Below, piece after piece: positions 1-64,000 of a stretch of DNA of 64,000 nucleotides. The translations under genes were made by a program, and so were the position numbers. The stretch is from the NCBI RefSeq assembly GCF_018069705.1, contig NZ_CP072943.1:2357453-2421452 (forward strand), in the 5' to 3' direction. Every line of letters begins with the position of its first letter. The first letter of the stretch is position 1. The notes beneath the pieces are model-generated. The model saw only the letters and a program-made list of their open reading frames with translations, was not told the DNA's origin and ran no database searches. The DNA comes from Aminithiophilus ramosus (GTDB taxonomy: Bacteria; Synergistota; Synergistia; Synergistales; Aminithiophilaceae).

Positions 1-1730
1 ACGCCCTCCTGGCCCGGCGCGACACGCTGGCCGTCATGCCCACAGGGGCGGGCAAGTCTCTCTGCTTCCAGATCCCGGCCCTCCTCTTCGACGGCCTCTC
101 CCTCGTCATCTCCCCGCTGATCTCTCTCATGAAGGACCAGGTCAGCGCCCTCAGACAGGCCGGAGTCGAGGCCGCCTACCTCAACAGCGCCCTCACGCCT
201 TCCCAGATGGAGACCGTCGTGGACAGGGCCCGGAAGGGGACCTACAAGATTCTCTACGTCGCGCCCGAACGGCTCCTGACGTCGGGATTCCTCTCCCTGG
301 TCCGCTCCTGCCCTCCCCCCTTCGTCGCCGTCGACGAGGCCCACTGCGTCTCCCAGTGGGGCCAGGACTTCCGCCCCGGCTATCTCGACATCGCCCCCTT
401 CATCGAGGGGCTCTCCGGCCGCCCCGTCCTAGGCGCCTTCACGGCCACGGCCACGCCCCAGGTCCGCGACGACGTGACGGCCCTCCTCTGTCTGCGCAAC
501 CCCCTCGTGACGACGACAGGCTTCGACAGGCCCAACCTGACCTTCGAGGTCCGCTCCCCCGCGAACAAGGAGGCGGAGCTGAAGGGCTTTCTCGCCGAGA
601 GAAGGGGCAAAAGCGGCATCGTCTACTGCCTGACGCGCAAAACCGTCGAGGAGGTCTGCGAAAGCCTCCGCGCGGCGGGCCACGAGGCCGTCCGCTACCA
701 CGGGGGCCTCGACCAGGAGGAGCGCCGCGAGAACCAGGAGCGCTTCCAGAAGGACGAGGCGACGGTCATGGTGGCCACCAACGCCTTCGGCATGGGCATC
801 GACAAGTCCAACGTGGCCTTCGTCGTCCACTACAACATGCCCAAAAACATCGAGAGCTACTACCAGGAGGCGGGCCGGGCCGGAAGGGACGGATCCCGCG
901 CCGAATGCGTCCTCTTCTACGGCGGGCGCGACGTCGTCACCAACCAGTTCCTCATCGAAAAGGGGGAAGAGGCCTCGGGCGACGACGAGGCGTCGCGCCT
1001 TTTCCGCGAGACGGAGCGGCGCCGCCTCCGCCAGATGACCCTCTACTGCCGCAGCCGCGACTGCCTCCGGGCTCGAATCCTCCGCTACTTCGGAGAGGAG
1101 TCTCCCGACCGCTGCGACAACTGCTCCAACTGCCTCCAGACCTTCAGGGAAGTCGACGTCACCGTCGAGGCCCAGAAGATCCTCTCCTGCGTCCTGCGCA
1201 TGAAGGGACGTTTCGGCGTCAAGCTCCTCATCGACACCCTCAGGGGATCGAAAAAGGCCAAGGTGCGCGAATTCGGCCTCGACGAGCTCTCCACCTACGG
1301 CATCATGGCCGACGAGAGCGAGGCCTCGCTGAAGGAAAAAATCGACGACCTCCTCTGCCGGGGCTACCTGACCGTCAGCGACGACCTTTCCCCCGTCGTC
1401 GGGACGACGGAAAAAGCCCGAGCCGTCCTCTTCCGCGGCGAAAAGCTCTTCATGAAGGTCCCCGAGCGCACGAGGCGGGCGCCGACGGCGACGGCGGAAC
1501 CGGCGGCCGACGGAGCCCTCTTCGACCGTCTCCGGGCCATCCGCAAGGGCCTCGCCGACAGCCAGGGCGTCCCGGCCTTCGTCATCTTCTCCGACGCCAC
1601 CCTGCGCCAGATGTGCGCCGACCACCCCCGCACGGAAGAGGAGCTCCTTCAGATCTCCGGCGTGGGCCAGGCCAAACTCCGCCAGTACGGAGCGGCCTTT
1701 CTGGAGGTGCTGAGGGACGAACGGCGCTGA
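1..1730 (+). CDS. recQ: ATP-dependent DNA helicase RecQ, 5'-truncated by the window edge
   Basis: RecQ is a 3'-5' DNA helicase of recombinational repair and replication restart. The reading frame is already open at base 3, so the start codon lies outside the window and the first internal ATG (36) is not the start. Visible parts in order: Walker A PTGAGKS just after base 36, the DEAH box followed by CVSQWGQDFRPGY (about base 333), helicase C-terminal motifs ending in QEAGRAGRDG, the RecQ-C-terminal zinc site (four cysteines over about 30 residues near base 1050-1135), and a C-terminal HRDC domain (last 65 residues). Only the extreme N-terminus, normally a few tens of residues, is missing. A strong terminator follows at 1886. 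The assignment is secure from the motif order. Confidence 0.96.
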   Translation, partial: ALLARRDTLAVMPTGAGKSLCFQIPALLFDGLSLVISPLISLMKDQVSALRQAGVEAAYLNSALTPSQMETVVDRARKGTYKILYVAPERLLTSGFLSLVRSCPPPFVAVDEAHCVSQWGQDFRPGYLDIAPFIEGLSGRPVLGAFTATATPQVRDDVTALLCLRNPLVTTTGFDRPNLTFEVRSPANKEAELKGFLAERRGKSGIVYCLTRKTVEEVCESLRAAGHEAVRYHGGLDQEERRENQERFQKDEATVMVATNAFGMGIDKSNVAFVVHYNMPKNIESYYQEAGRAGRDGSRAECVLFYGGRDVVTNQFLIEKGEEASGDDEASRLFRETERRRLRQMTLYCRSRDCLRARILRYFGEESPDRCDNCSNCLQTFREVDVTVEAQKILSCVLRMKGRFGVKLLIDTLRGSKKAKVREFGLDELSTYGIMADESEASLKEKIDDLLCRGYLTVSDDLSPVVGTTEKARAVLFRGEKLFMKVPERTRRAPTATAEPAADGALFDRLRAIRKGLADSQGVPAFVIFSDATLRQMCADHPRTEEELLQISGVGQAKLRQYGAAFLEVLRDERR

Positions 1731-1885
1731 AGATCGAGCGCCAAGAGGGGGGGGACCCGACGGAAACGGACCGGCCCCTCAGGGAAATGCCCCCTCCGAT
1801 GGCGGCTCGACTAGGAGCCACCTCACGGGAAAAGGGGCCTCCTTTTTCGGCCCTCCCTCAAAAAAAGACCGGACTCGCAGATCGC

Positions 1886-1935
1886 AAGGATGAAGGCCCT
1901 CGGAACGGGATCGTTCCGAGGGCCTTCATCCTTTT
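1886..1935 (+). terminator. Rho-independent terminator of recQ
   Basis: A perfect 22-bp inverted repeat (1886-1907 with 1912-1933) has a 4-base loop GGAT and runs into a short T tract (1932-1935). It lies about 155 bases after the recQ stop and no gene is seen between. The symmetry could also stop transcription from the other strand. Confidence 0.85.
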
Positions 1936-2005
1936 CCGACGGGCCCCCGCGTCTGCAGAGGGACGGGGCTTCCGATCGCACTCATATGCAACATCCATAT
2001 TTTTC

Positions 2006-2063
2006 TTGACAATCGAAATGGAGGGCTGTAGGATTTGGGATATATTTTAGGATATATTTTGGG
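2006..2063 (+). promoter_or_regulatory. Candidate promoter and tandem repeat upstream of the AGCS cluster
   Basis: A consensus -35 TTGACA (2006-2011) is followed after 17 bases by TAGGAT (2029-2034). Directly downstream lie two copies of GGATATATTTT (2038-2048 and 2050-2060) and a further GGGATC. The repeat spans about one helical turn (12-bp period) and could bind the GntR regulator encoded at 6502. The rest of 1936-2436 shows no gene, only A+T-rich leader sequence. Promoter and operator roles are inferred. Confidence 0.5.
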
Positions 2064-2436
2064 ATCCAATTTGATTAAAAAAACAAACAGAATAGGTCTA
2101 AAAAAATAAATTTCCGTCGGACGAAAAGAGCGGGCTACCGCCATCTGTCGCGGTGAGGTTCTTCCTGCCCCCCTCGGCCGGAGACACGGCCCCCTCCCGG
2201 GAGCCAGAGCCCTCCTGACCGCGAGCGGGAAGCCATCCGGATCGCAGACGCGATGAAATTTAAAGTAAAATTCAATTTAAAATCGCGAAGCAACCGGCAG
2301 GACCTTCAAAAGGAGCGAGGAGGTCACCGAATGAACAGCAGTTGACCAGGGCACCGGCATGACACTCAAACTCGTGACAGAGCAACTCGGGTGACCGGGC
2401 AATGCCCCCCATGGCCGTAGACAGGAGGAACCGACA

Positions 2437-3972
2437 ATGAGCTCTTTGTTCGACTTCATAAATGTCTTGTTTGCCAGCGTGGTTCCCGTCGCAGATTTTC
2501 TATGGGACTTTCCGACGAACTACGATTGGTATTCGAGCATTCCCATCGTCGGAAAGTTTTCCGTGGCCTTCATCCTGCTGTTGGGCGGAGGCATCTATTT
2601 CACTATCGGCCTCAAATTCGTACAGATCACTCAGTTCAAGAACAGCTACAGACAGCTGATGAGCCGGCAGCGAAGCGGCATCGGCACGTCGGCCCTTTCC
2701 GCCTTCCTGCTGAGCCTGGGGATGCGGGTCGGCGCGGGCAATATCGTGGGAGTCACCGGCGCCGTCACGTTGGGCGGTCCAGGTGCCATTTTCTGGATGT
2801 GGCTCGCGGCCTTCCTGGGCATGTCGACGGCTTTCGGAGAGGCGACGCTGGCACAGATATACAAAGAACAGAAGGGCAACGAATATGTGGGAGGATTCAC
2901 CTTCTACATCCAGAAAATCTGGGGAGACAAAAGGTTCATCGGCGTAGGCATGTGCGTCATCTATCTCATCTACAACATGCTCAGCATTCCCGTCCATACC
3001 TTTCATGTGTTCACCGCAGCAAGCTCTATCGTGAAAGAATTCTCCGATAAGGCCCTATCGACTACGGGCATCGAATATTATTCCATCGCCCTGTTCATCG
3101 TAATCTCTCTGGCAATCATCACCTTCGGCGGCGTGAGGCGCGTAACCAAAGTTACAGATAAAGTCGTTCCGATCATGGCGATGCTGTACGTACTGGTCGT
3201 CCTGGCGCTGATTCTGATGAATCTCAACAAGGTGCCTCTGTTTTTCTTTTCAGTATTCAAAGGGGCCTTTTCTCCTGATGCCATTTTCGGAGGAGCTTTC
3301 GGGATAGCCCTATCGCAAGGGCTGAAAAGAGGGCTTTTATCCAATGAAGCAGGAATGGGAACCGTGACTCAAGCCTCATCGATCGCCGACGCGAATCACC
3401 CCTGTGAACAGGGCTTTGTCCAGGCCTTGGGCGTCTTTTTCGACACGATTATCATCTGCTCCCTTACCGGATTCATTCTGACGGCAGGTCAGCTGTGGAC
3501 GACAAACAGCAACTGGTCCGATCTGAAGGTCGACAAAATAGCGACCTACCTGACCTCCATCAAAGAGCTGGTCCCAGGGACGACGCTTGACAGCGTCATC
3601 GTCGTATTCGCATCAGTGGCATTCGGCCTCTTCGCATTCACCACGCTGCTCGGCGACCTTGTTTTCACAGAAATTGCGGCAAACAAAATATCCCAAAAAG
3701 AAAGTTTCATGAAAGCGATGAGGTCGATCGGAGCGCTGGTATTTGTCCCCTTAGGCGTTCTTACCGTTCTGGCCGGTCTCCAATTGGATAATTTATGGTA
3801 CGTATCCGACTTGATCAACGTCATTCTCATTCTAATAAACATACCCACCATGATTGTAGGCAGAAAAATAATAATTAAAGCCTATGACAACTATTTGAAT
3901 TCCGATGGAAGTCGTTTCCTATCCTCGGACATCGGGATCGAGACAGAAGTATGGAACGGAAAGAAAGATTAG
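2437..3972 (+). CDS. Sodium:amino-acid symporter, AGCS family
   Basis: A 511-residue multi-spanning membrane protein of the alanine/glycine:cation symporter family (DagA/AlsT type), importing a small neutral amino acid or derivative with Na+. The family signature is clear in the first third: LGMRVGAGNIVGV followed by a Gly/Pro-rich turn and a helix containing FWMW (about residues 88-125), then alternating hydrophobic helices to the C-terminus, with NEAGMGT near residue 305. Length is slightly above the usual 450-490. The start is fixed by AGGAGG eight bases before ATG 2437. It is the first gene of a cluster with a racemase and two NodB-fold proteins, which suggests the imported compound is their substrate. 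G+C is lower than in recQ or mutAB. Specificity cannot be read. Confidence 0.9.
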   Translation: MSSLFDFINVLFASVVPVADFLWDFPTNYDWYSSIPIVGKFSVAFILLLGGGIYFTIGLKFVQITQFKNSYRQLMSRQRSGIGTSALSAFLLSLGMRVGAGNIVGVTGAVTLGGPGAIFWMWLAAFLGMSTAFGEATLAQIYKEQKGNEYVGGFTFYIQKIWGDKRFIGVGMCVIYLIYNMLSIPVHTFHVFTAASSIVKEFSDKALSTTGIEYYSIALFIVISLAIITFGGVRRVTKVTDKVVPIMAMLYVLVVLALILMNLNKVPLFFFSVFKGAFSPDAIFGGAFGIALSQGLKRGLLSNEAGMGTVTQASSIADANHPCEQGFVQALGVFFDTIIICSLTGFILTAGQLWTTNSNWSDLKVDKIATYLTSIKELVPGTTLDSVIVVFASVAFGLFAFTTLLGDLVFTEIAANKISQKESFMKAMRSIGALVFVPLGVLTVLAGLQLDNLWYVSDLINVILILINIPTMIVGRKIIIKAYDNYLNSDGSRFLSSDIGIETEVWNGKKD

Positions 3973-3977
3973 CCAAA

Positions 3978-4700
3978 ATGAAAATCAAGTGCATCATGCC
4001 TGACAAGGCCATGGATAGGGACACTTTAAACAAAAGGGAAATAATGCTCAAAAAAGTACTCGCACCTGACGTGGAAGTCTCCGTGGATTGCATCAAGCAC
4101 GGTCCGGATGAATTGGATTGTTATACCGACGAAGCCTTTGCCGCTTCGGAAATGGTCAAAGAGGCCATACTGGCGGAAAAAGCAGGATACAACGCGATTG
4201 TGACCTACTGCTTCAGCGATATAGGCCTGGATGCCATCAGAGAAAACGTTTCCGTTCCCGTCATAGGTCCCTTTGAAACGACACTCTCGGCCGCGGGAAT
4301 GCTGTGCAATCGCTTCACGGTGATAACGACGGAAAAGCGAAACGTGCCTAGGACCTACAGGCGGCTGATGAAGAACGCCATTGCCAGAGAAAAATTAAAA
4401 ACCGTAAAATCTCTGGACATCCCCATCGGGGAGTTGCGAACGCGCCCGGACGCGGCCCTGCTCTATCTGACCAAGACGTGCAAAGAAGCGATAGCGGAAG
4501 GAGCGGACGGCATCATTCTCGGCTGCCTCGGCATGGCCATGTACAGCGAGGAAATAAAAAATAAATTAAATATCAACATATTCAACCCGGCACTCCTTGC
4601 CGCAGCCTACGCGGAGCTGTGCGTCAGAACAGCCATGACTCACAGCGAAAGCAATTATCCCAAATTCACGAACGCAAGCAACATACGCATGGAGGACTGA
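3978..4700 (+). CDS. Asp/Glu/hydantoin racemase family protein
   Basis: A 240-residue protein of the two-cysteine, cofactor-independent racemase superfamily, closest in pattern to hydantoin racemases. The N-terminal catalytic Cys sits in VTYCFSDIGLDA and the C-terminal one in IILGCLGMAM, with the family phosphate/carboxylate loop VIGPFETT between them. An upstream in-frame ATG at 3951 overlaps the symporter gene by 22 bases; I prefer ATG 3978, because homologs start with a lysine-rich strand such as MKIKCIMP. It follows the symporter stop after 5 bases and precedes the NodB gene by one base, so the genes are co-transcribed. It could act on a hydantoin, another cyclic ureide or a free amino acid; the neighbouring NodB-fold hydrolase favours a cyclic amide, which is inference. 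Confidence 0.8.
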   Translation: MKIKCIMPDKAMDRDTLNKREIMLKKVLAPDVEVSVDCIKHGPDELDCYTDEAFAASEMVKEAILAEKAGYNAIVTYCFSDIGLDAIRENVSVPVIGPFETTLSAAGMLCNRFTVITTEKRNVPRTYRRLMKNAIAREKLKTVKSLDIPIGELRTRPDAALLYLTKTCKEAIAEGADGIILGCLGMAMYSEEIKNKLNINIFNPALLAAAYAELCVRTAMTHSESNYPKFTNASNIRMED

Positions 4701-4701
4701 G

Positions 4702-5568
4702 ATGGAAAAACTCCTCTGGCCGGATGGCAAGAAATGCGCCGTCATGTTCTCCTTCGATCTGGATGGCGACACCACATGGGAAAACGGGAACAAGGGATTG
4801 CCCTATGGCGATCAATACATTAAATCACTTTCCGTAGGTCAGTATGGCCCCAAACGAGGCGTTTACAATATACTGGATCTACTGGATAAATACGGCGTGA
4901 AAGGCACTTTCTATATACCGGGCCTGACAGCGGAACGATATCCAGAGGCCGTCAAGACAATAGCCAATGCGGGACATGAAATCGGCCATCACGGCTACGC
5001 TCACGAAAGATTTGCGGGAAAAACCGTAGAAGAACAGATAGAAATCATTGAAAAAAGTCAAGCGATATTCAAAAAGTTAATAGGACATGAAGCTGAAGGG
5101 TTTAGAACCCCTTCTGGGGATTGGTCTATTGAAACTCCCAAATTACTATATGAAAGAGGATTTAAATATTCTAGCTCCATGAGAGGAGACGATAAGCCCT
5201 ACAGAACAATAATAGATGGAAAAAAAACTAATTTTATCGAAATTCCAACCAAATGGGAACTTGATGACTATGTTGCCATGGCATATAACTTATACCCGGC
5301 AGAGCCATGTGGAATCGATAGAATTTCCATATACAAAAATGTGCTCGATAATTTTCTATGGGAATTTGAAGGAGCATATAAATATGGGCTTTGCATTTCA
5401 TATATGATGCATCCACAGGTATCGGGAACTCCTGGAAAAATAATGATTCTCGACCACTTGCTCAGAAAAATTTCCAAAATGAATGAAGTTTTTGTAGGAA
5501 CCGGCAAGGAGATCGCAGATTGGTACAGAAATATTGATTCTTCGCAAAAGGACAGACGCCATGTATAG
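4702..5568 (+). CDS. NodB-fold polysaccharide deacetylase/cyclic amidohydrolase family protein (active-site intact)
   Basis: A 288-residue metal-dependent deacetylase-fold enzyme. Residues expected for catalysis are present: D19 and D21 in FSFDLDGD, the metal pair H97-x3-H101 in HHGYAH, the GFRTP motif (about 133-137) and H237 in MMHPQ. The closest pattern is the PgdA/PuuE-type subgroup, which includes allantoinases and cyclic imide hydrolases as well as peptidoglycan deacetylases. There is no signal peptide, so it acts in the cytoplasm, which argues against cell-wall deacetylation. With a hydantoin-racemase-like gene one base upstream, ring opening of a cyclic amide or ureide is the best inference. 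Its stop overlaps the start of a diverged paralog. The second half of the gene is strikingly A+T-rich compared with flanking genes. Confidence 0.8.
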   Translation: MEKLLWPDGKKCAVMFSFDLDGDTTWENGNKGLPYGDQYIKSLSVGQYGPKRGVYNILDLLDKYGVKGTFYIPGLTAERYPEAVKTIANAGHEIGHHGYAHERFAGKTVEEQIEIIEKSQAIFKKLIGHEAEGFRTPSGDWSIETPKLLYERGFKYSSSMRGDDKPYRTIIDGKKTNFIEIPTKWELDDYVAMAYNLYPAEPCGIDRISIYKNVLDNFLWEFEGAYKYGLCISYMMHPQVSGTPGKIMILDHLLRKISKMNEVFVGTGKEIADWYRNIDSSQKDRRHV

Positions 5569-6391
5569 AAAAAGCATAAATTGGCCAAATAAGTCCAAAT
5601 GCGCTGTATCTATAACAATAAACCTGAGCGCAGAGTTATTCTGGCTACAACTTGATCAAACATGCTACGACAAACCAAAAACATTATCAATGGGACAATA
5701 TGGAATGACTAATGGATTAAAAAGAGTTCTCGACACCTTGGGTCAAAAAAACATTAAAGCTACTTTTTTTGTTCCAGGGAAAGTTGCAGAGCTCTACCCC
5801 CTTGAGATGCAAGACGTACTCAACAGGAATCATGAAATTGCGTGCAGTGGATATGATTATATTAATCTAGGCATAGAAGATCCGATCTGCCAAGAAAACG
5901 ACATCAGCAGAGGCGTTAATGCCATTAAAAAAATATGCAACATGACCCCCCTGGGATTCCGAGCTCCCGTTGGAGAGCTCAGCAAAGAGACTCTACGCAT
6001 AGCACATAAATATGGAATGAAATATTCGAGCAATTTATCAGACGATGATAGACCCTACTACCTCGACATCGGAAGCGAAATGAAGATGCTGGAAATTCCA
6101 ATTCACTGGTCTTTGTATGACTTTCCTTATTTCGCTTTCAATTACAGACCCGCATTTCCAATAGGACAGGGGCGTTTAGCCAATTACTCAGGAGTACTAT
6201 CTAACTGGATTGATGAATTTGAAGGATTTTACGAATATGGATTGTGCTACGTGCTACAACTGGAGCCTCAAACCATAGGAAATCCCGGACGCATACGCAT
6301 ACTTGAAGATACATTAAACTATATCACTCAAAAAAACAATGTGTGGATTGCGACTGGACAAGAAATATACGAATACATGGAAAACAAGTAA
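5561..6391 (+). CDS. NodB-fold paralog lacking the metal and catalytic residues (probable pseudoenzyme)
   Basis: A 276-residue paralog of the preceding protein, colinear along its whole length: both share SMGQYG/SVGQYG, a KATFF/KGTFY strand, GFRAP/GFRTP, KYSS and a matching C-terminal half. Every residue expected for chemistry has changed: D19 and D21 become N21 and S23, the H-x3-H metal pair becomes S96 and Y100, and the C-terminal catalytic His becomes E235. The frame is intact and the start ATG 5561 overlaps the upstream stop by 8 bases after a GGA-containing ribosome site, so it is translationally coupled rather than decaying. It may be a non-catalytic partner or regulator of the active paralog. 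Base composition is A+T-rich (22 G+C in the 60 bases from 5641). Confidence 0.75.
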   Translation: MYRKSINWPNKSKCAVSITINLSAELFWLQLDQTCYDKPKTLSMGQYGMTNGLKRVLDTLGQKNIKATFFVPGKVAELYPLEMQDVLNRNHEIACSGYDYINLGIEDPICQENDISRGVNAIKKICNMTPLGFRAPVGELSKETLRIAHKYGMKYSSNLSDDDRPYYLDIGSEMKMLEIPIHWSLYDFPYFAFNYRPAFPIGQGRLANYSGVLSNWIDEFEGFYEYGLCYVLQLEPQTIGNPGRIRILEDTLNYITQKNNVWIATGQEIYEYMENK

Positions 6392-6501
6392 ATCACCATA
6401 ACCCCCTACAGATAATCAAACAAGCATGATGTATTATTTTAAACATTCCGCTTCGACATTTTGATAGGCACTTCCCAAAACCAGGAAGCGAGGTATAGGG
6501 C

Positions 6502-7194
6502 TTGGAAGTCAAATCTGCTGAGGATAAAGCCTATAAGGCAATTATTCGATTGATTCTTGAGCAAAAATATCCTCCAGGTTCTTCTCTCGTGGAAGCGCAA
6601 TTGGCTGAAGACTTGGGAATGAGCCGGACTCCCATTCGGAGTGCGCTACGCAGGCTCACTACGGATGGATTTCTTGAAAATCCATTCAATAGAAGCTGCC
6701 GTGTGCCTAAGATTTCCAGGAAAGACCTTGAAAAACTCTTCAACTTACGTCTGCTCATGGAGTCTCATGCCGCCCATGAGGCCGCCATTAACGCTTCGGA
6801 CGAAAGAAAAGAAGAATTTGAACAGTTGATAGAAAAAGAACGAGAAAGCTACTACACAGGGGACAAAAATCTATATGAAATTAACCAACAAATTCATTTC
6901 GGTATCGCAAATCTTTCCGACAACCCCTACTTGGCAGGAGCTATCAAGCCCCTTTTCTGGAGATCGGAATTATATGTTTTCTTTTTCGACACTTTCTACG
7001 TCAGCAACGAGAGGAAACCCCTTCTTAGAGATCCAGATAAATCCAGAAGCCACCGAGAGCACAAAGAACTGATTCGTGCGATCTTCAGCAGAGCCCCGGA
7101 GGATGCCCGAGAAATCATGAAAACCCATATCCTTTCGACTCGAAAGATGCTGACGACGAACGCAAGTTTTCAAAAAGGCTTCAAGGAGATGTAA
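6502..7194 (+). CDS. GntR-family transcriptional regulator (FadR/FCD subfamily)
   Basis: A 230-residue regulator with an N-terminal winged helix (LAEDLGMSRTPIRSALRRL, about residues 34-52) and an all-helical FCD effector domain over the rest. The start is a TTG codon at 6502, preceded by GAGG; no better ATG lies near. It sits 110 bases after the NodB paralog on the same strand and probably controls this cluster in response to its substrate. A repeat of GGATATATTTT downstream of the promoter at 2006 is a candidate site. FCD proteins usually bind small carboxylates through metal-coordinating histidines. A similar regulator in this window (15377) shares the IFY-YFDSFY-like C-terminal segment, so the two are related. 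Confidence 0.87.
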   Translation: MEVKSAEDKAYKAIIRLILEQKYPPGSSLVEAQLAEDLGMSRTPIRSALRRLTTDGFLENPFNRSCRVPKISRKDLEKLFNLRLLMESHAAHEAAINASDERKEEFEQLIEKERESYYTGDKNLYEINQQIHFGIANLSDNPYLAGAIKPLFWRSELYVFFFDTFYVSNERKPLLRDPDKSRSHREHKELIRAIFSRAPEDAREIMKTHILSTRKMLTTNASFQKGFKEM

Positions 7195-7229
7195 TTCATT
7201 TATTTTCATCATGGTAGGGAGGCAGTGAA

Positions 7230-8204
7230 ATGACCACGGTAAACGCGACGATGGAAAAGGCCGTCAAGAAGGCCTGCAACGATTACGGCGAAAAATGGTT
7301 CACCGACACCTCCTCTTTCGAGGAGAATCTGATCCACGTATGGGGGAGGAAATGGAGCGTCTCCTCTGAAGTGGAAAAGCTGCGGGCCGTTCTGCTGCGA
7401 AGGCCCGGCAGGGAGATCGAAAGGGTGACCGATCCCGCCGATTGCCGATGGAAGGCCCTTATGGACGTCGAGAAGGCACGGGACCAGCACGACGCCATGG
7501 CCCAGATCTACCGGGATCACGGCGTCGAGGTCTTCTACGTCGAAGATCAGCGGGAAGATCGTCCCAATGCCCTTTTCATGAGAGACAACGTCCTGGGCAC
7601 TCCGGAAGGGGCGATTCTCTGCCGTCAGTCGACTCCTTTCCGACGGGGGGAGGAGCGGGCCGTCGCCGCGGCACTCGGCAAGATCGGCTGTCCGATCGTC
7701 CGGACGATTTCCGGGACGGGGGTTTTCGAGGGCGCCTGCGCCATGTGGATCGATCGCGAGACGATTCTTCTCGGCACGGGAGTCCGGGCAAACGCGGAGG
7801 GAGTCCGACAAGTGGAGGAAGTGTTGCGACCCATGGGGGTCAAGAACTTCATTCACTACCAGATTTCCTGGGGACACGCCCACCTGGACGGACTGATGAC
7901 TCCTGTGGATCGGAAAAAAATCCTCATCTTCCCCTGGCAGTCTCCCTACGATGTCGTGAAGCCCCTGATGGACCGAGGCTTCGAAATCATCGAGGCTCCC
8001 TCCATCGAGGAAGTGAAGACGGGAAGTGCCATCAACATGGTCGCTCTGGAGCCCGGAGTCATGCTCATGTCGGCGGGGAACCCCGAAACCACGAAAGCTC
8101 TGGAAAAGCGCGGCGTCGAGGTCATCCACGTCGACATCTCGGAGCTGCGGAAAGGGTTCGGCGCCCTCCACTGCATGACGGCGTTCCTCGCCAGGGAGGC
8201 CTAA
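7230..8204 (+). CDS. Guanidino-group-modifying enzyme (arginine deiminase / DDAH / amidinotransferase superfamily)
   Basis: A 324-residue protein of the pentein-fold superfamily whose members hydrolyse or transfer the amidino group of arginine derivatives through a covalent cysteine intermediate. The expected residues are visible: R118-D119-N120 (substrate carboxylate/guanidine binding), E167-G168 in GVFEGAC, the His of HLDG (H218, D220) and the nucleophile C315 in GALHCMTAFL near the C-terminus. It starts at ATG 7230 after AGGGAGG. Base composition returns here to the high-G+C level of the rest of the window, unlike the genes just upstream, so the low-G+C block ends before it. Whether it acts on arginine, a methylated arginine or another guanidino compound cannot be decided from sequence. 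Confidence 0.8.
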   Translation: MTTVNATMEKAVKKACNDYGEKWFTDTSSFEENLIHVWGRKWSVSSEVEKLRAVLLRRPGREIERVTDPADCRWKALMDVEKARDQHDAMAQIYRDHGVEVFYVEDQREDRPNALFMRDNVLGTPEGAILCRQSTPFRRGEERAVAAALGKIGCPIVRTISGTGVFEGACAMWIDRETILLGTGVRANAEGVRQVEEVLRPMGVKNFIHYQISWGHAHLDGLMTPVDRKKILIFPWQSPYDVVKPLMDRGFEIIEAPSIEEVKTGSAINMVALEPGVMLMSAGNPETTKALEKRGVEVIHVDISELRKGFGALHCMTAFLAREA

Positions 8205-8311
8205 CATCGCCCCTGCGCACCGGACAGGTCCCGCCATCAACTTCCAGGGGGAAAGAATGGTGTAATTTTTCGAATTTTGCGCTTTTTACGATCAATCTTC
8301 ACGGCTTTTCC

Positions 8312-8341
8312 TTGACAGGTTCCGGCCGTGGTGGGTATGAT
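8312..8341 (+). promoter_or_regulatory. Sigma-70-type promoter of the mutAB-meaB operon
   Basis: A perfect -35 TTGACA (8312-8317) and a -10 TATGAT (8336-8341), spaced by 18 bases, sit just upstream of the riboswitch. A transcript starting about 8348 would contain the whole aptamer. The 8205-8311 stretch before it holds no gene. Confidence 0.75.
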
Positions 8342-8344
8342 GCA

Positions 8345-8525
8345 GCGACAAGGGACCTTTCAAGGCCCCCCATAGGTCGCAGACGTTCGGGAATCCGGTG
8401 CGAATCCGGAACGGCCCCGCCACTGTAACCTCGACGAAACCGCGGAAGCCACCGATCTCTTTCGGGAAGGCGCGGGAGTAGGACGAAGGGAAGTCAGGAG
8501 ACCGGTCTGCGGCAGAGCTAGGCCG
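8345..8525 (+). promoter_or_regulatory. Cobalamin (B12) riboswitch
   Basis: The conserved cobalamin aptamer core is present in order: GGGAATCCGGTGCGAATCC (from 8390), the catalytic-core string GCCCCGCCACTGTAA (8414-8428), a GGGAAGG-type segment followed by GGGAGTAGGACGA (8464-8486), and the B12 box AAGTCAGGAGACC (8491-8503). It lies between a strong promoter and an intrinsic terminator that precedes mutA. It therefore likely represses by transcription termination when adenosylcobalamin is abundant. The exact 5' and 3' ends of the aptamer are approximate. Confidence 0.93.
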
Positions 8526-8595
8526 AGTCTGCGCGGGCGGACGTTGCCGGGGGAGAGGAAGGAACCGGCCGTTTTCCTCTTTCCGTTGCGACGAT

Positions 8596-8628
8596 AAGAC
8601 TGCCCCGTTGTCAGGGGCAGTCTTTTTT
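8596..8628 (+). terminator. Riboswitch expression-platform terminator
   Basis: An 11-bp perfect stem (8596-8606 with 8614-8624), a 7-base loop and a run of T (8623-8628) form a canonical intrinsic terminator between the B12 aptamer and mutA. Its position, 36 bases before the mutA start, identifies it as the switch output. Confidence 0.88.
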
Positions 8629-8664
8629 GCGCCCCCATTTCCAAGGAGAAGAGAGGATGGGAAC

Positions 8665-10812
8665 ATGGACAGCGCCGTTCAGGAAGACCAACGGAAAAAA
8701 CCGGCCCTTTCCTTCGACGAATTTCCTCCCCCCACGTACGAGGGATGGAAGGCCGAGGCCGAGGCGGCTCTCAAGGGAGCCCCCTTCGAGAAACGCCTGC
8801 TGACGCCGACCTACGAGGAGATAACCCTGGAACCTCTCTATACGGCGGACCACATCAAGGGGCTGCCTCTGGAGGGAAGGCCGGGAGAGAGACCCTTTCT
8901 GCGCGGCACCCGTCCCTCGGGCTATCTGGCCGAGCCATGGGCCGTCGCCCAGGGCTGCGACGAGCCCCTTCCCGAAGAGGCCAACGCCGTCATCAGACGG
9001 GAGCTGGAGAAGGGCAGTTCCGTCCTTCACTTCTCCCTCGACGAGGCCACCCGACGGGGCGAGGATTGGGACGGGAAGAGGGGTCTTACGGGACTCTCCC
9101 TCTCCACCCTGGCCGATCTCGACGGGGCCTTCGACGGTCTGGACCTGACGTCGCGGCCGCTTCGCATCGACGGCGGTTTTTCCGTCGTCCCCCTTCTGGC
9201 CCTCATCGCCGCCCAGGCCCGGGCCCAGGGACGGCAAAAGGCGCTGAGCGACTACAGCGGCTCCGTCGGAGCCGATCCGCTGGGGACTCTGGCCCGGGAC
9301 GGCAGCCTGCCCTGTCCTCTCGACGAGCTCTACGACGAGATGGCCCTTTCCCTTCACTGGACGGCCGCCAGGGCGCCCAAGGTGAAGACGATCCTCATTG
9401 GCGGCGACGTCTACCACGACGGAGGCGCCTCGGCCACGGAGGAGATCGCCTGCGTCGCCGCGACGGCCATCGCCTACGTCCGGGCCATGGAGATCCGCGG
9501 ATTCTCTCTCGAATCCATCGCCTCGGCCATGACCGTATCCCTTTCCCTCGGCGCCAATTTCTTCATGGAGATCGCCAAGATCCGGGCCATGCGCCAGGTC
9601 TGGTCGCACATCATGGAGGCCTTCGGCGGCGACGAGAAGGCCTGCCGGATCGACCTGTCGGCCCGGACCTCCCGCTTCACCCAGACCGTCTACGATCCCT
9701 ACGTCAACATCCTCCGCGCCACCTCTCAGGCCTTTTCCGGCGTCGTCGGCGGCGTCGACGCCATGGAAGTGGCCCGCTTCGACGAGGCCATCCGCTCCGG
9801 CAGCGAGCAGTCGCGCCGCATCGCCCGCAACATCCAGATCATGCTCCAGAACGAATTCGATCTTCTCCAGCCCGTCGATCCCGGCGGCGGCTCCTGGTAC
9901 ATCGAGACTCTGACGGACCAGGTGGCCCGCAAAGCCTGGAAGGAGATGCAGGAGATCGAGGAGCGGGGCGGTCTTTTCCGTGCCCTCCAGGAGGGCGCGG
10001 TCCAGAAGAAGATCGGCGCCACCCTGAAGCAGCGGTGGAAGAAGCTGGCCAACAGGGCCGATCGGGCCGTGGGGACCAACATGTACGCCAACGTGACGGA
10101 AAAACCCCTGACCGAGGAACGGGACATGGCGGCCATCGCCGCCAGGCGCCGCGAGGCCGTCGAGGCCTTCAGGGCCGACATCGACGCGGAGCACTGCCGC
10201 AGAAGCCTCGAGGCCATCCCTCCCACGCCGGGTGAGCCCCTGGCCTTCATGGAGACCCTGGCCGAGGCCTTTTTCGCCGGAGCGACCCTGGGCGAGGTGC
10301 GCAAGCGCCTCGACGACGGCTTCGAGGGAACCGTCGCCGTCGAGCCCCTGACCCCCCGGCGCTGGACGGAACCCTTCGAGGCGCTCCGCAGACGCACGGA
10401 GGAGGCCGCCGCCGAGGGACGGCCGATCCGCGTCTTCCTGGCCAACATGGGGCCCATACCCCAGCACAAGGCGCGGGCCGATTTCAGCACCGGATTCATG
10501 GAGGTGGCCCGTTTCGAAGTTCTGCGCAACGACGGCTTCGCCGATACGGAGGAGGCGGCCAGGGCCGCCGTCGAGTCGGGAGCGGACGTGACGATCATCT
10601 GCTCCACCGACGAGACCTATCCCGACATCGTCCCCCCTCTGGCCCGGGCCATCAAGGAGGCTCGGCCCGAGGCCATCGTCCTTCTCGCCGGAGCCCCGGC
10701 CCCGGAGCACAAGGAGGCCTACGTCGAGGCGGGCGTCGACGACTTCATCCACGTCCGGGCCGATTGCCTCAAGATTCTCACCGACATCCAGAAAGCGAGG
10801 GGGCTCCTCTGA
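8665..10812 (+). CDS. mutA: Methylmalonyl-CoA mutase, small (non-B12-binding) subunit
   Basis: A 715-residue subunit of the heterodimeric B12-dependent mutase that interconverts succinyl-CoA and methylmalonyl-CoA. It has the TIM-barrel and a degenerate cobalamin domain: where the large subunit carries DGHDRG, this protein has none of the DxHxxG cobalt-ligand motif (sequence around [11 protein letters not shown]), as known for small subunits. The frame is open upstream to TTG 8608, but that lies inside the terminator hairpin. ATG 8665, preceded by GGAGAAGAGAGG, is the true start. It overlaps mutB by one base (TGATG). In fermenters the enzyme feeds propionate formation; partner epimerase and decarboxylase genes are not in this window. 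Confidence 0.95.
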
Positions 10813-13013
10813 TGCAGGCCAAACCCGATTTCAGCCGCATGGCCTTTTCGCCCTCCCCCAAGGCTCCCGATTCTCTCGAGGCCTGGCGGGCCCGGATCGA
10901 GAGGGAGACGGGGAAACCCTTCGACGCCCTCTTTCACAGAACGATGGAACAGATCGACGTGGCCCCCCTCTACACGGAATCGGACTACGAGGGGATGACC
11001 CATCTCCCCTACATGGCGGGGCTCCCCCCCTTCCTGCGGGGCCCCTACCCCACCATGTACGTCACCCGCCCCTGGACGGTCCGTCAGTACGCCGGATTCT
11101 CCACGGCCGAGGAGAGCAACGCCTTCTACCGTCGCAACCTGGCGGCGGGGCAGAAGGGACTCTCCATCGCCTTCGACCTGGCCACCCACAGGGGCTACGA
11201 CTCGGACCACCCCCGCGTCGTCGGCGACGTGGGCAAGGCCGGCGTCGCCGTCGACTCGATCCTCGACATGGAGATCCTCTTCTCCGGCATCCCCCTGGGA
11301 CAGATGTCGGTCTCGATGACGATGAACGGCGCCGTCCTTCCCGTCCTGGCCTTCTACATCGTCGCCGCCGAGGAACAGGGCGTCGACAAAGCGGTCCTCT
11401 CGGGGACGATCCAGAACGACATCCTCAAGGAGTTCATGGTCCGCAACACCTACATCTACCCCCCCGCGGCGTCGATGCGGATCATCGGCGACATCTTCGC
11501 CTACACGTCGCGGAACATGCCCAAGTTCAACAGCATCAGCATCTCGGGCTACCACATGCAGGAAGCGGGCGCCACGGCCGATATCGAGCTGGGCTACACG
11601 CTGGCCGACGGCCTGGAGTACATCCGCACGGGCCAGGCGGCGGGGCTGGCCATCGATGATTTCGCGCCGCGCCTGTCCTTCTTCTGGGCCATCGGGAAGA
11701 ACTACTTCATGGAAGTGGCCAAGATGCGGGCCGCCCGCATGCTCTGGGCCAAGATCGTCAAGCAGTTCAACCCCAGGAAGGCCAAGTCCATGGCCCTGAG
11801 GACCCATTCCCAGACTTCGGGATGGAGCCTGACCGCCCAGGACCCCTTCAACAACGTGGCCCGGACCTGCATCGAGGCCATGGCCGCCGCCCTGGGACAC
11901 ACCCAGTCGCTTCACACCAACGCCCTCGACGAGGCCATCGCCCTGCCGACGGACTTCTCGGCCCGGATCGCCCGCAACACCCAGCTCTACATCCAGGACG
12001 AGACGAGCGTCTGCAAGGTCATCGATCCCTGGGGCGGCTCTTACTACGTCGAGGCCCTCACCGACGCCCTCATCCGCAGTTCCTGGGCCCACATCCAGGA
12101 AGTGGAGGAGCTGGGCGGCATGTCGAAGGCCATCGACACGGGACTGCCCAAGATGCGCATCGAAGAGGCCTCGGCGCGCCGCCAGGCCCGCATCGACTCG
12201 GGAAGCGAGAAGATCCTGGGCCTCAACGCCTACCGCCTGGAAAAGGAGGACCCCCTGGAGATCCTCGAGGTGGACAACTCGGCCGTCCGTCAGGCCCAGA
12301 TCGACCGCCTGGCCAAGCTGCGGGTCAACCGGGACAACGACCGGGTCCGCCTCAGCCTGGAGGCCATCACCCGCTCCGTCGAGACGGGCGAGGGCAATCT
12401 GCTCGAACTGGCCGTCGAGGCCGCCCGCTCCAGGGCCAGCCTGGGCGAGATCTCCGACGCCGTCGAAAAGGTCTGCGGCCGCCACAAGGCCATCATCCGC
12501 TCCATATCGGGCGTCTACAGCAGCGAGTTCGCCGACGAGGAGATCATCGAAGAGGTGCGGCGGATGACGGACGACTTCGAGAAACGAGAAGGCCGCCGCC
12601 CCCGCATCATGGTGGCCAAGATGGGCCAGGACGGCCACGACAGAGGGGCCAAGGTGGTCGCCACGGCCTACGCCGATATGGGCTTCGACGTCGACGTCGG
12701 GCCCCTCTTCCAGACGCCCGAGGAGACGGCTCAGGACGCCGTCGACAACGACGTCCACATCGTCGGCATGAGCTCCCTCGCCGCCGGACACAAGACCCTC
12801 CTCCCCCAGCTCGTCGAAGAGCTCGAGAAGCGGGGCCGCGGCGACATCATGATCATCGTCGGCGGCGTCATTCCCGCCCAGGACTACGAATTTCTCCTCT
12901 CCCACGGCGCCTCGGCCATCTACGGCCCCGGAACGGTCATTCCGGCCGCAGCCAAGGAGATGCTCGAAATCCTGAGCGAAAGGCTCCGCCTGGCCGAAGA
13001 GGGAGAGGCCTGA
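10812..13013 (+). CDS. mutB: Methylmalonyl-CoA mutase, large (catalytic) subunit
   Basis: A 733-residue catalytic subunit with substrate barrel and C-terminal cobalamin-binding domain. The signature DGHDRG, in which His ligates cobalt from below, occurs about 120 residues before the end, followed by the strand-loop [10 protein letters not shown] typical of B12 domains. The N-terminal barrel carries the mutase strings [16 protein letters not shown] and [16 protein letters not shown]. The start ATG 10812 overlaps the mutA stop (TGATG). Translation in the same frame could begin further upstream, but that would lie inside mutA. Co-transcription with mutA and meaB under the B12 riboswitch is evident from spacing. 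Confidence 0.97.
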
Positions 13014-13014
13014 C

Positions 13015-14130
13015 ATGACGGGCGCCACCAGGCCCGAGTGGACGCCTGAAGGCGCCGGTAGCGAGTTCGCCTGTCGCGTCATGGCCGGCGTCGACGGCGA
13101 GGAGACGAGACGACGTCCCCTCGCCTCGGGACCCAAGAGACTGACCGTCGACGACTACGTCGCGGGAATCCTCGCCGGAGAGCGCATGATCCTTTCCCGG
13201 GCCATCACCCTCATCGAGAGCAACGCCCCGAAGCATTTCGACCAGGGGCAGGAGATCGTCCAGAAGATCCTCCCCCACGCGGGACGGTCCCTGCGGATCG
13301 GCATCACGGGCGTTCCCGGCGTGGGCAAGAGCACCACCATCGAAGCCCTGGGCTGCCACCTCTGCGACGAGGGGAAGAAGGTGGCCGTCCTGGCCGTCGA
13401 TCCCAGCAGCAGCCTCTCGCGGGGAAGCATCCTGGGCGACAAGACCCGGATGGAGCAACTCTCGCGCCGCCCCGAGGCCTTCATCCGCCCCTCCCCTTCC
13501 GGGGGAACTCTGGGCGGCGTCACCCGCAAGAGCCGGGAGACGCTCCTTCTCTGCGAGGCCGCCGGCTACGACGTCATCCTCGTCGAGACCGTCGGCGTCG
13601 GCCAGGGAGAGACGACGGTCCGCTCCATGGTGGACCACTTCCTTCTCCTCGTCCTCACCGGCGCCGGCGACGATCTTCAGGGCATCAAGAAGGGAATCCT
13701 CGAGCTGGCCGACTCGATCTGGGTCAACAAGGCCGACGGAGCCAACAGGCAGAGGGCTCTGGCCACGCGGGCCGACTACGACCAGATTCTCCACTACATC
13801 CGGCCCGCCACGCCGGGATGGTCGACGCGGGCCCAGGTCTGCTCGGCCCTCACCGGCGAGGGGATCGCCCAGATCTGGCAGACGGCGTCGGAATTCCGCC
13901 GCGTCGTCGCCGCATCGGGCCTTCTCGAAAAAAGACGCAGCCAGCAGACGCTGGCCTGGGTCCGATCCATGACGGAAGAACACCTCCGCAACCGCATCGC
14001 CCGAAACGGCGCCCTCGCCGAGGCCACGGAGCTTCTGGAACGGAAGGTCTCCTCGGGAGAACTCGCTCCGACTCTGGCGGCCAGGGAGATCATCGCCGTC
14101 ATGGAGAAAACGCTCTTTCTCTCCACGTAA
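13015..14130 (+). CDS. meaB: Methylmalonyl-CoA mutase-associated GTPase MeaB
   Basis: A 371-residue G3E-family GTPase that protects and loads the B12 mutase. The P-loop GVPGVGKS (residues 99-106), the VDPSSSLSRGSILGDKTRM segment (about 125-145), the ETVGVGQGE switch region and the WVNKADG base-specificity motif (NKxD) are all present in order. It starts one base after the mutB stop. The first about 40 residues are a poorly conserved, charged extension. A perfect hairpin follows the gene at 14144. The gene completes a chaperone-mutase operon whose dose is set by cobalamin. Confidence 0.95.
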   Translation: MTGATRPEWTPEGAGSEFACRVMAGVDGEETRRRPLASGPKRLTVDDYVAGILAGERMILSRAITLIESNAPKHFDQGQEIVQKILPHAGRSLRIGITGVPGVGKSTTIEALGCHLCDEGKKVAVLAVDPSSSLSRGSILGDKTRMEQLSRRPEAFIRPSPSGGTLGGVTRKSRETLLLCEAAGYDVILVETVGVGQGETTVRSMVDHFLLLVLTGAGDDLQGIKKGILELADSIWVNKADGANRQRALATRADYDQILHYIRPATPGWSTRAQVCSALTGEGIAQIWQTASEFRRVVAASGLLEKRRSQQTLAWVRSMTEEHLRNRIARNGALAEATELLERKVSSGELAPTLAAREIIAVMEKTLFLST

Positions 14131-14143
14131 AAGCCTCACACCG

Positions 14144-14194
14144 ACACCCGAGAGGGGAGAGATCGCCCCCGGCGGTCCCTCCCCTCTCGGGTGT
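14144..14194. terminator. Bidirectional hairpin between convergent meaB and the DUF364 gene
   Basis: A perfect 16-bp inverted repeat (14144-14159 with 14179-14194) and an 19-base loop lie between convergent genes. There is no T tract on either side, so termination is plausible but not canonical. Confidence 0.55.
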
Positions 14195-14288
14195 GTCGTG
14201 CCCGCCTCACCCCGACCAAAGAGCCCCTCCCGGAAGACAGCCCGAGGGACCTCGGCGGGGCCGCCTTTTCGTCTCCCTCCGGTTTCTT

Positions 14289-15095
14289 TTACGCCTTCTG
14301 CCCCTTCGTCATGTTGCAGAAACGAAGGCAACGGGAACGATGGAGCCGGGCAATGCTCAGTCCGGACTCGACGCCGCGACAGGTTGCCTCGATATCGACG
14401 ACGACACTCCCGGCGAGGACATCGACGCCGTAAAGATCCAGAAGGACAGGAGAGAGGGGAACCGTCGCCCCCAGAAGGATGCGGTACGCCTGGGACGACA
14501 TTCTCAGATAATGGGCCAGGGAACGGGTGAGCAGGGCCGTGCCGGTGATCGCCGCCACATCGCACGACGCCAGGGCTTCATCCCACTTTGCCGGATCGAG
14601 GCGATCGGGCACGTCCTTCAGCTCCAACAGATAAAGACGGCGTGCCTCCTGACGAAGCCGATCCGTAAAGGGGAAATCGCCCACGACGGCCACATCCCGC
14701 CCCCGGCCTCGATCGACGATCAGATCCAGCGCGTTCGGGCTCTCGTCTCCGACGGGAGGGGCCAAGGCGGCATTGAGAGCGGCAGAGGCCAGGCTTCGAT
14801 TCAAAAGCAGATCGTCGTAGAGCAGAGAGGCCACATCCCCGAGAGACCTTCCCTTCACCGATTCCACCCGAGAGAGCCCCTTCTGGGACGAACTTCCCAG
14901 CGTCGTCGCCAGAGCGGCCCGATCGCCCGATCTGACGACGATCTGTTTGGGACCCAGAATCACCTCGTCGACGGGATCGTCCGGGAAGGTCATGGAGGCG
15001 ATGAGGCGCTCGATAAGAAGGCGCTCCTCGCCGCTCAGAGCCCTCTCGGGCCTTTCGACGAAGGGCTTGGCGCCGTTGCACCGATTCTCTTCCAT
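14289..15095 (-). CDS. DUF364 family protein (putative heavy-metal-chelation domain)
   Basis: A 268-residue cytoplasmic protein with the DUF364 pattern: a GDFPFTDRLRQEA segment in the middle, a LYLLELKDVPDRL strand, DVAAITGTALL, and the closing ILLGATVPLSPVLLDLYGVD with a conserved VDxLAGS turn. Members are linked by structure to metal chelation and corrinoid or molybdopterin-type chemistry, but no activity is established to my knowledge. It converges on meaB and is divergent from the GntR gene at 15377, whose product may control it. Start ATG at 15095. I see no signal peptide or membrane helix. The family call is from pattern recognition and the role is unknown. Confidence 0.7.
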   Translation of the reverse strand: MEENRCNGAKPFVERPERALSGEERLLIERLIASMTFPDDPVDEVILGPKQIVVRSGDRAALATTLGSSSQKGLSRVESVKGRSLGDVASLLYDDLLLNRSLASAALNAALAPPVGDESPNALDLIVDRGRGRDVAVVGDFPFTDRLRQEARRLYLLELKDVPDRLDPAKWDEALASCDVAAITGTALLTRSLAHYLRMSSQAYRILLGATVPLSPVLLDLYGVDVLAGSVVVDIEATCRGVESGLSIARLHRSRCLRFCNMTKGQKA

Positions 15096-15376
15096 CGTCA
15101 GGACTCCTTTCCCCTGTCTAGGGCGGCAGGACGGTTCAAAAACGTTTTTTCAGAATCCCGTGCCGGCGGCAGAACCTGGAACCCTTACCGGGCTGCCGCG
15201 AAAAGAGAAGCCTGTCTGCAAGGTACGCGAGATCCATTCACAAAACCTTGCCGTCACGGGGTTGCGTTCCGAGATCAACCTTTTCTCGGGCAGCGCTGCC
15301 AGGGCAGGCAAAAGGCGGGACTTCCCCATTCTACACCCGCTTTTTTTCAGGCTTTCCCGACGAGGAGGCCCGGACA

Positions 15377-16099
15377 ATGGACAACCTCGGCAAAAGGCGT
15401 AGAATGGATGCATCCATCAGGGATGCATCCATTCTACGCAAGGAGTTGAACGACCTGTCCCTCAACGCCGAAGAGCGGGCCTACCGCTCCATCATCGAGC
15501 TGATCCTCTCCGGCCACTACCGACCGGGTGACTTTCTCCTCGAACTGGACCTGGCTCCCCGCCTCGACATGAGCCGCACCCCCGTGAGCCGCGCCCTGAG
15601 CCGTCTCGTCACCGAGGGATTCCTCAACCGCATGGCGAAAAAGGGCTGCTACATCCCCCTGCCGACGCCGGAGGACGCCGAGGAAGTCTTTTCCGCCCGG
15701 AAGGCCGTCGAGGGCCAGGCCGCCGCGCGCGCCGCAAGGCTGGCGACGAAAGAGGACATCGCGTTGCTGGAACGCATCGTCGCCGAGGACAACGAGGCCG
15801 TCCGCAGAAGGCAGAAGGAACGCTTCGCCCGCATCAACGAGGACTTCCACTTCGCCATCGCCCGGGCCAGCCACAACGCCTACCTGGAAAAGTGGATCCG
15901 CAACATCTTCTGGCGCGCCAACATCTACATCTTCTACTTCGACAGCTTCTACCGACAGAGGGAAAACGAGATTCCTCCCCAGAAGACACCCCTTCAGCAT
16001 GCCACCATCATCGAGGCCATCGCCTCCGGCGACGCCGAAGGAGCCGCTCGGGCCATGACGGACCACATCGACCACACGTACCAGGTTCTGGGGCGATAG
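15377..16099 (+). CDS. GntR-family transcriptional regulator (FCD subfamily)
   Basis: A 240-residue regulator: winged helix with LDMSRTPVSRALSRLVTEGF (about residues 61-80), then an FCD effector domain. The frame is open upstream to 15248, but ATG 15377 has GAGGAGG at 15361-15367 and removes an unstructured leader. Another candidate is ATG 15407. The first 20 codons contain an 18-bp perfect inverted repeat (15398-15438), so the N-terminal peptide contains the duplicated DAS-I string; operator and coding sequence coincide. It diverges from the DUF364 gene and ends at a strong terminator. Autoregulation and control of the DUF364 gene are inferred. Similar to the regulator at 6502. Confidence 0.85.
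   Translation: MDNLGKRRRMDASIRDASILRKELNDLSLNAEERAYRSIIELILSGHYRPGDFLLELDLAPRLDMSRTPVSRALSRLVTEGFLNRMAKKGCYIPLPTPEDAEEVFSARKAVEGQAAARAARLATKEDIALLERIVAEDNEAVRRRQKERFARINEDFHFAIARASHNAYLEKWIRNIFWRANIYIFYFDSFYRQRENEIPPQKTPLQHATIIEAIASGDAEGAARAMTDHIDHTYQVLGR
15398..15438. promoter_or_regulatory. 18-bp perfect inverted repeat at the 5' end of the GntR gene
   Basis: Arms 15398-15415 and 15421-15438 are perfectly complementary around a 5-base spacer, and each arm itself contains the palindrome GGATGCATCC. The outer half-site CCATTCTAC recurs upstream at 15326-15334. The arrangement suits dimer binding by the encoded regulator, or an RNA hairpin sequestering the start of translation. Confidence 0.55.
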
Positions 16100-16125
16100 G
16101 AAGCGATCAGGCAGAGGAAGATACG

Positions 16126-16173
16126 AAAAGGAGAGGCGACCCGGGAGCGCTCCCGAACCGCCTCTCCTTTTTT
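16126..16173 (+). terminator. Rho-independent terminator of the GntR gene
   Basis: GGAGAGGCG (16130-16138) pairs with CGCCTCTCC (16159-16167). An inner palindrome CGGGAGCGCTCCCG extends the stem-loop, and T6 (16168-16173) follows. It lies 27 bases after the stop codon. Confidence 0.85.
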
Positions 16174-16645
16174 CGCCGAGACGGCCGCGCCACCGGCAGA
16201 CCAACCTTGGCAAAACCCCTCGAGGAGGGGTTTGACCTTCCTGGGATTGCGGCCATCCCGGCCGCAGGCGGGACGGGGTCACCGTCCCGCCGAGGTTCCC
16301 GACTTGAACTCCCTCTTCGGCAACGGCGGCTTGCGGGAACCGTTCGCCCCTTGCGGGACGGAGCGGGCAGGGACGCCAGCAGGAGCGGGACGGGACTACC
16401 GGCCCTCCCGGTTCGTGCCCTGAAAGCCGCCGCTTCGACGACGAAGGCCGGGAGCGAGAACAACCTCGCCCCATCGGGCCGCGCTCCCGGAAGGGGCAAA
16501 GGCGTTCTGCCGTTGCGACGACTTCCCCGTCGCAAGCTCCCGGGTAGCTCCCGGACAGACGAAAAGACGTGCCCCGACGAAACCGGCCAGACCTCGCAGC
16601 AGCCCCTTTCGGGAACGGCCTCGATCTTCAGGAGGGACTCCGGGG

Positions 16646-16888
16646 TCAGTCCTTTTCCCCCTCCGATTCCGCCAGGGCACGCACCTGCTCCAGGGGAAGG
16701 TCGAGGACGTCGGCCACCTGGGCGGCGTCGAAGCCGCGGGAGAGCATCTTCCGGGCGCTCTCAAGCATCGCCTCGTTGCGGCCTTCCTGACGACCTTCCT
16801 GGCGGCCTTCCATACGACCCTCCTCGCGGCCTTCCAGGCGGCCTTCCTTCCTGATTTTCCTGATCTCGCGCTGCACGTAGGTCACCAT
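16646..16888 (-). other. Candidate internal translation product (RpnS-like C-terminal protein), copy 1
   Basis: In frame inside the nuclease gene, ATG 16888 (M-V-T-Y) is preceded at 8 bases by a full GAGGAGG (16903 to 16897 on the minus strand). The product would be 80 residues: repeat tract plus C-terminal helix. E. coli rpn genes make such intragenic C-terminal proteins, which act as antitoxins. Here the ribosome site could instead reflect Glu codons. Confidence 0.35.
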
Positions 16889-17626
16889 CTTCTCCGCCTC
16901 CTCTTCGCTCGCGATTTCTTCGGCCATTCCGCTCAGGTCCACTCCCTCACGCTTCGCCAGGATCGTCAGGTAGCCCGCGAAGTGGCGCGACAGGATCTCA
17001 CGCTCCTCCGGCGGAAGGAGCTTGCGGTACTCCAGCAGACGACGCACCGTCATGGACAGGTCCTCTTCCTTCGACGGGTTGGCCAGGTAGAGCAACCCTC
17101 CCAGCGCGTCCCGGAAGGCCAGGAGCTCCTCCGACGTCCGCTTGCCCAGGACCATGAGGTGGTAGCTGAAGTTGGGCACGAATCCCGCGAAGGCATCCCC
17201 GTTTTCGACCTTCTCGACGAAGGTCGACGCCACCGTCCATTTCTGCATTCCGTCGTAGAAGACCACGGGGATGACGGGCGGCAGCAGGTAGCTCTTCCTC
17301 CTCGATTTCGACCCCGCCTCTTCCACGCAGCGCTCCCAGATGCGCACCATGTAGGCCAGCAGGCGGAAGGGCATGAGGTGGTCCACGCTCGATTGGTGCT
17401 CGACGAGGATGTAGATGTAGGTCTCCTTCCCTCCGCGGCGGATCCGGTAGAGGACGTCCGATTCCCGCGCGACGAGTTCCTGGGAGATGAAGGAGACGTT
17501 CTCCAGTTCGATGTCCTCCAGGCCCACTCCCTCCAGCGTCCCGAAGCGGAGAAAGCGCCTCAGAAACTGGAAAAAGAGGGCTTTGTCGCTCAGAAAGTTG
17601 CGGAAGGCCCGGTCCTTGTCTCCCAT
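16646..17626 (-). CDS. Rpn-family recombination-promoting nuclease / putative transposase, copy 1
   Basis: A 326-residue protein of the Rpn (Transposase_31, PD-(D/E)XK) family: DNA endonucleases associated with recombination and, in E. coli, antiphage toxicity. The nuclease core is visible at about residues 45-75, with the Asp of ARESDVLYRI and the E-x-Q of ILVEHQSS. A start upstream to 17887 is possible in frame, but ATG 17626 has AAGGAGGGGC before it and homologs begin with a D-K-x-F-R motif. After the core comes a charged linker with six EGR(x) tetrapeptides encoded by a 12-bp repeat, then a helical C-terminal segment. Copy 2 is identical outside the repeat tract and one adjacent residue. 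An internal start at 16888 could make a separate C-terminal protein. Confidence 0.85.
   Translation of the reverse strand: MGDKDRAFRNFLSDKALFFQFLRRFLRFGTLEGVGLEDIELENVSFISQELVARESDVLYRIRRGGKETYIYILVEHQSSVDHLMPFRLLAYMVRIWERCVEEAGSKSRRKSYLLPPVIPVVFYDGMQKWTVASTFVEKVENGDAFAGFVPNFSYHLMVLGKRTSEELLAFRDALGGLLYLANPSKEEDLSMTVRRLLEYRKLLPPEEREILSRHFAGYLTILAKREGVDLSGMAEEIASEEEAEKMVTYVQREIRKIRKEGRLEGREEGRMEGRQEGRQEGRNEAMLESARKMLSRGFDAAQVADVLDLPLEQVRALAESEGEKD
16775..16846 (-). repeat. 12-bp coding repeat, 6 units (EGR-x)
   Basis: Six tandem 12-bp units encode EGRL, EGRE, EGRM, EGRQ, EGRQ and EGRN. The same tract in copy 2 has 13 units. The unit keeps frame, so expansion changes only linker length. Confidence 0.9.
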
Positions 17627-17997
17627 CAAAGCCCCTCCTTCTGTACCTGTACCGCGCGCGGCGCTCGCTTGTCTCAACCTCGGTCCCGGCGGAAGGGTTT
17701 GACCTTCCTGGGATTGCGGCCATCCCGGCCGCAGGCGGGACGGGACTACCGGCCCTCCCGGTTCGCGCCCTGAAAGCCGCCGCTTCGACGACGAAGGCCG
17801 GGAGCGAGAAAAGCCCCTCGCCCCATCGGGCCGCGCTCCCGGCAGGGGCAAAGGCGTTCTGCCGTTGCGACGATTTCCCCGTCGCAAGCTCCCGGGTAGC
17901 TCCCGGACAGACGAAAAGACGTGCCCCGACGAAACCGGCCAGACCTCGCAGCAGCCCCTTTCGGGAACGGCCTCGATCTTCAGGAGGGACTCCGGGG

Positions 17998-18324
17998 TCA
18001 GTCCTTTTCCCCCTCCGATTCCGCCAGGGCGCGCACCTGCTCCAGGGGAAGGTCGAGGACGTCGGCCACCTGGGCGGCGTCGAAGCCGCGGGAGAGCATC
18101 TTCCGGGCGCTCTCAAGCATCGCCTCGCGACGGCCTTCCTGACGACCTTCCATACGGCCTTCCTGACGGCCTTCCTGACGGCCTTCCTGACGGCCCTCCT
18201 GACGGCCCTCCTGGCGGCCTTCCATACGGCCCTCCTGACGGCCTTCCATACGACCCTCCTCGCGGCCTTCCAGGCGGCCTTCCTTCCTGATCTTCCTGAT
18301 CTCGCGCTGCACGTAGGTCACCAT
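17998..18324 (-). other. Candidate internal translation product (RpnS-like C-terminal protein), copy 2
   Basis: Same internal ATG and GAGGAGG spacing as in copy 1; the product would be 108 residues because of the longer repeat tract. Its oligomerising linker would therefore differ in length from the copy-1 product. Inference only. Confidence 0.35.
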
Positions 18325-19062
18325 CTTCTCCGCCTCCTCTTCGCTCGCGATTTCTTCGGCCATTCCGCTCAGGTCCACTCCCTCACGCTTCGCCAGGATC
18401 GTCAGGTAGCCCGCGAAGTGGCGCGACAGGATCTCACGCTCCTCCGGCGGAAGGAGCTTGCGGTACTCCAGCAGACGACGCACCGTCATGGACAGGTCCT
18501 CTTCCTTCGACGGGTTGGCCAGGTAGAGCAACCCTCCCAGCGCGTCCCGGAAGGCCAGGAGCTCCTCCGACGTCCGCTTGCCCAGGACCATGAGGTGGTA
18601 GCTGAAGTTGGGCACGAATCCCGCGAAGGCATCCCCGTTTTCGACCTTCTCGACGAAGGTCGACGCCACCGTCCATTTCTGCATTCCGTCGTAGAAGACC
18701 ACGGGGATGACGGGCGGCAGCAGGTAGCTCTTCCTCCTCGATTTCGACCCCGCCTCTTCCACGCAGCGCTCCCAGATGCGCACCATGTAGGCCAGCAGGC
18801 GGAAGGGCATGAGGTGGTCCACGCTCGATTGGTGCTCGACGAGGATGTAGATGTAGGTCTCCTTCCCTCCGCGGCGGATCCGGTAGAGGACGTCCGATTC
18901 CCGCGCGACGAGTTCCTGGGAGATGAAGGAGACGTTCTCCAGTTCGATGTCCTCCAGGCCCACTCCCTCCAGCGTCCCGAAGCGGAGAAAGCGCCTCAGA
19001 AACTGGAAAAAGAGGGCTTTGTCGCTCAGAAAGTTGCGGAAGGCCCGGTCCTTGTCTCCCAT
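17998..19062 (-). CDS. Rpn-family recombination-promoting nuclease / putative transposase, copy 2
   Basis: A 354-residue near-duplicate of the preceding nuclease. The N-terminal PD-(D/E)XK core (ARESDVLYRI, ILVEHQSS) and the C-terminal helix are identical to copy 1. The difference is the linker: 13 EGR(x) units against 6, that is 84 extra bases in frame, plus one changed residue after the tract. Start ATG 19062 has the same AAGGAGGGGC as copy 1. Upstream sequence differs from copy 1 beyond about 19075, so the two genes have different promoters. Likely role is DNA cleavage in recombination or phage defence. Internal ATG 18324 with GAGGAGG could give a 108-residue C-terminal product. Confidence 0.85.
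   Translation of the reverse strand: MGDKDRAFRNFLSDKALFFQFLRRFLRFGTLEGVGLEDIELENVSFISQELVARESDVLYRIRRGGKETYIYILVEHQSSVDHLMPFRLLAYMVRIWERCVEEAGSKSRRKSYLLPPVIPVVFYDGMQKWTVASTFVEKVENGDAFAGFVPNFSYHLMVLGKRTSEELLAFRDALGGLLYLANPSKEEDLSMTVRRLLEYRKLLPPEEREILSRHFAGYLTILAKREGVDLSGMAEEIASEEEAEKMVTYVQREIRKIRKEGRLEGREEGRMEGRQEGRMEGRQEGRQEGRQEGRQEGRQEGRMEGRQEGRREAMLESARKMLSRGFDAAQVADVLDLPLEQVRALAESEGEKD
18127..18282 (-). repeat. 12-bp coding repeat, 13 units (EGR-x)
   Basis: Thirteen tandem 12-bp units encode EGR followed by L, E, M, Q, M, Q, Q, Q, Q, Q, M, Q and R. Internal homogeneity (a run of five Q units) points to slippage or unequal exchange. Confidence 0.92.
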
Positions 19063-19229
19063 CAAAGCCCCTCCTTCTTCTCTTGTGTCCGCCTGCCTTT
19101 GTTTTTGCCTGTCGATCGGAGCCCTTCGCCCGGAGCTCTCCCTCAGGGCGGACAAAAGACCCCGCATGATCATTATAACTCGGAGGCGCCTTGAGACACT
19201 GAAATGGCTTTTCAACCTCGGACGAGCCA

Positions 19230-19342
19230 TTGACAGAGATAGCAAAACATGGTAAGAAAATTACATCAAGTTCCTTAAGGACACAAGGATGAACACATCA
19301 CTCCTCCGCCTTTCGGCGGCTCTTTTTGGGCTCCGATATAAT
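19230..19342 (+). promoter_or_regulatory. Promoter region of the saccharopine-dehydrogenase cluster
   Basis: TTGACA (19230-19235) followed after 17 bases by TAAGAA (19253-19258) is one candidate. A perfect -10 TATAAT (19337-19342) closer to the gene has only a weak -35. Between them lies a small GC hairpin with T5 (19306-19325) that could attenuate the upstream transcript. No gene is seen in 19063-19389. Confidence 0.45.
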
Positions 19343-19389
19343 GAATTCATAAAAGGACTCATTGATACCGACATAACGAGGTGACTTCC

Positions 19390-20631
19390 ATGACGGGCAA
19401 GACGGTGTTGCAGTTGGGCTACGGCATGCAGGGAAAGGCCGCTCTGGCCGATCTGGTTCAGAACCGATCCGTCTCGACGATCATCGTCGCCGACGGGTCG
19501 GAGGAGGTCATGAGGGCTCCTGAGGCGACAGGATCGGCCAAGGTCCGGCCAGTCCGCCTCGACGCCTCCGACAGGAACGCTCTGGCCGCGCTCATGAGAG
19601 AGGCCGACGTCGTCGTCGAGCTCCTTCCCGGCCCCTTCGCCCTCCCCACGGCGCGTCTGGCCGCCGAGACGGGAGTCTCTCTCGTCAGCGCCATGTACCT
19701 GGCCAATCCCGGCGAGACCGATCCTGCCGAAAGAGAGCGCCAGCGTGGCGAGGTGGAGGCCATCGACAGGGAGGCCCGGGCCAGGGGGATCGCCCTCGTC
19801 GAGGAGTTCGGCATGGATCCGGGCCTCGATCTCGCCCTGGGGCGGGAGGCCCTTAAAAGGCTTGACTCCGTCGTCGCCTTTCATTCCTACGGAGCGGGTT
19901 TCCCCGAGAAGGAAGCGTCCGATAACCCGCTTCAATATCGCTTCACCTGGTCCGTCATCGGCGTCATGCGCTCCTATCTCCGGCCCGCCCGGTATCTGAG
20001 GGGAGGATCGGTCATCGACGTCGCCGCCGACGAGATGTTCTCGCCCCGTCACAGCCACATTCTCGATCTGCCCGAAATGGAAGGTCCTCTTGAATGCTTC
20101 CCCAACGGCGATGCCGCCGCCTACGCCCGCCGTTTCGCCATCGCCGATCAGGTGAAGGACATGGGCCGCTATATCTGCCGCTGGCCCGGCCACGGCGCCT
20201 TCTGGTCCGTCATGGCCCGTTCGGGCTTTCTCTCCGAGAAACCCGTCGGCTGCGGCGACGTCACCGTCGCCCCCAACGCCTTCTGCGCCGCTCTCCTCGG
20301 CTCTCAGGACCAGTTCTTCTACGGCGAGGGGCAGCGCGACGTGGCCCTGGTCCGAACCGACGTCCGAGGCTACCGGGACGGGAAGCCCTGCCGCGTCGTC
20401 GGCCAGATCGTCGACAGACGGGACCTGACGACGGGCTTCACGGCCATGCAGAGGACCGTCGGTTTCCCCGTCTCCATCGCCGCCTCGATGCTTCTCGACG
20501 GCCGCATCGAGGGCAGGGGGCTCCTCTCACCGATGGACATTCCCTTCGGGCCTCTCGTCGAGGAGCTCTCCCGTCGGGGCATTTCCGTCTCCTTCGACGT
20601 CACCGAATGGGACGGTCGCGTCGAGCCATGA
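19390..20631 (+). CDS. Saccharopine-dehydrogenase-like NAD(P)-dependent amino-acid dehydrogenase (1)
   Basis: A 413-residue protein with an N-terminal Rossmann fold (GYGMQG, residues 11-16) and the saccharopine-dehydrogenase C-terminal domain; EFGMDPGLDLALG (about 139-151) is the family's substrate-domain entry. Members oxidise or form C-N bonds at amino-acid side chains (saccharopine, lysine 6-dehydrogenase, carboxynorspermidine), so the reaction type is an amino-acid/imino-acid redox step of unknown substrate. ATG 19390, after GAGGTG, is preferred to the in-frame GTG 19381. The stop overlaps the next gene by four bases (ATGA), so it is translationally coupled to the DapF-fold isomerase. It is one of three such enzymes in the window (also 23881 and 51678) and is not a close copy of either. 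Confidence 0.82.
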   Translation: MTGKTVLQLGYGMQGKAALADLVQNRSVSTIIVADGSEEVMRAPEATGSAKVRPVRLDASDRNALAALMREADVVVELLPGPFALPTARLAAETGVSLVSAMYLANPGETDPAERERQRGEVEAIDREARARGIALVEEFGMDPGLDLALGREALKRLDSVVAFHSYGAGFPEKEASDNPLQYRFTWSVIGVMRSYLRPARYLRGGSVIDVAADEMFSPRHSHILDLPEMEGPLECFPNGDAAAYARRFAIADQVKDMGRYICRWPGHGAFWSVMARSGFLSEKPVGCGDVTVAPNAFCAALLGSQDQFFYGEGQRDVALVRTDVRGYRDGKPCRVVGQIVDRRDLTTGFTAMQRTVGFPVSIAASMLLDGRIEGRGLLSPMDIPFGPLVEELSRRGISVSFDVTEWDGRVEP

Positions 20632-21584
20632 AGATTCCCTTCGTCAAAGGGCACATGGGCGGAAACACGATCGCTCTCTTTCGCGACGAGACCTTCCCCC
20701 GGCACGACCGCCCGGCCTCCGTCACCCGGGCCCTTTTCGACGATGGCCTGGCCTGCCACGAGGCGGGACTGCTCCGTCCCTTCCCCGAGACGATCGCCGT
20801 CAAGATCGTCGGCCGATCGTCTCGGGCCTGGATCACGGCCTGCGGCGGCCTCACGCAGGTTCTGGGCCGCGTCCTCACCGACGAAGAGGCCTGCCGCAAG
20901 CTGAATCTGACGCGAGTGACACGTCCCGCGTCGGTCGTCCTCGACACCGACGGGGGGCAAGTTCCCCTCTTCATCGACGAGACCTCCGAGGGACCGAGAA
21001 CCTGGACGGACATGACGGCCTTTCTGGGCGAGCTTTTCCGCGACGGACTGGAAGAGCTCTTTCTGGAGGGATTCAGGGCCCGGAGGATCGGCAAGTTTCT
21101 CGTCGTCGACGGTCGGGACCTGGAGGGGCGTCACTGCCCCGAGGCCGTCGAAACCCTCTCTTCGGAGGTGAAAGAGACGCTGGTGGCGATGCAGAGGGCC
21201 TTCCTCCGCTCCCCCTCGGGTAAGAAGAGCCTCGACTTCGCCCTTTTCGACGACCGTTCCGAAAGGCGGGGACGCTTCCGCCTCCTCTTTCCCCACAACA
21301 TCCCCGAGGGGCACATCGAACCGGCCTGCGGGACGGGAACCGTAGCCGTCGCCCTGGCCCTTTTCGCCTCGGGCCGTCTCGAGGCGGCGGATCTTCTGGG
21401 CGACGGCAGTCATGAACTTCTTTTCGAATCGGGAGGCGGTCCCTTCCTGGGAGGCCCGGAAGAGAGCCGTCTTCGCATGGAGGTGATAAACCGACAACCG
21501 ACGAAAATCTTTTTCTCCCACGACCGGGTCCGCCTGACCGTTATGGGCGACCTCTTTCTGCCCGACGGAGGCGACGAGAGTTGA
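20628..21584 (+). CDS. Diaminopimelate-epimerase-fold racemase/isomerase
   Basis: A 318-residue protein with the pattern of the DapF superfamily of cofactor-independent two-cysteine racemases. The N-terminal half has TACGGLTQV and the C-terminal half has EPACGTGTVAVALAL, each placing a catalytic Cys before a glycine-rich helix start. Overall divergence from true DapF is large, so it probably acts on another amino acid; histidine racemases and PrpF-type isomerases share the fold. It begins at ATG 20628, overlapping the dehydrogenase stop, and is followed after about 56 bases by an NhaC antiporter. The pairing suggests racemisation supplies the stereoisomer the dehydrogenase accepts, or the reverse. 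Confidence 0.68.
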   Translation: MKIPFVKGHMGGNTIALFRDETFPRHDRPASVTRALFDDGLACHEAGLLRPFPETIAVKIVGRSSRAWITACGGLTQVLGRVLTDEEACRKLNLTRVTRPASVVLDTDGGQVPLFIDETSEGPRTWTDMTAFLGELFRDGLEELFLEGFRARRIGKFLVVDGRDLEGRHCPEAVETLSSEVKETLVAMQRAFLRSPSGKKSLDFALFDDRSERRGRFRLLFPHNIPEGHIEPACGTGTVAVALALFASGRLEAADLLGDGSHELLFESGGGPFLGGPEESRLRMEVINRQPTKIFFSHDRVRLTVMGDLFLPDGGDES

Positions 21585-21640
21585 AGACGTAAAGGAACGC
21601 CTCCGAGGACCCCCGACATCGAGAAAGGAGCGAAACAATC

Positions 21641-23059
21641 ATGGGTGATATCGCGGCAAAAGGAGCCCTCTCTCTCGTTCCCGTCGTTCTGGCCCTCTTT
21701 CTGGCCTTCAGGACGAAGGACGCCGTCTTCTCCCTCCTCATCGGCTGCATCGTCGGCGTCGTCATCGCCGGATTCGATCCCGCCACGGGTCTTTCCAAGC
21801 TCTTTCAGAACGCCCTGGGCAACGGGGACTTCATCTGGGTCATGATGATCGAGATCGCCGTGGGCATCATGGTGGCCTTCTACCTCCGGGCCGGCGTCAT
21901 CGCCGCCTTCGCGGAGAAGGCCGGAACGCGCGTCAGGACCCGCCGGGCCGCCTCGGCCTTCGGCTGGCTCCTGGGCATCTTCATCTTCTTCAGCGACTAC
22001 TTCAGCCCTCTTTTCAGCGGCCCCATCGCCCGGCCTCTGACGGACAAGCACAAGGTCTCGCGCGAGATGCTGGCCTACCTCCTCGACTCGGGCAGCGCCC
22101 CCGTCTGCACCCTCGTCCCCCTGACGGGATGGGCCGTCTACATCGCCGGTCTCCTCAAAGGCTACGGCCCCATCGGCGGCGCCGACGAGGGGATGAAGGT
22201 CTTCATCCAGTCCATCCCCTACAACTTCTACGGCTGGTTCGCCGTCATCCTGGCGGGACTCATCGCCTTCGGCATCGTCCCCAACTTCGGTCCCATGAAA
22301 AAGGCCGAGGAGCGGGCTCTCAGGGAGGGCAAAGTCATCCGCGACGGCGCCACGCCCCTCACGGGCGAGGAGATGGATCTCATCAAACCCCTTCCGGGCA
22401 AGAAGCCCCATCTCGTCGTCTATCTTTTAACCCCCGTTCTCATCGTCATCGCCGTCGCCCTGGGCACCTTCCTCGTCATGGGCAGCACCAAGATCCTCGA
22501 GGCCTTCTTCATCGCCGTCATGTACCAGGCCGTCGTCATGGCCCTCGGCGGCTACTTCCGAAGCGTCAAGGACGGCATGGACGTGGCCGTCAACGGCATC
22601 AAGGCCGTCATGCCGGCCATTCTCATTCTGGCTTTGGCCTACTGCATCAACACCGTTTCGAAGTCGCTGGGCGCCCAGCAGTTCATCATCTCTCTCACCG
22701 AGGGATGGATGACGTCGGGGATGCTCCCCTTCATCACCTTCGTCACGGGAGCGCTCATCTCCTTCTTCACCGGAACCTCCTGGGGGACCTACGCCATCCT
22801 GACGCCCTTCGTCCTCCCCGTGGCCATGAGCCTCTCGGGCGGCGTCGTCAACCCCCTCGTCCTGGCCACCATCGGCGCCGTCACCGGCGGCGGACTCTTC
22901 GGCGACCACTGTTCGCCCGTCTCGGACACGACCTGTCTCTCCTCTTTCGGGGCCGGGTCGGACCACATGGATCACGTGGCGACGCAGCTGCCCTACGCCC
23001 TCCTGGCGGCCCTTCTGTCAGGGGCTCTCTTCATCGTCATCGGGATGATGGGCGCCTAG
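21641..23059 (+). CDS. NhaC-family Na+/H+ antiporter-like transporter
   Basis: A 472-residue integral membrane protein of the NhaC family, with about 11-12 hydrophobic helices. Family-like strings include FFSDYFSPLFSGPIARPLTD (about residues 113-132) and the late GGLFGDHCSPVSDTT (about 417-431), both conserved in NhaC proteins. NhaC relatives exchange Na+ for H+ or couple Na+ to organic acids (for example malate-lactate antiport). Located between two saccharopine-dehydrogenase-like genes, it may import their substrate or export an end product rather than serve pH homeostasis. Start ATG 21641 after AAAGGAG. Confidence 0.87.
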   Translation: MGDIAAKGALSLVPVVLALFLAFRTKDAVFSLLIGCIVGVVIAGFDPATGLSKLFQNALGNGDFIWVMMIEIAVGIMVAFYLRAGVIAAFAEKAGTRVRTRRAASAFGWLLGIFIFFSDYFSPLFSGPIARPLTDKHKVSREMLAYLLDSGSAPVCTLVPLTGWAVYIAGLLKGYGPIGGADEGMKVFIQSIPYNFYGWFAVILAGLIAFGIVPNFGPMKKAEERALREGKVIRDGATPLTGEEMDLIKPLPGKKPHLVVYLLTPVLIVIAVALGTFLVMGSTKILEAFFIAVMYQAVVMALGGYFRSVKDGMDVAVNGIKAVMPAILILALAYCINTVSKSLGAQQFIISLTEGWMTSGMLPFITFVTGALISFFTGTSWGTYAILTPFVLPVAMSLSGGVVNPLVLATIGAVTGGGLFGDHCSPVSDTTCLSSFGAGSDHMDHVATQLPYALLAALLSGALFIVIGMMGA

Positions 23060-23061
23060 AG

Positions 23062-23096
23062 GATCGGGGCGGACGGGCTCTCCGTCCGCCCCGATC
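23062..23096 (+). terminator. Perfect intercistronic hairpin after the NhaC gene
   Basis: A 15-bp perfect stem (23062-23076 with 23082-23096) and a 5-base loop sit directly after the NhaC stop. No T tract follows, so partial termination or mRNA 3'-end protection is likely. Confidence 0.5.
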
Positions 23097-23132
23097 GCAC
23101 GGATAAGGAACAGGCAAGGAGGAGTATCGCCC

Positions 23133-23843
23133 ATGACCGCTCGGCCGTCCGTCGCCATTCTCTGCTGGGAGGAAGGACAGGTCCCCCGGGGCCTGGTCCA
23201 GCTCGAATCTCTCCGAGGCAACAGCACCAACGCCGCTTCCTACGCCTACCCGGTGCGCTTTTCCCGCATCGAGGGGGCCAACGTCGAGACCGTCCTGGAA
23301 AACCCCGACAGGAAGATCCTGGAGCGGATGATCGACGAATCCCGTCGTCTCGTCGCCGAAGAGGGAATCCGGGCCGTCACGACGAGCTGCGGCTTCAACG
23401 CCCTCTTCCAGCGCGAACTGGCCCGGAGCCTCGACGTTCCCGTCTTCACCTCCAGTCTCCTTCAGGTTCCTCTCGTCTCGGCCCTCATCGGGGGCAGGAC
23501 CGTCGCCGTCATCACGGCGAAAAAGAGGGCGCTGAAAGAGGAACACCTTCGGGCCGTGGCCATCGCCCCCTCCCTTCCCCTGGAGATCATCGGGATGGAG
23601 GAGGCCCCGGAGTGGAACAAGATCTTCGTCGCTCCCGACGAGGAGATCGACCTCGACGTCGTCGCCCGCGAGGTCGTGGACCGGGCCTGCGAGGCCAAAG
23701 GGAAGGATCGGTCCATCGGCGCCTTCGTCCTGGAATGCACCGATCTTCCCCCCTTCGCCGAGGCCGTCAGAGAGGCGACGGGCCTTCCCGTCTTCGATTT
23801 CATCACGCTCGTCGACTGGGTTCAGGCGGCACTGGGCCGCTGA
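23133..23843 (+). CDS. Aspartate/glutamate racemase family protein
   Basis: A 236-residue protein of the Asp/Glu racemase superfamily. The N-terminal catalytic Cys is in VTTSCGFNALFQ (about residues 87-98) and the second in FVLECTDLPPFAEAV (about 194-208), each at the expected place near the end of a strand. LLQVPLVSALIGG and VAVITAKK make up the second half-domain's start. It differs in sequence from the racemase at 3978. Start ATG 23133 after AAGGAGG. Only 37 bases separate its stop from the GTG start of the second dehydrogenase, so the pair is co-transcribed. Substrate not readable. Confidence 0.83.
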   Translation: MTARPSVAILCWEEGQVPRGLVQLESLRGNSTNAASYAYPVRFSRIEGANVETVLENPDRKILERMIDESRRLVAEEGIRAVTTSCGFNALFQRELARSLDVPVFTSSLLQVPLVSALIGGRTVAVITAKKRALKEEHLRAVAIAPSLPLEIIGMEEAPEWNKIFVAPDEEIDLDVVAREVVDRACEAKGKDRSIGAFVLECTDLPPFAEAVREATGLPVFDFITLVDWVQAALGR

Positions 23844-23880
23844 GTCGACGGAGCCCTATTCTCTCAAGGAGGCATCGCTC

Positions 23881-25203
23881 GTGAAAAAAGCGCTCGTTTT
23901 CGGGGCCGGACTCGTGGCCCGCCCCTGCGTGCAGTACCTGCTCGCCAACGGCATCGAGGTGACCGTCGCCGACCTTTCCGAGGCCAACCTGGCCCGGGTG
24001 ACGGAAGGACACGCCCTGAGCCGGACCGTCGTCGCCGACGCCGGGACAGAGGCGGAAGCTCTCATCGACGGAGTCGGGCCCGACGTCGTCGTCTGCCTCC
24101 TGCCTCCCCGCTTCATGGCTTCCGTGGCCCGCCAGTGCCTCAGGGCCGGGGTCCATCTCGTCCACCCCGCCTACCTGGACGGGGAGACGGAGGCCCTTTC
24201 CGGCGAGGCGGAAAGGGCCGGATTCCTCTTCCTCGTCGAGCTCGGTCTCGATCCGGGCATCGACCACATGTCGGCGGCCAGGACCATTCGGGAGATCCAC
24301 GGCCGAGGCGGCCAGGTCCTCTCCTTCCGTTCCCTCTGCGGCGCCCTTCCCTCGGCAGAGGCCAACACCAACCCCTGGGGATACAAGCTCTCCTGGGCTC
24401 CGGCGAGCCTCATCGGCGCCAGCAGGCGGACGGCCCGGGTCCTTCTCGACGGGCGTGAAATCCTCTGGCCCGACGGAAAGACCTACGAAAAGGCCCACAT
24501 CGAAAAGATCGAGGGCATGGGCTGGTACGAAGTCTACGCCAACGCCGACTCCCTGCCCTACGTCGAGACCTACTCCATCCCGGAAGCGCGGACCCTCTAC
24601 CGGGGGACGATCCGCTACCCCGGCTGGTCGGAGACGATCTGCGCCATGAACGTCCTGGGCCTTTTCGACGAGAGCCCTCTCGACCTGAAAGGGGAGACCT
24701 TCCGGCGCTTCACGGCCCTCCGGGCCGGGGCGAGGCCGGACGAGGCGGTCCGAGAGGCCCTCTGCCGCCGCCTGAATCTGGCCCCCTACGCGACGGTCCT
24801 CCATCGTTTCGACTGGCTCGGACTTCTCGACGACCGCCCCATTCCCTTCGAAAGGGGAAGCGCCCGCGACGTCGTCGCCTGCCTCTTCGCCGAAAAGCTC
24901 GTCTACGAACAAGGAGAGAGGGATCTCGTCATCCTCCAGGATGAATTCCTGGCCACCTTCCCCGGCCGTTCCGATCCGATCCGCTACCTCTCCACCCTCG
25001 TCGACTTCGGCCTCCCCGACGGCGACACGTCGATCGCCCGGACGACGGGCCTCCCTCCGGCCATCGCCGCCCGTCTCCTCGTCGAGGGAAAGATCGCGGC
25101 CCGCGGCGTCCTCCGCCCCGTCCTTCCCGAGATCTACGAACCGGTTCTGGCTGAGCTCGAATCGGAGGGGATCGTCCTCAGGGAAACCTCAAGCCCGACC
25201 TAG
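23881..25203 (+). CDS. Saccharopine-dehydrogenase-like oxidoreductase (2), LYS9 type
   Basis: A 440-residue oxidoreductase resembling the saccharopine reductase (Lys9) branch: Rossmann motif VFGAGLVARP at the N-terminus, VELGLDPGIDHMSA (about residues 118-131), and the long substrate domain with NTNPWGYKLSWAP (about 162-174). The start is GTG 23881, six bases after AAGGAGG; no ATG is nearby. Lys9-type enzymes cleave or form saccharopine, linking lysine and glutamate metabolism. Here, next to two racemases and an antiporter but no LysW or Lys1 partner, a catabolic role on lysine or an analogous opine is possible. It is followed by an intergenic region with a large inverted repeat. Confidence 0.85.
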   Translation: MKKALVFGAGLVARPCVQYLLANGIEVTVADLSEANLARVTEGHALSRTVVADAGTEAEALIDGVGPDVVVCLLPPRFMASVARQCLRAGVHLVHPAYLDGETEALSGEAERAGFLFLVELGLDPGIDHMSAARTIREIHGRGGQVLSFRSLCGALPSAEANTNPWGYKLSWAPASLIGASRRTARVLLDGREILWPDGKTYEKAHIEKIEGMGWYEVYANADSLPYVETYSIPEARTLYRGTIRYPGWSETICAMNVLGLFDESPLDLKGETFRRFTALRAGARPDEAVREALCRRLNLAPYATVLHRFDWLGLLDDRPIPFERGSARDVVACLFAEKLVYEQGERDLVILQDEFLATFPGRSDPIRYLSTLVDFGLPDGDTSIARTTGLPPAIAARLLVEGKIAARGVLRPVLPEIYEPVLAELESEGIVLRETSSPT

Positions 25204-25261
25204 GAGGAACCGACGGGGCTCCGTCGCCCCGTCACGGATATCGCAGGAATCACGATAAGAA

Positions 25262-25310
25262 GCACCCGGGAAAGGCCAAAACGCCCGAAGGCATGGCCTT
25301 TCCCGGGTGC
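25262..25310. terminator. 17-bp perfect inverted repeat after dehydrogenase 2, with a third half-copy
   Basis: Arms 25262-25278 and 25294-25310 are perfectly complementary with a 15-base loop. The string GGCCTTTCCCGGGTGCG occurs again at about 25353-25370. There is no T tract. It probably ends the 19.4-25.2 kb transcription unit. Confidence 0.5.
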
Positions 25311-25866
25311 GTGGCCGTCTCCCGCCGGGAAAGATCCGACCTCGCGCAAGCCCGGGCCTTTCCCGGGTGCGTCGACCCCTTCGGCCGCGCCCGACCCGAG
25401 GGGAGCGAAAGCGTTCCTGTGTCCCGTCATCGGAAAGGGGGGAACTCTCGGGGGAACGCGACGGCTGGGCCGAACTGGGGAAAGGGCGGGACTCCCTTTT
25501 TACCGGAAGGTTTTTCTAACAAAAAGAGAGACAGAGCCCTCGAGCCGGTAAAACGTGCGAAAAAAGCGACCAAAAGCCTTCTGAATGGTTTTTTCACGGT
25601 GAATTGCTATACTGATGTCACCCGACGCATCAGATCGGCGCAGAGGCAAACCCAATCTCCAAGCGCAAGGCCTTGTTTTCTTTATCGACAAATCAAACAT
25701 GTTCAAAGTTTTTAACTCCTACAGATGAGAGGGGGTTTTACCGGAGTTTTCCCCAGACTACGTTTTTCAGGACTTTTTCAGGCGGACTTCCGCGAGATTC
25801 CTCCTCCCACGCGGCCCCGATGAGGGACCCACTAAACCCTTTCGACCTCTCAAGGAGGGAAATTCC
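25311..25866. other. Gene-free intergenic region before the APC permease
   Basis: I see no gene here. The sequence becomes A+T-richer from about 25495 and contains a possible -10 TATACT (25609-25614) without a clear -35, then AAGGAGG just before the permease start. Short frames crossing it lack ribosome sites and family features. Confidence 0.4.
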
Positions 25867-27267
25867 ATGAACAAGGATCACCGTCTCAAGGAAATCACTT
25901 CGGAAGCGACGGACTTCAAGCGGGAAATCGGCGTCTTCGGCGGAGTCAGCATCATCGGCGGCATCATGATCGGATCGGGCATCTTCTACCTGGGGGCCAT
26001 CGTCCTCCAGCGGACCGGCATGAGCCTAGGCCTTTCCCTGGCCTGCTGGCTCGTCGGCGGCATCATCTCTCTCATGGGCGGACTCTGCTTCGCCGAACTG
26101 GGAGCGGCCATGCCGCGATCGGGCGGTTCGACGGTCTACCTCTCCGAGGCTTTCCATCCCGTCGTGGGCTTCATCCGAGGCTTCAGCGACTGGGCCATCG
26201 GCGGACCGGGGTCGGTGGCGGCCATCGCCATCGCCCTGCCCAGCGCGCTCCAGTCCTTTTTCTCCCTCGGCGAGGGGACCATCAAGGCCATCGCCATCGC
26301 CCTGATCGTCGCCCTCACCGTCTACAATCTCTTCGGCATCCGCGTGGGAACCCTGCTCCAGGACACCTTCATGATCGCCAAGCTGATTCCCATCTTCCTC
26401 ATCATGTTCGCCGCCCTCATCGCGGGGAAGGTCTCGCCGGAGCTGAGCCTCGCCCCCGTCGTCGGCGGACCGGTGGGCACCGTCAAAATCCTTTCCATGG
26501 TGGCCTTCGGCGTCGTGGCCTCCCTCTGGGCCTACGAGGGCTGGTCCAACATCAACAGCGTCGCCGAGGAGATGAAAGATCCCCGCAAGAGCCTGCCCCG
26601 CGCCGTCTTTCTGGGCATCGGATTCGTCACGCTCCTCTACGTGGCCTTCAACTACGCCATCTACCGCGTCCTGCCCTTCGAGGAGATCCGCTCCATGCTC
26701 TCCGAGGACAATCTCTACCTCGGCACGGCCGTCGCCAAAAAGATCTTCGGCAATTTCGGCGCCGTCCTCGTCACGATCGGCATGGCCGTCTCCATGTTCG
26801 GCGCCCTGAACGGGCTCATCATCGCCCAGCCCCGCATGTACTACGCCCTGGCCCAGGAGGGGCACTTCTTCAAGAGCTTCGCCCGGCTCCATCCGAAGCA
26901 CAAGGTCCCCACGGCGGCCCTCCTCGTCCAGGGCCTCCTGTCCATTCTCCTCGTCCTTTCGAGGAACCTGGACCAGCTGACCTCCCTCGTCGTCTTCATC
27001 GGCATGGTCTTCAACCTCATGACGATTCTCGCCGTTTTCATTCTCCGCAGGAAACATCCCCACATCGCCAGGCCCTACAAGGTCTTCGGCTATCCCTTCA
27101 CCGTCTTCGTCACCTCGCTGATCTTCCTGGGCCTCGTCGTCAACACCTTCTTCGACGATCCGACGAGCGCGCTCCTGGGAATCACCGTCCCCGTCGTCGG
27201 CGTCTTCGTCTACATGTACTTCGATCGCCGCCTCAAGAGGGAACGCCGGGCGGAAGGAGAGGTCTGA
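25867..27267 (+). CDS. APC-superfamily amino-acid permease
   Basis: A 466-residue permease with 12 predicted helices, of the LAT/SteT-like branch of the amino acid-polyamine-organocation superfamily. TM1 carries the unwound substrate motif GGIMIGSGIFYL (about residues 34-45) and TM6 has AYEGWSNINSVAEEM (about 225-239), both typical of amino-acid exchangers. The N-terminus is cytoplasmic and charged. AAGGAGG precedes ATG 25867. The next gene starts two bases after its stop, so the permease and amidohydrolase form one unit, suggesting uptake of an N-acylated or otherwise masked amino acid or peptide, then hydrolysis. Exact substrate unknown. Confidence 0.9.
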   Translation: MNKDHRLKEITSEATDFKREIGVFGGVSIIGGIMIGSGIFYLGAIVLQRTGMSLGLSLACWLVGGIISLMGGLCFAELGAAMPRSGGSTVYLSEAFHPVVGFIRGFSDWAIGGPGSVAAIAIALPSALQSFFSLGEGTIKAIAIALIVALTVYNLFGIRVGTLLQDTFMIAKLIPIFLIMFAALIAGKVSPELSLAPVVGGPVGTVKILSMVAFGVVASLWAYEGWSNINSVAEEMKDPRKSLPRAVFLGIGFVTLLYVAFNYAIYRVLPFEEIRSMLSEDNLYLGTAVAKKIFGNFGAVLVTIGMAVSMFGALNGLIIAQPRMYYALAQEGHFFKSFARLHPKHKVPTAALLVQGLLSILLVLSRNLDQLTSLVVFIGMVFNLMTILAVFILRRKHPHIARPYKVFGYPFTVFVTSLIFLGLVVNTFFDDPTSALLGITVPVVGVFVYMYFDRRLKRERRAEGEV

Positions 27268-27269
27268 CG

Positions 27270-28886
27270 ATGAGACAGGCCTGGATCAACGGCAAGATCT
27301 ATCTGGAAAGGGGCTCTTTCTGCCAGGCCCTTCTCGTCGAGGACGGGGTGATCGTCAAGACGGGATCGGACGAGGAGATCGGAGCCCTTGCCGGCACGAG
27401 CCCCGTCGTCGACTGTCGCGGCAAGACCCTCGTTCCCGGCCTGAACGATTCCCACCTTCACCTTTCCTGTTTCGGCGCCTCCCTGATGGAGGTCGATCTG
27501 ACGAGGGCGACGAGTATCGACGAGATCGTCTCCCTCTGCCGTGACCACATGGCCCGCCACCCCGAGAGGAGCCGAGAGGGCATGCGGAGCATGGGCTGGA
27601 ATCAGGACCTTTTCGAGAAAGACAGGCGTCTGCCCGACAGGGACGATCTGGACCGCATCTCGACGGAGATCCCCATCGTCCTCGAAAGGGTCTGCGGCCA
27701 TATCTGCGCCACCAATTCCAAAGTTCTCGAAATCCTGGGAATCGACGAAAAGACGGCCTCTCCCGAGGGCGGAACGATCGAGCGGGACCGTTCGGGCAGG
27801 CCTCGGGGCATCTTCACGGAAAACGCCGTGGCCTGGGTCGAGGGGACCGTTCCCCCCCTTCCCATGGAGAGCCGGATGGAGCTTTTCGAAAAGGCCATGG
27901 ACTATGCCGCCTCCTGCGGCCTGACCTCCCTTCAGTCCAACGACGTGGGGGCGCCCAATGCCTGCGGCGACTTCATCTCCATCCGCAGACTCTACGAGGA
28001 GGGACGGGCCAAGATCCGCTTCCGCCATCAGGTCACCTGCCAGACGGCCGAGGAAATAGAACGACTCGTCGCCACCGAGCGCAGTCTTCCCGCCTACGGA
28101 GGCGACATGCTCACCTTCGGCCCTCTCAAGCTCTTCAAGGACGGCAGTCTGGGGGCCCGGACGGCCCTGATGCGGCAGGCCTACCGGGACGATCCGGGCA
28201 ATTTCGGCGTCGAGGCCCTGAGCGACAGCCTTCAGGAGACCCTCTGCCGCAAGGCCGCCCAGTGCGGCCTCCAGGTGATCACCCACGTCATCGGCGACAG
28301 GGCCATCGAAAAGACCCTCGACATCTACGAAAAAATCATGCAAGAGGGGAGAAAGGACCTCCGTCACGGCCTGGTCCACTGCCAGATCACCGATTGGGCC
28401 CTTCTGGAGAGGATCGCCCGACTGGGCGTCGTCGTCTTCTTTCAGCCCATCTTTCTCGACTACGACATGCACATCGTCGAGGACCGGTGCGGCGGAGAGC
28501 TGGCCCGCACCTCCTACGCCTTCGCCAGCCTCGACGCCCTCGGAGCGCCCATCGGCTACGGCACCGACGCCCCCGTCGAAGACCTCAACCCCTTCCCGAA
28601 CATCTGCGAGGCCGTCACCCGCCAGGACCGGTCGGGCCACCCTCAAGGGGGCTTCCATCCCCAGGAACGCGTCGACGTCTGCACGGCCCTCGACGCCTAC
28701 ACGGCGGGCAGCGCCTACTGCGAGTTCATGGAGCACAGGAAGGGACGCATCCGCGAGGGCTACCTGGCCGACTTCACCCTTCTCAGCGAGGACATCTTCT
28801 CCATCGCCCCCGAAAGGATCCGGGATATCAAGGCCCTCATGACCGTCGTGGGAGGCAGGACCGTCCATCGCGACGCCTCTTTCTAG
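27270..28886 (+). CDS. YtcJ-like metal-dependent amidohydrolase
   Basis: A 538-residue member of the amidohydrolase superfamily, YtcJ/NfdA-like subgroup (Amidohydro_3). Metal-binding HLHLS follows PGLNDSH near residues 57-66, the GSLGARTAL segment (about 293-301) is characteristic of the subgroup, a His occurs in THVIGDRAI (about 338), and GTDAPVEDLNPF (about 431-442) provides the final metal Asp. Characterised relatives hydrolyse N-substituted formamides or other amides; many are unassigned. It starts two bases after the permease stop. The gene ends 58 bases before a long perfect hairpin that separates it from gldA. Confidence 0.88.
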   Translation: MRQAWINGKIYLERGSFCQALLVEDGVIVKTGSDEEIGALAGTSPVVDCRGKTLVPGLNDSHLHLSCFGASLMEVDLTRATSIDEIVSLCRDHMARHPERSREGMRSMGWNQDLFEKDRRLPDRDDLDRISTEIPIVLERVCGHICATNSKVLEILGIDEKTASPEGGTIERDRSGRPRGIFTENAVAWVEGTVPPLPMESRMELFEKAMDYAASCGLTSLQSNDVGAPNACGDFISIRRLYEEGRAKIRFRHQVTCQTAEEIERLVATERSLPAYGGDMLTFGPLKLFKDGSLGARTALMRQAYRDDPGNFGVEALSDSLQETLCRKAAQCGLQVITHVIGDRAIEKTLDIYEKIMQEGRKDLRHGLVHCQITDWALLERIARLGVVVFFQPIFLDYDMHIVEDRCGGELARTSYAFASLDALGAPIGYGTDAPVEDLNPFPNICEAVTRQDRSGHPQGGFHPQERVDVCTALDAYTAGSAYCEFMEHRKGRIREGYLADFTLLSEDIFSIAPERIRDIKALMTVVGGRTVHRDASF

Positions 28887-28944
28887 CGGCCGGGCCGGAA
28901 ACCCCCGGGGCCACGCCTTTCCCCGTTCCTGCGGCCCCTCCGGT

Positions 28945-29002
28945 CTTCGGATAACGAAGTCTCCCTTCCGTCCGAATGGAAGGGAGACTTCGTTATCCGA
29001 AG
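28945..29002. terminator. 25-bp perfect inverted repeat after the amidohydrolase gene
   Basis: Arms 28945-28969 and 28978-29002 are perfectly complementary with an 8-base loop, the longest hairpin in the window. No T tract follows (GACAAAAT). It ends the permease-amidohydrolase unit. Confidence 0.6.
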
Positions 29003-29110
29003 GACAAAATATCGAAAGCCCCTCTCTTGCGCCTCCCGTTCCGCTGGCCTTTGATGAAAGGGACTCCATCTCACGGGAGCATCCCTTGCCGAAGAGAGGA
29101 AGTGAACGCC

Positions 29111-30202
29111 ATGATCAGCACCACTCTTTTTCCCGGGCGTTACGTCCAGGGCGAAGGCGCCCGCAGGCAGATCGGCTCCGATCTGAGCCGGCTGGGCGCG
29201 AGGGGACTCGTCATCTGCGGTCCCACCGTTTTCAGGAAAGCTCTCCCCGACTACGAGCCTTTCATGAGAAAGGCCGTCGACGTGACCGTCGAGACCTACC
29301 GAGGCGAATGTTCCGACGAGGAGATCGCCCGCCTGCTCGGCCTGGCCCTCCATTCCAAGGCCCAGTTCATCGTCGGCCTCGGCGGCGGCAAGGTCCTCGA
29401 CACGGCCAAGGCCGTCGCCTACGAGGCCCGCCTCCCCGTCGCCGTCGTCCCCACCATCGCCGGAACCGACGCCCCCTGCAGCGCCCTCTCCGTCATCTAC
29501 ACCGAGGAGGGCGCGTTCAAGCGCTATCTCGTCCTGCCCCGCAACCCCGATCTGGTCCTCGTCGACACGGAGATCGTCGCCCGGGCTCCCGTCCGCCTTC
29601 TCGTCTCCGGCATGGGAGACGCCCTGGCCACCTGGTTCGAGGCCGAGTCGTGCAGGAAAGCCTACGCATCGAACATGACGGGCAACGTGGGCTCCCTGTC
29701 GGCCTACGCCCTGGCCCGCCTCTGCTACGACACGCTTCTCGAAGACGGCCTGGCGGCCCGCACGGCCTGCGAGGCCCGCATCGTCACGCCCTCGCTGGAG
29801 CGGATCGTCGAGGCCAACACGCTGCTGAGCGGGCTGGGCTTCGAAAGCGGCGGCCTGGCCACCTCCCATTCCATACACAACGGCCTGACCGTCCTCGAAA
29901 GGACCCATGCCTTCTACCACGGAGAGAAGGTGGCCTTCGGCACCCTGGCCTCTCTCTTCCTGACGGACAAGCCCGTCGACGTCATCGACGAGGTCTTCGA
30001 TTTCTGCGAGTCCGTGGGCCTGCCGACGACGCTGGGCCAGATCGGCCTGGCCGACGTCTCCGACGAGGAGCTCCTGGCCGTCGCCGAGGCGAGCTGCGCC
30101 GAGGGGGAGACGATCCACAACGAATCGGTCCCCGTCACGCCCCGCAGCGTCTTCGCGGCCCTCAAGGGCGCCGACGCCGAGGGGCGGCGCCGGGCCCGCT
30201 GA
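29111..30202 (+). CDS. gldA: Iron-type alcohol dehydrogenase, glycerol-dehydrogenase-like
   Basis: A 363-residue NAD-dependent dehydrogenase of the GldA branch of family III. Visible motifs: GLGGGKVLDTAKAVA (nucleotide-binding, about residues 91-105), PTIAGTDAPCSALSVIY (about 115-131), metal ligands in SGMGDALATWFEA (Asp about 171) and the two His-containing segments TSHSIHNG and HAFYHGEKVAFG (about 252-282). Glycerol dehydrogenases convert glycerol to dihydroxyacetone or reduce methylglyoxal. ATG 29111 lies after GAGAGGAAG; an upstream in-frame extension to 28976 would read through the hairpin and is rejected. It stands alone between gene-free stretches. Substrate could be another polyol. 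Confidence 0.85.
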   Translation: MISTTLFPGRYVQGEGARRQIGSDLSRLGARGLVICGPTVFRKALPDYEPFMRKAVDVTVETYRGECSDEEIARLLGLALHSKAQFIVGLGGGKVLDTAKAVAYEARLPVAVVPTIAGTDAPCSALSVIYTEEGAFKRYLVLPRNPDLVLVDTEIVARAPVRLLVSGMGDALATWFEAESCRKAYASNMTGNVGSLSAYALARLCYDTLLEDGLAARTACEARIVTPSLERIVEANTLLSGLGFESGGLATSHSIHNGLTVLERTHAFYHGEKVAFGTLASLFLTDKPVDVIDEVFDFCESVGLPTTLGQIGLADVSDEELLAVAEASCAEGETIHNESVPVTPRSVFAALKGADAEGRRRAR

Positions 30203-30653
30203 GCAAAACCCCGGCTCGGAGACTTCCCGCCGGGAGCCCTGAGCCTTGAAGAGCCTCATCGAGGCCGGCCCTCCGGCGGGAGCGACCTGCCGGATCGATG
30301 GGTTTTTCCCGCCGGCCCCGCCCCTCCGGATTCTTCCCAGGGGCTTTTTCTCCGCTTTCGGGAAAAGGCCCCTTTCAGAAGTTTTTTTCGCAACCGGGCG
30401 CCGTCAGCCATCGAAGCAGATCCCGAGTCGAGCCTCGAAAAGGGAAAATCCTTTTTACGGAGAATCGGCACGGGAGCCCCCTCACCGGCAAGGCCGTCGA
30501 AGGCGGGGCTTTCCCGGACGGCACCGGTCTCGAAGACCGTCCGTCAGGCACTGGGCGCCGCTCCTTCCTCGAAAAAGCTCGACAGGGGCCTTCCCCTTCT
30601 GCCCTTCGAGGGGCTAGGATGGAAGAAGACAGGCCTTTCTGGAGGTGCCCGAC
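30203..30653. other. Gene-free intergenic region
   Basis: No gene or clear hairpin with a T tract was recognised between the gldA stop and the MBL gene. Frames through it lack ribosome sites. GGAGG at 30641-30645 belongs to the next gene. Confidence 0.4.
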
Positions 30654-31526
30654 ATGCTGGACAGATTGACTGTAACGATCCTCGCCGAGGACAGCGTCCC
30701 CTACGAGAGCCCCCTGCTGGGACAGCACGGGATCTCCCTCTGGATCGAGGCGGAGCGGGAGGGCTCGACCCGCCGCCTCCTCGTCGACGTGGGGCAGAAT
30801 TCCGACGCCCTCCTCCACAACGTGAGGGAACTGGCCATTCCCCTCGAAAAGACCGATGCCGTCGTCATCACCCACTGCCACTACGACCACACGAAGGGGC
30901 TGAGCCGGATCGTCGAGGCCATCGGGAAGGGAGACCTGCCCGTCGTCGCCCATCCTTCCCTCTTCCGGCCCCATTTCGTCGTCGAGCCCTTCCTCCAGCA
31001 CGTCGGCGTCCCCTTCGAGGACGGGGCCGAACGCCTCCGTGCCGCAGGGGCCCGGCTCATCCTCGCCGCCGATCCCCTGCCGATCATGGCGGGGCTCACG
31101 ACGAGCGGCGAAGTGCCCCGCAGGACCGACTTCGAATCGCCCGGCATCGATCTCTACACCGTCGACGAGGCGGGGCGCCTCCTCAGTGATCCCGTCGCCG
31201 ACGACCTGGCTCTCTTCGCCTCCGTCGAGGGGCGGGGCCTCGTCGTCGTCACCGGGTGCAGCCATGCGGGGATCGTCAACATCGTCCATCGCGGGCTGAA
31301 TCTGACGGGAGAGGAGAAGGTCGCCGCCCTGTTCGGCGGCTTCCATCTCGTCGAATCCGACGACGAGCGCATCGCCAGAACCGTCTCGGCCCTCCGGGCC
31401 CTCTCGCCCGACCTCGTGGCGGCGGGGCACTGCACGGGTTTCCGGGCACAGGCGGCCCTCTACGGGGCCTTCGGCGACGCCTTCACCCCCCTGGGGGCGG
31501 GAAGGCGCTTCACCGTCGAGGCGTGA
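30654..31526 (+). CDS. MBL-fold metallo-hydrolase
   Basis: A 290-residue metallo-beta-lactamase-fold protein. The HxHxDH-type motif appears as THCHYDHTKG (about residues 72-81), with LLVDVGQNSD before it, and a later VVTGCSHAGIVNIV (about 198-211) provides another metal His. This pattern matches the group annotated as dihydropterin/ribofuranosylaminobenzene-phosphate synthase-like, whose members mostly lack proven function. ATG 30654 is eight bases after GGAGG; the in-frame GTG 30645 falls inside that ribosome site. The gene converges on the transporter at 31599 with a shared terminator. Confidence 0.85.
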   Translation: MLDRLTVTILAEDSVPYESPLLGQHGISLWIEAEREGSTRRLLVDVGQNSDALLHNVRELAIPLEKTDAVVITHCHYDHTKGLSRIVEAIGKGDLPVVAHPSLFRPHFVVEPFLQHVGVPFEDGAERLRAAGARLILAADPLPIMAGLTTSGEVPRRTDFESPGIDLYTVDEAGRLLSDPVADDLALFASVEGRGLVVVTGCSHAGIVNIVHRGLNLTGEEKVAALFGGFHLVESDDERIARTVSALRALSPDLVAAGHCTGFRAQAALYGAFGDAFTPLGAGRRFTVEA

Positions 31527-31576
31527 GGGCAAGAAGGGGCGCCTCCACGAAGGAGGCGCCCCTTCTTGCCCTTTTC
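31527..31576. terminator. Bidirectional terminator between convergent genes
   Basis: A 20-bp perfect stem (31527-31546 with 31552-31571) and a 5-base loop are followed by TTTT on the plus strand. The stem begins one base after the MBL stop and lies 23 bases from the end of the convergent transporter gene, so it can serve both. Confidence 0.85.
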
Positions 31577-31598
31577 CTCTTCGCCCTCCCGCCCCCCG

Positions 31599-33812
31599 TC
31601 AGGCCTCGAGGGCCACGTCACCCGAGCTGGAGACGAGGATCACGTCGCCCGGCAACTCGGTGACGGGGCGGTATCGGTCGATGAAGGCCTCCTCATGGCC
31701 CTCTTCCGGGGGCTCGAATCCGACGAAAAGGGCGGCAAAAGGCTCGCGGACCACCTCCGCACGGAGGGCCGAGAGGGGGTCATCGGTGGGGAGGACGACG
31801 ATCTCGGCATCGATGCGGGCCAGGGCGAGACGGTCCGTCATCTCCGCCGTCAGATTCTCCCTGTCGGCACGGGGAGGCACGGGACAGAGGATGCGCAGAG
31901 GATGGTTCCGCCAGATGCGGTTCTGCTTCATCAGATGGGCCAGAAGGAGCATGAGAGCCCCGTTGTGGGGTTCGCGCCACCAGATGTTGAGGCTGCCCTT
32001 GGGGGCCTCTTCGTCGTTGCGTTCCACCCTGCGGTCGTAACGGACGACGACGACGCTCCGCCCCATGGCGCGGCAGAGACGGAGGGTTCTTCCGAAAAGG
32101 CCGACCCGCCGGGGGTCCTCGCTCCATCCCATGAGGATCGTGTTGGGCCGGACGCCGCCGATGCCGTGACATTGAAGAAGGGTCTTGATCCCCTTGCCCA
32201 GATCTTCCTCGACGACGACGGCCGGAAAGGCGGCCCGCCCCTCCTCCTGGATGTGGCGGCGAAGGAGTCTCTCGGCCTCGTTGCGGCGGACGACGAACTC
32301 TTCGACGTCGCCGAAGAGGATCTGGGCAAGGGAGACGACGCCACGTCCCGCCGAGAGCCAGCAGGCGTATTCGGCCAGGTGGTTGCGGCTCCAGGCGCCG
32401 CCGCTGAGGGCCAGGATCGATGGACGCCAGTTCTTGGGATGGTACCGCTCCTTCTCCAGGCGGAGCAGGGCCCATCGGGCCCTCTGGAAGGCCAGGCCGC
32501 TGGAGAGATCGCCCCAGGCGGCCAGCACCTCGGCCCGGCCGATGAGGCCGTAGACGGCGACCATGATGAGGATCGCCACAGCCGCCCAGAGGACGTTTAT
32601 GAGAAACATGACGGCCAGGCAGAGCAAGGCGCCCAGAAGAGAGAGGGCCCAGTGGTGCCAGCGGAAGCGGGGGCGGAAGCTGGGGTTGCGCGTGATCCCC
32701 TCGAGGAAGCAGGCCAGGTTGAGCGTTCCGTAGGTGACCATGAAGAACATGGTGATGATGGGCGCCACGGCGTCGAGGTCGCCCAGGACGATGGCCGTCT
32801 GGGCGATGAGGAAGGTGACGATCGTCGCCCGGCGGGGTTCGCGGGCCGGGCCGCTCCCCTTGGCGAAGGGGCGGAGACGGGAAAAGACGTCGTCGGCGGC
32901 GAAGGCCTGAAGAACCCGCGGCGCGCCCATCATGCTTCCCAGGGCCGACGAGAGGGTGGCGGCGAAGACGCCGGCCGTGATGAGAAGAGGGGACCAGGCG
33001 ATCTCGCGGACGATCAGTCCCTGATGGATGAGGGCCTCCTGGGGACGGGAGGCGCCCAGAAAAAGGGCCATGGAAAGGTAGATGGCGCCCGTGAAGAGGA
33101 CGGCGGCGAAGGTTCCGTCGGGGATGGATTTTCCCGGGTCGCGGAGATCGCCCGACATGTTGACGCCGGCCATAATCCCCGTCACGGCGGGAAAGAAGAG
33201 GGCGAACATGGTGAAAAAGGACTGGCCCGGAAGGTAGGCGCTGTGAAGATTGGCCCTGAAGGTTTCGATCGAGCTCTGGGGCAGGGCTCCGGCGAGGAAA
33301 GAGAGGACGGAGAGGACCAGAACGGCCAGAATGCCGTACTGGACCTTGATGGTCCACCCCGCTCCGATGTAGACGCAGAGGAAGACGGCGACGTTGACGA
33401 CGGTGGCGATGAGGCGGAAGGAGAGAGTGACGGGAAAGGTGCCGACGAAAGCCTCTGTGAAGCCGATGACGTAGAGGGCCACCGACGTGGCCTGGGCGAT
33501 GTAGAGGAAGATGGCGATGACGCCGCCGTACTCGACGCCCAGAGTCCGGCTGATGAGGAAGTAGGCCCCTCCTCCCTTGACCTGGGTGTTGGTGGCGATG
33601 GCCGCCACGGAAAAGGAGGTGAGGAGGGTGATCGATTTGGCCCCCAGAACGATCAGGAGGGCGTTGAGGGTCCCGGCCTGGCCGACGACCTGGCCGAAAC
33701 GGAGAAACATGATGACGCCCAGAATGGTCAGCGTCGTGGGGGTGAAGACACCTCCGAAGGTACCGAAGGAGTGTCCGCCCGAAGAGGTTCCGTTGCGTCT
33801 GTTTTCCGTCAT
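31599..33812 (-). CDS. Cation-chloride cotransporter-like APC permease with C-terminal domain
   Basis: A 737-residue protein: a 12-helix transporter domain (about residues 15-460) of the SLC12-like branch, starting with FGGVFTPTTLTILGVIMFLR and containing NTQVKGGGAYFLISR, then a soluble C-terminal domain of about 270 residues. SLC12 relatives move K+, Na+ and Cl- electroneutrally; some bacterial ones carry amino acids instead. The true start is ATG 33812 with AGAAGGAGG upstream; a longer in-frame extension to 34181 runs through a G+C-rich non-coding stretch. Upstream 33813-34175 has no other gene. It converges on the MBL gene across a shared terminator. Confidence 0.83.
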   Translation of the reverse strand: MTENRRNGTSSGGHSFGTFGGVFTPTTLTILGVIMFLRFGQVVGQAGTLNALLIVLGAKSITLLTSFSVAAIATNTQVKGGGAYFLISRTLGVEYGGVIAIFLYIAQATSVALYVIGFTEAFVGTFPVTLSFRLIATVVNVAVFLCVYIGAGWTIKVQYGILAVLVLSVLSFLAGALPQSSIETFRANLHSAYLPGQSFFTMFALFFPAVTGIMAGVNMSGDLRDPGKSIPDGTFAAVLFTGAIYLSMALFLGASRPQEALIHQGLIVREIAWSPLLITAGVFAATLSSALGSMMGAPRVLQAFAADDVFSRLRPFAKGSGPAREPRRATIVTFLIAQTAIVLGDLDAVAPIITMFFMVTYGTLNLACFLEGITRNPSFRPRFRWHHWALSLLGALLCLAVMFLINVLWAAVAILIMVAVYGLIGRAEVLAAWGDLSSGLAFQRARWALLRLEKERYHPKNWRPSILALSGGAWSRNHLAEYACWLSAGRGVVSLAQILFGDVEEFVVRRNEAERLLRRHIQEEGRAAFPAVVVEEDLGKGIKTLLQCHGIGGVRPNTILMGWSEDPRRVGLFGRTLRLCRAMGRSVVVVRYDRRVERNDEEAPKGSLNIWWREPHNGALMLLLAHLMKQNRIWRNHPLRILCPVPPRADRENLTAEMTDRLALARIDAEIVVLPTDDPLSALRAEVVREPFAALFVGFEPPEEGHEEAFIDRYRPVTELPGDVILVSSSGDVALEA

Positions 33813-34175
33813 CGCCTGCCTCCTTCTGCGGTGTCTGCCGTACGACGCATCAATCATCTCCGAAGACCCGCTTAACCGCAAGCCCCTTCGCGGCTCCCCG
33901 ATCGGCAGGCTCGTCAGGACAACGCCCGTCGGGCCCGGGGCCCTTCGAATCGCCTCGCCGGTGCGGGTTCGAGGCGACGTCCTCTGTCTTTCGGACATCC
34001 CCGACCGGGCCGATGGAGTTTCCGTCCTGAATTTCCGCCCGCCGACCGGGGCCCGGCTCGACGGTGTCCTCCAATCCATGAGAGGAGGGCCCTTTCCCGC
34101 CGCCCCCGAGAGCGGAAGAGGCACCCCGTTCCGACATCGGCGAGGCCCCGCCGGAGGTCGTCGACGACGGGGCGA

Positions 34176-34222
34176 GGGCATAACGAAGGGGAGGCCCTGA
34201 GGGCCTCCCCTTCGTTATGCCC
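34176..34222. terminator. 22-bp perfect hairpin after the exported-protein gene
   Basis: Arms 34176-34197 and 34201-34222 are perfectly complementary around a 3-base loop. It begins 7 bases past the stop of the minus-strand gene at 34229. No T tract is present. The region 33813-34175 between it and the transporter start holds no recognisable gene. Confidence 0.65.
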
Positions 34223-34228
34223 GATCGA

Positions 34229-35467
34229 TCAGTGGCAGCCGTCGCTGCAGCCGCCGCCGCTTCCTCCCCCTCCGCCGCCGTAGGGATCCTTGGCGTCGGG
34301 CGCCGTGTAGTCGACGCCCGCGCCGTATTTGCCGAAGAGCTCCCTGTTCTCGGCGATGAAACTCTCGAGCTCCGACTCCGTCAGGGGACGCCCCACCGTC
34401 ATGTCATCCATCGTCCCGCCGACGACGTTGACGAAGATCTCCCCGGGACTTCCCCCCTGGATCAGGCCGATGACGGCCGTCCCCTTGCTGATGGCGTAGG
34501 AGGTCTCGCCGACGCCCGGCGCCGACCGTCCCTCGATCTCGTTCAGGTCGCTGACGAGAGAGAGGCCGGCCCCCACGTTGCCGATCGTCCAGACGCCGAC
34601 GGCCGCGAGGGGGGCGGCCACGGCCGTGGCGGGCATGGCCGTCACGGCCACGACCAGCCCCAGAGTCCCGACGGTCAGGACGGCGCCGCACTTGGTGACG
34701 GCCATGATCTTCGCCCAGTTCTCCCAGCCGACGGCCTGGCTGACTTTGGTATGCACGTAGGCGACGGGCGTCGTCAGTGTGCCGACGACCTTGTCGAATC
34801 CGCTCTTGACGGCGTCCTTCGCCTTGCCGGCGAAATCCTTGACGGCCTTGGCTCCGTTGGAGAGGGTGCTCATGGCCTGTTCGTAGGTCAGGCGGGCGCC
34901 TCCGGCGATCTTGTCCAGCTCCTGCTGGATCGCGTTCCTCACCATGGCCTCTTCGGGGCTGTCGAAGGCCTCGGCGGGGAGGACGGAGAAGAGGTCGACG
35001 AGGGCGGCGAGGCGCTGGTGAGGTCCGAATCGCCCCTCGAGGGCCAGCCGCGTCAGGTTGACTCTGTCGTCGAGCGTCTTGGCCGCCTTCTCCAGGGCCT
35101 CGAAAGACTTGTAGGCCTGTTCGAGACGGGCCCTGATCTCGATGCCCGGTGCGGGTGCGGTCTCGGTCTTTTCCAGCTTCATCATGGCCAGACGAGCCTG
35201 AAAACCCGTCGCCTGGACCAGCTCGATGGACTCGGCCAGCCGTGCCCGACTTTCTCCGGGCACGGGAAGCACCGTAGGAGCACGCTTCGCCCTCGACGCC
35301 GAAGCGCCCGTCGAAGATCCGCCCACGACGGGGGCGGGCGCCACGGCGGTCCCGTCCGCTCCCTGTGTGCTGAACGAAACGGCACCGGCCGGAGTTTCCC
35401 AGGCCAGGGCAAACAAGACCCACGACAGCAGAAGGACGACACGAGCTCTTCCCCTCACGGTCTCCAC
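34229..35467 (-). CDS. Exported protein of unknown function with glycine-rich Cys tail
   Basis: A 412-residue protein I do not recognise. It begins with a charged segment then a hydrophobic helix VVLLLSWVLFALAW ending in AGA, a likely Sec signal peptide (about residues 1-29). A helical region follows (about 70-200), with a basic amphipathic stretch GAKAVKDFAGKAKDAVKSGF, then a long hydrophobic stretch (about 243-290) of alternating Ala, Val and Gly resembling a membrane hairpin. The C-terminus is a Gly run followed by CSDGCH. Pore-forming or secreted effector-like behaviour is conceivable but unsupported. It stands alone, with a hairpin after it; 35468-35817 upstream contains no gene. Confidence 0.6.
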   Translation of the reverse strand: METVRGRARVVLLLSWVLFALAWETPAGAVSFSTQGADGTAVAPAPVVGGSSTGASASRAKRAPTVLPVPGESRARLAESIELVQATGFQARLAMMKLEKTETAPAPGIEIRARLEQAYKSFEALEKAAKTLDDRVNLTRLALEGRFGPHQRLAALVDLFSVLPAEAFDSPEEAMVRNAIQQELDKIAGGARLTYEQAMSTLSNGAKAVKDFAGKAKDAVKSGFDKVVGTLTTPVAYVHTKVSQAVGWENWAKIMAVTKCGAVLTVGTLGLVVAVTAMPATAVAAPLAAVGVWTIGNVGAGLSLVSDLNEIEGRSAPGVGETSYAISKGTAVIGLIQGGSPGEIFVNVVGGTMDDMTVGRPLTESELESFIAENRELFGKYGAGVDYTAPDAKDPYGGGGGGSGGGCSDGCH

Positions 35468-35609
35468 CTCCCGACTGAAAGGGCCCCGACAGGCCCTCGC
35501 CTTCCTCCCCTTTTTATCCTCTTCATTTGAAATGTATTCTACTACAAAATCGTCTCGGGGACATCCGTGTGCCGCACGGCTCTCCTTCTGCCGGAGGAGA
35601 GGGGGAAGC

Positions 35610-35642
35610 CCTGCTTCTGCCTGCGGCCACGGCAGAAGCAGG
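35610..35642. terminator. 12-bp hairpin in the 35.5-35.8 kb intergenic region
   Basis: CCTGCTTCTGCC (35610-35621) pairs perfectly with 35631-35642 around a 9-base loop. It lies downstream of the minus-strand B3/4 gene and could end its transcript. The remaining 35468-35817 sequence shows no gene; the A+T-rich part near 35521-35550 may hold the promoter of the exported-protein gene. Confidence 0.4.
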
Positions 35643-35817
35643 AGGTTCGCCCCTGCCGTCGAGGCGGTTTCAGGGATATCCGATCCGCGTCTCAGACGGA
35701 GCCCCCCGACCGAAGGGAGCCGATCCGGGGGGGGAAACGGAAGGCCCGAGGCGAAGGGACGACGCTCCGCCGATCGGTTTCCCCAGGCCCGGTAGGGTAA
35801 AATAATTCTCGAGGTCC

Positions 35818-36489
35818 TCAGGGGACGACGGCCATGGCCGTCGTCCCGGCTCCGGGATCGAGGAGGGCGACGGCGGACCGGATGGCCATGAGATGGGCGG
35901 CGATCGCCTCGGCCGCGAGGCCCGGCGCGCCGTAGACCGTGAAAAGGGCCCTCGACGTCTCGGGGCGGATGAAACTCTCGCCGTCGGGACCGTAGAGGAC
36001 GCTGGAGAGAATGCCTTTCCCGTCGGAGAGGAACATGTCCCCCCGCTGCAGTTGCCGCTCCCGGCCTCCCATGGCCCGGTAGACCTCCGTGCCTAGGGCC
36101 ACGTCGAGGATGAGGGGAACCGTCACGTTTTCCAGGTCGTGACCGGCCGAAAGAAGGCCGCTGCTCAGCTCGGTCATGAAGAGGATCGCCACGAGGGGCG
36201 ACGGAGAGGCGATGGGCCTGCCCTTGAGGGCCACCGTCTCCACCTGGTGGAGCACGGGATAGCCCTGGCCGAAGCGACGGAAATACCCCTCGTAGGCGGC
36301 GAAGGGCGCCTCTTTGGCGATGTCCTTCCGCGTCTTCCCCTTATGGCGCCGCCGGACCTCCTCGGTCCTCTCGGCCGTCATCCTTTCGATCTCCCCCGAA
36401 GGAGAGGCGTTGCCGATCCCCTCCATGACCAGAAATCCGAAGGAGGTCTCGGGAAAGGCCTCTTTCCATGCGTCGGTGACTGCGATCAT
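35818..36489 (-). CDS. B3/4 (phenylalanyl-tRNA synthetase beta-like) domain protein
   Basis: A 223-residue free-standing B3/4 domain. These resemble the editing-type domain of the PheRS beta subunit and occur as stand-alone proteins of uncertain role, possibly in amino-acid or tRNA quality control. The pattern is seen in FGFLVMEGIGNASPSGEIE (residues about 17-35), the YFRRFGQGYPV turn, PSPLVAILFMTELSS and a C-terminal SVLYGPDGESFI strand. ATG 36489 is preceded by AAGGAGCGG; longer in-frame starts upstream would run into the divergent AraC gene. The gene is divergent from that regulator, 114 bases apart, so regulation by it is likely. Confidence 0.75.
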   Translation of the reverse strand: MIAVTDAWKEAFPETSFGFLVMEGIGNASPSGEIERMTAERTEEVRRRHKGKTRKDIAKEAPFAAYEGYFRRFGQGYPVLHQVETVALKGRPIASPSPLVAILFMTELSSGLLSAGHDLENVTVPLILDVALGTEVYRAMGGRERQLQRGDMFLSDGKGILSSVLYGPDGESFIRPETSRALFTVYGAPGLAAEAIAAHLMAIRSAVALLDPGAGTTAMAVVP

Positions 36490-36603
36490 GATCGAATCCG
36501 CTCCTTTTCGCGAGAAGTCCGAGACCTTGCGTCCCGGCCCGGAACTCACCATAGCCCGACGGCCCCGCCCTTTCTTGAAGGGAATTGCCCTCCGGAGGCG
36601 ATG

Positions 36604-37563
36604 ATGGGAAAAAAACGCGAGCCCCGAAAGACGGCGAACCGCATGCGCTTCTGGCGATCCCCTCTCCTGCCGGGGATTCTTTTCATGGACGGCTCCTGTC
36701 GCGACGTCGTCTTCTCCCGCCACAGCCACGAGACCTACGCCTTCGGCGTCGTCGAAGAGGGGGCCCTCGGCTTCCGCTATCGGGGCCGGGACTTCGTGGC
36801 CACGCCGGGGACGGTGAACCTCGCCGTTCCCGGCGAGATCCACGACGGCCGCGGCGCCTCCGGTGAGGGGTGGCGCTACCGCATGGCCTATGTCGACGTG
36901 GCCGAGATGCTGAGGGTGACGACAGGCCTCCGCGAGGGGGAAGGCCCTCCCTTCATCGCCCCCGGCGTTCTGGCCGACGCCGAGCTGGCCCGGTTCTTCC
37001 GCGGCTTCCACGAAAGCCTCCGGACGGGCGGGCTCGACGGGCTTTCGGCCTCGACGGCCTGGACGCTCTTCGCCTGCCACCTTCTGCGGCGCCACGGAGA
37101 AAGAACCGGCGAGCGGCCGTCGCCCCTTCCCTCGGTCGGACGGGTCCGCTCCTTCCTGGAGGAGAACATGGACCGCAACGTCTCCCTCGAGGAGCTGGCG
37201 TCGCTCGTCTCGGCGAGCCCCTGGCACCTTCTCCGCGCCTTCCGAAGGGAAACGGGACTGCCCCCTCACGCCTACCAGATCCAGCTCCGGATCAGGGAGG
37301 CCCAGAGGAAGCTCCTGGCCGGAACGGCTCCCGTCCAGGTCGCCGCCGAAGTGGGTTTCGCCGACCAGAGCCATCTGACGCGCTGGTTCCGGAGAATCGT
37401 GGGAACAACGCCGGCGGCCTTCCTCCGCGACACGGGGCCGGCAAGAGGAACGGGACCCTTTCCCGCCGACGACGGGCCCCGCACCCGTTCGGAAGGGGCC
37501 CCCTCCCCTCGGCGAGGGGTGGCTCTCGAGCCCTCCTCCGAATCCGCAGGCGAAGAAGGGTAG
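36604..37563 (+). CDS. AraC-family transcriptional regulator
   Basis: A 319-residue regulator: N-terminal cupin-like sensing domain (with RHSHETYAFGVVEEG, about residues 34-48) and two C-terminal helix-turn-helix units, SLEELASLVSASPWHLLRAF (about 195-214) and QVAAEVGFADQSHLTRWFRR (about 240-259). The N-terminus resembles AraC regulators that control amino-acid exporters and divergently arranged genes. Two ATG codons are adjacent (36601 and 36604); GGAGG at 36593-36597 leaves a better gap for 36604. The last about 45 residues are a Pro/Gly/Glu-rich tail. It is divergent from the B3/4-domain gene, its most likely target. Confidence 0.87.
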   Translation: MGKKREPRKTANRMRFWRSPLLPGILFMDGSCRDVVFSRHSHETYAFGVVEEGALGFRYRGRDFVATPGTVNLAVPGEIHDGRGASGEGWRYRMAYVDVAEMLRVTTGLREGEGPPFIAPGVLADAELARFFRGFHESLRTGGLDGLSASTAWTLFACHLLRRHGERTGERPSPLPSVGRVRSFLEENMDRNVSLEELASLVSASPWHLLRAFRRETGLPPHAYQIQLRIREAQRKLLAGTAPVQVAAEVGFADQSHLTRWFRRIVGTTPAAFLRDTGPARGTGPFPADDGPRTRSEGAPSPRRGVALEPSSESAGEEG

Positions 37564-37824
37564 AGATCCCCTCGGCCCGGCCGCGGAAAGGGGAGGACGA
37601 AACCGCCCCGGCCCCGCACCGACGAGGGATCTGGCGCGCCTCCCGAATCGACGGCCCCGACGAAGCCCGTCAGAACGGGACCCTCCGATCGAATCCCCTC
37701 TCGGAAGATCCCTTCCGGGCCGCAGGGGCGAATCAGGCCATTGTACCGGTATGACGGGAGAGCCCCGTCAGGTAAAATGATTGCCGAAAGCACGCCAAAA
37801 TCCTTAAAGACAAGGAGTCCCTCC

Positions 37825-39093
37825 ATGCGCCGGTCCGCCGCGTCGATGATCCTTTTCCTCTCGCTTCTTTTCGTAACGGCCCTCCCCGTTCCGCCCGCTC
37901 GGGCCGATCTTCCCGACGGCATTCTGACCCTGGATCGATGCCTTGAAATCGCCCTCTCCGCCAACCCCGACCTGGCCGCCGAAGAGGCCTCTCTCCGCGG
38001 GGCGGAGGCCGTCGTCGACCAGAAGAGGGCCCCTCTCCGGCCCTCCCTCTCCCTCTCGTCGACGCACAAGCAGAGCGAGGGAAGCGACAACACCTCGGCG
38101 GAACTGGCCGTAAGCCAGCTCGTCAGCGACGGAGGGCGAAGCGAGCTGGCCCTTCGATCGGCCCTGCTCGACCGCGACGAGACCAGGGACGGCGTCGTCC
38201 GCCGGCGGCAGCAGCTGATTTACGACGTCAAGGCCGCCTATTACGACGTTCTGAAGGCCCTGTGGAATCTCGACGCCGCCGAAGAGACGCGGGAACTCAA
38301 CGAAAAGCAGCTCCGCCAGGCCCAGGCCGCCTACGAGGCGGGAGTCGCTCCCAAATCGGACGTCACGGCGGCCAGAGTCGATCTGGGCCAGGCCCGACTC
38401 GACACGACGAAGGCCGCCTCGGCCCTGGCCCTCTCCCGGTCGGCCCTGGGGAAGACCTTGGGGACCGACCTGCCTCCCCTCTTCTCCGTCGTCGAGCCCG
38501 AAACGACCTCCCCTCCCCCTCTCGACGAGAGAGAGATCCTCGAACGGGCCCTCTCCCTCCGTCCCGATCTCGGCGCGAAGGCCAAGGCTCTTCGCGCGGC
38601 CGAGCTGAACGTGGCCTACGCCGCCCGGGAACGGAGCGCCCAACTCTCCACCTCCGGAGGCTACGGCTGGTCCGACGGCGACGACGGGCAGTGGCAGATG
38701 AGCCTGCGCCTCTCCGTCCCCCTGGCCGACGGGGGACTCGCCTCGGCCCGCACGGCCGAGGCCAGGGCCGCCCTCGACAAGGTTCGGGCTCAGGAGGCCT
38801 CGCTGCGACAGACGGTGATCCACGAAGTCCGCCAGGCCCTCCTCGCCCTTCGGGAGGCCGAGGAAAACCTGGCCACGACGGAACTGAACCTGGACCAGGC
38901 CCAGGAAAACCTCGACCTGGCCCAGGGCCGCTACGGCGTCGGAGTGGGCAGCTCCCTCGAGGTCAGCCAGGCCGCCGAGGCCTTCACCCGGGCCCGGAAA
39001 AACCGCAACGACGCCCTCTTCGACTACCATCTCGCCCTGGCCGATCTGGAACGGGCCACGGGCTCATCCGTCACCGCCGAGGAGGCTCGATAG
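37825..39093 (+). CDS. TolC-family outer-membrane efflux protein
   Basis: A 422-residue outer-membrane efflux channel. An N-terminal signal peptide (MILFLSLLFVTALPVPPARA) is followed by two similar halves of long alpha-helical hairpins, with the family strings ALSANPDLAAEEASLRGAEA (about residues 48-67) and LDLAQGRYGVGVGSSLEVSQ (about 367-386). Start ATG 37825 has AAGGAG eight bases upstream; the longer in-frame extension to 37741 runs through the promoter. It is first in a tripartite exporter operon with the adaptor three bases after its stop. It indicates a diderm cell envelope. Between 37564 and 37824 there is no gene; GACGGG and CCCGTC (around 37753-37769) form a small inverted repeat in front of TAAAAT. 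Confidence 0.9.
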   Translation: MRRSAASMILFLSLLFVTALPVPPARADLPDGILTLDRCLEIALSANPDLAAEEASLRGAEAVVDQKRAPLRPSLSLSSTHKQSEGSDNTSAELAVSQLVSDGGRSELALRSALLDRDETRDGVVRRRQQLIYDVKAAYYDVLKALWNLDAAEETRELNEKQLRQAQAAYEAGVAPKSDVTAARVDLGQARLDTTKAASALALSRSALGKTLGTDLPPLFSVVEPETTSPPPLDEREILERALSLRPDLGAKAKALRAAELNVAYAARERSAQLSTSGGYGWSDGDDGQWQMSLRLSVPLADGGLASARTAEARAALDKVRAQEASLRQTVIHEVRQALLALREAEENLATTELNLDQAQENLDLAQGRYGVGVGSSLEVSQAAEAFTRARKNRNDALFDYHLALADLERATGSSVTAEEAR

Positions 39094-39096
39094 ACG

Positions 39097-40293
39097 ATGA
39101 AAAAGATCCTCGTTCTGCTTCTCCTGCTCGGAGCCGCCGGGGGCGGCTTCCTCCACTACCGCAACAGGCCCGAGCCCGCTCCCCGCTACCTCACCGCCGT
39201 CGTCGGCCGCGGCGACATCGTTCAGACCGTCTCGGCCACGGGCAAACTCCAGGCCGTCAACACCGTCGAAGTCGGCACCCAGGTCTCGGGAACGATCAGC
39301 GAGCTCTACGTCGACTACAACGCCTCCGTCGCCAAAGGGCAGCTCCTCGCCCTCATCGACAGCACCCTTTTCGAGGCCGAAAGGGCCAAGGCCGCCGCCG
39401 ACGTCGCCGCCGCCCGAGCCTCCGTCGCCGAGGCCCAGGCCAACGTCGACGATGCCAGGAGGACCTACGAGCGCCGCAAGACCCTCTACGAAAAGGACTT
39501 CATCGCCGCCGCCGACGTCGACTCGGCCGAGACGACCGTCGCCACGACGAAGGCCCGCCTCCTCTCGGCCCGGGCCTCCGTGGCCCAGGCCGAGGCGGCG
39601 CTGCGCCGGGCCGAGACCAACCTGGGCTACACCCGCATCGTCTCCCCCGTCGACGGCATCGTCGTCGGCAAGAGCATCAGCGCCGGCCAGACCGTCGCCG
39701 CCAGCTACCAGACACCGACGCTCTTCACCATCGCCGAGGACCTGACCAAGATGCAGGTCGAGGCCGACGTCGACGAGGCCGACATCGGCTACCTCGCCGA
39801 GGGGATGTCCGTCGCCTTCTCCGTCGACACCTACCCCGAAAGCACCTTTCACGGCCACGTCCATCAGATCCGCCTCGAACCGTCGACGACGGAAAACGTC
39901 GTCACCTACAGCACCATCATCCACGTCGACAACCCCGACATGAAACTCAAGCCGGGCATGACGGCCAACGTCGAAATCGAAGTGGCCACGGCGCGGGACG
40001 TCCTCAAAGTCTCGGCTGCGGCCCTGCGCTTCTCCCCTCCCGAACCGGCCGAGGGGAAAAAGGGGCAGGGCGGAGGACAGGGAAAAGGGCAGGGCAAGGG
40101 GAACGGAAACGGCACAGCCCAAGGCGGCGCCCGCCTGTGGACGACCGACCTCCGCCCCATCTCCGTCAGGACGGGCCTAAGCGACGGCAGCTTCATCGAA
40201 GTCTCGGGCGACATCGAAGAGGGGCTCGAAGTCGTCACGGCCGTCATCGGCCAGAGCAACGGCGACTCGGCCAGGCCGCGAATGCCCTTCTGA
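39097..40293 (+). CDS. MacA-like periplasmic adaptor (membrane fusion protein)
   Basis: A 398-residue membrane-fusion adaptor. A single N-terminal membrane helix (ILVLLLLLGAAGGGFLHY) leads to the lipoyl half-motif TGKLQAVNTVEVGTQVSGTI (about residues 50-69), a coiled-coil hairpin rich in Ala, Glu and Lys (about 95-175), the second lipoyl half with IVSPVDGIVVGKSI and a beta-barrel domain. A Gly/Lys/Gln low-complexity insertion lies near residues 318-345. It links the TolC channel to an inner-membrane ABC transporter of the MacB/YknYZ type. It lies 3 bases after tolC and 2 bases before the ATPase gene. Confidence 0.92.
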   Translation: MKKILVLLLLLGAAGGGFLHYRNRPEPAPRYLTAVVGRGDIVQTVSATGKLQAVNTVEVGTQVSGTISELYVDYNASVAKGQLLALIDSTLFEAERAKAAADVAAARASVAEAQANVDDARRTYERRKTLYEKDFIAAADVDSAETTVATTKARLLSARASVAQAEAALRRAETNLGYTRIVSPVDGIVVGKSISAGQTVAASYQTPTLFTIAEDLTKMQVEADVDEADIGYLAEGMSVAFSVDTYPESTFHGHVHQIRLEPSTTENVVTYSTIIHVDNPDMKLKPGMTANVEIEVATARDVLKVSAAALRFSPPEPAEGKKGQGGGQGKGQGKGNGNGTAQGGARLWTTDLRPISVRTGLSDGSFIEVSGDIEEGLEVVTAVIGQSNGDSARPRMPF

Positions 40294-40295
40294 TC

Positions 40296-40997
40296 ATGCC
40301 CCTCATCGAACTGCGCGACATCCGAAAGACCTACCTCCTCGGCGAAGTCCCCGTCCATGCCCTTCGAGGCGTCACCCTCCGGATCGACAAGGGGGAATTC
40401 ATCGCCATCATGGGTGCCTCGGGGTCGGGCAAATCGACGCTTATGAACATCCTGGGCTGCCTCGACACGCCCACCAGCGGCGAGTACATCCTCTCCGACC
40501 GCAACGTGGCCCACCTCTCAGGCGACGAACTGGCCCGGATCCGCAACGGCCGCATCGGCTTTGTCTTTCAGGGCTTCAACCTCCTGGCCCGCACCTCGGC
40601 CCTGGAAAACGTCGAACTTCCCATGCTCTACGGAGGCATCCCCGCGAAGGAGCGCCACAGCCGCGCCGGTGAGGCCCTGCGCCTCGTCGGCCTCGAAGGA
40701 CGGGAACGCCACCAGCCCCACCAGCTCTCGGGAGGGCAGCAGCAGCGCGTCGCCATTGCCCGGGGACTCGTCAACGGCGCTCCCCTCATCCTGGCCGACG
40801 AACCGACGGGCAACCTCGATTCGGCGACAAGCGAGGAAATCATGGCCCTCTTCCAGAACCTGAACGACGAAAAAGGCATCACCGTCATCCTCGTCACCCA
40901 CGAACCCGACATGGCCCTCTACGCCCGCCGGATCGTCACCGTCCGCGACGGCCTCATCGTCTCCGACGAACCCGTCGGCAAGCGAAAAGTGAGCTGA
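40296..40997 (+). CDS. MacB-type ABC exporter ATP-binding protein, permease gene missing
   Basis: A 233-residue ATPase of the MacB/LolD/YknY class. Walker A GASGSGKST (about residues 39-47), Q-loop VFQGFNLLA, signature LSGGQQQRVAIARGL (about 145-159), Walker B LILADEPTGNLDSAT and H-loop VTHEPDMA are all intact. The length matches a stand-alone ATPase whose FtsX/MacB-like permease is normally encoded next. Here the stop codon lies in a 9-bp-stem hairpin (40992-41019) and a repeat array begins at once; no permease is found within the window. ATG 40296 is two bases after the adaptor stop. Confidence 0.92.
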   Translation: MPLIELRDIRKTYLLGEVPVHALRGVTLRIDKGEFIAIMGASGSGKSTLMNILGCLDTPTSGEYILSDRNVAHLSGDELARIRNGRIGFVFQGFNLLARTSALENVELPMLYGGIPAKERHSRAGEALRLVGLEGRERHQPHQLSGGQQQRVAIARGLVNGAPLILADEPTGNLDSATSEEIMALFQNLNDEKGITVILVTHEPDMALYARRIVTVRDGLIVSDEPVGKRKVS

Positions 40998-41019
40998 CGG
41001 CGCAAAGCCCCCGTCAGCT

Positions 41020-42330
41020 TGGGGCGGCGGGGTTTGCCCCTCCTGGGAGCGCGGCCATCTTGGCGGCGCGCGGGACGGGGCTATCGTCCCGCAGGGTTTC
41101 CCGGCTTGAACGACGTTACCTCGGCGATGGCGAAAGACGTGCCCCTGCTGGAAGCGCGTTTCGCCGGAGGCGGCGGGTTTTGCCCCTCCTGGGAGCGCGG
41201 CCCGATGTGGCGACGTGGGGCTCCTCGCTGGGATTCCGGACCCCGCTGCGGCGACATCCTGCCCCTGTCGGAAGCGCGGCTCGCCCGATGCGGCGGGGTT
41301 TTTGCCCTTGCTGGGAGCGCGGCCATCTTGGCGGCGCGCGGGACGGGGCTATCGTCCCGCAGGGTTTCCCGGCTTGAACGACGTTACCTCGGCGATGGCG
41401 AAGACGTGCCAGGGAACCCCTCCGTCCCTTCGGGCCGGGCGCGGGCAGGATGCCCACGCTCCCAGGAAAAGCCACTGCCACGAAACGGAACTTGCCGTTT
41501 CTTCCGAAGCGAGCCGAGACGGGGACGCTCCCAGGAAAACCCCGCTGAGAACGGAGGGTTGCTTGACGGAAAGCGCGCGCTCGACGACGGAGTGCCTGTT
41601 ACGGGAGTAGACGGACTCGGCTGCGGCGCCAGGCTTTTGCCCTTGCCGGAAGCGCGTTTCGCCGGAGGCGGCGGGTTTTGCCCCTCCTGGGAGCGCGGCC
41701 CGATGTGGCGACGTGGGGCTCCTCGCTGGGATTCCGGACCCCGCTGCGGCGACATCCTGCCCCTGTCGGAAGCGCGGCTCGCCCGATGCGGCGGGGTTTT
41801 TGCCCTTGCTGGGAGCGCGGCCATCTTGGCGGCGCGCGGGACGGGGCTATCGTCCCGCAGGGTTTCCCGGCTTGAACGACGTTACCTCGGCGATGGCGAA
41901 GACGTGCCAGGGAACCCCTCCGTCCCTTCGGGCCGGGCGCGGGCAGGATGCCCACGCTCCCAGGAAAAGCCACTGCCACGAAACGGAACTTGCCGTTCCT
42001 TCCGAAGCGAGCCGAGACCGGGACGCCCCCAGGAAAGCCACTGCCACGAAACGGAACTTGCCGTTCCTTCCGAAACAGGTCGAGACGGTGACGTTCCCAG
42101 GAAACCCACTGCCACGAAACGGAACTTGCCGTTTCTTCCGAAGCACATCAAGACGGGGACGCTCCCAGGAAAACCGTCGCCGCCCGAGAGGGTAACGGCA
42201 TACCATCTCCAGCGCTTCTCGCACCCGGCAGGGTCGCCACGCTCCCGAGACAACCCGCGCCGCGCAGATCTGACACGGCACGGTAGCCGCTCTCCAAGGG
42301 AAAGCCGAACGGAACTTCATTTAAAATAAA
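41020..42330 (+). repeat. Modular repeat array B
   Basis: About 1.3 kb of non-coding modules follow the ABC gene. It has two copies of the core GGGCAGGATGCCCACGCTCC (41443 and 41941) within a 498-bp direct duplication (about 41143-41470 and 41641-41968). Other modules are a hairpin GCGGGAC...GTCCCGC (about 41068-41092, 41335-41360 and 41834-41859), several copies of GGAACTTGCCG and repeated GCCCC(T/C)CCTGGGAGCG strings. Since 498 is a multiple of three, frames stay open by chance; they look Pro/Arg/Gly-rich and lack ribosome sites. Confidence 0.9.
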
Positions 42331-42355
42331 TGAAACTTCAGCTGGAGGATTGACC

Positions 42356-43939
42356 ATGCTTTTCTCGACAATCGGCTTTTTCTCCTGGATCGAAGGCGGC
42401 AACAGAAAACTCCGGTGGCTCATGGTACCGGTCCTCTCGGGGCTGATAGCCGGGGTAAGCCTTCTCGTCTATTTCACCGGTGGGATCAAGTACGTTTTCT
42501 CTCACTCCATGTACCTGCCGATCCTGCTCTCCGGCCTGCTCTTCGGCGTCCGAGGAGGAACTCTGTCCGGCCTCCTCGGAGGAATCGCCCTCGGGCCGTT
42601 TATGCCCCTCGATCTCCTGACGGGCGAGATGCAGCACCCACTGAACTGGATCTACCGGACCGCCATCTTCGCTCTCTACGGCGCATTTGCGGGGCTCGTG
42701 AGCGACGGTGTCGGCCGTCATGTTCAACGCTTCCACTGGGTCGCCCACCATGACGAAGCGACGGGGCTGCCCAACCTATCGGCTCTCGGCGACGATCTGA
42801 AACGGTTGAGCGCGAAGGAAACATCTCCAGCCCTGGCTCTCCTGTCGGTGGAAAACATCTCCGAACTGAAGGGGGTCTTCGGCCCTCAGGTAACCCACGC
42901 CGTCATCAGGCAACTCGCCGACAGGAGTCGCCAGGCCCTTTCAGGACTGAAACAGGTCTACCGCACCGACATCCAGGAACTGAGTCTCCTTTTCAGCGGA
43001 AGAGGCAGGGAAGAGCTGGATGCCGAATTGCAAAAGCTGACCCGTCTCTACCTGCAGCCGTTTTTCTTCAGAGACATACCGCTTCACTGCGACATCAGGA
43101 TCGCCGTCGTCTCCGTGGAAAATCGATGCACCTCGGCCGATACCTGCCTGCAGCTCGCCGAATCCGCCCTGCTCAGAGCCCGCCAGGAAAACCAGGATCT
43201 GATCACCTGCGACGAGAGGCAGATCGAGGACACCATCTGCCTCCTGGGAGAACTGAAAGAGGCCCTTAAGGCAGGACAGCTGCACGTGCACTACCAGCCT
43301 CTCGTCTCGACCCGGGACGGTCGCGTCGAGCTCGTGGAGGCTCTGATCCGCTGGCACCATCCGCAAAGGGGAGACATCCCCCCGGGGAAATTCATCCCCA
43401 GGGCCGAGAAGAGCACCCTCATCCACCAACTGACTCACTTCGTCCTCGACTCCAGCCTGGCCCAGGCGGCCCTCTGGCACGAATCCGGCATCGATCTGAC
43501 CGTGGCGGTCAACATCTCGGCGAAGAACCTCGCCGATCCCGACTTCACCGACAGCGTGCTGGCCCTCCTCGACAAACACCGGGTTCCCGGCCGCCGTCTC
43601 GTGCTCGAAATCACCGAGGGCAACTTCCTCTCCGACATCAAACACTGCATCGGAGAACTGAAACGACTGGCCGAAGCGGAGATCCGCATCGCCATCGACG
43701 ACTTCGGCACAGGCTATTCGTCCCTCGCCTACCTGCATGAGCTGCCCGTATCGGTCGTCAAAATCGATCAGAGTTTCGTCTTCGACCTGCCGAAGGACAA
43801 AACGGCGGCCAGCATCGTCGGAATGGCCCAGGGACTGGCCCGACGGCTGGGAATCCGGGCCGTGGCGGAGGGCGTGGAAAACCGCGACGCCCTCGATTTG
43901 TTTTCGTCAATCGAAAAGGTACCCATCATGATCCTGTAA
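42356..43939 (+). pseudogene. GGDEF/EAL membrane protein, 5' part, cut by IS21-family element
   Basis: A c-di-GMP phosphodiesterase-type protein cut by an insertion. The N-terminus is a membrane sensor of four or five helices, followed by a degenerate GGDEF domain (HDEATGLPNL is seen, but no GGDEF string) and an EAL domain with VEALIRWHH, DDFGTGYSSLAYL and KIDQSFV and AEGVE. Genuine coding ends at base 43898; the last 14 codons (to TAA 43939) come from the insertion element. Removing 43899-46304 rejoins the frame and restores LQGYLIARPM and the normal C-terminus, total 555 residues. ATG 42356 has GGAGG 7 bases before. The truncated form lacks the last EAL strand and is probably inactive. Upstream 42331-42355 holds only the ribosome site. 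Confidence 0.92.
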
Positions 43940-43961
43940 AAGGAGCCCACCCCTACTGCCG

Positions 43962-44705
43962 TCAGGCGTTCAGTTCTTTGGTGCTGCGCTGAGCGAATCG
44001 ATAGGATTCCCCCTTGAAGACGAAGATGTGAGCGTGATGGGTCAGGCGGTCCAGGAGCGCCTCGGTCAGGGTGGCGTCGCCGAAGACTTCAGGCCAGCGG
44101 CTGAACTCCAGGTTCGTGGTGATGCAGACGCTCTTCCGTTCGTACCGATCCGCGAAGAATTGGAAGAGAGGTGCTCCGCCGGGACCCAGTCCCAGGTAGC
44201 CCAGTTCGTCGACGATCACCAGGTCGTACCGGTCGTAGCTTTTGAGGAGCTTGGGAAGCCGGTGTTCGTCCTGGGCGAGGAGCAGTTCCTGGGCCAGGGT
44301 CAGGGCGGTGGTGAAGCGGACCGAACATCCCGCCGCGACGCAGCACGCCGCGAGGCCGATGGCGATGTGGGTCTTGCCTGTGCCCGAGCTGCCCAGGAGG
44401 ACCAGGTTTTCCCCCCGTCCGACGAAGCCTCCGTCGGCGAGGGAGAGAAGCTTGTCCTTCGGGAGGGAGGGAAGCCGGAGGAAGTCGTAATCCGAGAGGG
44501 ACCGGGCGTAGGGGAGTCTGGCCGATTTCAGAAGGTTCCTGAGCCGTTTCTCCCGGCGGGAGGCGCTTTCAGCCTCCAGGCTCTCGCGGAGGTAGTCCCC
44601 GGGGGCCATGTCGGCACCGCCATGCCGGTAATAGCTCAGGACACCGGGAAGCCTGAGGTCCCGGCAGAGGCGTTCGACGGCCATGTCCCGGATCTCCGCG
44701 TTCAT
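43962..44705 (-). CDS. istB: IS21-family ATP-binding transposition helper IstB
   Basis: A 247-residue AAA+ ATPase that helps the IstA transposase choose and remodel its target. Walker A GSSGTGKTH (about residues 105-113) and Walker B DLVIVDELGYL (about 167-177) are intact; the N-terminal domain is the usual IstB helical region. The ATG at 44705 shares one base with the istA stop (TGATG), so translation is coupled. Stop codon lies 63 bases inside the left end. The upstream in-frame extension into istA is not coding. Confidence 0.95.
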   Translation of the reverse strand: MNAEIRDMAVERLCRDLRLPGVLSYYRHGGADMAPGDYLRESLEAESASRREKRLRNLLKSARLPYARSLSDYDFLRLPSLPKDKLLSLADGGFVGRGENLVLLGSSGTGKTHIAIGLAACCVAAGCSVRFTTALTLAQELLLAQDEHRLPKLLKSYDRYDLVIVDELGYLGLGPGGAPLFQFFADRYERKSVCITTNLEFSRWPEVFGDATLTEALLDRLTHHAHIFVFKGESYRFAQRSTKELNA

Positions 44706-46159
44706 CAGGCCACCTCTTCTTTGAGCAGAGCGTCGTAGCGTCCCGGATCGGGGGCGGGAAGGGGCAGTTCCGCGAGGGAGTCCGGAACGGCGACAGTGAG
44801 ACTGGCCGAAGGCGTTTTGTTGAGAAGCAGCTGGCGAACCGTCTCCGCCGTAACCCTCTTCAGGGCCAGGGCCTCTTCGAGGGCTTGCGTCAGGGCCTCG
44901 TGGGAATGGTCCCGGTGGAGCTGGAGGATGGCACAGAGTTCCCTGTAACCCGAATGGGCGCACAGGAGCGTCCGGGCCTTCTGCCAGGGCTCCTCCAGAT
45001 CCCGCACGACTGCCGCATTTCGGACGGCCCCGGGTTTCGCCCGCAGCAGCGGCAGGTAGTGGACAAGTTCCATGGAGGCCTTACCCTTCCCGGAGAGGCG
45101 GCGATGATTCGCCAGAACCTTTCCTCGGCTGGAGACACGGACACGGTCCCAGGTGACGGAGAGGTCGACGGCCTCTTTCTCGTGCCCTACCGGGACCGAG
45201 TAGACGTTGCCCTCGAACCGGACCAGGGAGGTCCGGCTCACCACCGACACGGTGGTGAGGGCACAGGGATGAGGTATCTCCGGAAGAGGCATAAGCCGTA
45301 GGGCTTCTTCTTCGAAAGAGGCTGCGCGCCTCTGCCGTTCCCTCCCGCACCAGTCGGCCAGGACGGAATTGAGATCGTCCAGTGTCGCCAGGTCCGGCAC
45401 GGGAACCAGGGCGTTCCTCCGCACATAGCCCACCAGGTTCTCCACGGAACCCTTCTCGTTGCCGCTTCGGACGTTGCAGAAAGAACTGTCGAAGAGGTAA
45501 TGGCCCCGGAGGGCCGAAAAGTGCCGGTTCTCTTCCCGGTTCGGCCCCGGGAGGACCTTGGTCACCGCCGACTTGAGGTTGTCGTAGACGCATTCCCTGG
45601 GTACCCCGCCGAAGGACTCGAAGGCACGTCGATGTCCCGCCATGAAGGCCTCCAGCCCGTCGTCGGGAAAGGCGTACACGAAGGGAGCACCGCTGTGGCG
45701 AAGGCGCATGCAGAAAAGGTAAATCCTCCGTTCCTCCCCTCCGATGCGGACCAGAGCCTCGCCCCAGTCCACCTGGGCCTGCTCGCCCGGATATGCCGTC
45801 AGGGGAACGAACCCCTTCTCCGGGGTGATCTCGCTCTTCAGGTCCGACACGACCTTGCGGATGTTGGACTCGCTCCCACTGAAACCGTGCTCCGCCACCA
45901 AACGGTCGTAGACGCGCTTGGCGGTATGGCGCTGTTTCCCGGGGGCGTTTCGATCCTCCCGGAGCCAGGTCCGGATGATCTCCAGGTAGGGACCCGTCAC
46001 CGGTCTGGGACGGGGAGCTTTCAGCCTGTAAGCGGGGATCTCCGAGTCCCTCAGCATTCTGCGGACCGTCTTCCGGCATATTCCCGTCTGCCTGGTGATC
46101 TTCCTGATGGACCAGCCTTCCCTGAAGTGCTGTTTGCGGATATATTCTTTGTCGACCAT
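44705..46159 (-). CDS. istA: IS21-family transposase IstA
   Basis: A 484-residue DDE transposase. An N-terminal helix-turn-helix (WSIRKITRQTGICRKTVRRM) is followed by the integrase core: QAQVDWGE, then YDNLKSAV, and EKGSVENLVGYVRRN supplying the acidic triad in order. A C-terminal beta-barrel and tail follow. Two starts are possible; ATG 46159 is nine bases after GAGGAG, while ATG 46168 abuts it, so 46159 is preferred. The gene is intact. Confidence 0.94.
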   Translation of the reverse strand: MVDKEYIRKQHFREGWSIRKITRQTGICRKTVRRMLRDSEIPAYRLKAPRPRPVTGPYLEIIRTWLREDRNAPGKQRHTAKRVYDRLVAEHGFSGSESNIRKVVSDLKSEITPEKGFVPLTAYPGEQAQVDWGEALVRIGGEERRIYLFCMRLRHSGAPFVYAFPDDGLEAFMAGHRRAFESFGGVPRECVYDNLKSAVTKVLPGPNREENRHFSALRGHYLFDSSFCNVRSGNEKGSVENLVGYVRRNALVPVPDLATLDDLNSVLADWCGRERQRRAASFEEEALRLMPLPEIPHPCALTTVSVVSRTSLVRFEGNVYSVPVGHEKEAVDLSVTWDRVRVSSRGKVLANHRRLSGKGKASMELVHYLPLLRAKPGAVRNAAVVRDLEEPWQKARTLLCAHSGYRELCAILQLHRDHSHEALTQALEEALALKRVTAETVRQLLLNKTPSASLTVAVPDSLAELPLPAPDPGRYDALLKEEVA

Positions 46160-46299
46160 CCCGTGCATCTCCTCTCGTCCTCCCCGCGAAGCGGAATCGC
46201 CGTTCCTTTCGCAGGATGATAAGGGAACGGGTACGGGGTGGTCACCTTTTTCAGGATCGATTACCTCTCGGGTGGGACCCTTTTAGGTTAGCGAAAACA

Positions 46300-46429
46300 C
46301 GATTTCCTCGTCAGCCGGGATGTCGATCTTTTGCAGGGCTACCTGATCGCCCGTCCCATGGCGGCCGAGGACCTGACCCGATGGTATCGGAGTCTGCCCG
46401 AGCCGGGCATCTGGCATCTCGTCGATTAA
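46300..46429 (+). pseudogene. GGDEF/EAL gene, 3' remnant
   Basis: Continuing the frame from 43898 into 46305 gives FLVSRDVDLLQGYLIARP and ends in TAA 46427-46429. GYLIARPM is the conserved end of EAL domains (QGYxxxxPxP). The first five bases (CGATT) are the target duplication. The remnant has no start or promoter of its own. Confidence 0.94.
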
Positions 46430-46439
46430 CTGGCCCATT

Positions 46440-48760
46440 CCCGAAAAGGCAAGAGACACGAAAGAGACGGAAGAAATTCCCTTCCCGGGAGCAGCCCCCC
46501 CCCGGGAGCGCGGCTCGCTGGGGGCGGCGAGTTTTGCCCTTGCTGGGAACGCGTTTCGCCCGATGCGGCGGGGTTTGCCCCTCCCGGGAGCGCGGCCCGA
46601 TGTGGCGACGCGGGGCTCCTCGCTGGGGTTCCGGACTCCGCTGCGGCGGCGTCTTGCCCCTGTCGGAGGCGCGTTTCGCCCGATGCGGCGGGTTTTGCCC
46701 TTGCTGGGAGCGCGGCCATCTTGGCGGCGCGCGGGACGGGGCTATCGTCCCGCAGGGTTTCCCGGCTTGAACGACGTTACCTCGGCGATGGCGAAGACGT
46801 GCCGGGAACCCCTCCGTCCCTTCGGGGCGGGCGCGGGCAGGATGCCCACGCTCCCAGGAAAACCCACTGCCACGAAACGAGACTTGCCATTCCTTCCGAA
46901 ACAGGTCGAGACGGTGACGTTCCCAGGAAACCCTCTGCGGACAGGCTTTTTGCCCCTGCTGGGAACGCGTTTCGCTGAGGCGTGGAGGTTTTGCCCCTGC
47001 TGGGAACGCGTTTCGCCGGAGGCGGCGGGGTTTGCCCCTCCTGGGAGCGCGGCCATCTTGGCGGCGCGCGGGACGGGGCTATCGTCCCGCAGGGTTTCCC
47101 GGCTTGAACGACGTTACCTCGGCGATGGCGAAGACGTGCCGGGAACCCCTCCGTCCCTTCGGGCCGGGCGCGGGCAGGATGCCCACGCTCCCAGGAAAAG
47201 CCACTGCCACGAAACGGAACTTGCCGTTTCTTCCGAAGCAAGCCGAGACCGGGACGCCCCCAGGAAACCCACTGCCACGAAACGGAACTTGCCGTTCCTT
47301 CCGAAACGGGTCGAGGCGATGGCGCTCCCGAGAAAACCCTCTGCGGACAGGCTTTTTGCCCCTGCTGGGAACGCGGCCATCTTGGCGGCGCGCGGGACGG
47401 GGCTATCGTCCCGCAGGGTTTCCCGGCTTGAACGACGTTACCTCGGCGATGGCGAAGACGTGCCGGGAACCCCTCCGTCCCTTCGGGGCGGGCGCGGGCA
47501 GGATGCCCACGCTCCCAGGAAAAGCCACTGCCACGAAACGGAACTTGCCGTTTCTTCCGAAGCAAGCCGAGACCGGGACGCCCCCAGGAAACCCACTGCC
47601 ACGAAACGGAACTTGCCGTTTCTTCCGAAGCAAGCCGAGACCGGGACGCCCCCAGGAAACCCACTGCCACGAAACGGAACTTGCCGTTCCTTCCGAAACG
47701 GGTCGAGGCGATGGCGCTCCCGAGAAAACCCTCTGCGGACAGGCTTTTTGCCCCTGCTGGGAACGCGTTTCGCTGAGGCGTGGAGGTTTTGCCCCTGCTG
47801 GGAACGCGTTTCGCCGGAGGCGTGGAGGTTTTGCCCCTGCTGGGAGCGCGGCCATCTTGGCGGCGCGCGGGACGGGGCTATCGTCCCGCAGGGTTTCCCG
47901 GCTCGAACGACGTTACCTCGGCGATGGCGAAGACGTGCCAGGGAACCCCTCCGTCCCTTCGGGCCGGGCGCGGGCAGGATGCCCACGCTCCCAGGAAAGG
48001 CAGCGACCCCGACACGGAGCTCGCCGTTTCTTCCGAAACGGGTCGAGGCGATGGCGCTCCCGAGAAAACCCTCTGCGGACAGGCTTTTTGCCCCTCCTGG
48101 GAGCGCGGCCATCTTGGCGGCGCGCGGGACGGGGCTATCGTCCCGCAGGGTTTCCCGGCTTGAACGACGTTACCTCGGCGATGGCGAAGACGTGCCAGGG
48201 AACCCCTCCGTCCCTTCGGGCCGGGCGCGGGCAGGATGCCCACGCTCCCAGGAAAAGCCACTGCCACGAAATGGAACTTGCCGTTCCTTCCGAAACAGGT
48301 CGAGACGGTGACGCTCCCAGGAAAGCCCGGCTGCGGACGGAGGGTTGCTTGACGGAAAGCACGCGCTCGGCGACGGAGTGCCTGTTCCGGGAGTAGACGA
48401 ACTCGGCTGCGGCGGAGGGGTTTGCCCCTCCTGGGAGCGCGGCCATCTTGGCGGCGCGCGGGACGGGGCTATCGTCCCGCAGGGTTTCCCGGCTCGAACG
48501 ACGTTACCTCGGCGATGGCGAAGACGTGCCGAGAACCCCTCCGTCCCTTCGGGCCGGGCGCGGGCAGGATGCCCACGCTCCCAGGAAAAGCCACTGCCAC
48601 GAAACGGAACTTGCCGTTCCTTCCGAAACACATCAAGACGGGGACGCTCCCAGGAAACCCACTGCCACGAAACGGAACTTGCCGTTCCTTCCGAAGCGAG
48701 CCGAGACGGGGACGCTCCCAGGAAAGGCAGCGGCCACGTACCGGGAGAAGCCGATTTTTA
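46440..48760 (+). repeat. Modular repeat array C
   Basis: About 2.3 kb of the same module family as array B, same strand. Six copies of GGGCAGGATGCCCACGCTCC (46837, 47172, 47496, 47972, 48229 and 48562), each followed by AGGAAA and a unit around GGAACTTGCCGT. Each is preceded by a GGGACGGGGCTATCGTCCCGC hairpin module and often by GCCCCTGCTGGGAACGCG. Spacing varies (257 to 476). Open frames across it are compositional artefacts. Confidence 0.9.
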
Positions 48761-48825
48761 CACCGACGTTTTTTGGATGGCAGGTTTTTTCAGGTACAAT
48801 GGACGTTTAGGAAGGGGAGATCTTC

Positions 48826-50208
48826 TTGAACGAACGTACCCGCTCCTTGGGCGAAACCGCCATCGGCCGCCTTCTCATCCGCCTTTCCCTGCCCGCCATG
48901 GTGGGCATGCTCGTCCAGGCCTCGTACAACCTCGTCGACGCCTTCTTCATCGGTCACGGCGTCGGCTCTCTCGGTCTGGCAGCCACAGCCGTCGCCTTTC
49001 CCTTCCAGCTCATGATCATGGCCATCGCCACCACGGGAGGGGTGGGAGCCGCCTCGATCATCTCCCGCAACCTCGGCTCAGGCGACATCGAACGGGCCGA
49101 CAGGACGTTGGGCACGCTCATTACGACGGCCACCGTCCTCGGGATCGTCGGGGCCCTCCTCTCATGGATCTACATCGAGCCGCTTCTCCGCCTTCTCGGA
49201 GCGACGAAAGACATCTTTCCCTACGCCGAGGCCTACGTCTCCGTCGTCCTCTTCGGCATTCCCCTTCAGGTCTTCGGCGTGGGGCTCAACAACGCCGTCC
49301 GCGCCGAGGGAAACGCCCGCATCGCCATGATCACCATGTTCGTCTCCGCCGTGACCAACATGATTCTCGATCCTCTTTTCATTTTCACCTTCAAGATGGG
49401 CATCGCCGGAGCGGCCTGGGCCACCGTCATCGCCCAGGGAGCCGTCGTCGTCTGGCTTCTCCTCTACTACCTCATGGGCAAAAGCGCCCTCAACCTCCGC
49501 CCGGTCCATCTCATCCCCCGACGCGACATCCTCGGCGAAATGCTGGCCGTAGGCTCCTCCGAGTTCGCCCGCCTTTCCGCAAACAGCGCCATCGTCGCCC
49601 TCGTCGTCCGCTCCGTCGGGGTCTACGGCGGCGACATGGCCATCGCCGCCTACGGCGTCGTCAGCCGCACCCTCTCCCTGGCCTTTCTGCCCATCTTCGG
49701 CATCGCCCAGGGCATGCAGCCCATTTTGGGCTACAACTACGGGGCTCGCCTCTACCAGCGGGCCCATCAGGTGATCCGCCTCTCCGTCGCCTTCGCCTCG
49801 ACCTGGTCCTTTATGGCCTGGGTTCTGGTCCTTCTCTTCCCCGGCCCCATCTTCAGCTTCTTCACGCCCGACGCCGATCTCCAGGTTTTGGGCGCCCGTT
49901 CGATGCGCTACATGACCTTCGGGTTCTGCCTCGTCGGCTTTCAAGTCATGGGGTCGGCCCTTTTCCAGGCTCTGGGCAAGGCCCGACCGGCCTTCTTCCT
50001 CTCGCTGTCGCGACAGGTCCTCCTTTTCCTGCCTCTACTCTATTTTCTTCCCCCCTTCCTGGGACTCATGGGCGTCTGGCTTTCCTTCCCCGCCGCCGAT
50101 GTCCTCTCGGCCCTCATGACCTTGTACTTCTTCCGGCGTCAGATGAAACAGCTCGAGGCCTGCGACGGCCGGCTCCCCTCCCTTTCCGCCGACAATCTCA
50201 CTGAGTGA
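48826..50208 (+). CDS. MATE-family multidrug/metabolite efflux protein
   Basis: A 460-residue, 12-helix protein of the MATE family (Na+ or H+ driven export of cationic compounds). The N-terminal half starts with LSLPAMVGMLVQASYNLVDA (about residues 24-43) and FIGHG; the second half repeats the arrangement with FLPIFGIAQGMQPILGYNYG (about 285-304). The start is TTG 48826, 6 bases after GGGGAG; a -10-like TACAAT (48795-48800) lies just upstream at the edge of the repeat array. The 3' end abuts a convergent LysE gene (one base apart), so the genes share no terminator room. Confidence 0.92.
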   Translation: MNERTRSLGETAIGRLLIRLSLPAMVGMLVQASYNLVDAFFIGHGVGSLGLAATAVAFPFQLMIMAIATTGGVGAASIISRNLGSGDIERADRTLGTLITTATVLGIVGALLSWIYIEPLLRLLGATKDIFPYAEAYVSVVLFGIPLQVFGVGLNNAVRAEGNARIAMITMFVSAVTNMILDPLFIFTFKMGIAGAAWATVIAQGAVVVWLLLYYLMGKSALNLRPVHLIPRRDILGEMLAVGSSEFARLSANSAIVALVVRSVGVYGGDMAIAAYGVVSRTLSLAFLPIFGIAQGMQPILGYNYGARLYQRAHQVIRLSVAFASTWSFMAWVLVLLFPGPIFSFFTPDADLQVLGARSMRYMTFGFCLVGFQVMGSALFQALGKARPAFFLSLSRQVLLFLPLLYFLPPFLGLMGVWLSFPAADVLSALMTLYFFRRQMKQLEACDGRLPSLSADNLTE

Positions 50209-50209
50209 T

Positions 50210-50824
50210 TCAGGCGAAAAGGAAACGGGTCCCGATGATCCAGAGGCCGAAGGCGAGGAGGGCGAGCCCGGCCCCCTTTTGAAGCAGGGCGAAAATCCCC
50301 TGGGGAAGGCGCTCCCTCAAGAGGGCCGTCACTCCGGCCAGAATCAGCCACCAAAGCGCCGACCCGACGAAGACGCCGCCGACGACGACTTGAGGGAACC
50401 GCCCTCCGCCGAGAGCGCCGAGGGCGGAGAAGAGGGCGGCGAAAGAGAGCAGGGTCATGGGGTTGGTCAGGGTAAGGCCGAAGGCCGAAAGGAAGTCGAC
50501 GACAGGGCCTTGTGAAGGGCCCCCGCCTTCCTTCGGGACCGGAGGACGGTGACGGAGGAAACCCGCTCCGAGGAACGCGAGAAAAAGCCCCCCGCCTCCG
50601 GCCAGAGGCCTTTCGAAGGCGACGAGGCGCGAGGCCACGGCGGCGAAACCGGAGGCGGCGACAAACCCGTAAAAACCGTCGGCCGTCGCGGCCCCCAGCC
50701 CCGAGGCGAGACCTGCCCAGAACCCCCGCTCCAAGGTGCGGCCGACGCAGAGAAGCCCTATCGGGCCCAGAGGCAGGGCGATGGAAAACCCGATCACGAG
50801 GGCTTCGACGAAAAGGAGCGCCAT
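50210..50824 (-). CDS. LysE/RhtB-family amino-acid exporter
   Basis: A 204-residue, six-helix membrane protein of the LysE/RhtB family. The first helix has VIGFSIALPLGPIGLLCVGR (the conserved GPxxL turn) and the second half has TLTNPMTLLSFAALF, both typical. Such exporters remove excess amino acids (lysine, threonine, homoserine). The start ATG 50824 lies two bases after the stop of an Lrp-type regulator, giving a standard regulator-exporter operon. Relation to the nearby MATE gene is only convergent. Confidence 0.9.
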   Translation of the reverse strand: MALLFVEALVIGFSIALPLGPIGLLCVGRTLERGFWAGLASGLGAATADGFYGFVAASGFAAVASRLVAFERPLAGGGGLFLAFLGAGFLRHRPPVPKEGGGPSQGPVVDFLSAFGLTLTNPMTLLSFAALFSALGALGGGRFPQVVVGGVFVGSALWWLILAGVTALLRERLPQGIFALLQKGAGLALLAFGLWIIGTRFLFA

Positions 50825-50826
50825 TT

Positions 50827-51285
50827 TCACGGTCTTGTCCCCAGAGGAAGCCGCGAGGATTCCTTCGTCGTCGAGAGCACGATCGTCGTCCGCGTCGCCG
50901 TCACGCCTTCGAGCCCCTTGATCGTCTCGCTGATCAGCTCCTCCAGCTCCTCCGTGCCCCGACAGCGGACCTTCAGGAGATAATCCCCCTCTCCGGCCAC
51001 GTGATGGCACTCCAGGACGGCTCCGTGATCCGCCGCGAACTTCAGGAAAGCCTTGCGACTCCTGGGATGATCGAGAGCCACGGCAACGAAAGCCGTCAGT
51101 CCCAGACCGACCGCCTTCGGGGCGACCCGCGCCCCGTACCCCTCGATGATTCCTTCCTCCTCCAGCTTGCGCACCCGCTCCATGACCGACGGCGAAGAAA
51201 GATCCACCTCCCGGGCCAGATCGGCCCATCTCGCCCTTCCATTCTCCATCAGGAGAGAAAGAATCCTAAGATCCATCGAATCCAA
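50827..51285 (-). CDS. Lrp/AsnC-family transcriptional regulator
   Basis: A 152-residue regulator. The N-terminal helix-turn-helix includes WADLAREVDLSSPSVMERVRKL (about residues 20-41), then a beta-sheet ligand domain with the sensor string VAGEGDYLLKVRC (about 96-108). The start is TTG 51285 with AGGAGG seven bases before; the ATG 51276 is an alternative with a poor gap. It is the first gene of an operon with the LysE exporter and probably activates it when an amino acid accumulates. The region 51286-51600 upstream has no gene. Confidence 0.9.
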   Translation of the reverse strand: MDSMDLRILSLLMENGRARWADLAREVDLSSPSVMERVRKLEEEGIIEGYGARVAPKAVGLGLTAFVAVALDHPRSRKAFLKFAADHGAVLECHHVAGEGDYLLKVRCRGTEELEELISETIKGLEGVTATRTTIVLSTTKESSRLPLGTRP

Positions 51286-51601
51286 TGGCGGTTCCTCCTT
51301 GTTTTATTAGGATAATAAGCCGTTTCGCCTATTCTCACAGGAAAAGCCCCCCTCGTCAACGGCAGACCTTCGCTCCCCGCTGGCAGACAAGGAGCGACAC
51401 TTCCGTGCCCCTGCGGAACGGGGCCCCATCGGACCGCAGGCTCGGAAAGGAGAAAACCTCCTCCGGGCCAGGCCGAGATCCGGGCAGGACAGGACCTCTG
51501 CGATTTGGGCGAGCTCTTGAATCGGCAAGAGAAGCGCGAGATGCCGAAGACGCTGTGTATCCTTATCGGCCTTAAACAGGCTTTTTTGGGCCAAATCAAC
51601 C

Positions 51602-51639
51602 CCAATATATTGACTTATGGACACATATCGCTATATTGG
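51602..51639 (+). promoter_or_regulatory. Promoter with inverted repeat upstream of dehydrogenase 3
   Basis: TTGACT (51610-51615) and TATATT (51632-51637), 16 bases apart, form a promoter. CCAATATA (51602-51609) and TATATTGG (51632-51639) are an inverted repeat bracketing it, a plausible operator for the GntR regulator at 52850. Confidence 0.6.
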
Positions 51640-51677
51640 TATTCAAGATTCTCATCCCCCTCTAAGGAAGTGGACTC

Positions 51678-52829
51678 ATGAAGGCCGTGCAGATCGGTTG
51701 TGGACTCGTCGGGCATGTCATCGCCTCGGACCTGGCGCGAGATTACGATGTCGTCGTCGTCGACCGCGACGCGGGAAGGTTGGAGGCGTTGAAAAGGAAG
51801 CTCCCCCAGATCGAGACGGTCCGGGCCTCGGCGACGAGTGCCGAGGAACTGGCCCCCATCCTGGAGGGGGCCGACATCGTCACCGCCGGCGTCCCCGGCG
51901 AACGGGGCTTCGAGATGATGAAGACCGTCATCGGCCTGGGCAGGAACCTCTGCGACATCTCCTTCATGGCCGAAGACTTCGATGACCTCGACGGCCTCGC
52001 CAGGGAAAAAGGCGTCACCGTCGTCCCCGACATCGGCGTCGCTCCGGGCATGTCCAACTTCCTCATGGGCCGCGGCGCCTCCCTCGTCGACGACGTCGAA
52101 GAGGCCTACATCTACGTCGGCGGCATCCCCCAAAGTCCCGAGCCCCCCTTCAATTACAAGGCCACCTGGTCTCCCCTGGACTGTATCGACGAGTTTCTCC
52201 GTCCGGCCCGGATCGTCGAGAAGGGGCGACAGGTCGTCGTCGAGGCCGCCTCCGGACTCCATCTCAAGGACTTTCCCGGCGTGGGGACCCTCGAAGTCTT
52301 CTATACCGACGGGCTCCGGAGTCTGGCGAAAAACATCAGGGGCAAGACCGTCGCCGAAATGACCATGCGTTGGCCCGGCCACGTGGAGCAGATGAAACTC
52401 CTCCGTTCCATGGGCCTTTTCGACAAGAACAGCCGGAACCTGGGCGGAGCCGACGTCGTCCCTCTCGACATCGCCGCCGACCTTCTTCTGCCCATGTGGA
52501 AGATGGAGCCCGAAAGGGGAGACCGCGACCTGACGGTGATGCGCGTCGTCGTACGAGGCTACAGGGGAGAAGACGAGATCACCTCGACGTGGGACCTCTG
52601 CGACCGCTTCGACGAGGCCAGCTGGACCAGCTCCATGGGACGCTGCACGGGCTGCACCTGCGCCATCTTCGCCCGGGCCGTCCAGAAGGGGCTTGTCAAG
52701 GGCAGGGGCGTCATCGCTCCAGAGCTGCTGGCCGGCGACGACGACCTCTACGCCTTCGTCATGGCCGAACAGAAAAAACGGGGTCTCGTCTACCGGGAGA
52801 CGACGCAGATCGTCCGCGACGCCCGCTGA
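51678..52829 (+). CDS. Saccharopine-dehydrogenase-like oxidoreductase (3)
   Basis: A 383-residue NAD(P)-dependent enzyme with the Rossmann fold IGCGLVGHVIA (about residues 6-16), VPDIGVAPGMSNFLMG (about 117-132), and the substrate domain FNYKATWSP with KTVAEMTMRWPGH (about 222-234). The family includes saccharopine dehydrogenase, lysine 6-dehydrogenase and L-lysine-epsilon-type oxidases; the reaction cannot be named. Start ATG 51678 after AAGGAAG. It is distinct from the two enzymes at 19390 and 23881. A FCD regulator follows 20 bases after its stop, likely responding to its substrate. Confidence 0.85.
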   Translation: MKAVQIGCGLVGHVIASDLARDYDVVVVDRDAGRLEALKRKLPQIETVRASATSAEELAPILEGADIVTAGVPGERGFEMMKTVIGLGRNLCDISFMAEDFDDLDGLAREKGVTVVPDIGVAPGMSNFLMGRGASLVDDVEEAYIYVGGIPQSPEPPFNYKATWSPLDCIDEFLRPARIVEKGRQVVVEAASGLHLKDFPGVGTLEVFYTDGLRSLAKNIRGKTVAEMTMRWPGHVEQMKLLRSMGLFDKNSRNLGGADVVPLDIAADLLLPMWKMEPERGDRDLTVMRVVVRGYRGEDEITSTWDLCDRFDEASWTSSMGRCTGCTCAIFARAVQKGLVKGRGVIAPELLAGDDDLYAFVMAEQKKRGLVYRETTQIVRDAR

Positions 52830-52849
52830 CCTCTCTCGTGGCGCGCCCT

Positions 52850-53515
52850 ATGGCAAAAAACCGGAACCTCGAGGAACAGGCCTACCAGCACATCCGCCGG
52901 GCCATCATCGCCCGACGCTGGCAGCCCGGAACGAGACTCTTCGAGCCCCAGATCGCCCAGGAACTGGCGATCAGCCGCACTCCCGTCCGCAACGCCCTGC
53001 GGCGTCTCGCCGCCGACGGCATGGTGGCCCTCAACGCCAATCTGGGGGCGCAGGTCATGGAGCCATCGCAGAAACTCATCCGCGATACCTACTTCATGAG
53101 GGAGATCATCGAACCCCAGGCGGCGGCCCTGGCCTGCCGTCAGGCCCGACCTTCCGACACGGAACGCCTCGAGGAGCTGCGCGACGAGGAAGTGGCGGCC
53201 TTCCGGGCCCGCGACCTGGAGCGCTACATGGAAGTCAACGACGCCTTCCATTTGCTCATCGCCTCCCTCGCCGACAACGGCGTCCTCGAAAACGCCGTCA
53301 GGCGCCATCTCACCATGACCAACGTCTTTCTCTCCCTCCTGGACCCCTTCTACACCATCGGCCAGGACGAGATGGATTCGTTCCGGGAGCACGGCGACAT
53401 CGTCCGCCACATCGCCCGCGGCGACGGAGAGAGCGCCCGGGCGGCCATGGTGATCCACATCCGCTCCTCCCGTTCCTGTCTGCGCGTCAGCCGCATCGCC
53501 GACGGCCCTTCATAA
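52850..53515 (+). CDS. GntR-family transcriptional regulator (FCD subfamily)
   Basis: A 221-residue regulator with winged helix (IAQELAISRTPVRNALRRLAADGM, about residues 36-59) and FCD domain (with EVNDAFHLLIASLADN, about 122-137). ATG 52850 is used; an in-frame GTG at 52838 is a possible alternative and neither has a strong ribosome site, so coupling to the upstream dehydrogenase (20 bases away) is likely. It lies next to a saccharopine-dehydrogenase-like gene whose promoter carries an inverted repeat. A long repeat array starts within a few bases of its stop codon. Confidence 0.85.
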   Translation: MAKNRNLEEQAYQHIRRAIIARRWQPGTRLFEPQIAQELAISRTPVRNALRRLAADGMVALNANLGAQVMEPSQKLIRDTYFMREIIEPQAAALACRQARPSDTERLEELRDEEVAAFRARDLERYMEVNDAFHLLIASLADNGVLENAVRRHLTMTNVFLSLLDPFYTIGQDEMDSFREHGDIVRHIARGDGESARAAMVIHIRSSRSCLRVSRIADGPS

Positions 53516-53517
53516 CC

Positions 53518-55640
53518 GCGCTCCCAGCAAAAGCAAAACCTCCGCGGCCAGGCGAAGCGACGCTCCCAGCAGGGGCAAAACCCTCGCGGCCAGGCGAAGC
53601 CGCGCTTCCGGCAAGGGCAAAACCCCGAGGTCAGGCGGAGCGACGCTTCCGATAGGGCCCCCGGCCGAACGGAGCCTCGCAGCCCGGGAAAGTCGCCCTC
53701 CGACGGCGGTTTTCCTGGGAGCGTGGGCATCCTGCCCGCGCCCGCCCCGAAGGGGCGGAGGGGTTTCCCCGCGCCATCGCCGCCGAAGCGACGGCGACCG
53801 AGGAGGGAGACCCTGCGGGACGAAAAGTCCGTCCCGCGCGCCGCCAAGGATGGCCGCGCTCCCAGCAAAAGCAAAACCCTCACGATCAGGCGAAGCCGCG
53901 CTTCCGGCAGGGGCAAAACCCCGCGGCCAGGCGAAGCCGCGATTCCGGCAAAAGCAAAATCCTCGCGGTCAGGCGGAGCCGCGCTCCCGATAGGGCCCCC
54001 GGCCGAACGGAGCCTCGCGGTCCGGGAAAGTCGCCTTCCGGCGGCGGTTTCCCTGGGAGCGTGGGCATCCTGCCCGCGCCCGCCCCGAAGGGGCGGAGGG
54101 GTTTCCCCGCGCCTTCGCCGCCGAAGCGACGGCGACCAAGGAAGGGAGACCCTGCGGGACGAAAACCCCGTCCCGCGCGCCGCCAAGGATGGCCGCGCTC
54201 CCAATAGGGTCCCCGGCCGAACGGAGCCTCGCAGCCCGGGAAAGTCGCCCTCCGACGGCGGTTTTCCTGGGAGCGTGGGCATCCTGCCCGCGCCCGCCCC
54301 GAAGGGGCGGAGGGGTTTCCCCACGCCTTCGCCGCCGAAGCGACGGTGACCGAGGAGGAAAACCCTGCGGGACGAAAAAACCGTCCCGCGCGCCGCCAAG
54401 GATGGCCGCGCTCCCAGCAAAAGCAAAACCCTCGCGGCCAGGCGAAGCGACGCTTCCGATAGGGCCCCCGGCCGAACGGAGCCTCGCAGCCCGGGAAAGT
54501 CGCCTTCCGACGGCGGTTTCCCTGGGAGCGTGGGCATCCTGCCCGCGCCCGCCCCGAAGGGGCGGAGGGGTTTCCCCGCGCCATCGCCGCCGAAGCGACG
54601 GTGACCGAGGGAAAAACCCTGCGGGACGAAAAGTCCGTCCCGCGCGCCGCCAAGGATGGCCGCGCTCCCAGCAAAAGCAAAACCCTCACGATCAGGCGAA
54701 GCCGCGCTTCCGGCAGGGGCAAAACCCCGCGGCCAGGCGAAGCCGCGATTCCGGCAAAAGCAAAATCCTCGCGGTCAGGCGGAGCCGCGCTCCCGATAGG
54801 GCCCCCGGCCGAACGGAGCCTCGCGGTCCGGGAAAGTCGCCTTCCGGCGGCGGTTTCCCTGGGAGCGTGGGCATCCTGCCCGCGCCCGCCCCGAAGGGGC
54901 GGAGGGGTTTCCCCACGCCATCGCCGCCGAAGCGACGGCGACCAAGGAAGGGAGACCCTGCGGGACGAAAACCCCGTCCCGCGCGCCGCCAAGGATGGCC
55001 GCGCTCCCAGCAGGGGCAAAACCCCCGCGGTCAGGCGAAGCGGCGCTTCCGGCAGGGGCAAAACCCTCGCGGTCAGGCGGAGCGACGCTTCCGATAGGGC
55101 CCTCGGCCGAACGGAGCCTCGCGGCCCGGGAAAGTCGCCTTCCGACGGCGGTTTTCCTGGGAGCGTGGGCATCCTGCCCGCGCCCGCCCCGAAGGGGCGG
55201 AGGGGTTTCCCCGCGCCTTCACCGCCGAAGCGACGGCGACCGAGGGAAAAACCCTGCGGGACGAAAACCCCGTCCCGCGCGCCGCCAAGGATGGCCGCGC
55301 TCCCAGCAGGGGCAAAACCCCCGCGGTCAGGCGAAGCGGCGCTTCCGGCAGGGGCAAAACCCTCGCGGTCAGGCGGAGCGACGCTTCCGATAGGGCCCTC
55401 GGCCGAACGGAGCCTCGCGGCCCGGGAAAGTCGCCTTCCGACGGCGGTTTCCCTGGGAGCGTGGGCATCCTGCCCGCGCCCGCCCCGAAGGGGCGGAGGG
55501 GTTTCCCCGAGCCTTCGCCGCCGAAGCGACGGTGACCGAGGGAAAAACCCTGCGGGACGAAAACCCCGTCCCGCGCGCCGCCAAGGATGGCCGCGCTCCC
55601 AGCAAAAGCAAAACCCCCGCGGTCAGGCCCCGCCGGGGAT
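53518..55640 (-). repeat. Modular repeat array D (reverse orientation)
   Basis: About 2.1 kb of the module family in the opposite orientation to arrays B, C and E. Seven copies of the core (complement GGAGCGTGGGCATCCTGCCC) start at 53718, 54056, 54270, 54535, 54862, 55160 and 55456. Between them lie GCGGGAC...GTCCCGC hairpins and stretches of AGGCGAAGCxGCGCTTCCGGC with GGGCAAAACC. A 298/296 spacing of the last three copies marks a recent duplication. No gene is supported. Confidence 0.9.
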
Positions 55641-55670
55641 TGAACTGTCGCCGGGGATCGAACTGTCAAG

Positions 55671-57175
55671 GGACACTAAAAATGTCATCTAAAAAGAGGG
55701 TCTGAGGGACAATGAAAGTGTCGCTTTCGAGGGGCTGAAATCGCCCCCGTCAACAGCCCGCCTTGGCTTTCCTCCGCGGCGGAGGTCCTTCTAGGGAGGG
55801 GAACCCGTCCCTTGCTCGGAGCCGACCGCCGCGGCAGGAGGAGCGGGATTCTGTCGCCAGGGATGGTCTGCCGCCGGCTTCCTCTGCTTCTTCGTTTTGC
55901 ATGGAGTGCCTGTCTTCGTCTCGATGACAGGCGGGGGAGTCGCAGGGGGCTCTTTGTCGACGGCTGCGAGATCGTAGAGCCCGTCATGGACAAGAGCCAG
56001 GAGTTTCCCGTCGAGCTTCTCGATGACCTTGACCGCCTGTCCCCTGGCAAGAAGCAGGGGGCGTCTGCGGGGGCCTATCAGGGAGTACTGTTTTCCGTCG
56101 AGGGAAATCGTCGAGTCTCCCGAGGCCTTCCGGTCGGTCTGGCGAGTCAGGAGGAGATCGAGAGCGGGGCCGTCCGGCGGAGGGAGAAAGGCAGATGCCC
56201 CCTCTGCGGGAGGACGAGCGAACCTCGGGTTATGGACCTCTCCCGGGTAGGCGGCGAGCAGGACGTTGGCCTCTTCGATCGTTTTCACTCCGGCCAGTCG
56301 GAAGGCGACGACGAGACGATCCTGAAGAGTTCCCCAGAGCCTTTCGATCCGCCCCTTCGCCTGGGGAGACCCTGCAGGGACATAGCGAGTTCCGAGAGCC
56401 TCCAGAGCGCGGCCGAACTGGGTTACAGGCGCCGAGTCCTCCAGCTCCTCCTTGATCGTCAGTTTTTCCGACTTGGGAGAAAGGAAGATGGTGTGGCGGT
56501 CGGCGTAAAGCTCGCGAGGCACGCCGTGGCGATCAAGCATCTGACGGAGCACGCGGAAGTAGCCGAAGAGGCACTCATTCCTGGCCATCCACAGACCGAG
56601 GACCTCTCCTGTGGCATCGTCAATCACGCCGTGGAGAGTGCAACGCTCACCGATCTCGAACCAATCGAAAGGAGAGGCGTCCATCTGGACCAGATCGCCT
56701 CGTCGGGACCGTCGGACCCTGCGGGAACGCCGCTTCGGGGCCCGGTGGCGATGAACGAGGGACAGGTTCTCCGCGCGAAGGAAACGGGCGATGCTCTTGG
56801 CGCTCAGCACGAGATCATGCTCTTCGGCAAGGAGTTCGGCCATGTGCTGACAGCTCGTATCCCTGTAAAGACCCTTGGCCAGACTGACGACGAAATCCCG
56901 TGTCTCCTGAGAGATTCTGCGCCGGGACGGTTTGCCTCGTCCCTTGTGCAGGAGCCCCTGCGCTCCTTCTTCCCGGTAGCGTCGTTTGAGCCGAAAGACC
57001 TGACGGCGGCTCAGACCGAGCCGATCGGCCACCTCCTGAACCGTCAGGTTGCCCGCGACAGCCTCTTCCACCAACCCCAAGCGCCTTGCTTCTTTTGTCT
57101 TCATGAGTAGGTCTCTCCTGGTCGTCATAAGTGACATTTTCCCTGTCCTCTTCACGAGTGACAATACCATTGTCC
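55671..57175 (-). mobile_element. ISNCY-type insertion sequence
   Basis: About 1.5 kb with imperfect inverted ends: left GGACACTAAAAATGTCA, and the complement of the right end GGACAATGGTATTGTCA. It contains one intact transposase gene on the minus strand. A 16-17-base string CGCCGGGGATCGAACT occurs at 55649-55665 and (variant) 55631-55647 left of the element and at 57184-57200 right of it, in direct orientation. Ends are approximate and a target duplication was not fixed. Confidence 0.65.
55791..57104 (-). CDS. ISNCY-family DDE transposase
   Basis: A 437-residue transposase with an N-terminal helix-turn-helix (TVQEVADRLGLSRRQVFRLK), an integrase core with QMDASPFDWF, YADRHTIF and GRIERLWGTLQDRL supplying the acidic triad, and a Pro/Lys-rich C-terminal tail. 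The LVQMDxSPxDWF string followed by DDATGEVL is typical of the ISNCY group. ATG 57104 has AGGAGAG eight bases before; longer in-frame starts would lie inside the inverted end. The gene is intact, 120 bases inside the left end. Confidence 0.85.
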   Translation of the reverse strand: MKTKEARRLGLVEEAVAGNLTVQEVADRLGLSRRQVFRLKRRYREEGAQGLLHKGRGKPSRRRISQETRDFVVSLAKGLYRDTSCQHMAELLAEEHDLVLSAKSIARFLRAENLSLVHRHRAPKRRSRRVRRSRRGDLVQMDASPFDWFEIGERCTLHGVIDDATGEVLGLWMARNECLFGYFRVLRQMLDRHGVPRELYADRHTIFLSPKSEKLTIKEELEDSAPVTQFGRALEALGTRYVPAGSPQAKGRIERLWGTLQDRLVVAFRLAGVKTIEEANVLLAAYPGEVHNPRFARPPAEGASAFLPPPDGPALDLLLTRQTDRKASGDSTISLDGKQYSLIGPRRRPLLLARGQAVKVIEKLDGKLLALVHDGLYDLAAVDKEPPATPPPVIETKTGTPCKTKKQRKPAADHPWRQNPAPPAAAVGSEQGTGSPP

Positions 57176-57322
57176 GGCGACAACGCCGGGGATCGAACTT
57201 GACTTCGGCACAAAGCCGATTATGCTTTGGAGTGAGTCTCCTCCCTACCGGAACTATCGCATCCCCTCGCCGCGATGGAGAGGGACCAGGAGGGCACAGG
57301 AACTCGCGGAGGCCGCATAGCC

Positions 57323-60300
57323 ATGACGGGCTCGTATCACCTCGGCATCGATCTGGGCTCCACGACGGCGAAATTGGTCATCATGGAAGGAGATCAGATC
57401 CGTCTCTCCCTGTACCGCCGCCATTTTTCCGACATCCCCGCCACGCTCCTCTCCCTTCTCGACGAAGCGGCCCCCGTGATGACCGATCGGAACGTCACCG
57501 TGGCGCTCACCGGTTTCGGCGGAATGGGACCCGCCGAAAAACTGTCCCTTCCTTTCGTTCAGGAAGTCGTCGCCTGCACGACCGCCGTCGAAAAACGGCT
57601 GCCCGAGGCCGATGCCGTCATCGAGCTGGGAGGAGAGGACGCCAAGATCACCTACCTCCGCGGATCGGTGGAACAGCGCATGAACGGCGTCTGCGCCGGC
57701 GGAACGGGTGCTTTCATCGACCAGATGGCCGTCCTCCTCAAGACCGACGCCGCGGGCCTCGACGCCCTGGCCGCCGACGCCACGCAGATCTATCCCATCG
57801 CCTCGCGCTGCGGCGTCTTCGCCAAGGCCGACGTCCAGCCGCTCCTCAACGAAGGAGCCGCCCAAGAGGATATCGCCGCCTCCATCTTTCAGGCCGTCGT
57901 CAACCAGACCCTGACGGGCCTCGCTCAGGGACGGCCCCTGAAGGGAAAGATCGCCTTTCTCGGCGGCCCCCTCCACTTCCTCCCTCAGCTGAGGCGACGC
58001 TTCATCGAGACGCTGCGTCTTTCGCCCGACCGCGTCCTGCTTCCCGAGGAATCGCTCCATTTCGTGGCCCTCGGCGCAGCCCTGACGTCGCGAAAAGAGA
58101 GCCCCCGATCCTGGAGTTCCCTGCGGGCGGCCTTCGACGACCTGGCCCGTCGGCAGGAGAAAAAGGGAGACCACCTCCCTCCTCTTTTCTCCTCCGAAGG
58201 GGAGTACGAGGCCTTCAGGGCCCGCCACGAAAGCCACGTCGCCGACCGGGCCGACCTCGCCTCCTACCGGGGAGCGGCCTTTCTGGGCATCGATGCCGGC
58301 TCGACGACGACGAAGCTGGTCCTCCTCTCGGGCGAGGCGAAAATCCTCCACAGCCATTACGGAAGCAACGAGGGGCGTCCCCTTCAGTCGGCCCTGGAAG
58401 CTCTGCGCCGACTCTACGACGTCCTGCCCGAGGAGGTCTTCATCGGGCGGTCCGTCGTCACCGGCTACGGCGAGGCGATTCTCAAGGCCGCCCTCAACGT
58501 CGACGCCGGCGAGATCGAGACGGTGGCCCATTGTCGCGGCGCCCGTCACTTCGCCCCCGACGCCACCTTCGTCCTCGACATCGGCGGCCAGGACATGAAG
58601 AGCCTTTTCGTCCACGACGGCGTCATCGACGCCATCATGCTCAACGAGGCCTGCTCCTCGGGCTGCGGCTCCTTCATCGAGACCTTCGCCCAGGCCCTGG
58701 ACAGAACCGTGCAGGACTTTTCCCGAGAGGCCCTCTTCGCCGCCTCGCCCGTCGACCTGGGGACGCGCTGCACCGTCTTCATGAACTCCAAGGTCCGCCA
58801 GGCCCTCAAGGATGGGGCCGACAAGGGAGACTTGGCCGCGGGCCTGGCCTACTCGGTCGTCCGCAACGCCCTCTTCAAGGTCATCCGTCTCAAAGATCCC
58901 CGTGAACTGGGAGAATCGATCGTCGTCCAGGGGGGCACCTTCAACAACGACGCCGTCCTCCGGGCCATGGAAAATCTCCTGGGGCGCGATGTCGTCCGCC
59001 CTGACATCTCGGGCCTCATGGGCGCCTTCGGCGCCGCCCTCATCGCCCGGAGCGACTGGAAGGCGGGGACGACGAGCTCCCTCCTCTCCAAAGCGGACGT
59101 CGCCTCCTTCCACAGTGAAACGGAGACCCGCCGCTGCGGCCTCTGCGGCAACAACTGCGCCGTCACGGTCCGTCACTTCCCTGACGGAAGGACCTTCATC
59201 TCCGGCAACCGCTGCGAGAGGGGAGCCGGCCTGGAGAGACATCGCGACGACATCCCCAACCTCTACGCATGGAAACTCAAGCGGCTCTTCTCCTATCGGC
59301 CCCTGAACGAATCCGACGCCCCGCGAGGCCTCATGGGTCTCCCCCGGGCCCTCAACTTCTACGAAGATTACCCCTTCTGGTTCACCCTCTTCACCGAACT
59401 GGGCTACCGCGTCGTCCTCTCGTCGCCGTCGTCGCGGAGACTCTACGAATCGGCCATGGACACGATTCCCTCCGATTCGGTCTGCTACCCGGCCAAACTC
59501 GTCCACGGCCATATCGCCGATCTCGTCTCCCGCGGGGTGCGTAAGATCTTCTATCCCTCCATCCCCCTCAACATCGAGGAGAACTTCGAGGCCGACAACC
59601 ACTACAACTGCCCCGTCGTCACCTCCTACCCGGAGACGATCGCCGCCAACATGGATATCCTCGAAAGCGACGGCGTCCGATTCTACCATCCCTTCCTTCC
59701 CCTCGACGCGCCGAAACGGATGGCCCGGCGCCTCCTGGAAGAGCTGGCGCCGGAAAAACTGGGGAGGACCGAGACGGAAGAAGCCCTCAGAAGCGCCTAC
59801 GCCGAGCTGGCCCGGTTTAAAAGCGACACGCGCAGCCGGGGCGAGCAGGCTCTGGAAGAGATGGAACGGCGAGGGCTGCGGGGCATCGTCCTGGCGGGGC
59901 GCCCCTACCACGTCGACGGAGAGATCCACCACGGCATTCCCGAAATGATCACCGGCCTGGGGCTGGCCGTCTTCACCGAGGACTCCCTGGCTCACCTCGC
60001 CCGCCGAGGCGAGCCGCTCCGCGTCGTCGACCAGTGGCTCTACCACAGCCGACTCTACCGCGCCGCCGCCTTCGTCGCCGAAAGGAATGACCTGGACCTG
60101 GTCCAGATCACCTCCTTCGGCTGCGGCCTCGACGCCATCACGACGGACCAGGTCCGGGAGATCCTGGCCGAGAGGGGCAAGATCTTCACCCTCCTCAAAG
60201 TCGACGAAATCAGCAACCTCGGCACGGCCCGCATCCGCATCCGCTCCCTCCTGGCGGCCCTGGAGGAGCGGAGGAAACGGACACCGGCCCCCATCAGGGC

Positions 60301-61621
60301 CGCGCGGGCCATCGAACGGAAGGCCAAGGTTCTCTTCACGCGGGCCATGAAAAAAAGCTACACCCTTCTGGCGCCCCAGATGTCGCCCATCCACTTCCAG
60401 TTCCTCCAGGCCGCCTTCGAGAAAAACGGCTACGCCATGGAGGTCCTCCTCCGCGTCGACGCCTCCACCGTCGAAGAGGGGCTTCGGAGCGTCAACAACG
60501 ACGCCTGCTACCCCAGCATCATCCTCGTCGGCCAGGCCCTTCAGGCCCTCAAATCGGGCCGCTACGATCCGAACAGGACGGCCGTCCTCCTTCCTCAGAC
60601 GGGCGGCTGCTGCAGGGCCACGAACTACGTGGCCCTCATGCGCAAGGCCCTGGCCGACTCGGGCTTCGGGCAGGTTCCCGTCGTCCCCGTGGCCCTTTCG
60701 GCGGCCCTGGAGCGCCACCCGGGGTTCAAGATCAACCTCCCCCTCATCCGCGACGCCCTCAGGGGGACCCTCGTCGGCGACCTTCTCATGCGCGTCCTCT
60801 ACCGCATCCGCCCCTACGAAAAGGTGAAGGGCTCGGCCGACGCCCTCTGCGCCCGCTGGTCCCAACGCTGCATCGACCTTCTCCGCCGCGGCGACGGCCG
60901 GGCCCTGGGAAAGACACTGGAGGCCATCGTCTCCGATTTCGACGCCCTCCCCATCGACGACAGTCTCAAACCCCGAGTCGGCATCGTCGGCGAGATCCTC
61001 GTCAAATACCATCCGGGCGCCAACAACGACATCGTCCGCTTCCTCGAATCGGAAGGAGCCGAAGTGGTCGTCCCCGACCTCCTCGATTTCGGCCTCTACG
61101 GCCTCTACGACCACAAGGTGAGCCACGACATCCTCTCGGGCTCCCTGGCCCGGAGTCTGGCCGCCCAGACCCTCATCGCCCTCTTCGAATGGAAAAGGCG
61201 CGGCCTACGCCGCGCCCTCGCCTCGAGTCGCCGATTCCTCCCGCCTCCGACGATCGATCACCTCGCCCGAAGCGCCCAAAGCCATCTTTCCCTGGGCAAC
61301 CAGTCCGGCGAGGGGTGGTTTCTCGTCGGCGAAATGGTCGAACTCCTCGAACAGGGCGTGGAGAACATCGTCTGCATCCAGCCCTTCGCCTGCCTGCCCA
61401 ACCACATCTTCGGCAAGGGAATGATCCGCGACCTCCGCCGCGACTTTCCCAGGGCCAACATCGTCCCCATCGACTTCGACCCCGGCGCCAGCGAGGTCAA
61501 CCAGCGAAACCGTCTGAAACTCATGCTCGCCGTGGCCCACCGGGCCATGGAAGGCGACACCCCCTTCCCGGCCGACAGAGACCTCTCGTCCACCCCGCAG
61601 GAAAGAGGGGATAGGCCCTGA
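57323..61621 (+). CDS. Giant 2-hydroxyacyl-CoA dehydratase activase-related protein (BadF/HgdC duplicate plus HgdB-like part)
   Basis: A 1432-residue protein. It has two BadF/HgdC-type ATPase domains: the first starts [15 protein letters not shown] (about residue 6), the second [16 protein letters not shown] (about residue 319). Each carries the iron-sulfur-site neighbourhood, [10 protein letters not shown] (about 127) and [11 protein letters not shown] (about 440). A cysteine cluster CGLCGNNC (about 605) and an HgdB/DUF2229-type part with [13 protein letters not shown] (about 718) and [14 protein letters not shown] (about 1058) follow. Activases donate high-energy electrons to radical 2-hydroxyacyl-CoA dehydratases of amino-acid fermentation. 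ATG 57323 has GGAGG about 10 bases before it; an in-frame start at 57275 is less likely. No dehydratase gene is adjacent. Confidence 0.88.
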
Positions 61622-62600
61622 AACCCTCCGTCCCTTCGGGCCGGGCGCGGGCAGGATGCCCACGCTCCCAGGAAAAGCGCCGCCGGAGGAGCTGGCTTCC
61701 CGGACCACGCGGCTCCGTTCGGCCGGAAGCCCTGCCGGGAGCGCCGCTCCGCCTGGCCGCGGGGCCTTTGCCCCTGCTGGGAGCGCGGCCATCCCTGGCG
61801 GCGCGCGGGACGGGGCTTTCGTCCCGCAGGGGTTTCCGGCTCGAACGACGTCGCCTGAGCGGCGACGACACGAGGAAACCCCTCCGTCCCTCCGGGCCGG
61901 GCGCGGGCAGGATGCCCACGCTCCCAGGAAAAGCGACGCCGGAGGAGCTGGTTTCCCGGACCACGCGGCTCCGTTCGGTCTGAAGCCCTGCCGGGAGCGC
62001 CGCTCCGCCTGGCCGCGAGGCCTTTGCCCCTGCTGGGAGCGCGGCCATCCCTGGCGGCGCGCGGGACGGGGCTTTCGTCCCGCAGGGGTTTCCGGCTCGA
62101 ACGACGTCGCCTGAGCGGCGACGACACGAGGAAACCCCTCCGTCCCTTCGGGCCGGGCGCGGGCAGGATGCCCACGCTCCCAGGAAAAGCGCTGCCGGAG
62201 GGGCTGGCTTCCCGGACCACGCGGCTCCGTTCGGCCGGAAGCCCTGCCGGGAGCGCCGCTCCGCCTGGCCGCGGGGCCTTTGCCCCTGCTGGGAGCGCGG
62301 CCATCCCTGGCGGCGCGCGGGACGGGGCTTTCGTCCCGCAGGGGTTTCCGGCTCGGTCGCCGTCGCTTCGGCGGCGATGGCGTGGGGAAACCCTCCGTCC
62401 CTTCGGGCCGGGCGCGGGCAGGATGCCCACGCTCCCAGGAAAAGCGACGGCGACAAAGGGGCGGGAAACCCTCCGCCTCTTCAGGGCGGTGCGGGCAGGA
62501 TGCCCACGCTCCCAGGAAAAGCGACGGCGACAAAGGGGCGGGAAACCCTCCGCCCCTTCAGGGCGGCGCGGGCAGGATGGCCGCGTTCGCCCAGGTGGCG
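61622..62600 (+). repeat. Modular repeat array E
   Basis: About 1 kb right after the activase stop. Five copies of GGGCAGGATGCCCACGCTCC at 61649, 61905, 62161, 62416 and 62493; the first four are 255-256 bases apart, so three nearly equal direct repeats of 256 bp each carry the GCGGGAC...GTCCCGC hairpin, CGACGTCGC and a CCGTTCGG module. The last copies shorten to 77 bases. A degenerate sixth copy lies at about 62570. No gene. Confidence 0.9.
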
Positions 62601-62609
62601 GAGCCGGAA

Positions 62610-63380
62610 TCAGGGACCGTAACGAGCGACGAAGGCGTCGATAACCGATAGAAGGTCCTCCGTCAGGTAAAGCCGTGCCCGCTCCTTGAGGGAAGAGGGT
62701 ACGGCTCCGTAAAAGGCCTCGGCCACGGCGCCGGCGATGGCCGCCTGAGTGTCGGCGTCTCCGCCCAAAGAGACCGCCTTGCGCAGGGCGTCCTCATAAT
62801 CGGTCGACTCCAGGAAGGCGCAGAGGGCCTCGGGAACGCTCTCGGCAGCAGCAGCCGAAAAACGGTAGGTCGGCCTGATCGCGTCGAGGCTCCGCGACAG
62901 ATCGTAGCCGCAACGCTCTTCGACGAAGGCCGCCAGCTCCCGGCGATCGACTCCCTTGCGGGCCAGAAAGACCGAAGCGGCCACGGCCCGGGCCGCCCTG
63001 ATCCCCTCGGGATGGCCGTGAGAAACGGCGGCGCTCCTCTCCGCCTCGGCCAGAACCTCTTCGACGGTCTCGAAAGCCCACCCCACGGGACTGACTCTCA
63101 TGGCCGATCCGTTGCCCCAGCTGTCGTTCCAGGCCTTCCCGCTCGAGAGGATCCAGGAGCGGAAACGGGAGCTGAACCCCGCCTCGAAATGGCGCCGTCC
63201 GTAATCGGACAGGGCCGGAGCATACTCCCGGCCCGAGAGGAGGACGTCGGCCACGGCAACGGTCAGAACCGTGTCGTCCGTGAATCGGCTCTCCCCGGTA
63301 AACAGCTCGAACTCGACCGACTTGAGCCCCGCCCTCTCATAGGCGGAACCGACGATGTCGCCGACGATGGCCCCCCACAT
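62610..63380 (-). CDS. ADP-ribosylglycohydrolase family protein
   Basis: A 256-residue all-helical protein of the DraG/ARH family, which removes ADP-ribose from proteins or nucleic acids or acts on related ligands. The N-terminal GAIVGDIVGSAYE (about residues 3-15), metal site FTDDTVLTVAVAD (about 33-45), GNGSAMRVSPVG (about 89-100) and C-terminal metal loop SLGGDADTQAAIAGAVAEAF (about 202-221) are all present. Start ATG 63380. It converges on the repeat array E after the activase. Target unknown; no partner ADP-ribosyltransferase was seen nearby. Confidence 0.9.
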   Translation of the reverse strand: MWGAIVGDIVGSAYERAGLKSVEFELFTGESRFTDDTVLTVAVADVLLSGREYAPALSDYGRRHFEAGFSSRFRSWILSSGKAWNDSWGNGSAMRVSPVGWAFETVEEVLAEAERSAAVSHGHPEGIRAARAVAASVFLARKGVDRRELAAFVEERCGYDLSRSLDAIRPTYRFSAAAAESVPEALCAFLESTDYEDALRKAVSLGGDADTQAAIAGAVAEAFYGAVPSSLKERARLYLTEDLLSVIDAFVARYGP

Positions 63381-64000
63381 GGCTAACTCCGATCGGGGGG
63401 CACCGGGCCCCCGTGAGCTCTCTCCCGTTCATCGACGACGGACCGACGGATGGGGTCCGAGTCATGAACGGAAACGGATGGTTCCCTTTTCCCCCTCTGG
63501 CGACAAAGCACCGGCAAAACCCCCTTTTTGCGCTCCCTTCGACTCGCCTCCCGAAGGGCTCTTCCCAAGAAGAACGCCCCACGGGTCCGGCACGGCGGAA
63601 AGGCTCTCCATGGCAATGATCCCTTAAGGGACTATGGTACCATGAAGAGGTGAAAAACATTGACGGAACAGGGGCCGCCCCGACGGACGGCCCCTGCCGA
63701 AAAAAGGAAAACATACGAAATCAAAAAGAGAAGGCACGCCTTTCGAAGGCTGCAACGAAGAGGCGAAGACGGAGAACGGCGGAAGAGGGAAAAAAGAACG
63801 ACGATAACGAGATGAAAGGCGCGATGAAAAGAGTAAATAAAGAAAAGCGTCAGGAAGATATAAGATACGGCGAAAGGTACGACCTTGCTGCGACAGATGG
63901 AAGCGATAGAGGGAATGAGGTCCGAAGAAAAGATCGGCGAAAGAGCGAAGAGAGGGCAACTGAGCTTCAGTCTGAAGAGCGATGGTACAGCGACGTGCCT
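63381..64000. other. Gene-poor, purine-rich tail region
   Basis: No gene is supported. From about 63640 the plus strand is strongly purine-rich and its composition differs from the rest of the window. A hairpin CAGGGGCCG (63669-63677) with CGGCCCCTG (63688-63696) precedes GAAAAAAGG. A possible palindrome CCCTTAAGGG lies near 63624. A plus-strand frame is open from ATG 63811 to the window end (63 codons, Lys/Arg/Glu-rich) and could be a partial gene, but lacks family features. Confidence 0.4.

Follow-up and report, generated by a model that had tools for sequence, protein, structure and literature searches.

The window analysed here, a stretch of 64,000 nucleotides from the genome of Aminithiophilus ramosus, contains four arrays of repeated sequence (B to E) that are placed between genes recognised by Pfam. 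Array B is located between co-directional genes, array C upstream of both flanking genes and array E between convergent genes; the left neighbour gene of array D is uncertain. IstA/IstB-type genes at 43962-46168 are situated between arrays B and C and adjoin both, and two Rpn-family genes are found at 16646-17887 and 17998-19245. The arrays are composed of hairpin elements (REPs) of a T and a C type, which combine into larger units (REPINs), and of additional modules:

Array B, 41020-42330, no strand assigned: C-type REPs at 41045, 41313 and 41811 (plus strand), T-type REPs at 41441 and 41939 (minus strand), 68-bp and 41-bp foot-bearing modules
Example REPIN of array B, 41313-41463, no strand assigned: 151 bp; C-type REP, spacer, inverted T-type REP
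Array C, 46440-48760, no strand assigned: 11 called REPs (six T, five C), 68-bp and 41-bp modules
Example REPIN of array C, 46706-46855, no strand assigned: 150 bp
Array D, 53518-55640, no strand assigned: 14 REPs (seven T on the plus strand, seven C on the minus strand) forming seven consecutive REPINs, 42-bp modules
Example REPIN of array D, 53717-53863, no strand assigned: 147 bp
Array E, 61622-62600, no strand assigned: five T-type REPs (minus strand) and three C-type partners at 61779, 62035 and 62291 (plus strand), the latter with one extra base (CCATCCC) and therefore overlooked by the ungapped scan
Example REPIN of array E, 61779-61925, no strand assigned: 147 nt; fold as single-stranded DNA -55.1 kcal/mol, z -5.0
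One copy of the 20-bp core, 61905-61924, plus strand: reverse complement of foot and hairpin of a T-type REP (GGAGC-GTGGGCA-TCC-TGCCC)

The core occurs as 20 exact 20-mers in the window, 13 of them on the plus strand (two in array B, six in C, five in E) and seven on the minus strand (array D), where none was expected from 100 shuffles. Its coordinates in the preliminary description are correct with two exceptions (46837 should read 46835, and 54535 should read 54525). The AGGAAA reported to follow the core is found as CAGGAAA behind all 13 plus-strand copies and three of the seven minus-strand copies, but CAGGGAAA takes its place in four of the seven. Assignment of the arrays to one modular family was borne out, and the GCGGGAC...GTCCCGC hairpin ascribed to them is present; Tandem Repeats Finder returned periods of 41-42, 68, 77, 256-257, 296, 324 and 338 bp, among others. 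A number of about 20 copies holds for the window but understates the genome, which carries 107 copies of the core at up to one mismatch, all within the stretches scanned for REPs. Related strings had also been placed beside the rpn genes. Short foot-like strings do exist there, but an ungapped scan of the window at up to four mismatches returned no REP outside arrays B-E, which leaves that claim weak.

On its own strand the core reads as the T-type REP GGGAGC-GTGGGCA-TCC-TGCCCGC, in which an unpaired foot precedes a hairpin of 7 bp with a loop of three bases. The C-type REP reads GGGAGC-GCGGCCATC.. and continues into the GCGGGAC...GTCCCGC hairpin. Wherever a REP on the plus strand is followed by one on the minus strand, the pair spans 144-151 bp (64 of 64 cases). 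Because T- and C-type REPs face each other in pairs of this size, the unit is a REPIN, that is, two inverted REPs with their feet pointing outward and a spacer between them, beginning with GGGAGC and ending with GCTCCC. As single-stranded DNA, a complete unit has a fold with a z of -5.0; the 23-nt T-type hairpin alone reaches a z of only -1.5. Two facing stem positions, which had been left free in the search pattern, pair as G-C, C-G or A-T in 97 of 98 copies of this genome, 104 of 106 of strain L-13, 21 of 21 of a sister genome (G002) and 22 of 22 of a Verrucomicrobial genome (G187), the first two sets being from strains of one species. The four arrays contain 79 feet, or 11.7 per kb, and the remaining window 25 (0.44 per kb). 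Ten sequence groups were distinguished behind the feet of these arrays, including two variants of the T type; the modular look of the arrays probably reflects pieces that were joined at or near the foot.

A single Y1_Tnp match is present in the whole genome (G000:C1:2502324-2502977), and this gene, whose product has 218 amino acids, encodes a RAYT transposase. The protein scores 100.3 bits with the REP_Tyr_transpos equivalog model NF047646 (cut-off 80) and 30.7 with the IS200 model NF033573 (cut-off 55), its best match in the PDB is E. coli TnpA-REP 4er8 (E 3.2e-11), and the HUH and Y---NP motifs appear in the alignment as NHVHV and YVAGNP. REPs are found on both sides of the gene, as is also the case in strain L-13. 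The preliminary description had spoken of a dispersed element family of unknown function; a known system applies to it, given the REPIN anatomy and the fact that the sole Y1/HUH transposase gene is a RAYT located in the largest cluster. A known insertion sequence or retron carrying the strings had been named as counter-evidence to that reading. The RAYT corresponds in part to such a carrier, but the genome gave no match to the reverse transcriptase family RVT_1 (E up to 0.001), which makes a retron unlikely. Two weak matches, with identities of 27% and 38%, were obtained from plasmids.

When REPs at up to four mismatches (ungapped, in the scanned stretches, to which the search for C-type REPs was confined) are joined at gaps under 1.6 kb, they form 22 clusters that occupy about 29.5 kb of the 3.108-Mb genome. 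T-type REPs occur in 19 of these, and the other three, at 2.472-2.480 Mb, are of C type only. The largest cluster (2498885-2504067) holds 21 REPs in 5.2 kb, RAYT gene included, and 12 of the 18 other T-type clusters lie within 105 kb of this gene, a limit that was picked after the data had been seen and that applies to clusters which may share descent. A binomial figure calculated for 15 of 21 clusters was set aside, as three of these clusters are of C type only. Marking of the replication origin or terminus was considered and rejected: dnaA is at base 325, and the clusters, at 1.90-1.94, 2.40-2.54, 2.77 and 0.089 Mb, are for the most part distant from the origin. The terminus was sought by sampled GC skew, which proved too noisy to place it.

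Synergistota bacterium strain L-13 (CP074691.1) belongs to the same species as the genome of the window. Based on order and flanks, 19 of the 22 clusters were matched between the two strains, with flank identities of 94-100%, most of them above 98%; the three C-type-only clusters at 2.472-2.480 Mb are outside this set. The number of T-type REPs differs in 16 of the 19 matched arrays, a comparison to which assembly errors in long repeats may contribute, and the L-13 counterpart of the largest cluster contains 28 REPs in 6.3 kb. Each of the 19 matched arrays exists in the two strains, and no new insertion was detected between them. An L-13 array at 2.842 Mb was discarded as a candidate insertion as this genome has an array at the same site. 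Recent transposition between the strains was thus not observed because no pair of a filled and an empty site was found. L-13 also has a lone C-type REP at 2401367, in a stretch without counterpart in the alignments to this genome. Two strains with unlike copy numbers in 16 of 19 arrays offer a handle on the growth of REPIN arrays.

Within the Synergistota, the RAYT was detected in four of 185 genomes (E up to 1e-12), all of a single genus. In the sister genome G002, a RAYT 63% identical to that of the window's genome resides among repeats with the foot CGGAGC and a different stem, and a second sister genome, a draft, encodes one that is 65% identical and has just one REP pattern match. The pattern GGGAGCGYGGSCATC has 208 matches in this genome and single matches in two of 60 relatives (reversed control: single matches in three of 60). 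At E up to 1e-20, relatives were retrieved from 105 of 387 genomes of the phylum of a Verrucomicrobiia MAG (Verrucomicrobiota) and from 58 of 392 genomes of the phylum of a Planctomycetia MAG (Planctomycetota). In the tree, the window's RAYT groups with a Planctomycetia RAYT on a long branch and with a support of 90/76, which does not make a well-supported fork; the Planctomycetia relative (L044/L143) is frameshifted in its record. From the confinement of the gene to one genus within the Synergistota, transfer of the RAYT between phyla can be inferred as likely.

For a survey of these relatives we used 60 loci, namely the best-scoring ones, one per genome, of 163 matching genomes, with the two seed genomes included. 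At first look, hairpins with a recurring 13-mer were seen in 52 of 63 loci (the 60 plus L044, L045 and L047). In a stricter test, which required that a hairpin recurs together with its 4-base foot, 43 of the 60 loci were positive and 17 were not. Three shuffles of the 60 loci yielded 0, 1 and 0 positives, and none of 20 distant Y1 loci in Synergistota was positive. The preliminary description was right to place related strings in several phyla, as similar hairpins exist in other phyla and the frame GRMPTLPG arises from the core. In the Verrucomicrobial genome G187, 20 stretches were read out of 32 pattern matches; 16 of the 20 copies are inverted pairs of 77-106 bp in unrelated flanks and four have no partner. 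Likeness among these copies begins at GGAGC and ends at GCTCC.

It is very probable that the arrays are tandem REPIN clusters, i.e. non-autonomous mobile hairpin pairs served by the genome's single RAYT. If it acts like the TnpA-REP and IS200 enzymes that have been characterised, the RAYT would bind the single-stranded hairpin using the short foot as guide, cut near the foot and join the end elsewhere; cleavage and guide data have been reported for other REPtrons (PMC8266576). REPINs would in this way reach new sites, chiefly in the neighbourhood of their RAYT gene. Among adjacent copies, direct repeats would then recombine or slip, which would change the copy number and give rise to arrays, and action of the RAYT at the feet may be a further, optional contributor to this growth. 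The REPIN anatomy, the association with the RAYT, the sharp boundaries of the elements in a relative and the unlike copy numbers of the strains are read directly from sequence. Weighing against the interpretation are the lack of the canonical foot, the lack of a new insertion between the two strains, the 17 of 60 RAYT loci without a recurring hairpin, the frameshift in the record of the Planctomycetia relative and the draft sister genome that has the RAYT but a single pattern match. With this reading, repeat strings attributed to several phyla in the preliminary description become tied to a named enzyme family.

A rival proposal regards the repeats as satellite-like tandem repeats that grew by slippage and recombination alone, with the RAYT as a passenger. 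It draws on the unlike copy numbers of 16 of 19 matched arrays in colinear flanks, a change that by itself could be plain recombination, and on the view, put forward in part of PMC8049555, that local amplification and loss of REPINs are probably a matter of host replication rather than of the RAYT. It does not account, however, for the dispersed, sharply bounded pairs in unrelated flanks of G187, nor for the recurring hairpins that adjoin RAYTs of other phyla (43 of 60 loci). Slippage and recombination may still be the right explanation for array growth; we nevertheless regard the satellite proposal as very unlikely because its wording denies the RAYT any role, and recombination-driven growth is already part of the REPIN/RAYT interpretation. 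Compatible with the latter is a model in which REPIN arrays are retained for a host function in transcript termini, mRNA stability or DNA topology. Host functions of such kinds have been proposed for REPs of other bacteria. Strong hairpins, the location of the window's arrays between Pfam-recognised genes and the 19 array sites common to both strains are in line with such a role, but the gene contexts differ among arrays B, C and E and no Rfam match was obtained at gathering thresholds; we consider retention for a host function rather unlikely.

An origin of the repeats as MITE-like derivatives of another transposon, such as the IS21 between arrays B and C, is suggested by the IstA/IstB-type genes that adjoin both arrays. 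Yet a search with the DnaA domain, which also catches IstB, returned three equal matches and one shorter one as opposed to 22 REP clusters, and RAYTs of other phyla have related hairpins beside them, which makes such an origin highly improbable. Even less credence can be given to a CRISPR, a retron or coding repeats. In favour of these, the repeats stand in direct orientation at intervals and the arrays are crossed by open frames; however, the stretches between the cores are themselves repeated sequence, in agreement with the earlier rejection of CRISPR, and no RVT_1 was found in the genome. Of three array-crossing frames that were tested, one matched nothing and two matched HTH_28 alone, in both cases either under the curated cut-off or not counted as a stretch. 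The arrays appear to be non-coding, as the preliminary description had stated.

Stems vary widely across the loci of the survey and the short foot is kept (GGAN-C, or GT[AG]N in one group). Feet were classed by eye in L046, L047 and 38 of the 60 loci, with 22 of 60 left unclassed: 30 loci have a foot of the form G-G-[A/T/G]-N, in most cases with C as the next base, and 10 have GT[AG]N. Instead of the canonical GT[AG]G, the foot is GGGAGC in the window's genome and CGGAGC in G002. A column in the N-terminal part of the protein, which looks like a position in strand beta-1, holds Gln in 29 of the 30 GG loci (in the frameshifted L143 it was read separately from the column alignment) and Tyr in all 10 GT loci; the exception, L123, combines GG with Tyr. 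Since the tree needs only one change of foot label, the match between foot and residue amounts to one event and is not independent support. Flanking dinucleotides, also inspected by eye, did not separate the models of guide and cleavage site. The CTGGGAGC of the window might be a drifted GTGG type instead of a GGAG tag. We favour the GGAG reading because the element boundary in G187 falls at GGAGC and because L131 and L155 have parallel feet that read GTAGC. No word beginning with 'GGAG' occurs in the text portions, figures excluded, of PMC3733652, PMC6006769 and PMC2817692, a search that passes over longer strings, and no open-licence paper was found on a GG foot or on REPINs of Synergistota.

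It is tempting to speculate, as a possibility that on balance has less than an even chance, that a RAYT branch shared by Verrucomicrobiota, Planctomycetota and one Synergistota genus has replaced the GT[AG]G guide by GG[AT]N, has exchanged Tyr for Gln in the apparent strand beta-1 and moved between phyla together with its hairpins, and that REPIN satellites of the Synergistota genus are built by foot-to-foot joining, which the enzyme would drive as well. If such a branch exists, junk frames like GRMPTLPG across phyla would be footprints of that system. Should the GG foot be a guide, the loci would supply many natural RAYT/foot pairs (by eye GGAG, GGAA, GGAC, GGAT, GGTA, GGTG, GTAG, GTGG and GTGA) for studying how HUH enzymes read their guides, a process that, according to parts of PMC8266576, has been examined in a few REPtrons.

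REPINs, RAYTs, ordered tandem REPIN clusters and clusters adjoining a RAYT have been published before (sections of PMC3116915 and PMC3733652), as have large clusters that repeat flanking DNA (same portion of PMC3733652). As described in parts of PMC3116915, Pseudomonas fluorescens SBW25 likewise has inverted REP pairs as the unit and ordered tandem clusters that include flanking sequence, and each of its RAYTs is adjoined by a different REPIN cluster of its own. It differs in its foot and in the size of its arrays: the largest ordered cluster comprises four REPINs and one REP in just over 700 bp, as compared with seven REPINs in 1.9 kb in array D, and the tabled clusters have up to 12 REPs (joined at 400 bp), as compared with 21 here (gaps under 1.6 kb). 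With the GTAG-tagged REP superfamily the repeats share a short unpaired 5' tag, a small-loop stem of mostly 6-9 bp, paired and clustered copies and a RAYT; the tag degeneracy given in passages of PMC3733652 extends to GYAG, GYRG, GTRG, GTMG and GTGG, not to GG, whereas the tag here is GGAG(C). The REPtrons of the TnpA-REP subclasses (parts of PMC6006769 and PMC8266576) have in common with our system the HUH and Y---NP motifs, a REP-flanked gene and, as in Marinomonas, a concentration of REPs near that gene. In the same portions of these papers GT[AG]G is a rule of the automatic search, classes 2.6 and 3 are without it and no REPs were found for subclasses 2.1 and 2.3. The REPs of Pseudomonas putida, TGTGGGAGCGGGC..., contain the TGGGAGCGGGC that is also found in the window; in these REPs (PMC2817692) the TGGGAGC stands behind what we read as a tag, GTGG or GTAG upstream of GAGC, whereas we read the tag of the window as GGAG. 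IS200/IS605 single-strand transposons (sections of PMC6006769) share the HUH-Y enzyme and the subterminal hairpin with a guide tetranucleotide, but the RAYT of the window's genome is below the cut-off of the IS200 model, as stated above. CGTC-tagged REPs, which have a CGTC tag and no adjoining transposase, do not correspond, as the foot is different and a RAYT is present here. With high confidence, the system can therefore be placed among REPIN/RAYT systems in the broad sense, distinguished by a non-canonical foot and large arrays.

Three further genes of the window are:

16646-17887, minus strand: Rpn-family nuclease gene
17998-19245, minus strand: second Rpn-family nuclease gene, adjacent to the first
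57275-61621, plus strand: gene immediately 5' of array E, whose large product carries a BadF/BadG/BcrA/BcrD ATPase domain as well as DUF2229

Alignments revealed stretches resembling the Rpn gene region, with 95-99% identity, both elsewhere in this genome, at approximately 1.907-1.911 Mb, and in L-13, a strain of the same species (G185). Short GGGAGCG...CGCTCCC strings adjoin the Rpn-family stretches. Arrays B and C lie on either side of an IS21-type pair (43962-46168) encoding an IstB-like ATPase and a Mu/rve transposase, and a DnaA-domain search of the whole genome returned matches with a score equal to that of this pair at two further sites.

REP clusters at 2472027-2479622 of the same contig are purely of the C-type, no T-type partners being found at 4 mismatches. 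Within the alignments made, a stretch of about 20 kb in L-13 (2401244-2421235) has no counterpart in the window's genome; a single C-type REP is located close to its start.

Among RAYT loci of other phyla, L123, from the phylum of the Verrucomicrobial genome G187, has a GG foot, yet its N-terminal column carries the Tyr of the GT group. It is possible that this locus is intermediate between the GG-foot and GT-foot RAYT groups. At L133, a RAYT locus in the phylum of genome G186, hairpins with the foot CGGAGC form a tandem array adjoining the RAYT gene, with a period of 147 bp and 19 copies of the counted 13-mer distributed over both strands. L133 is a second case of array growth, besides that in the A. 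ramosus genome.
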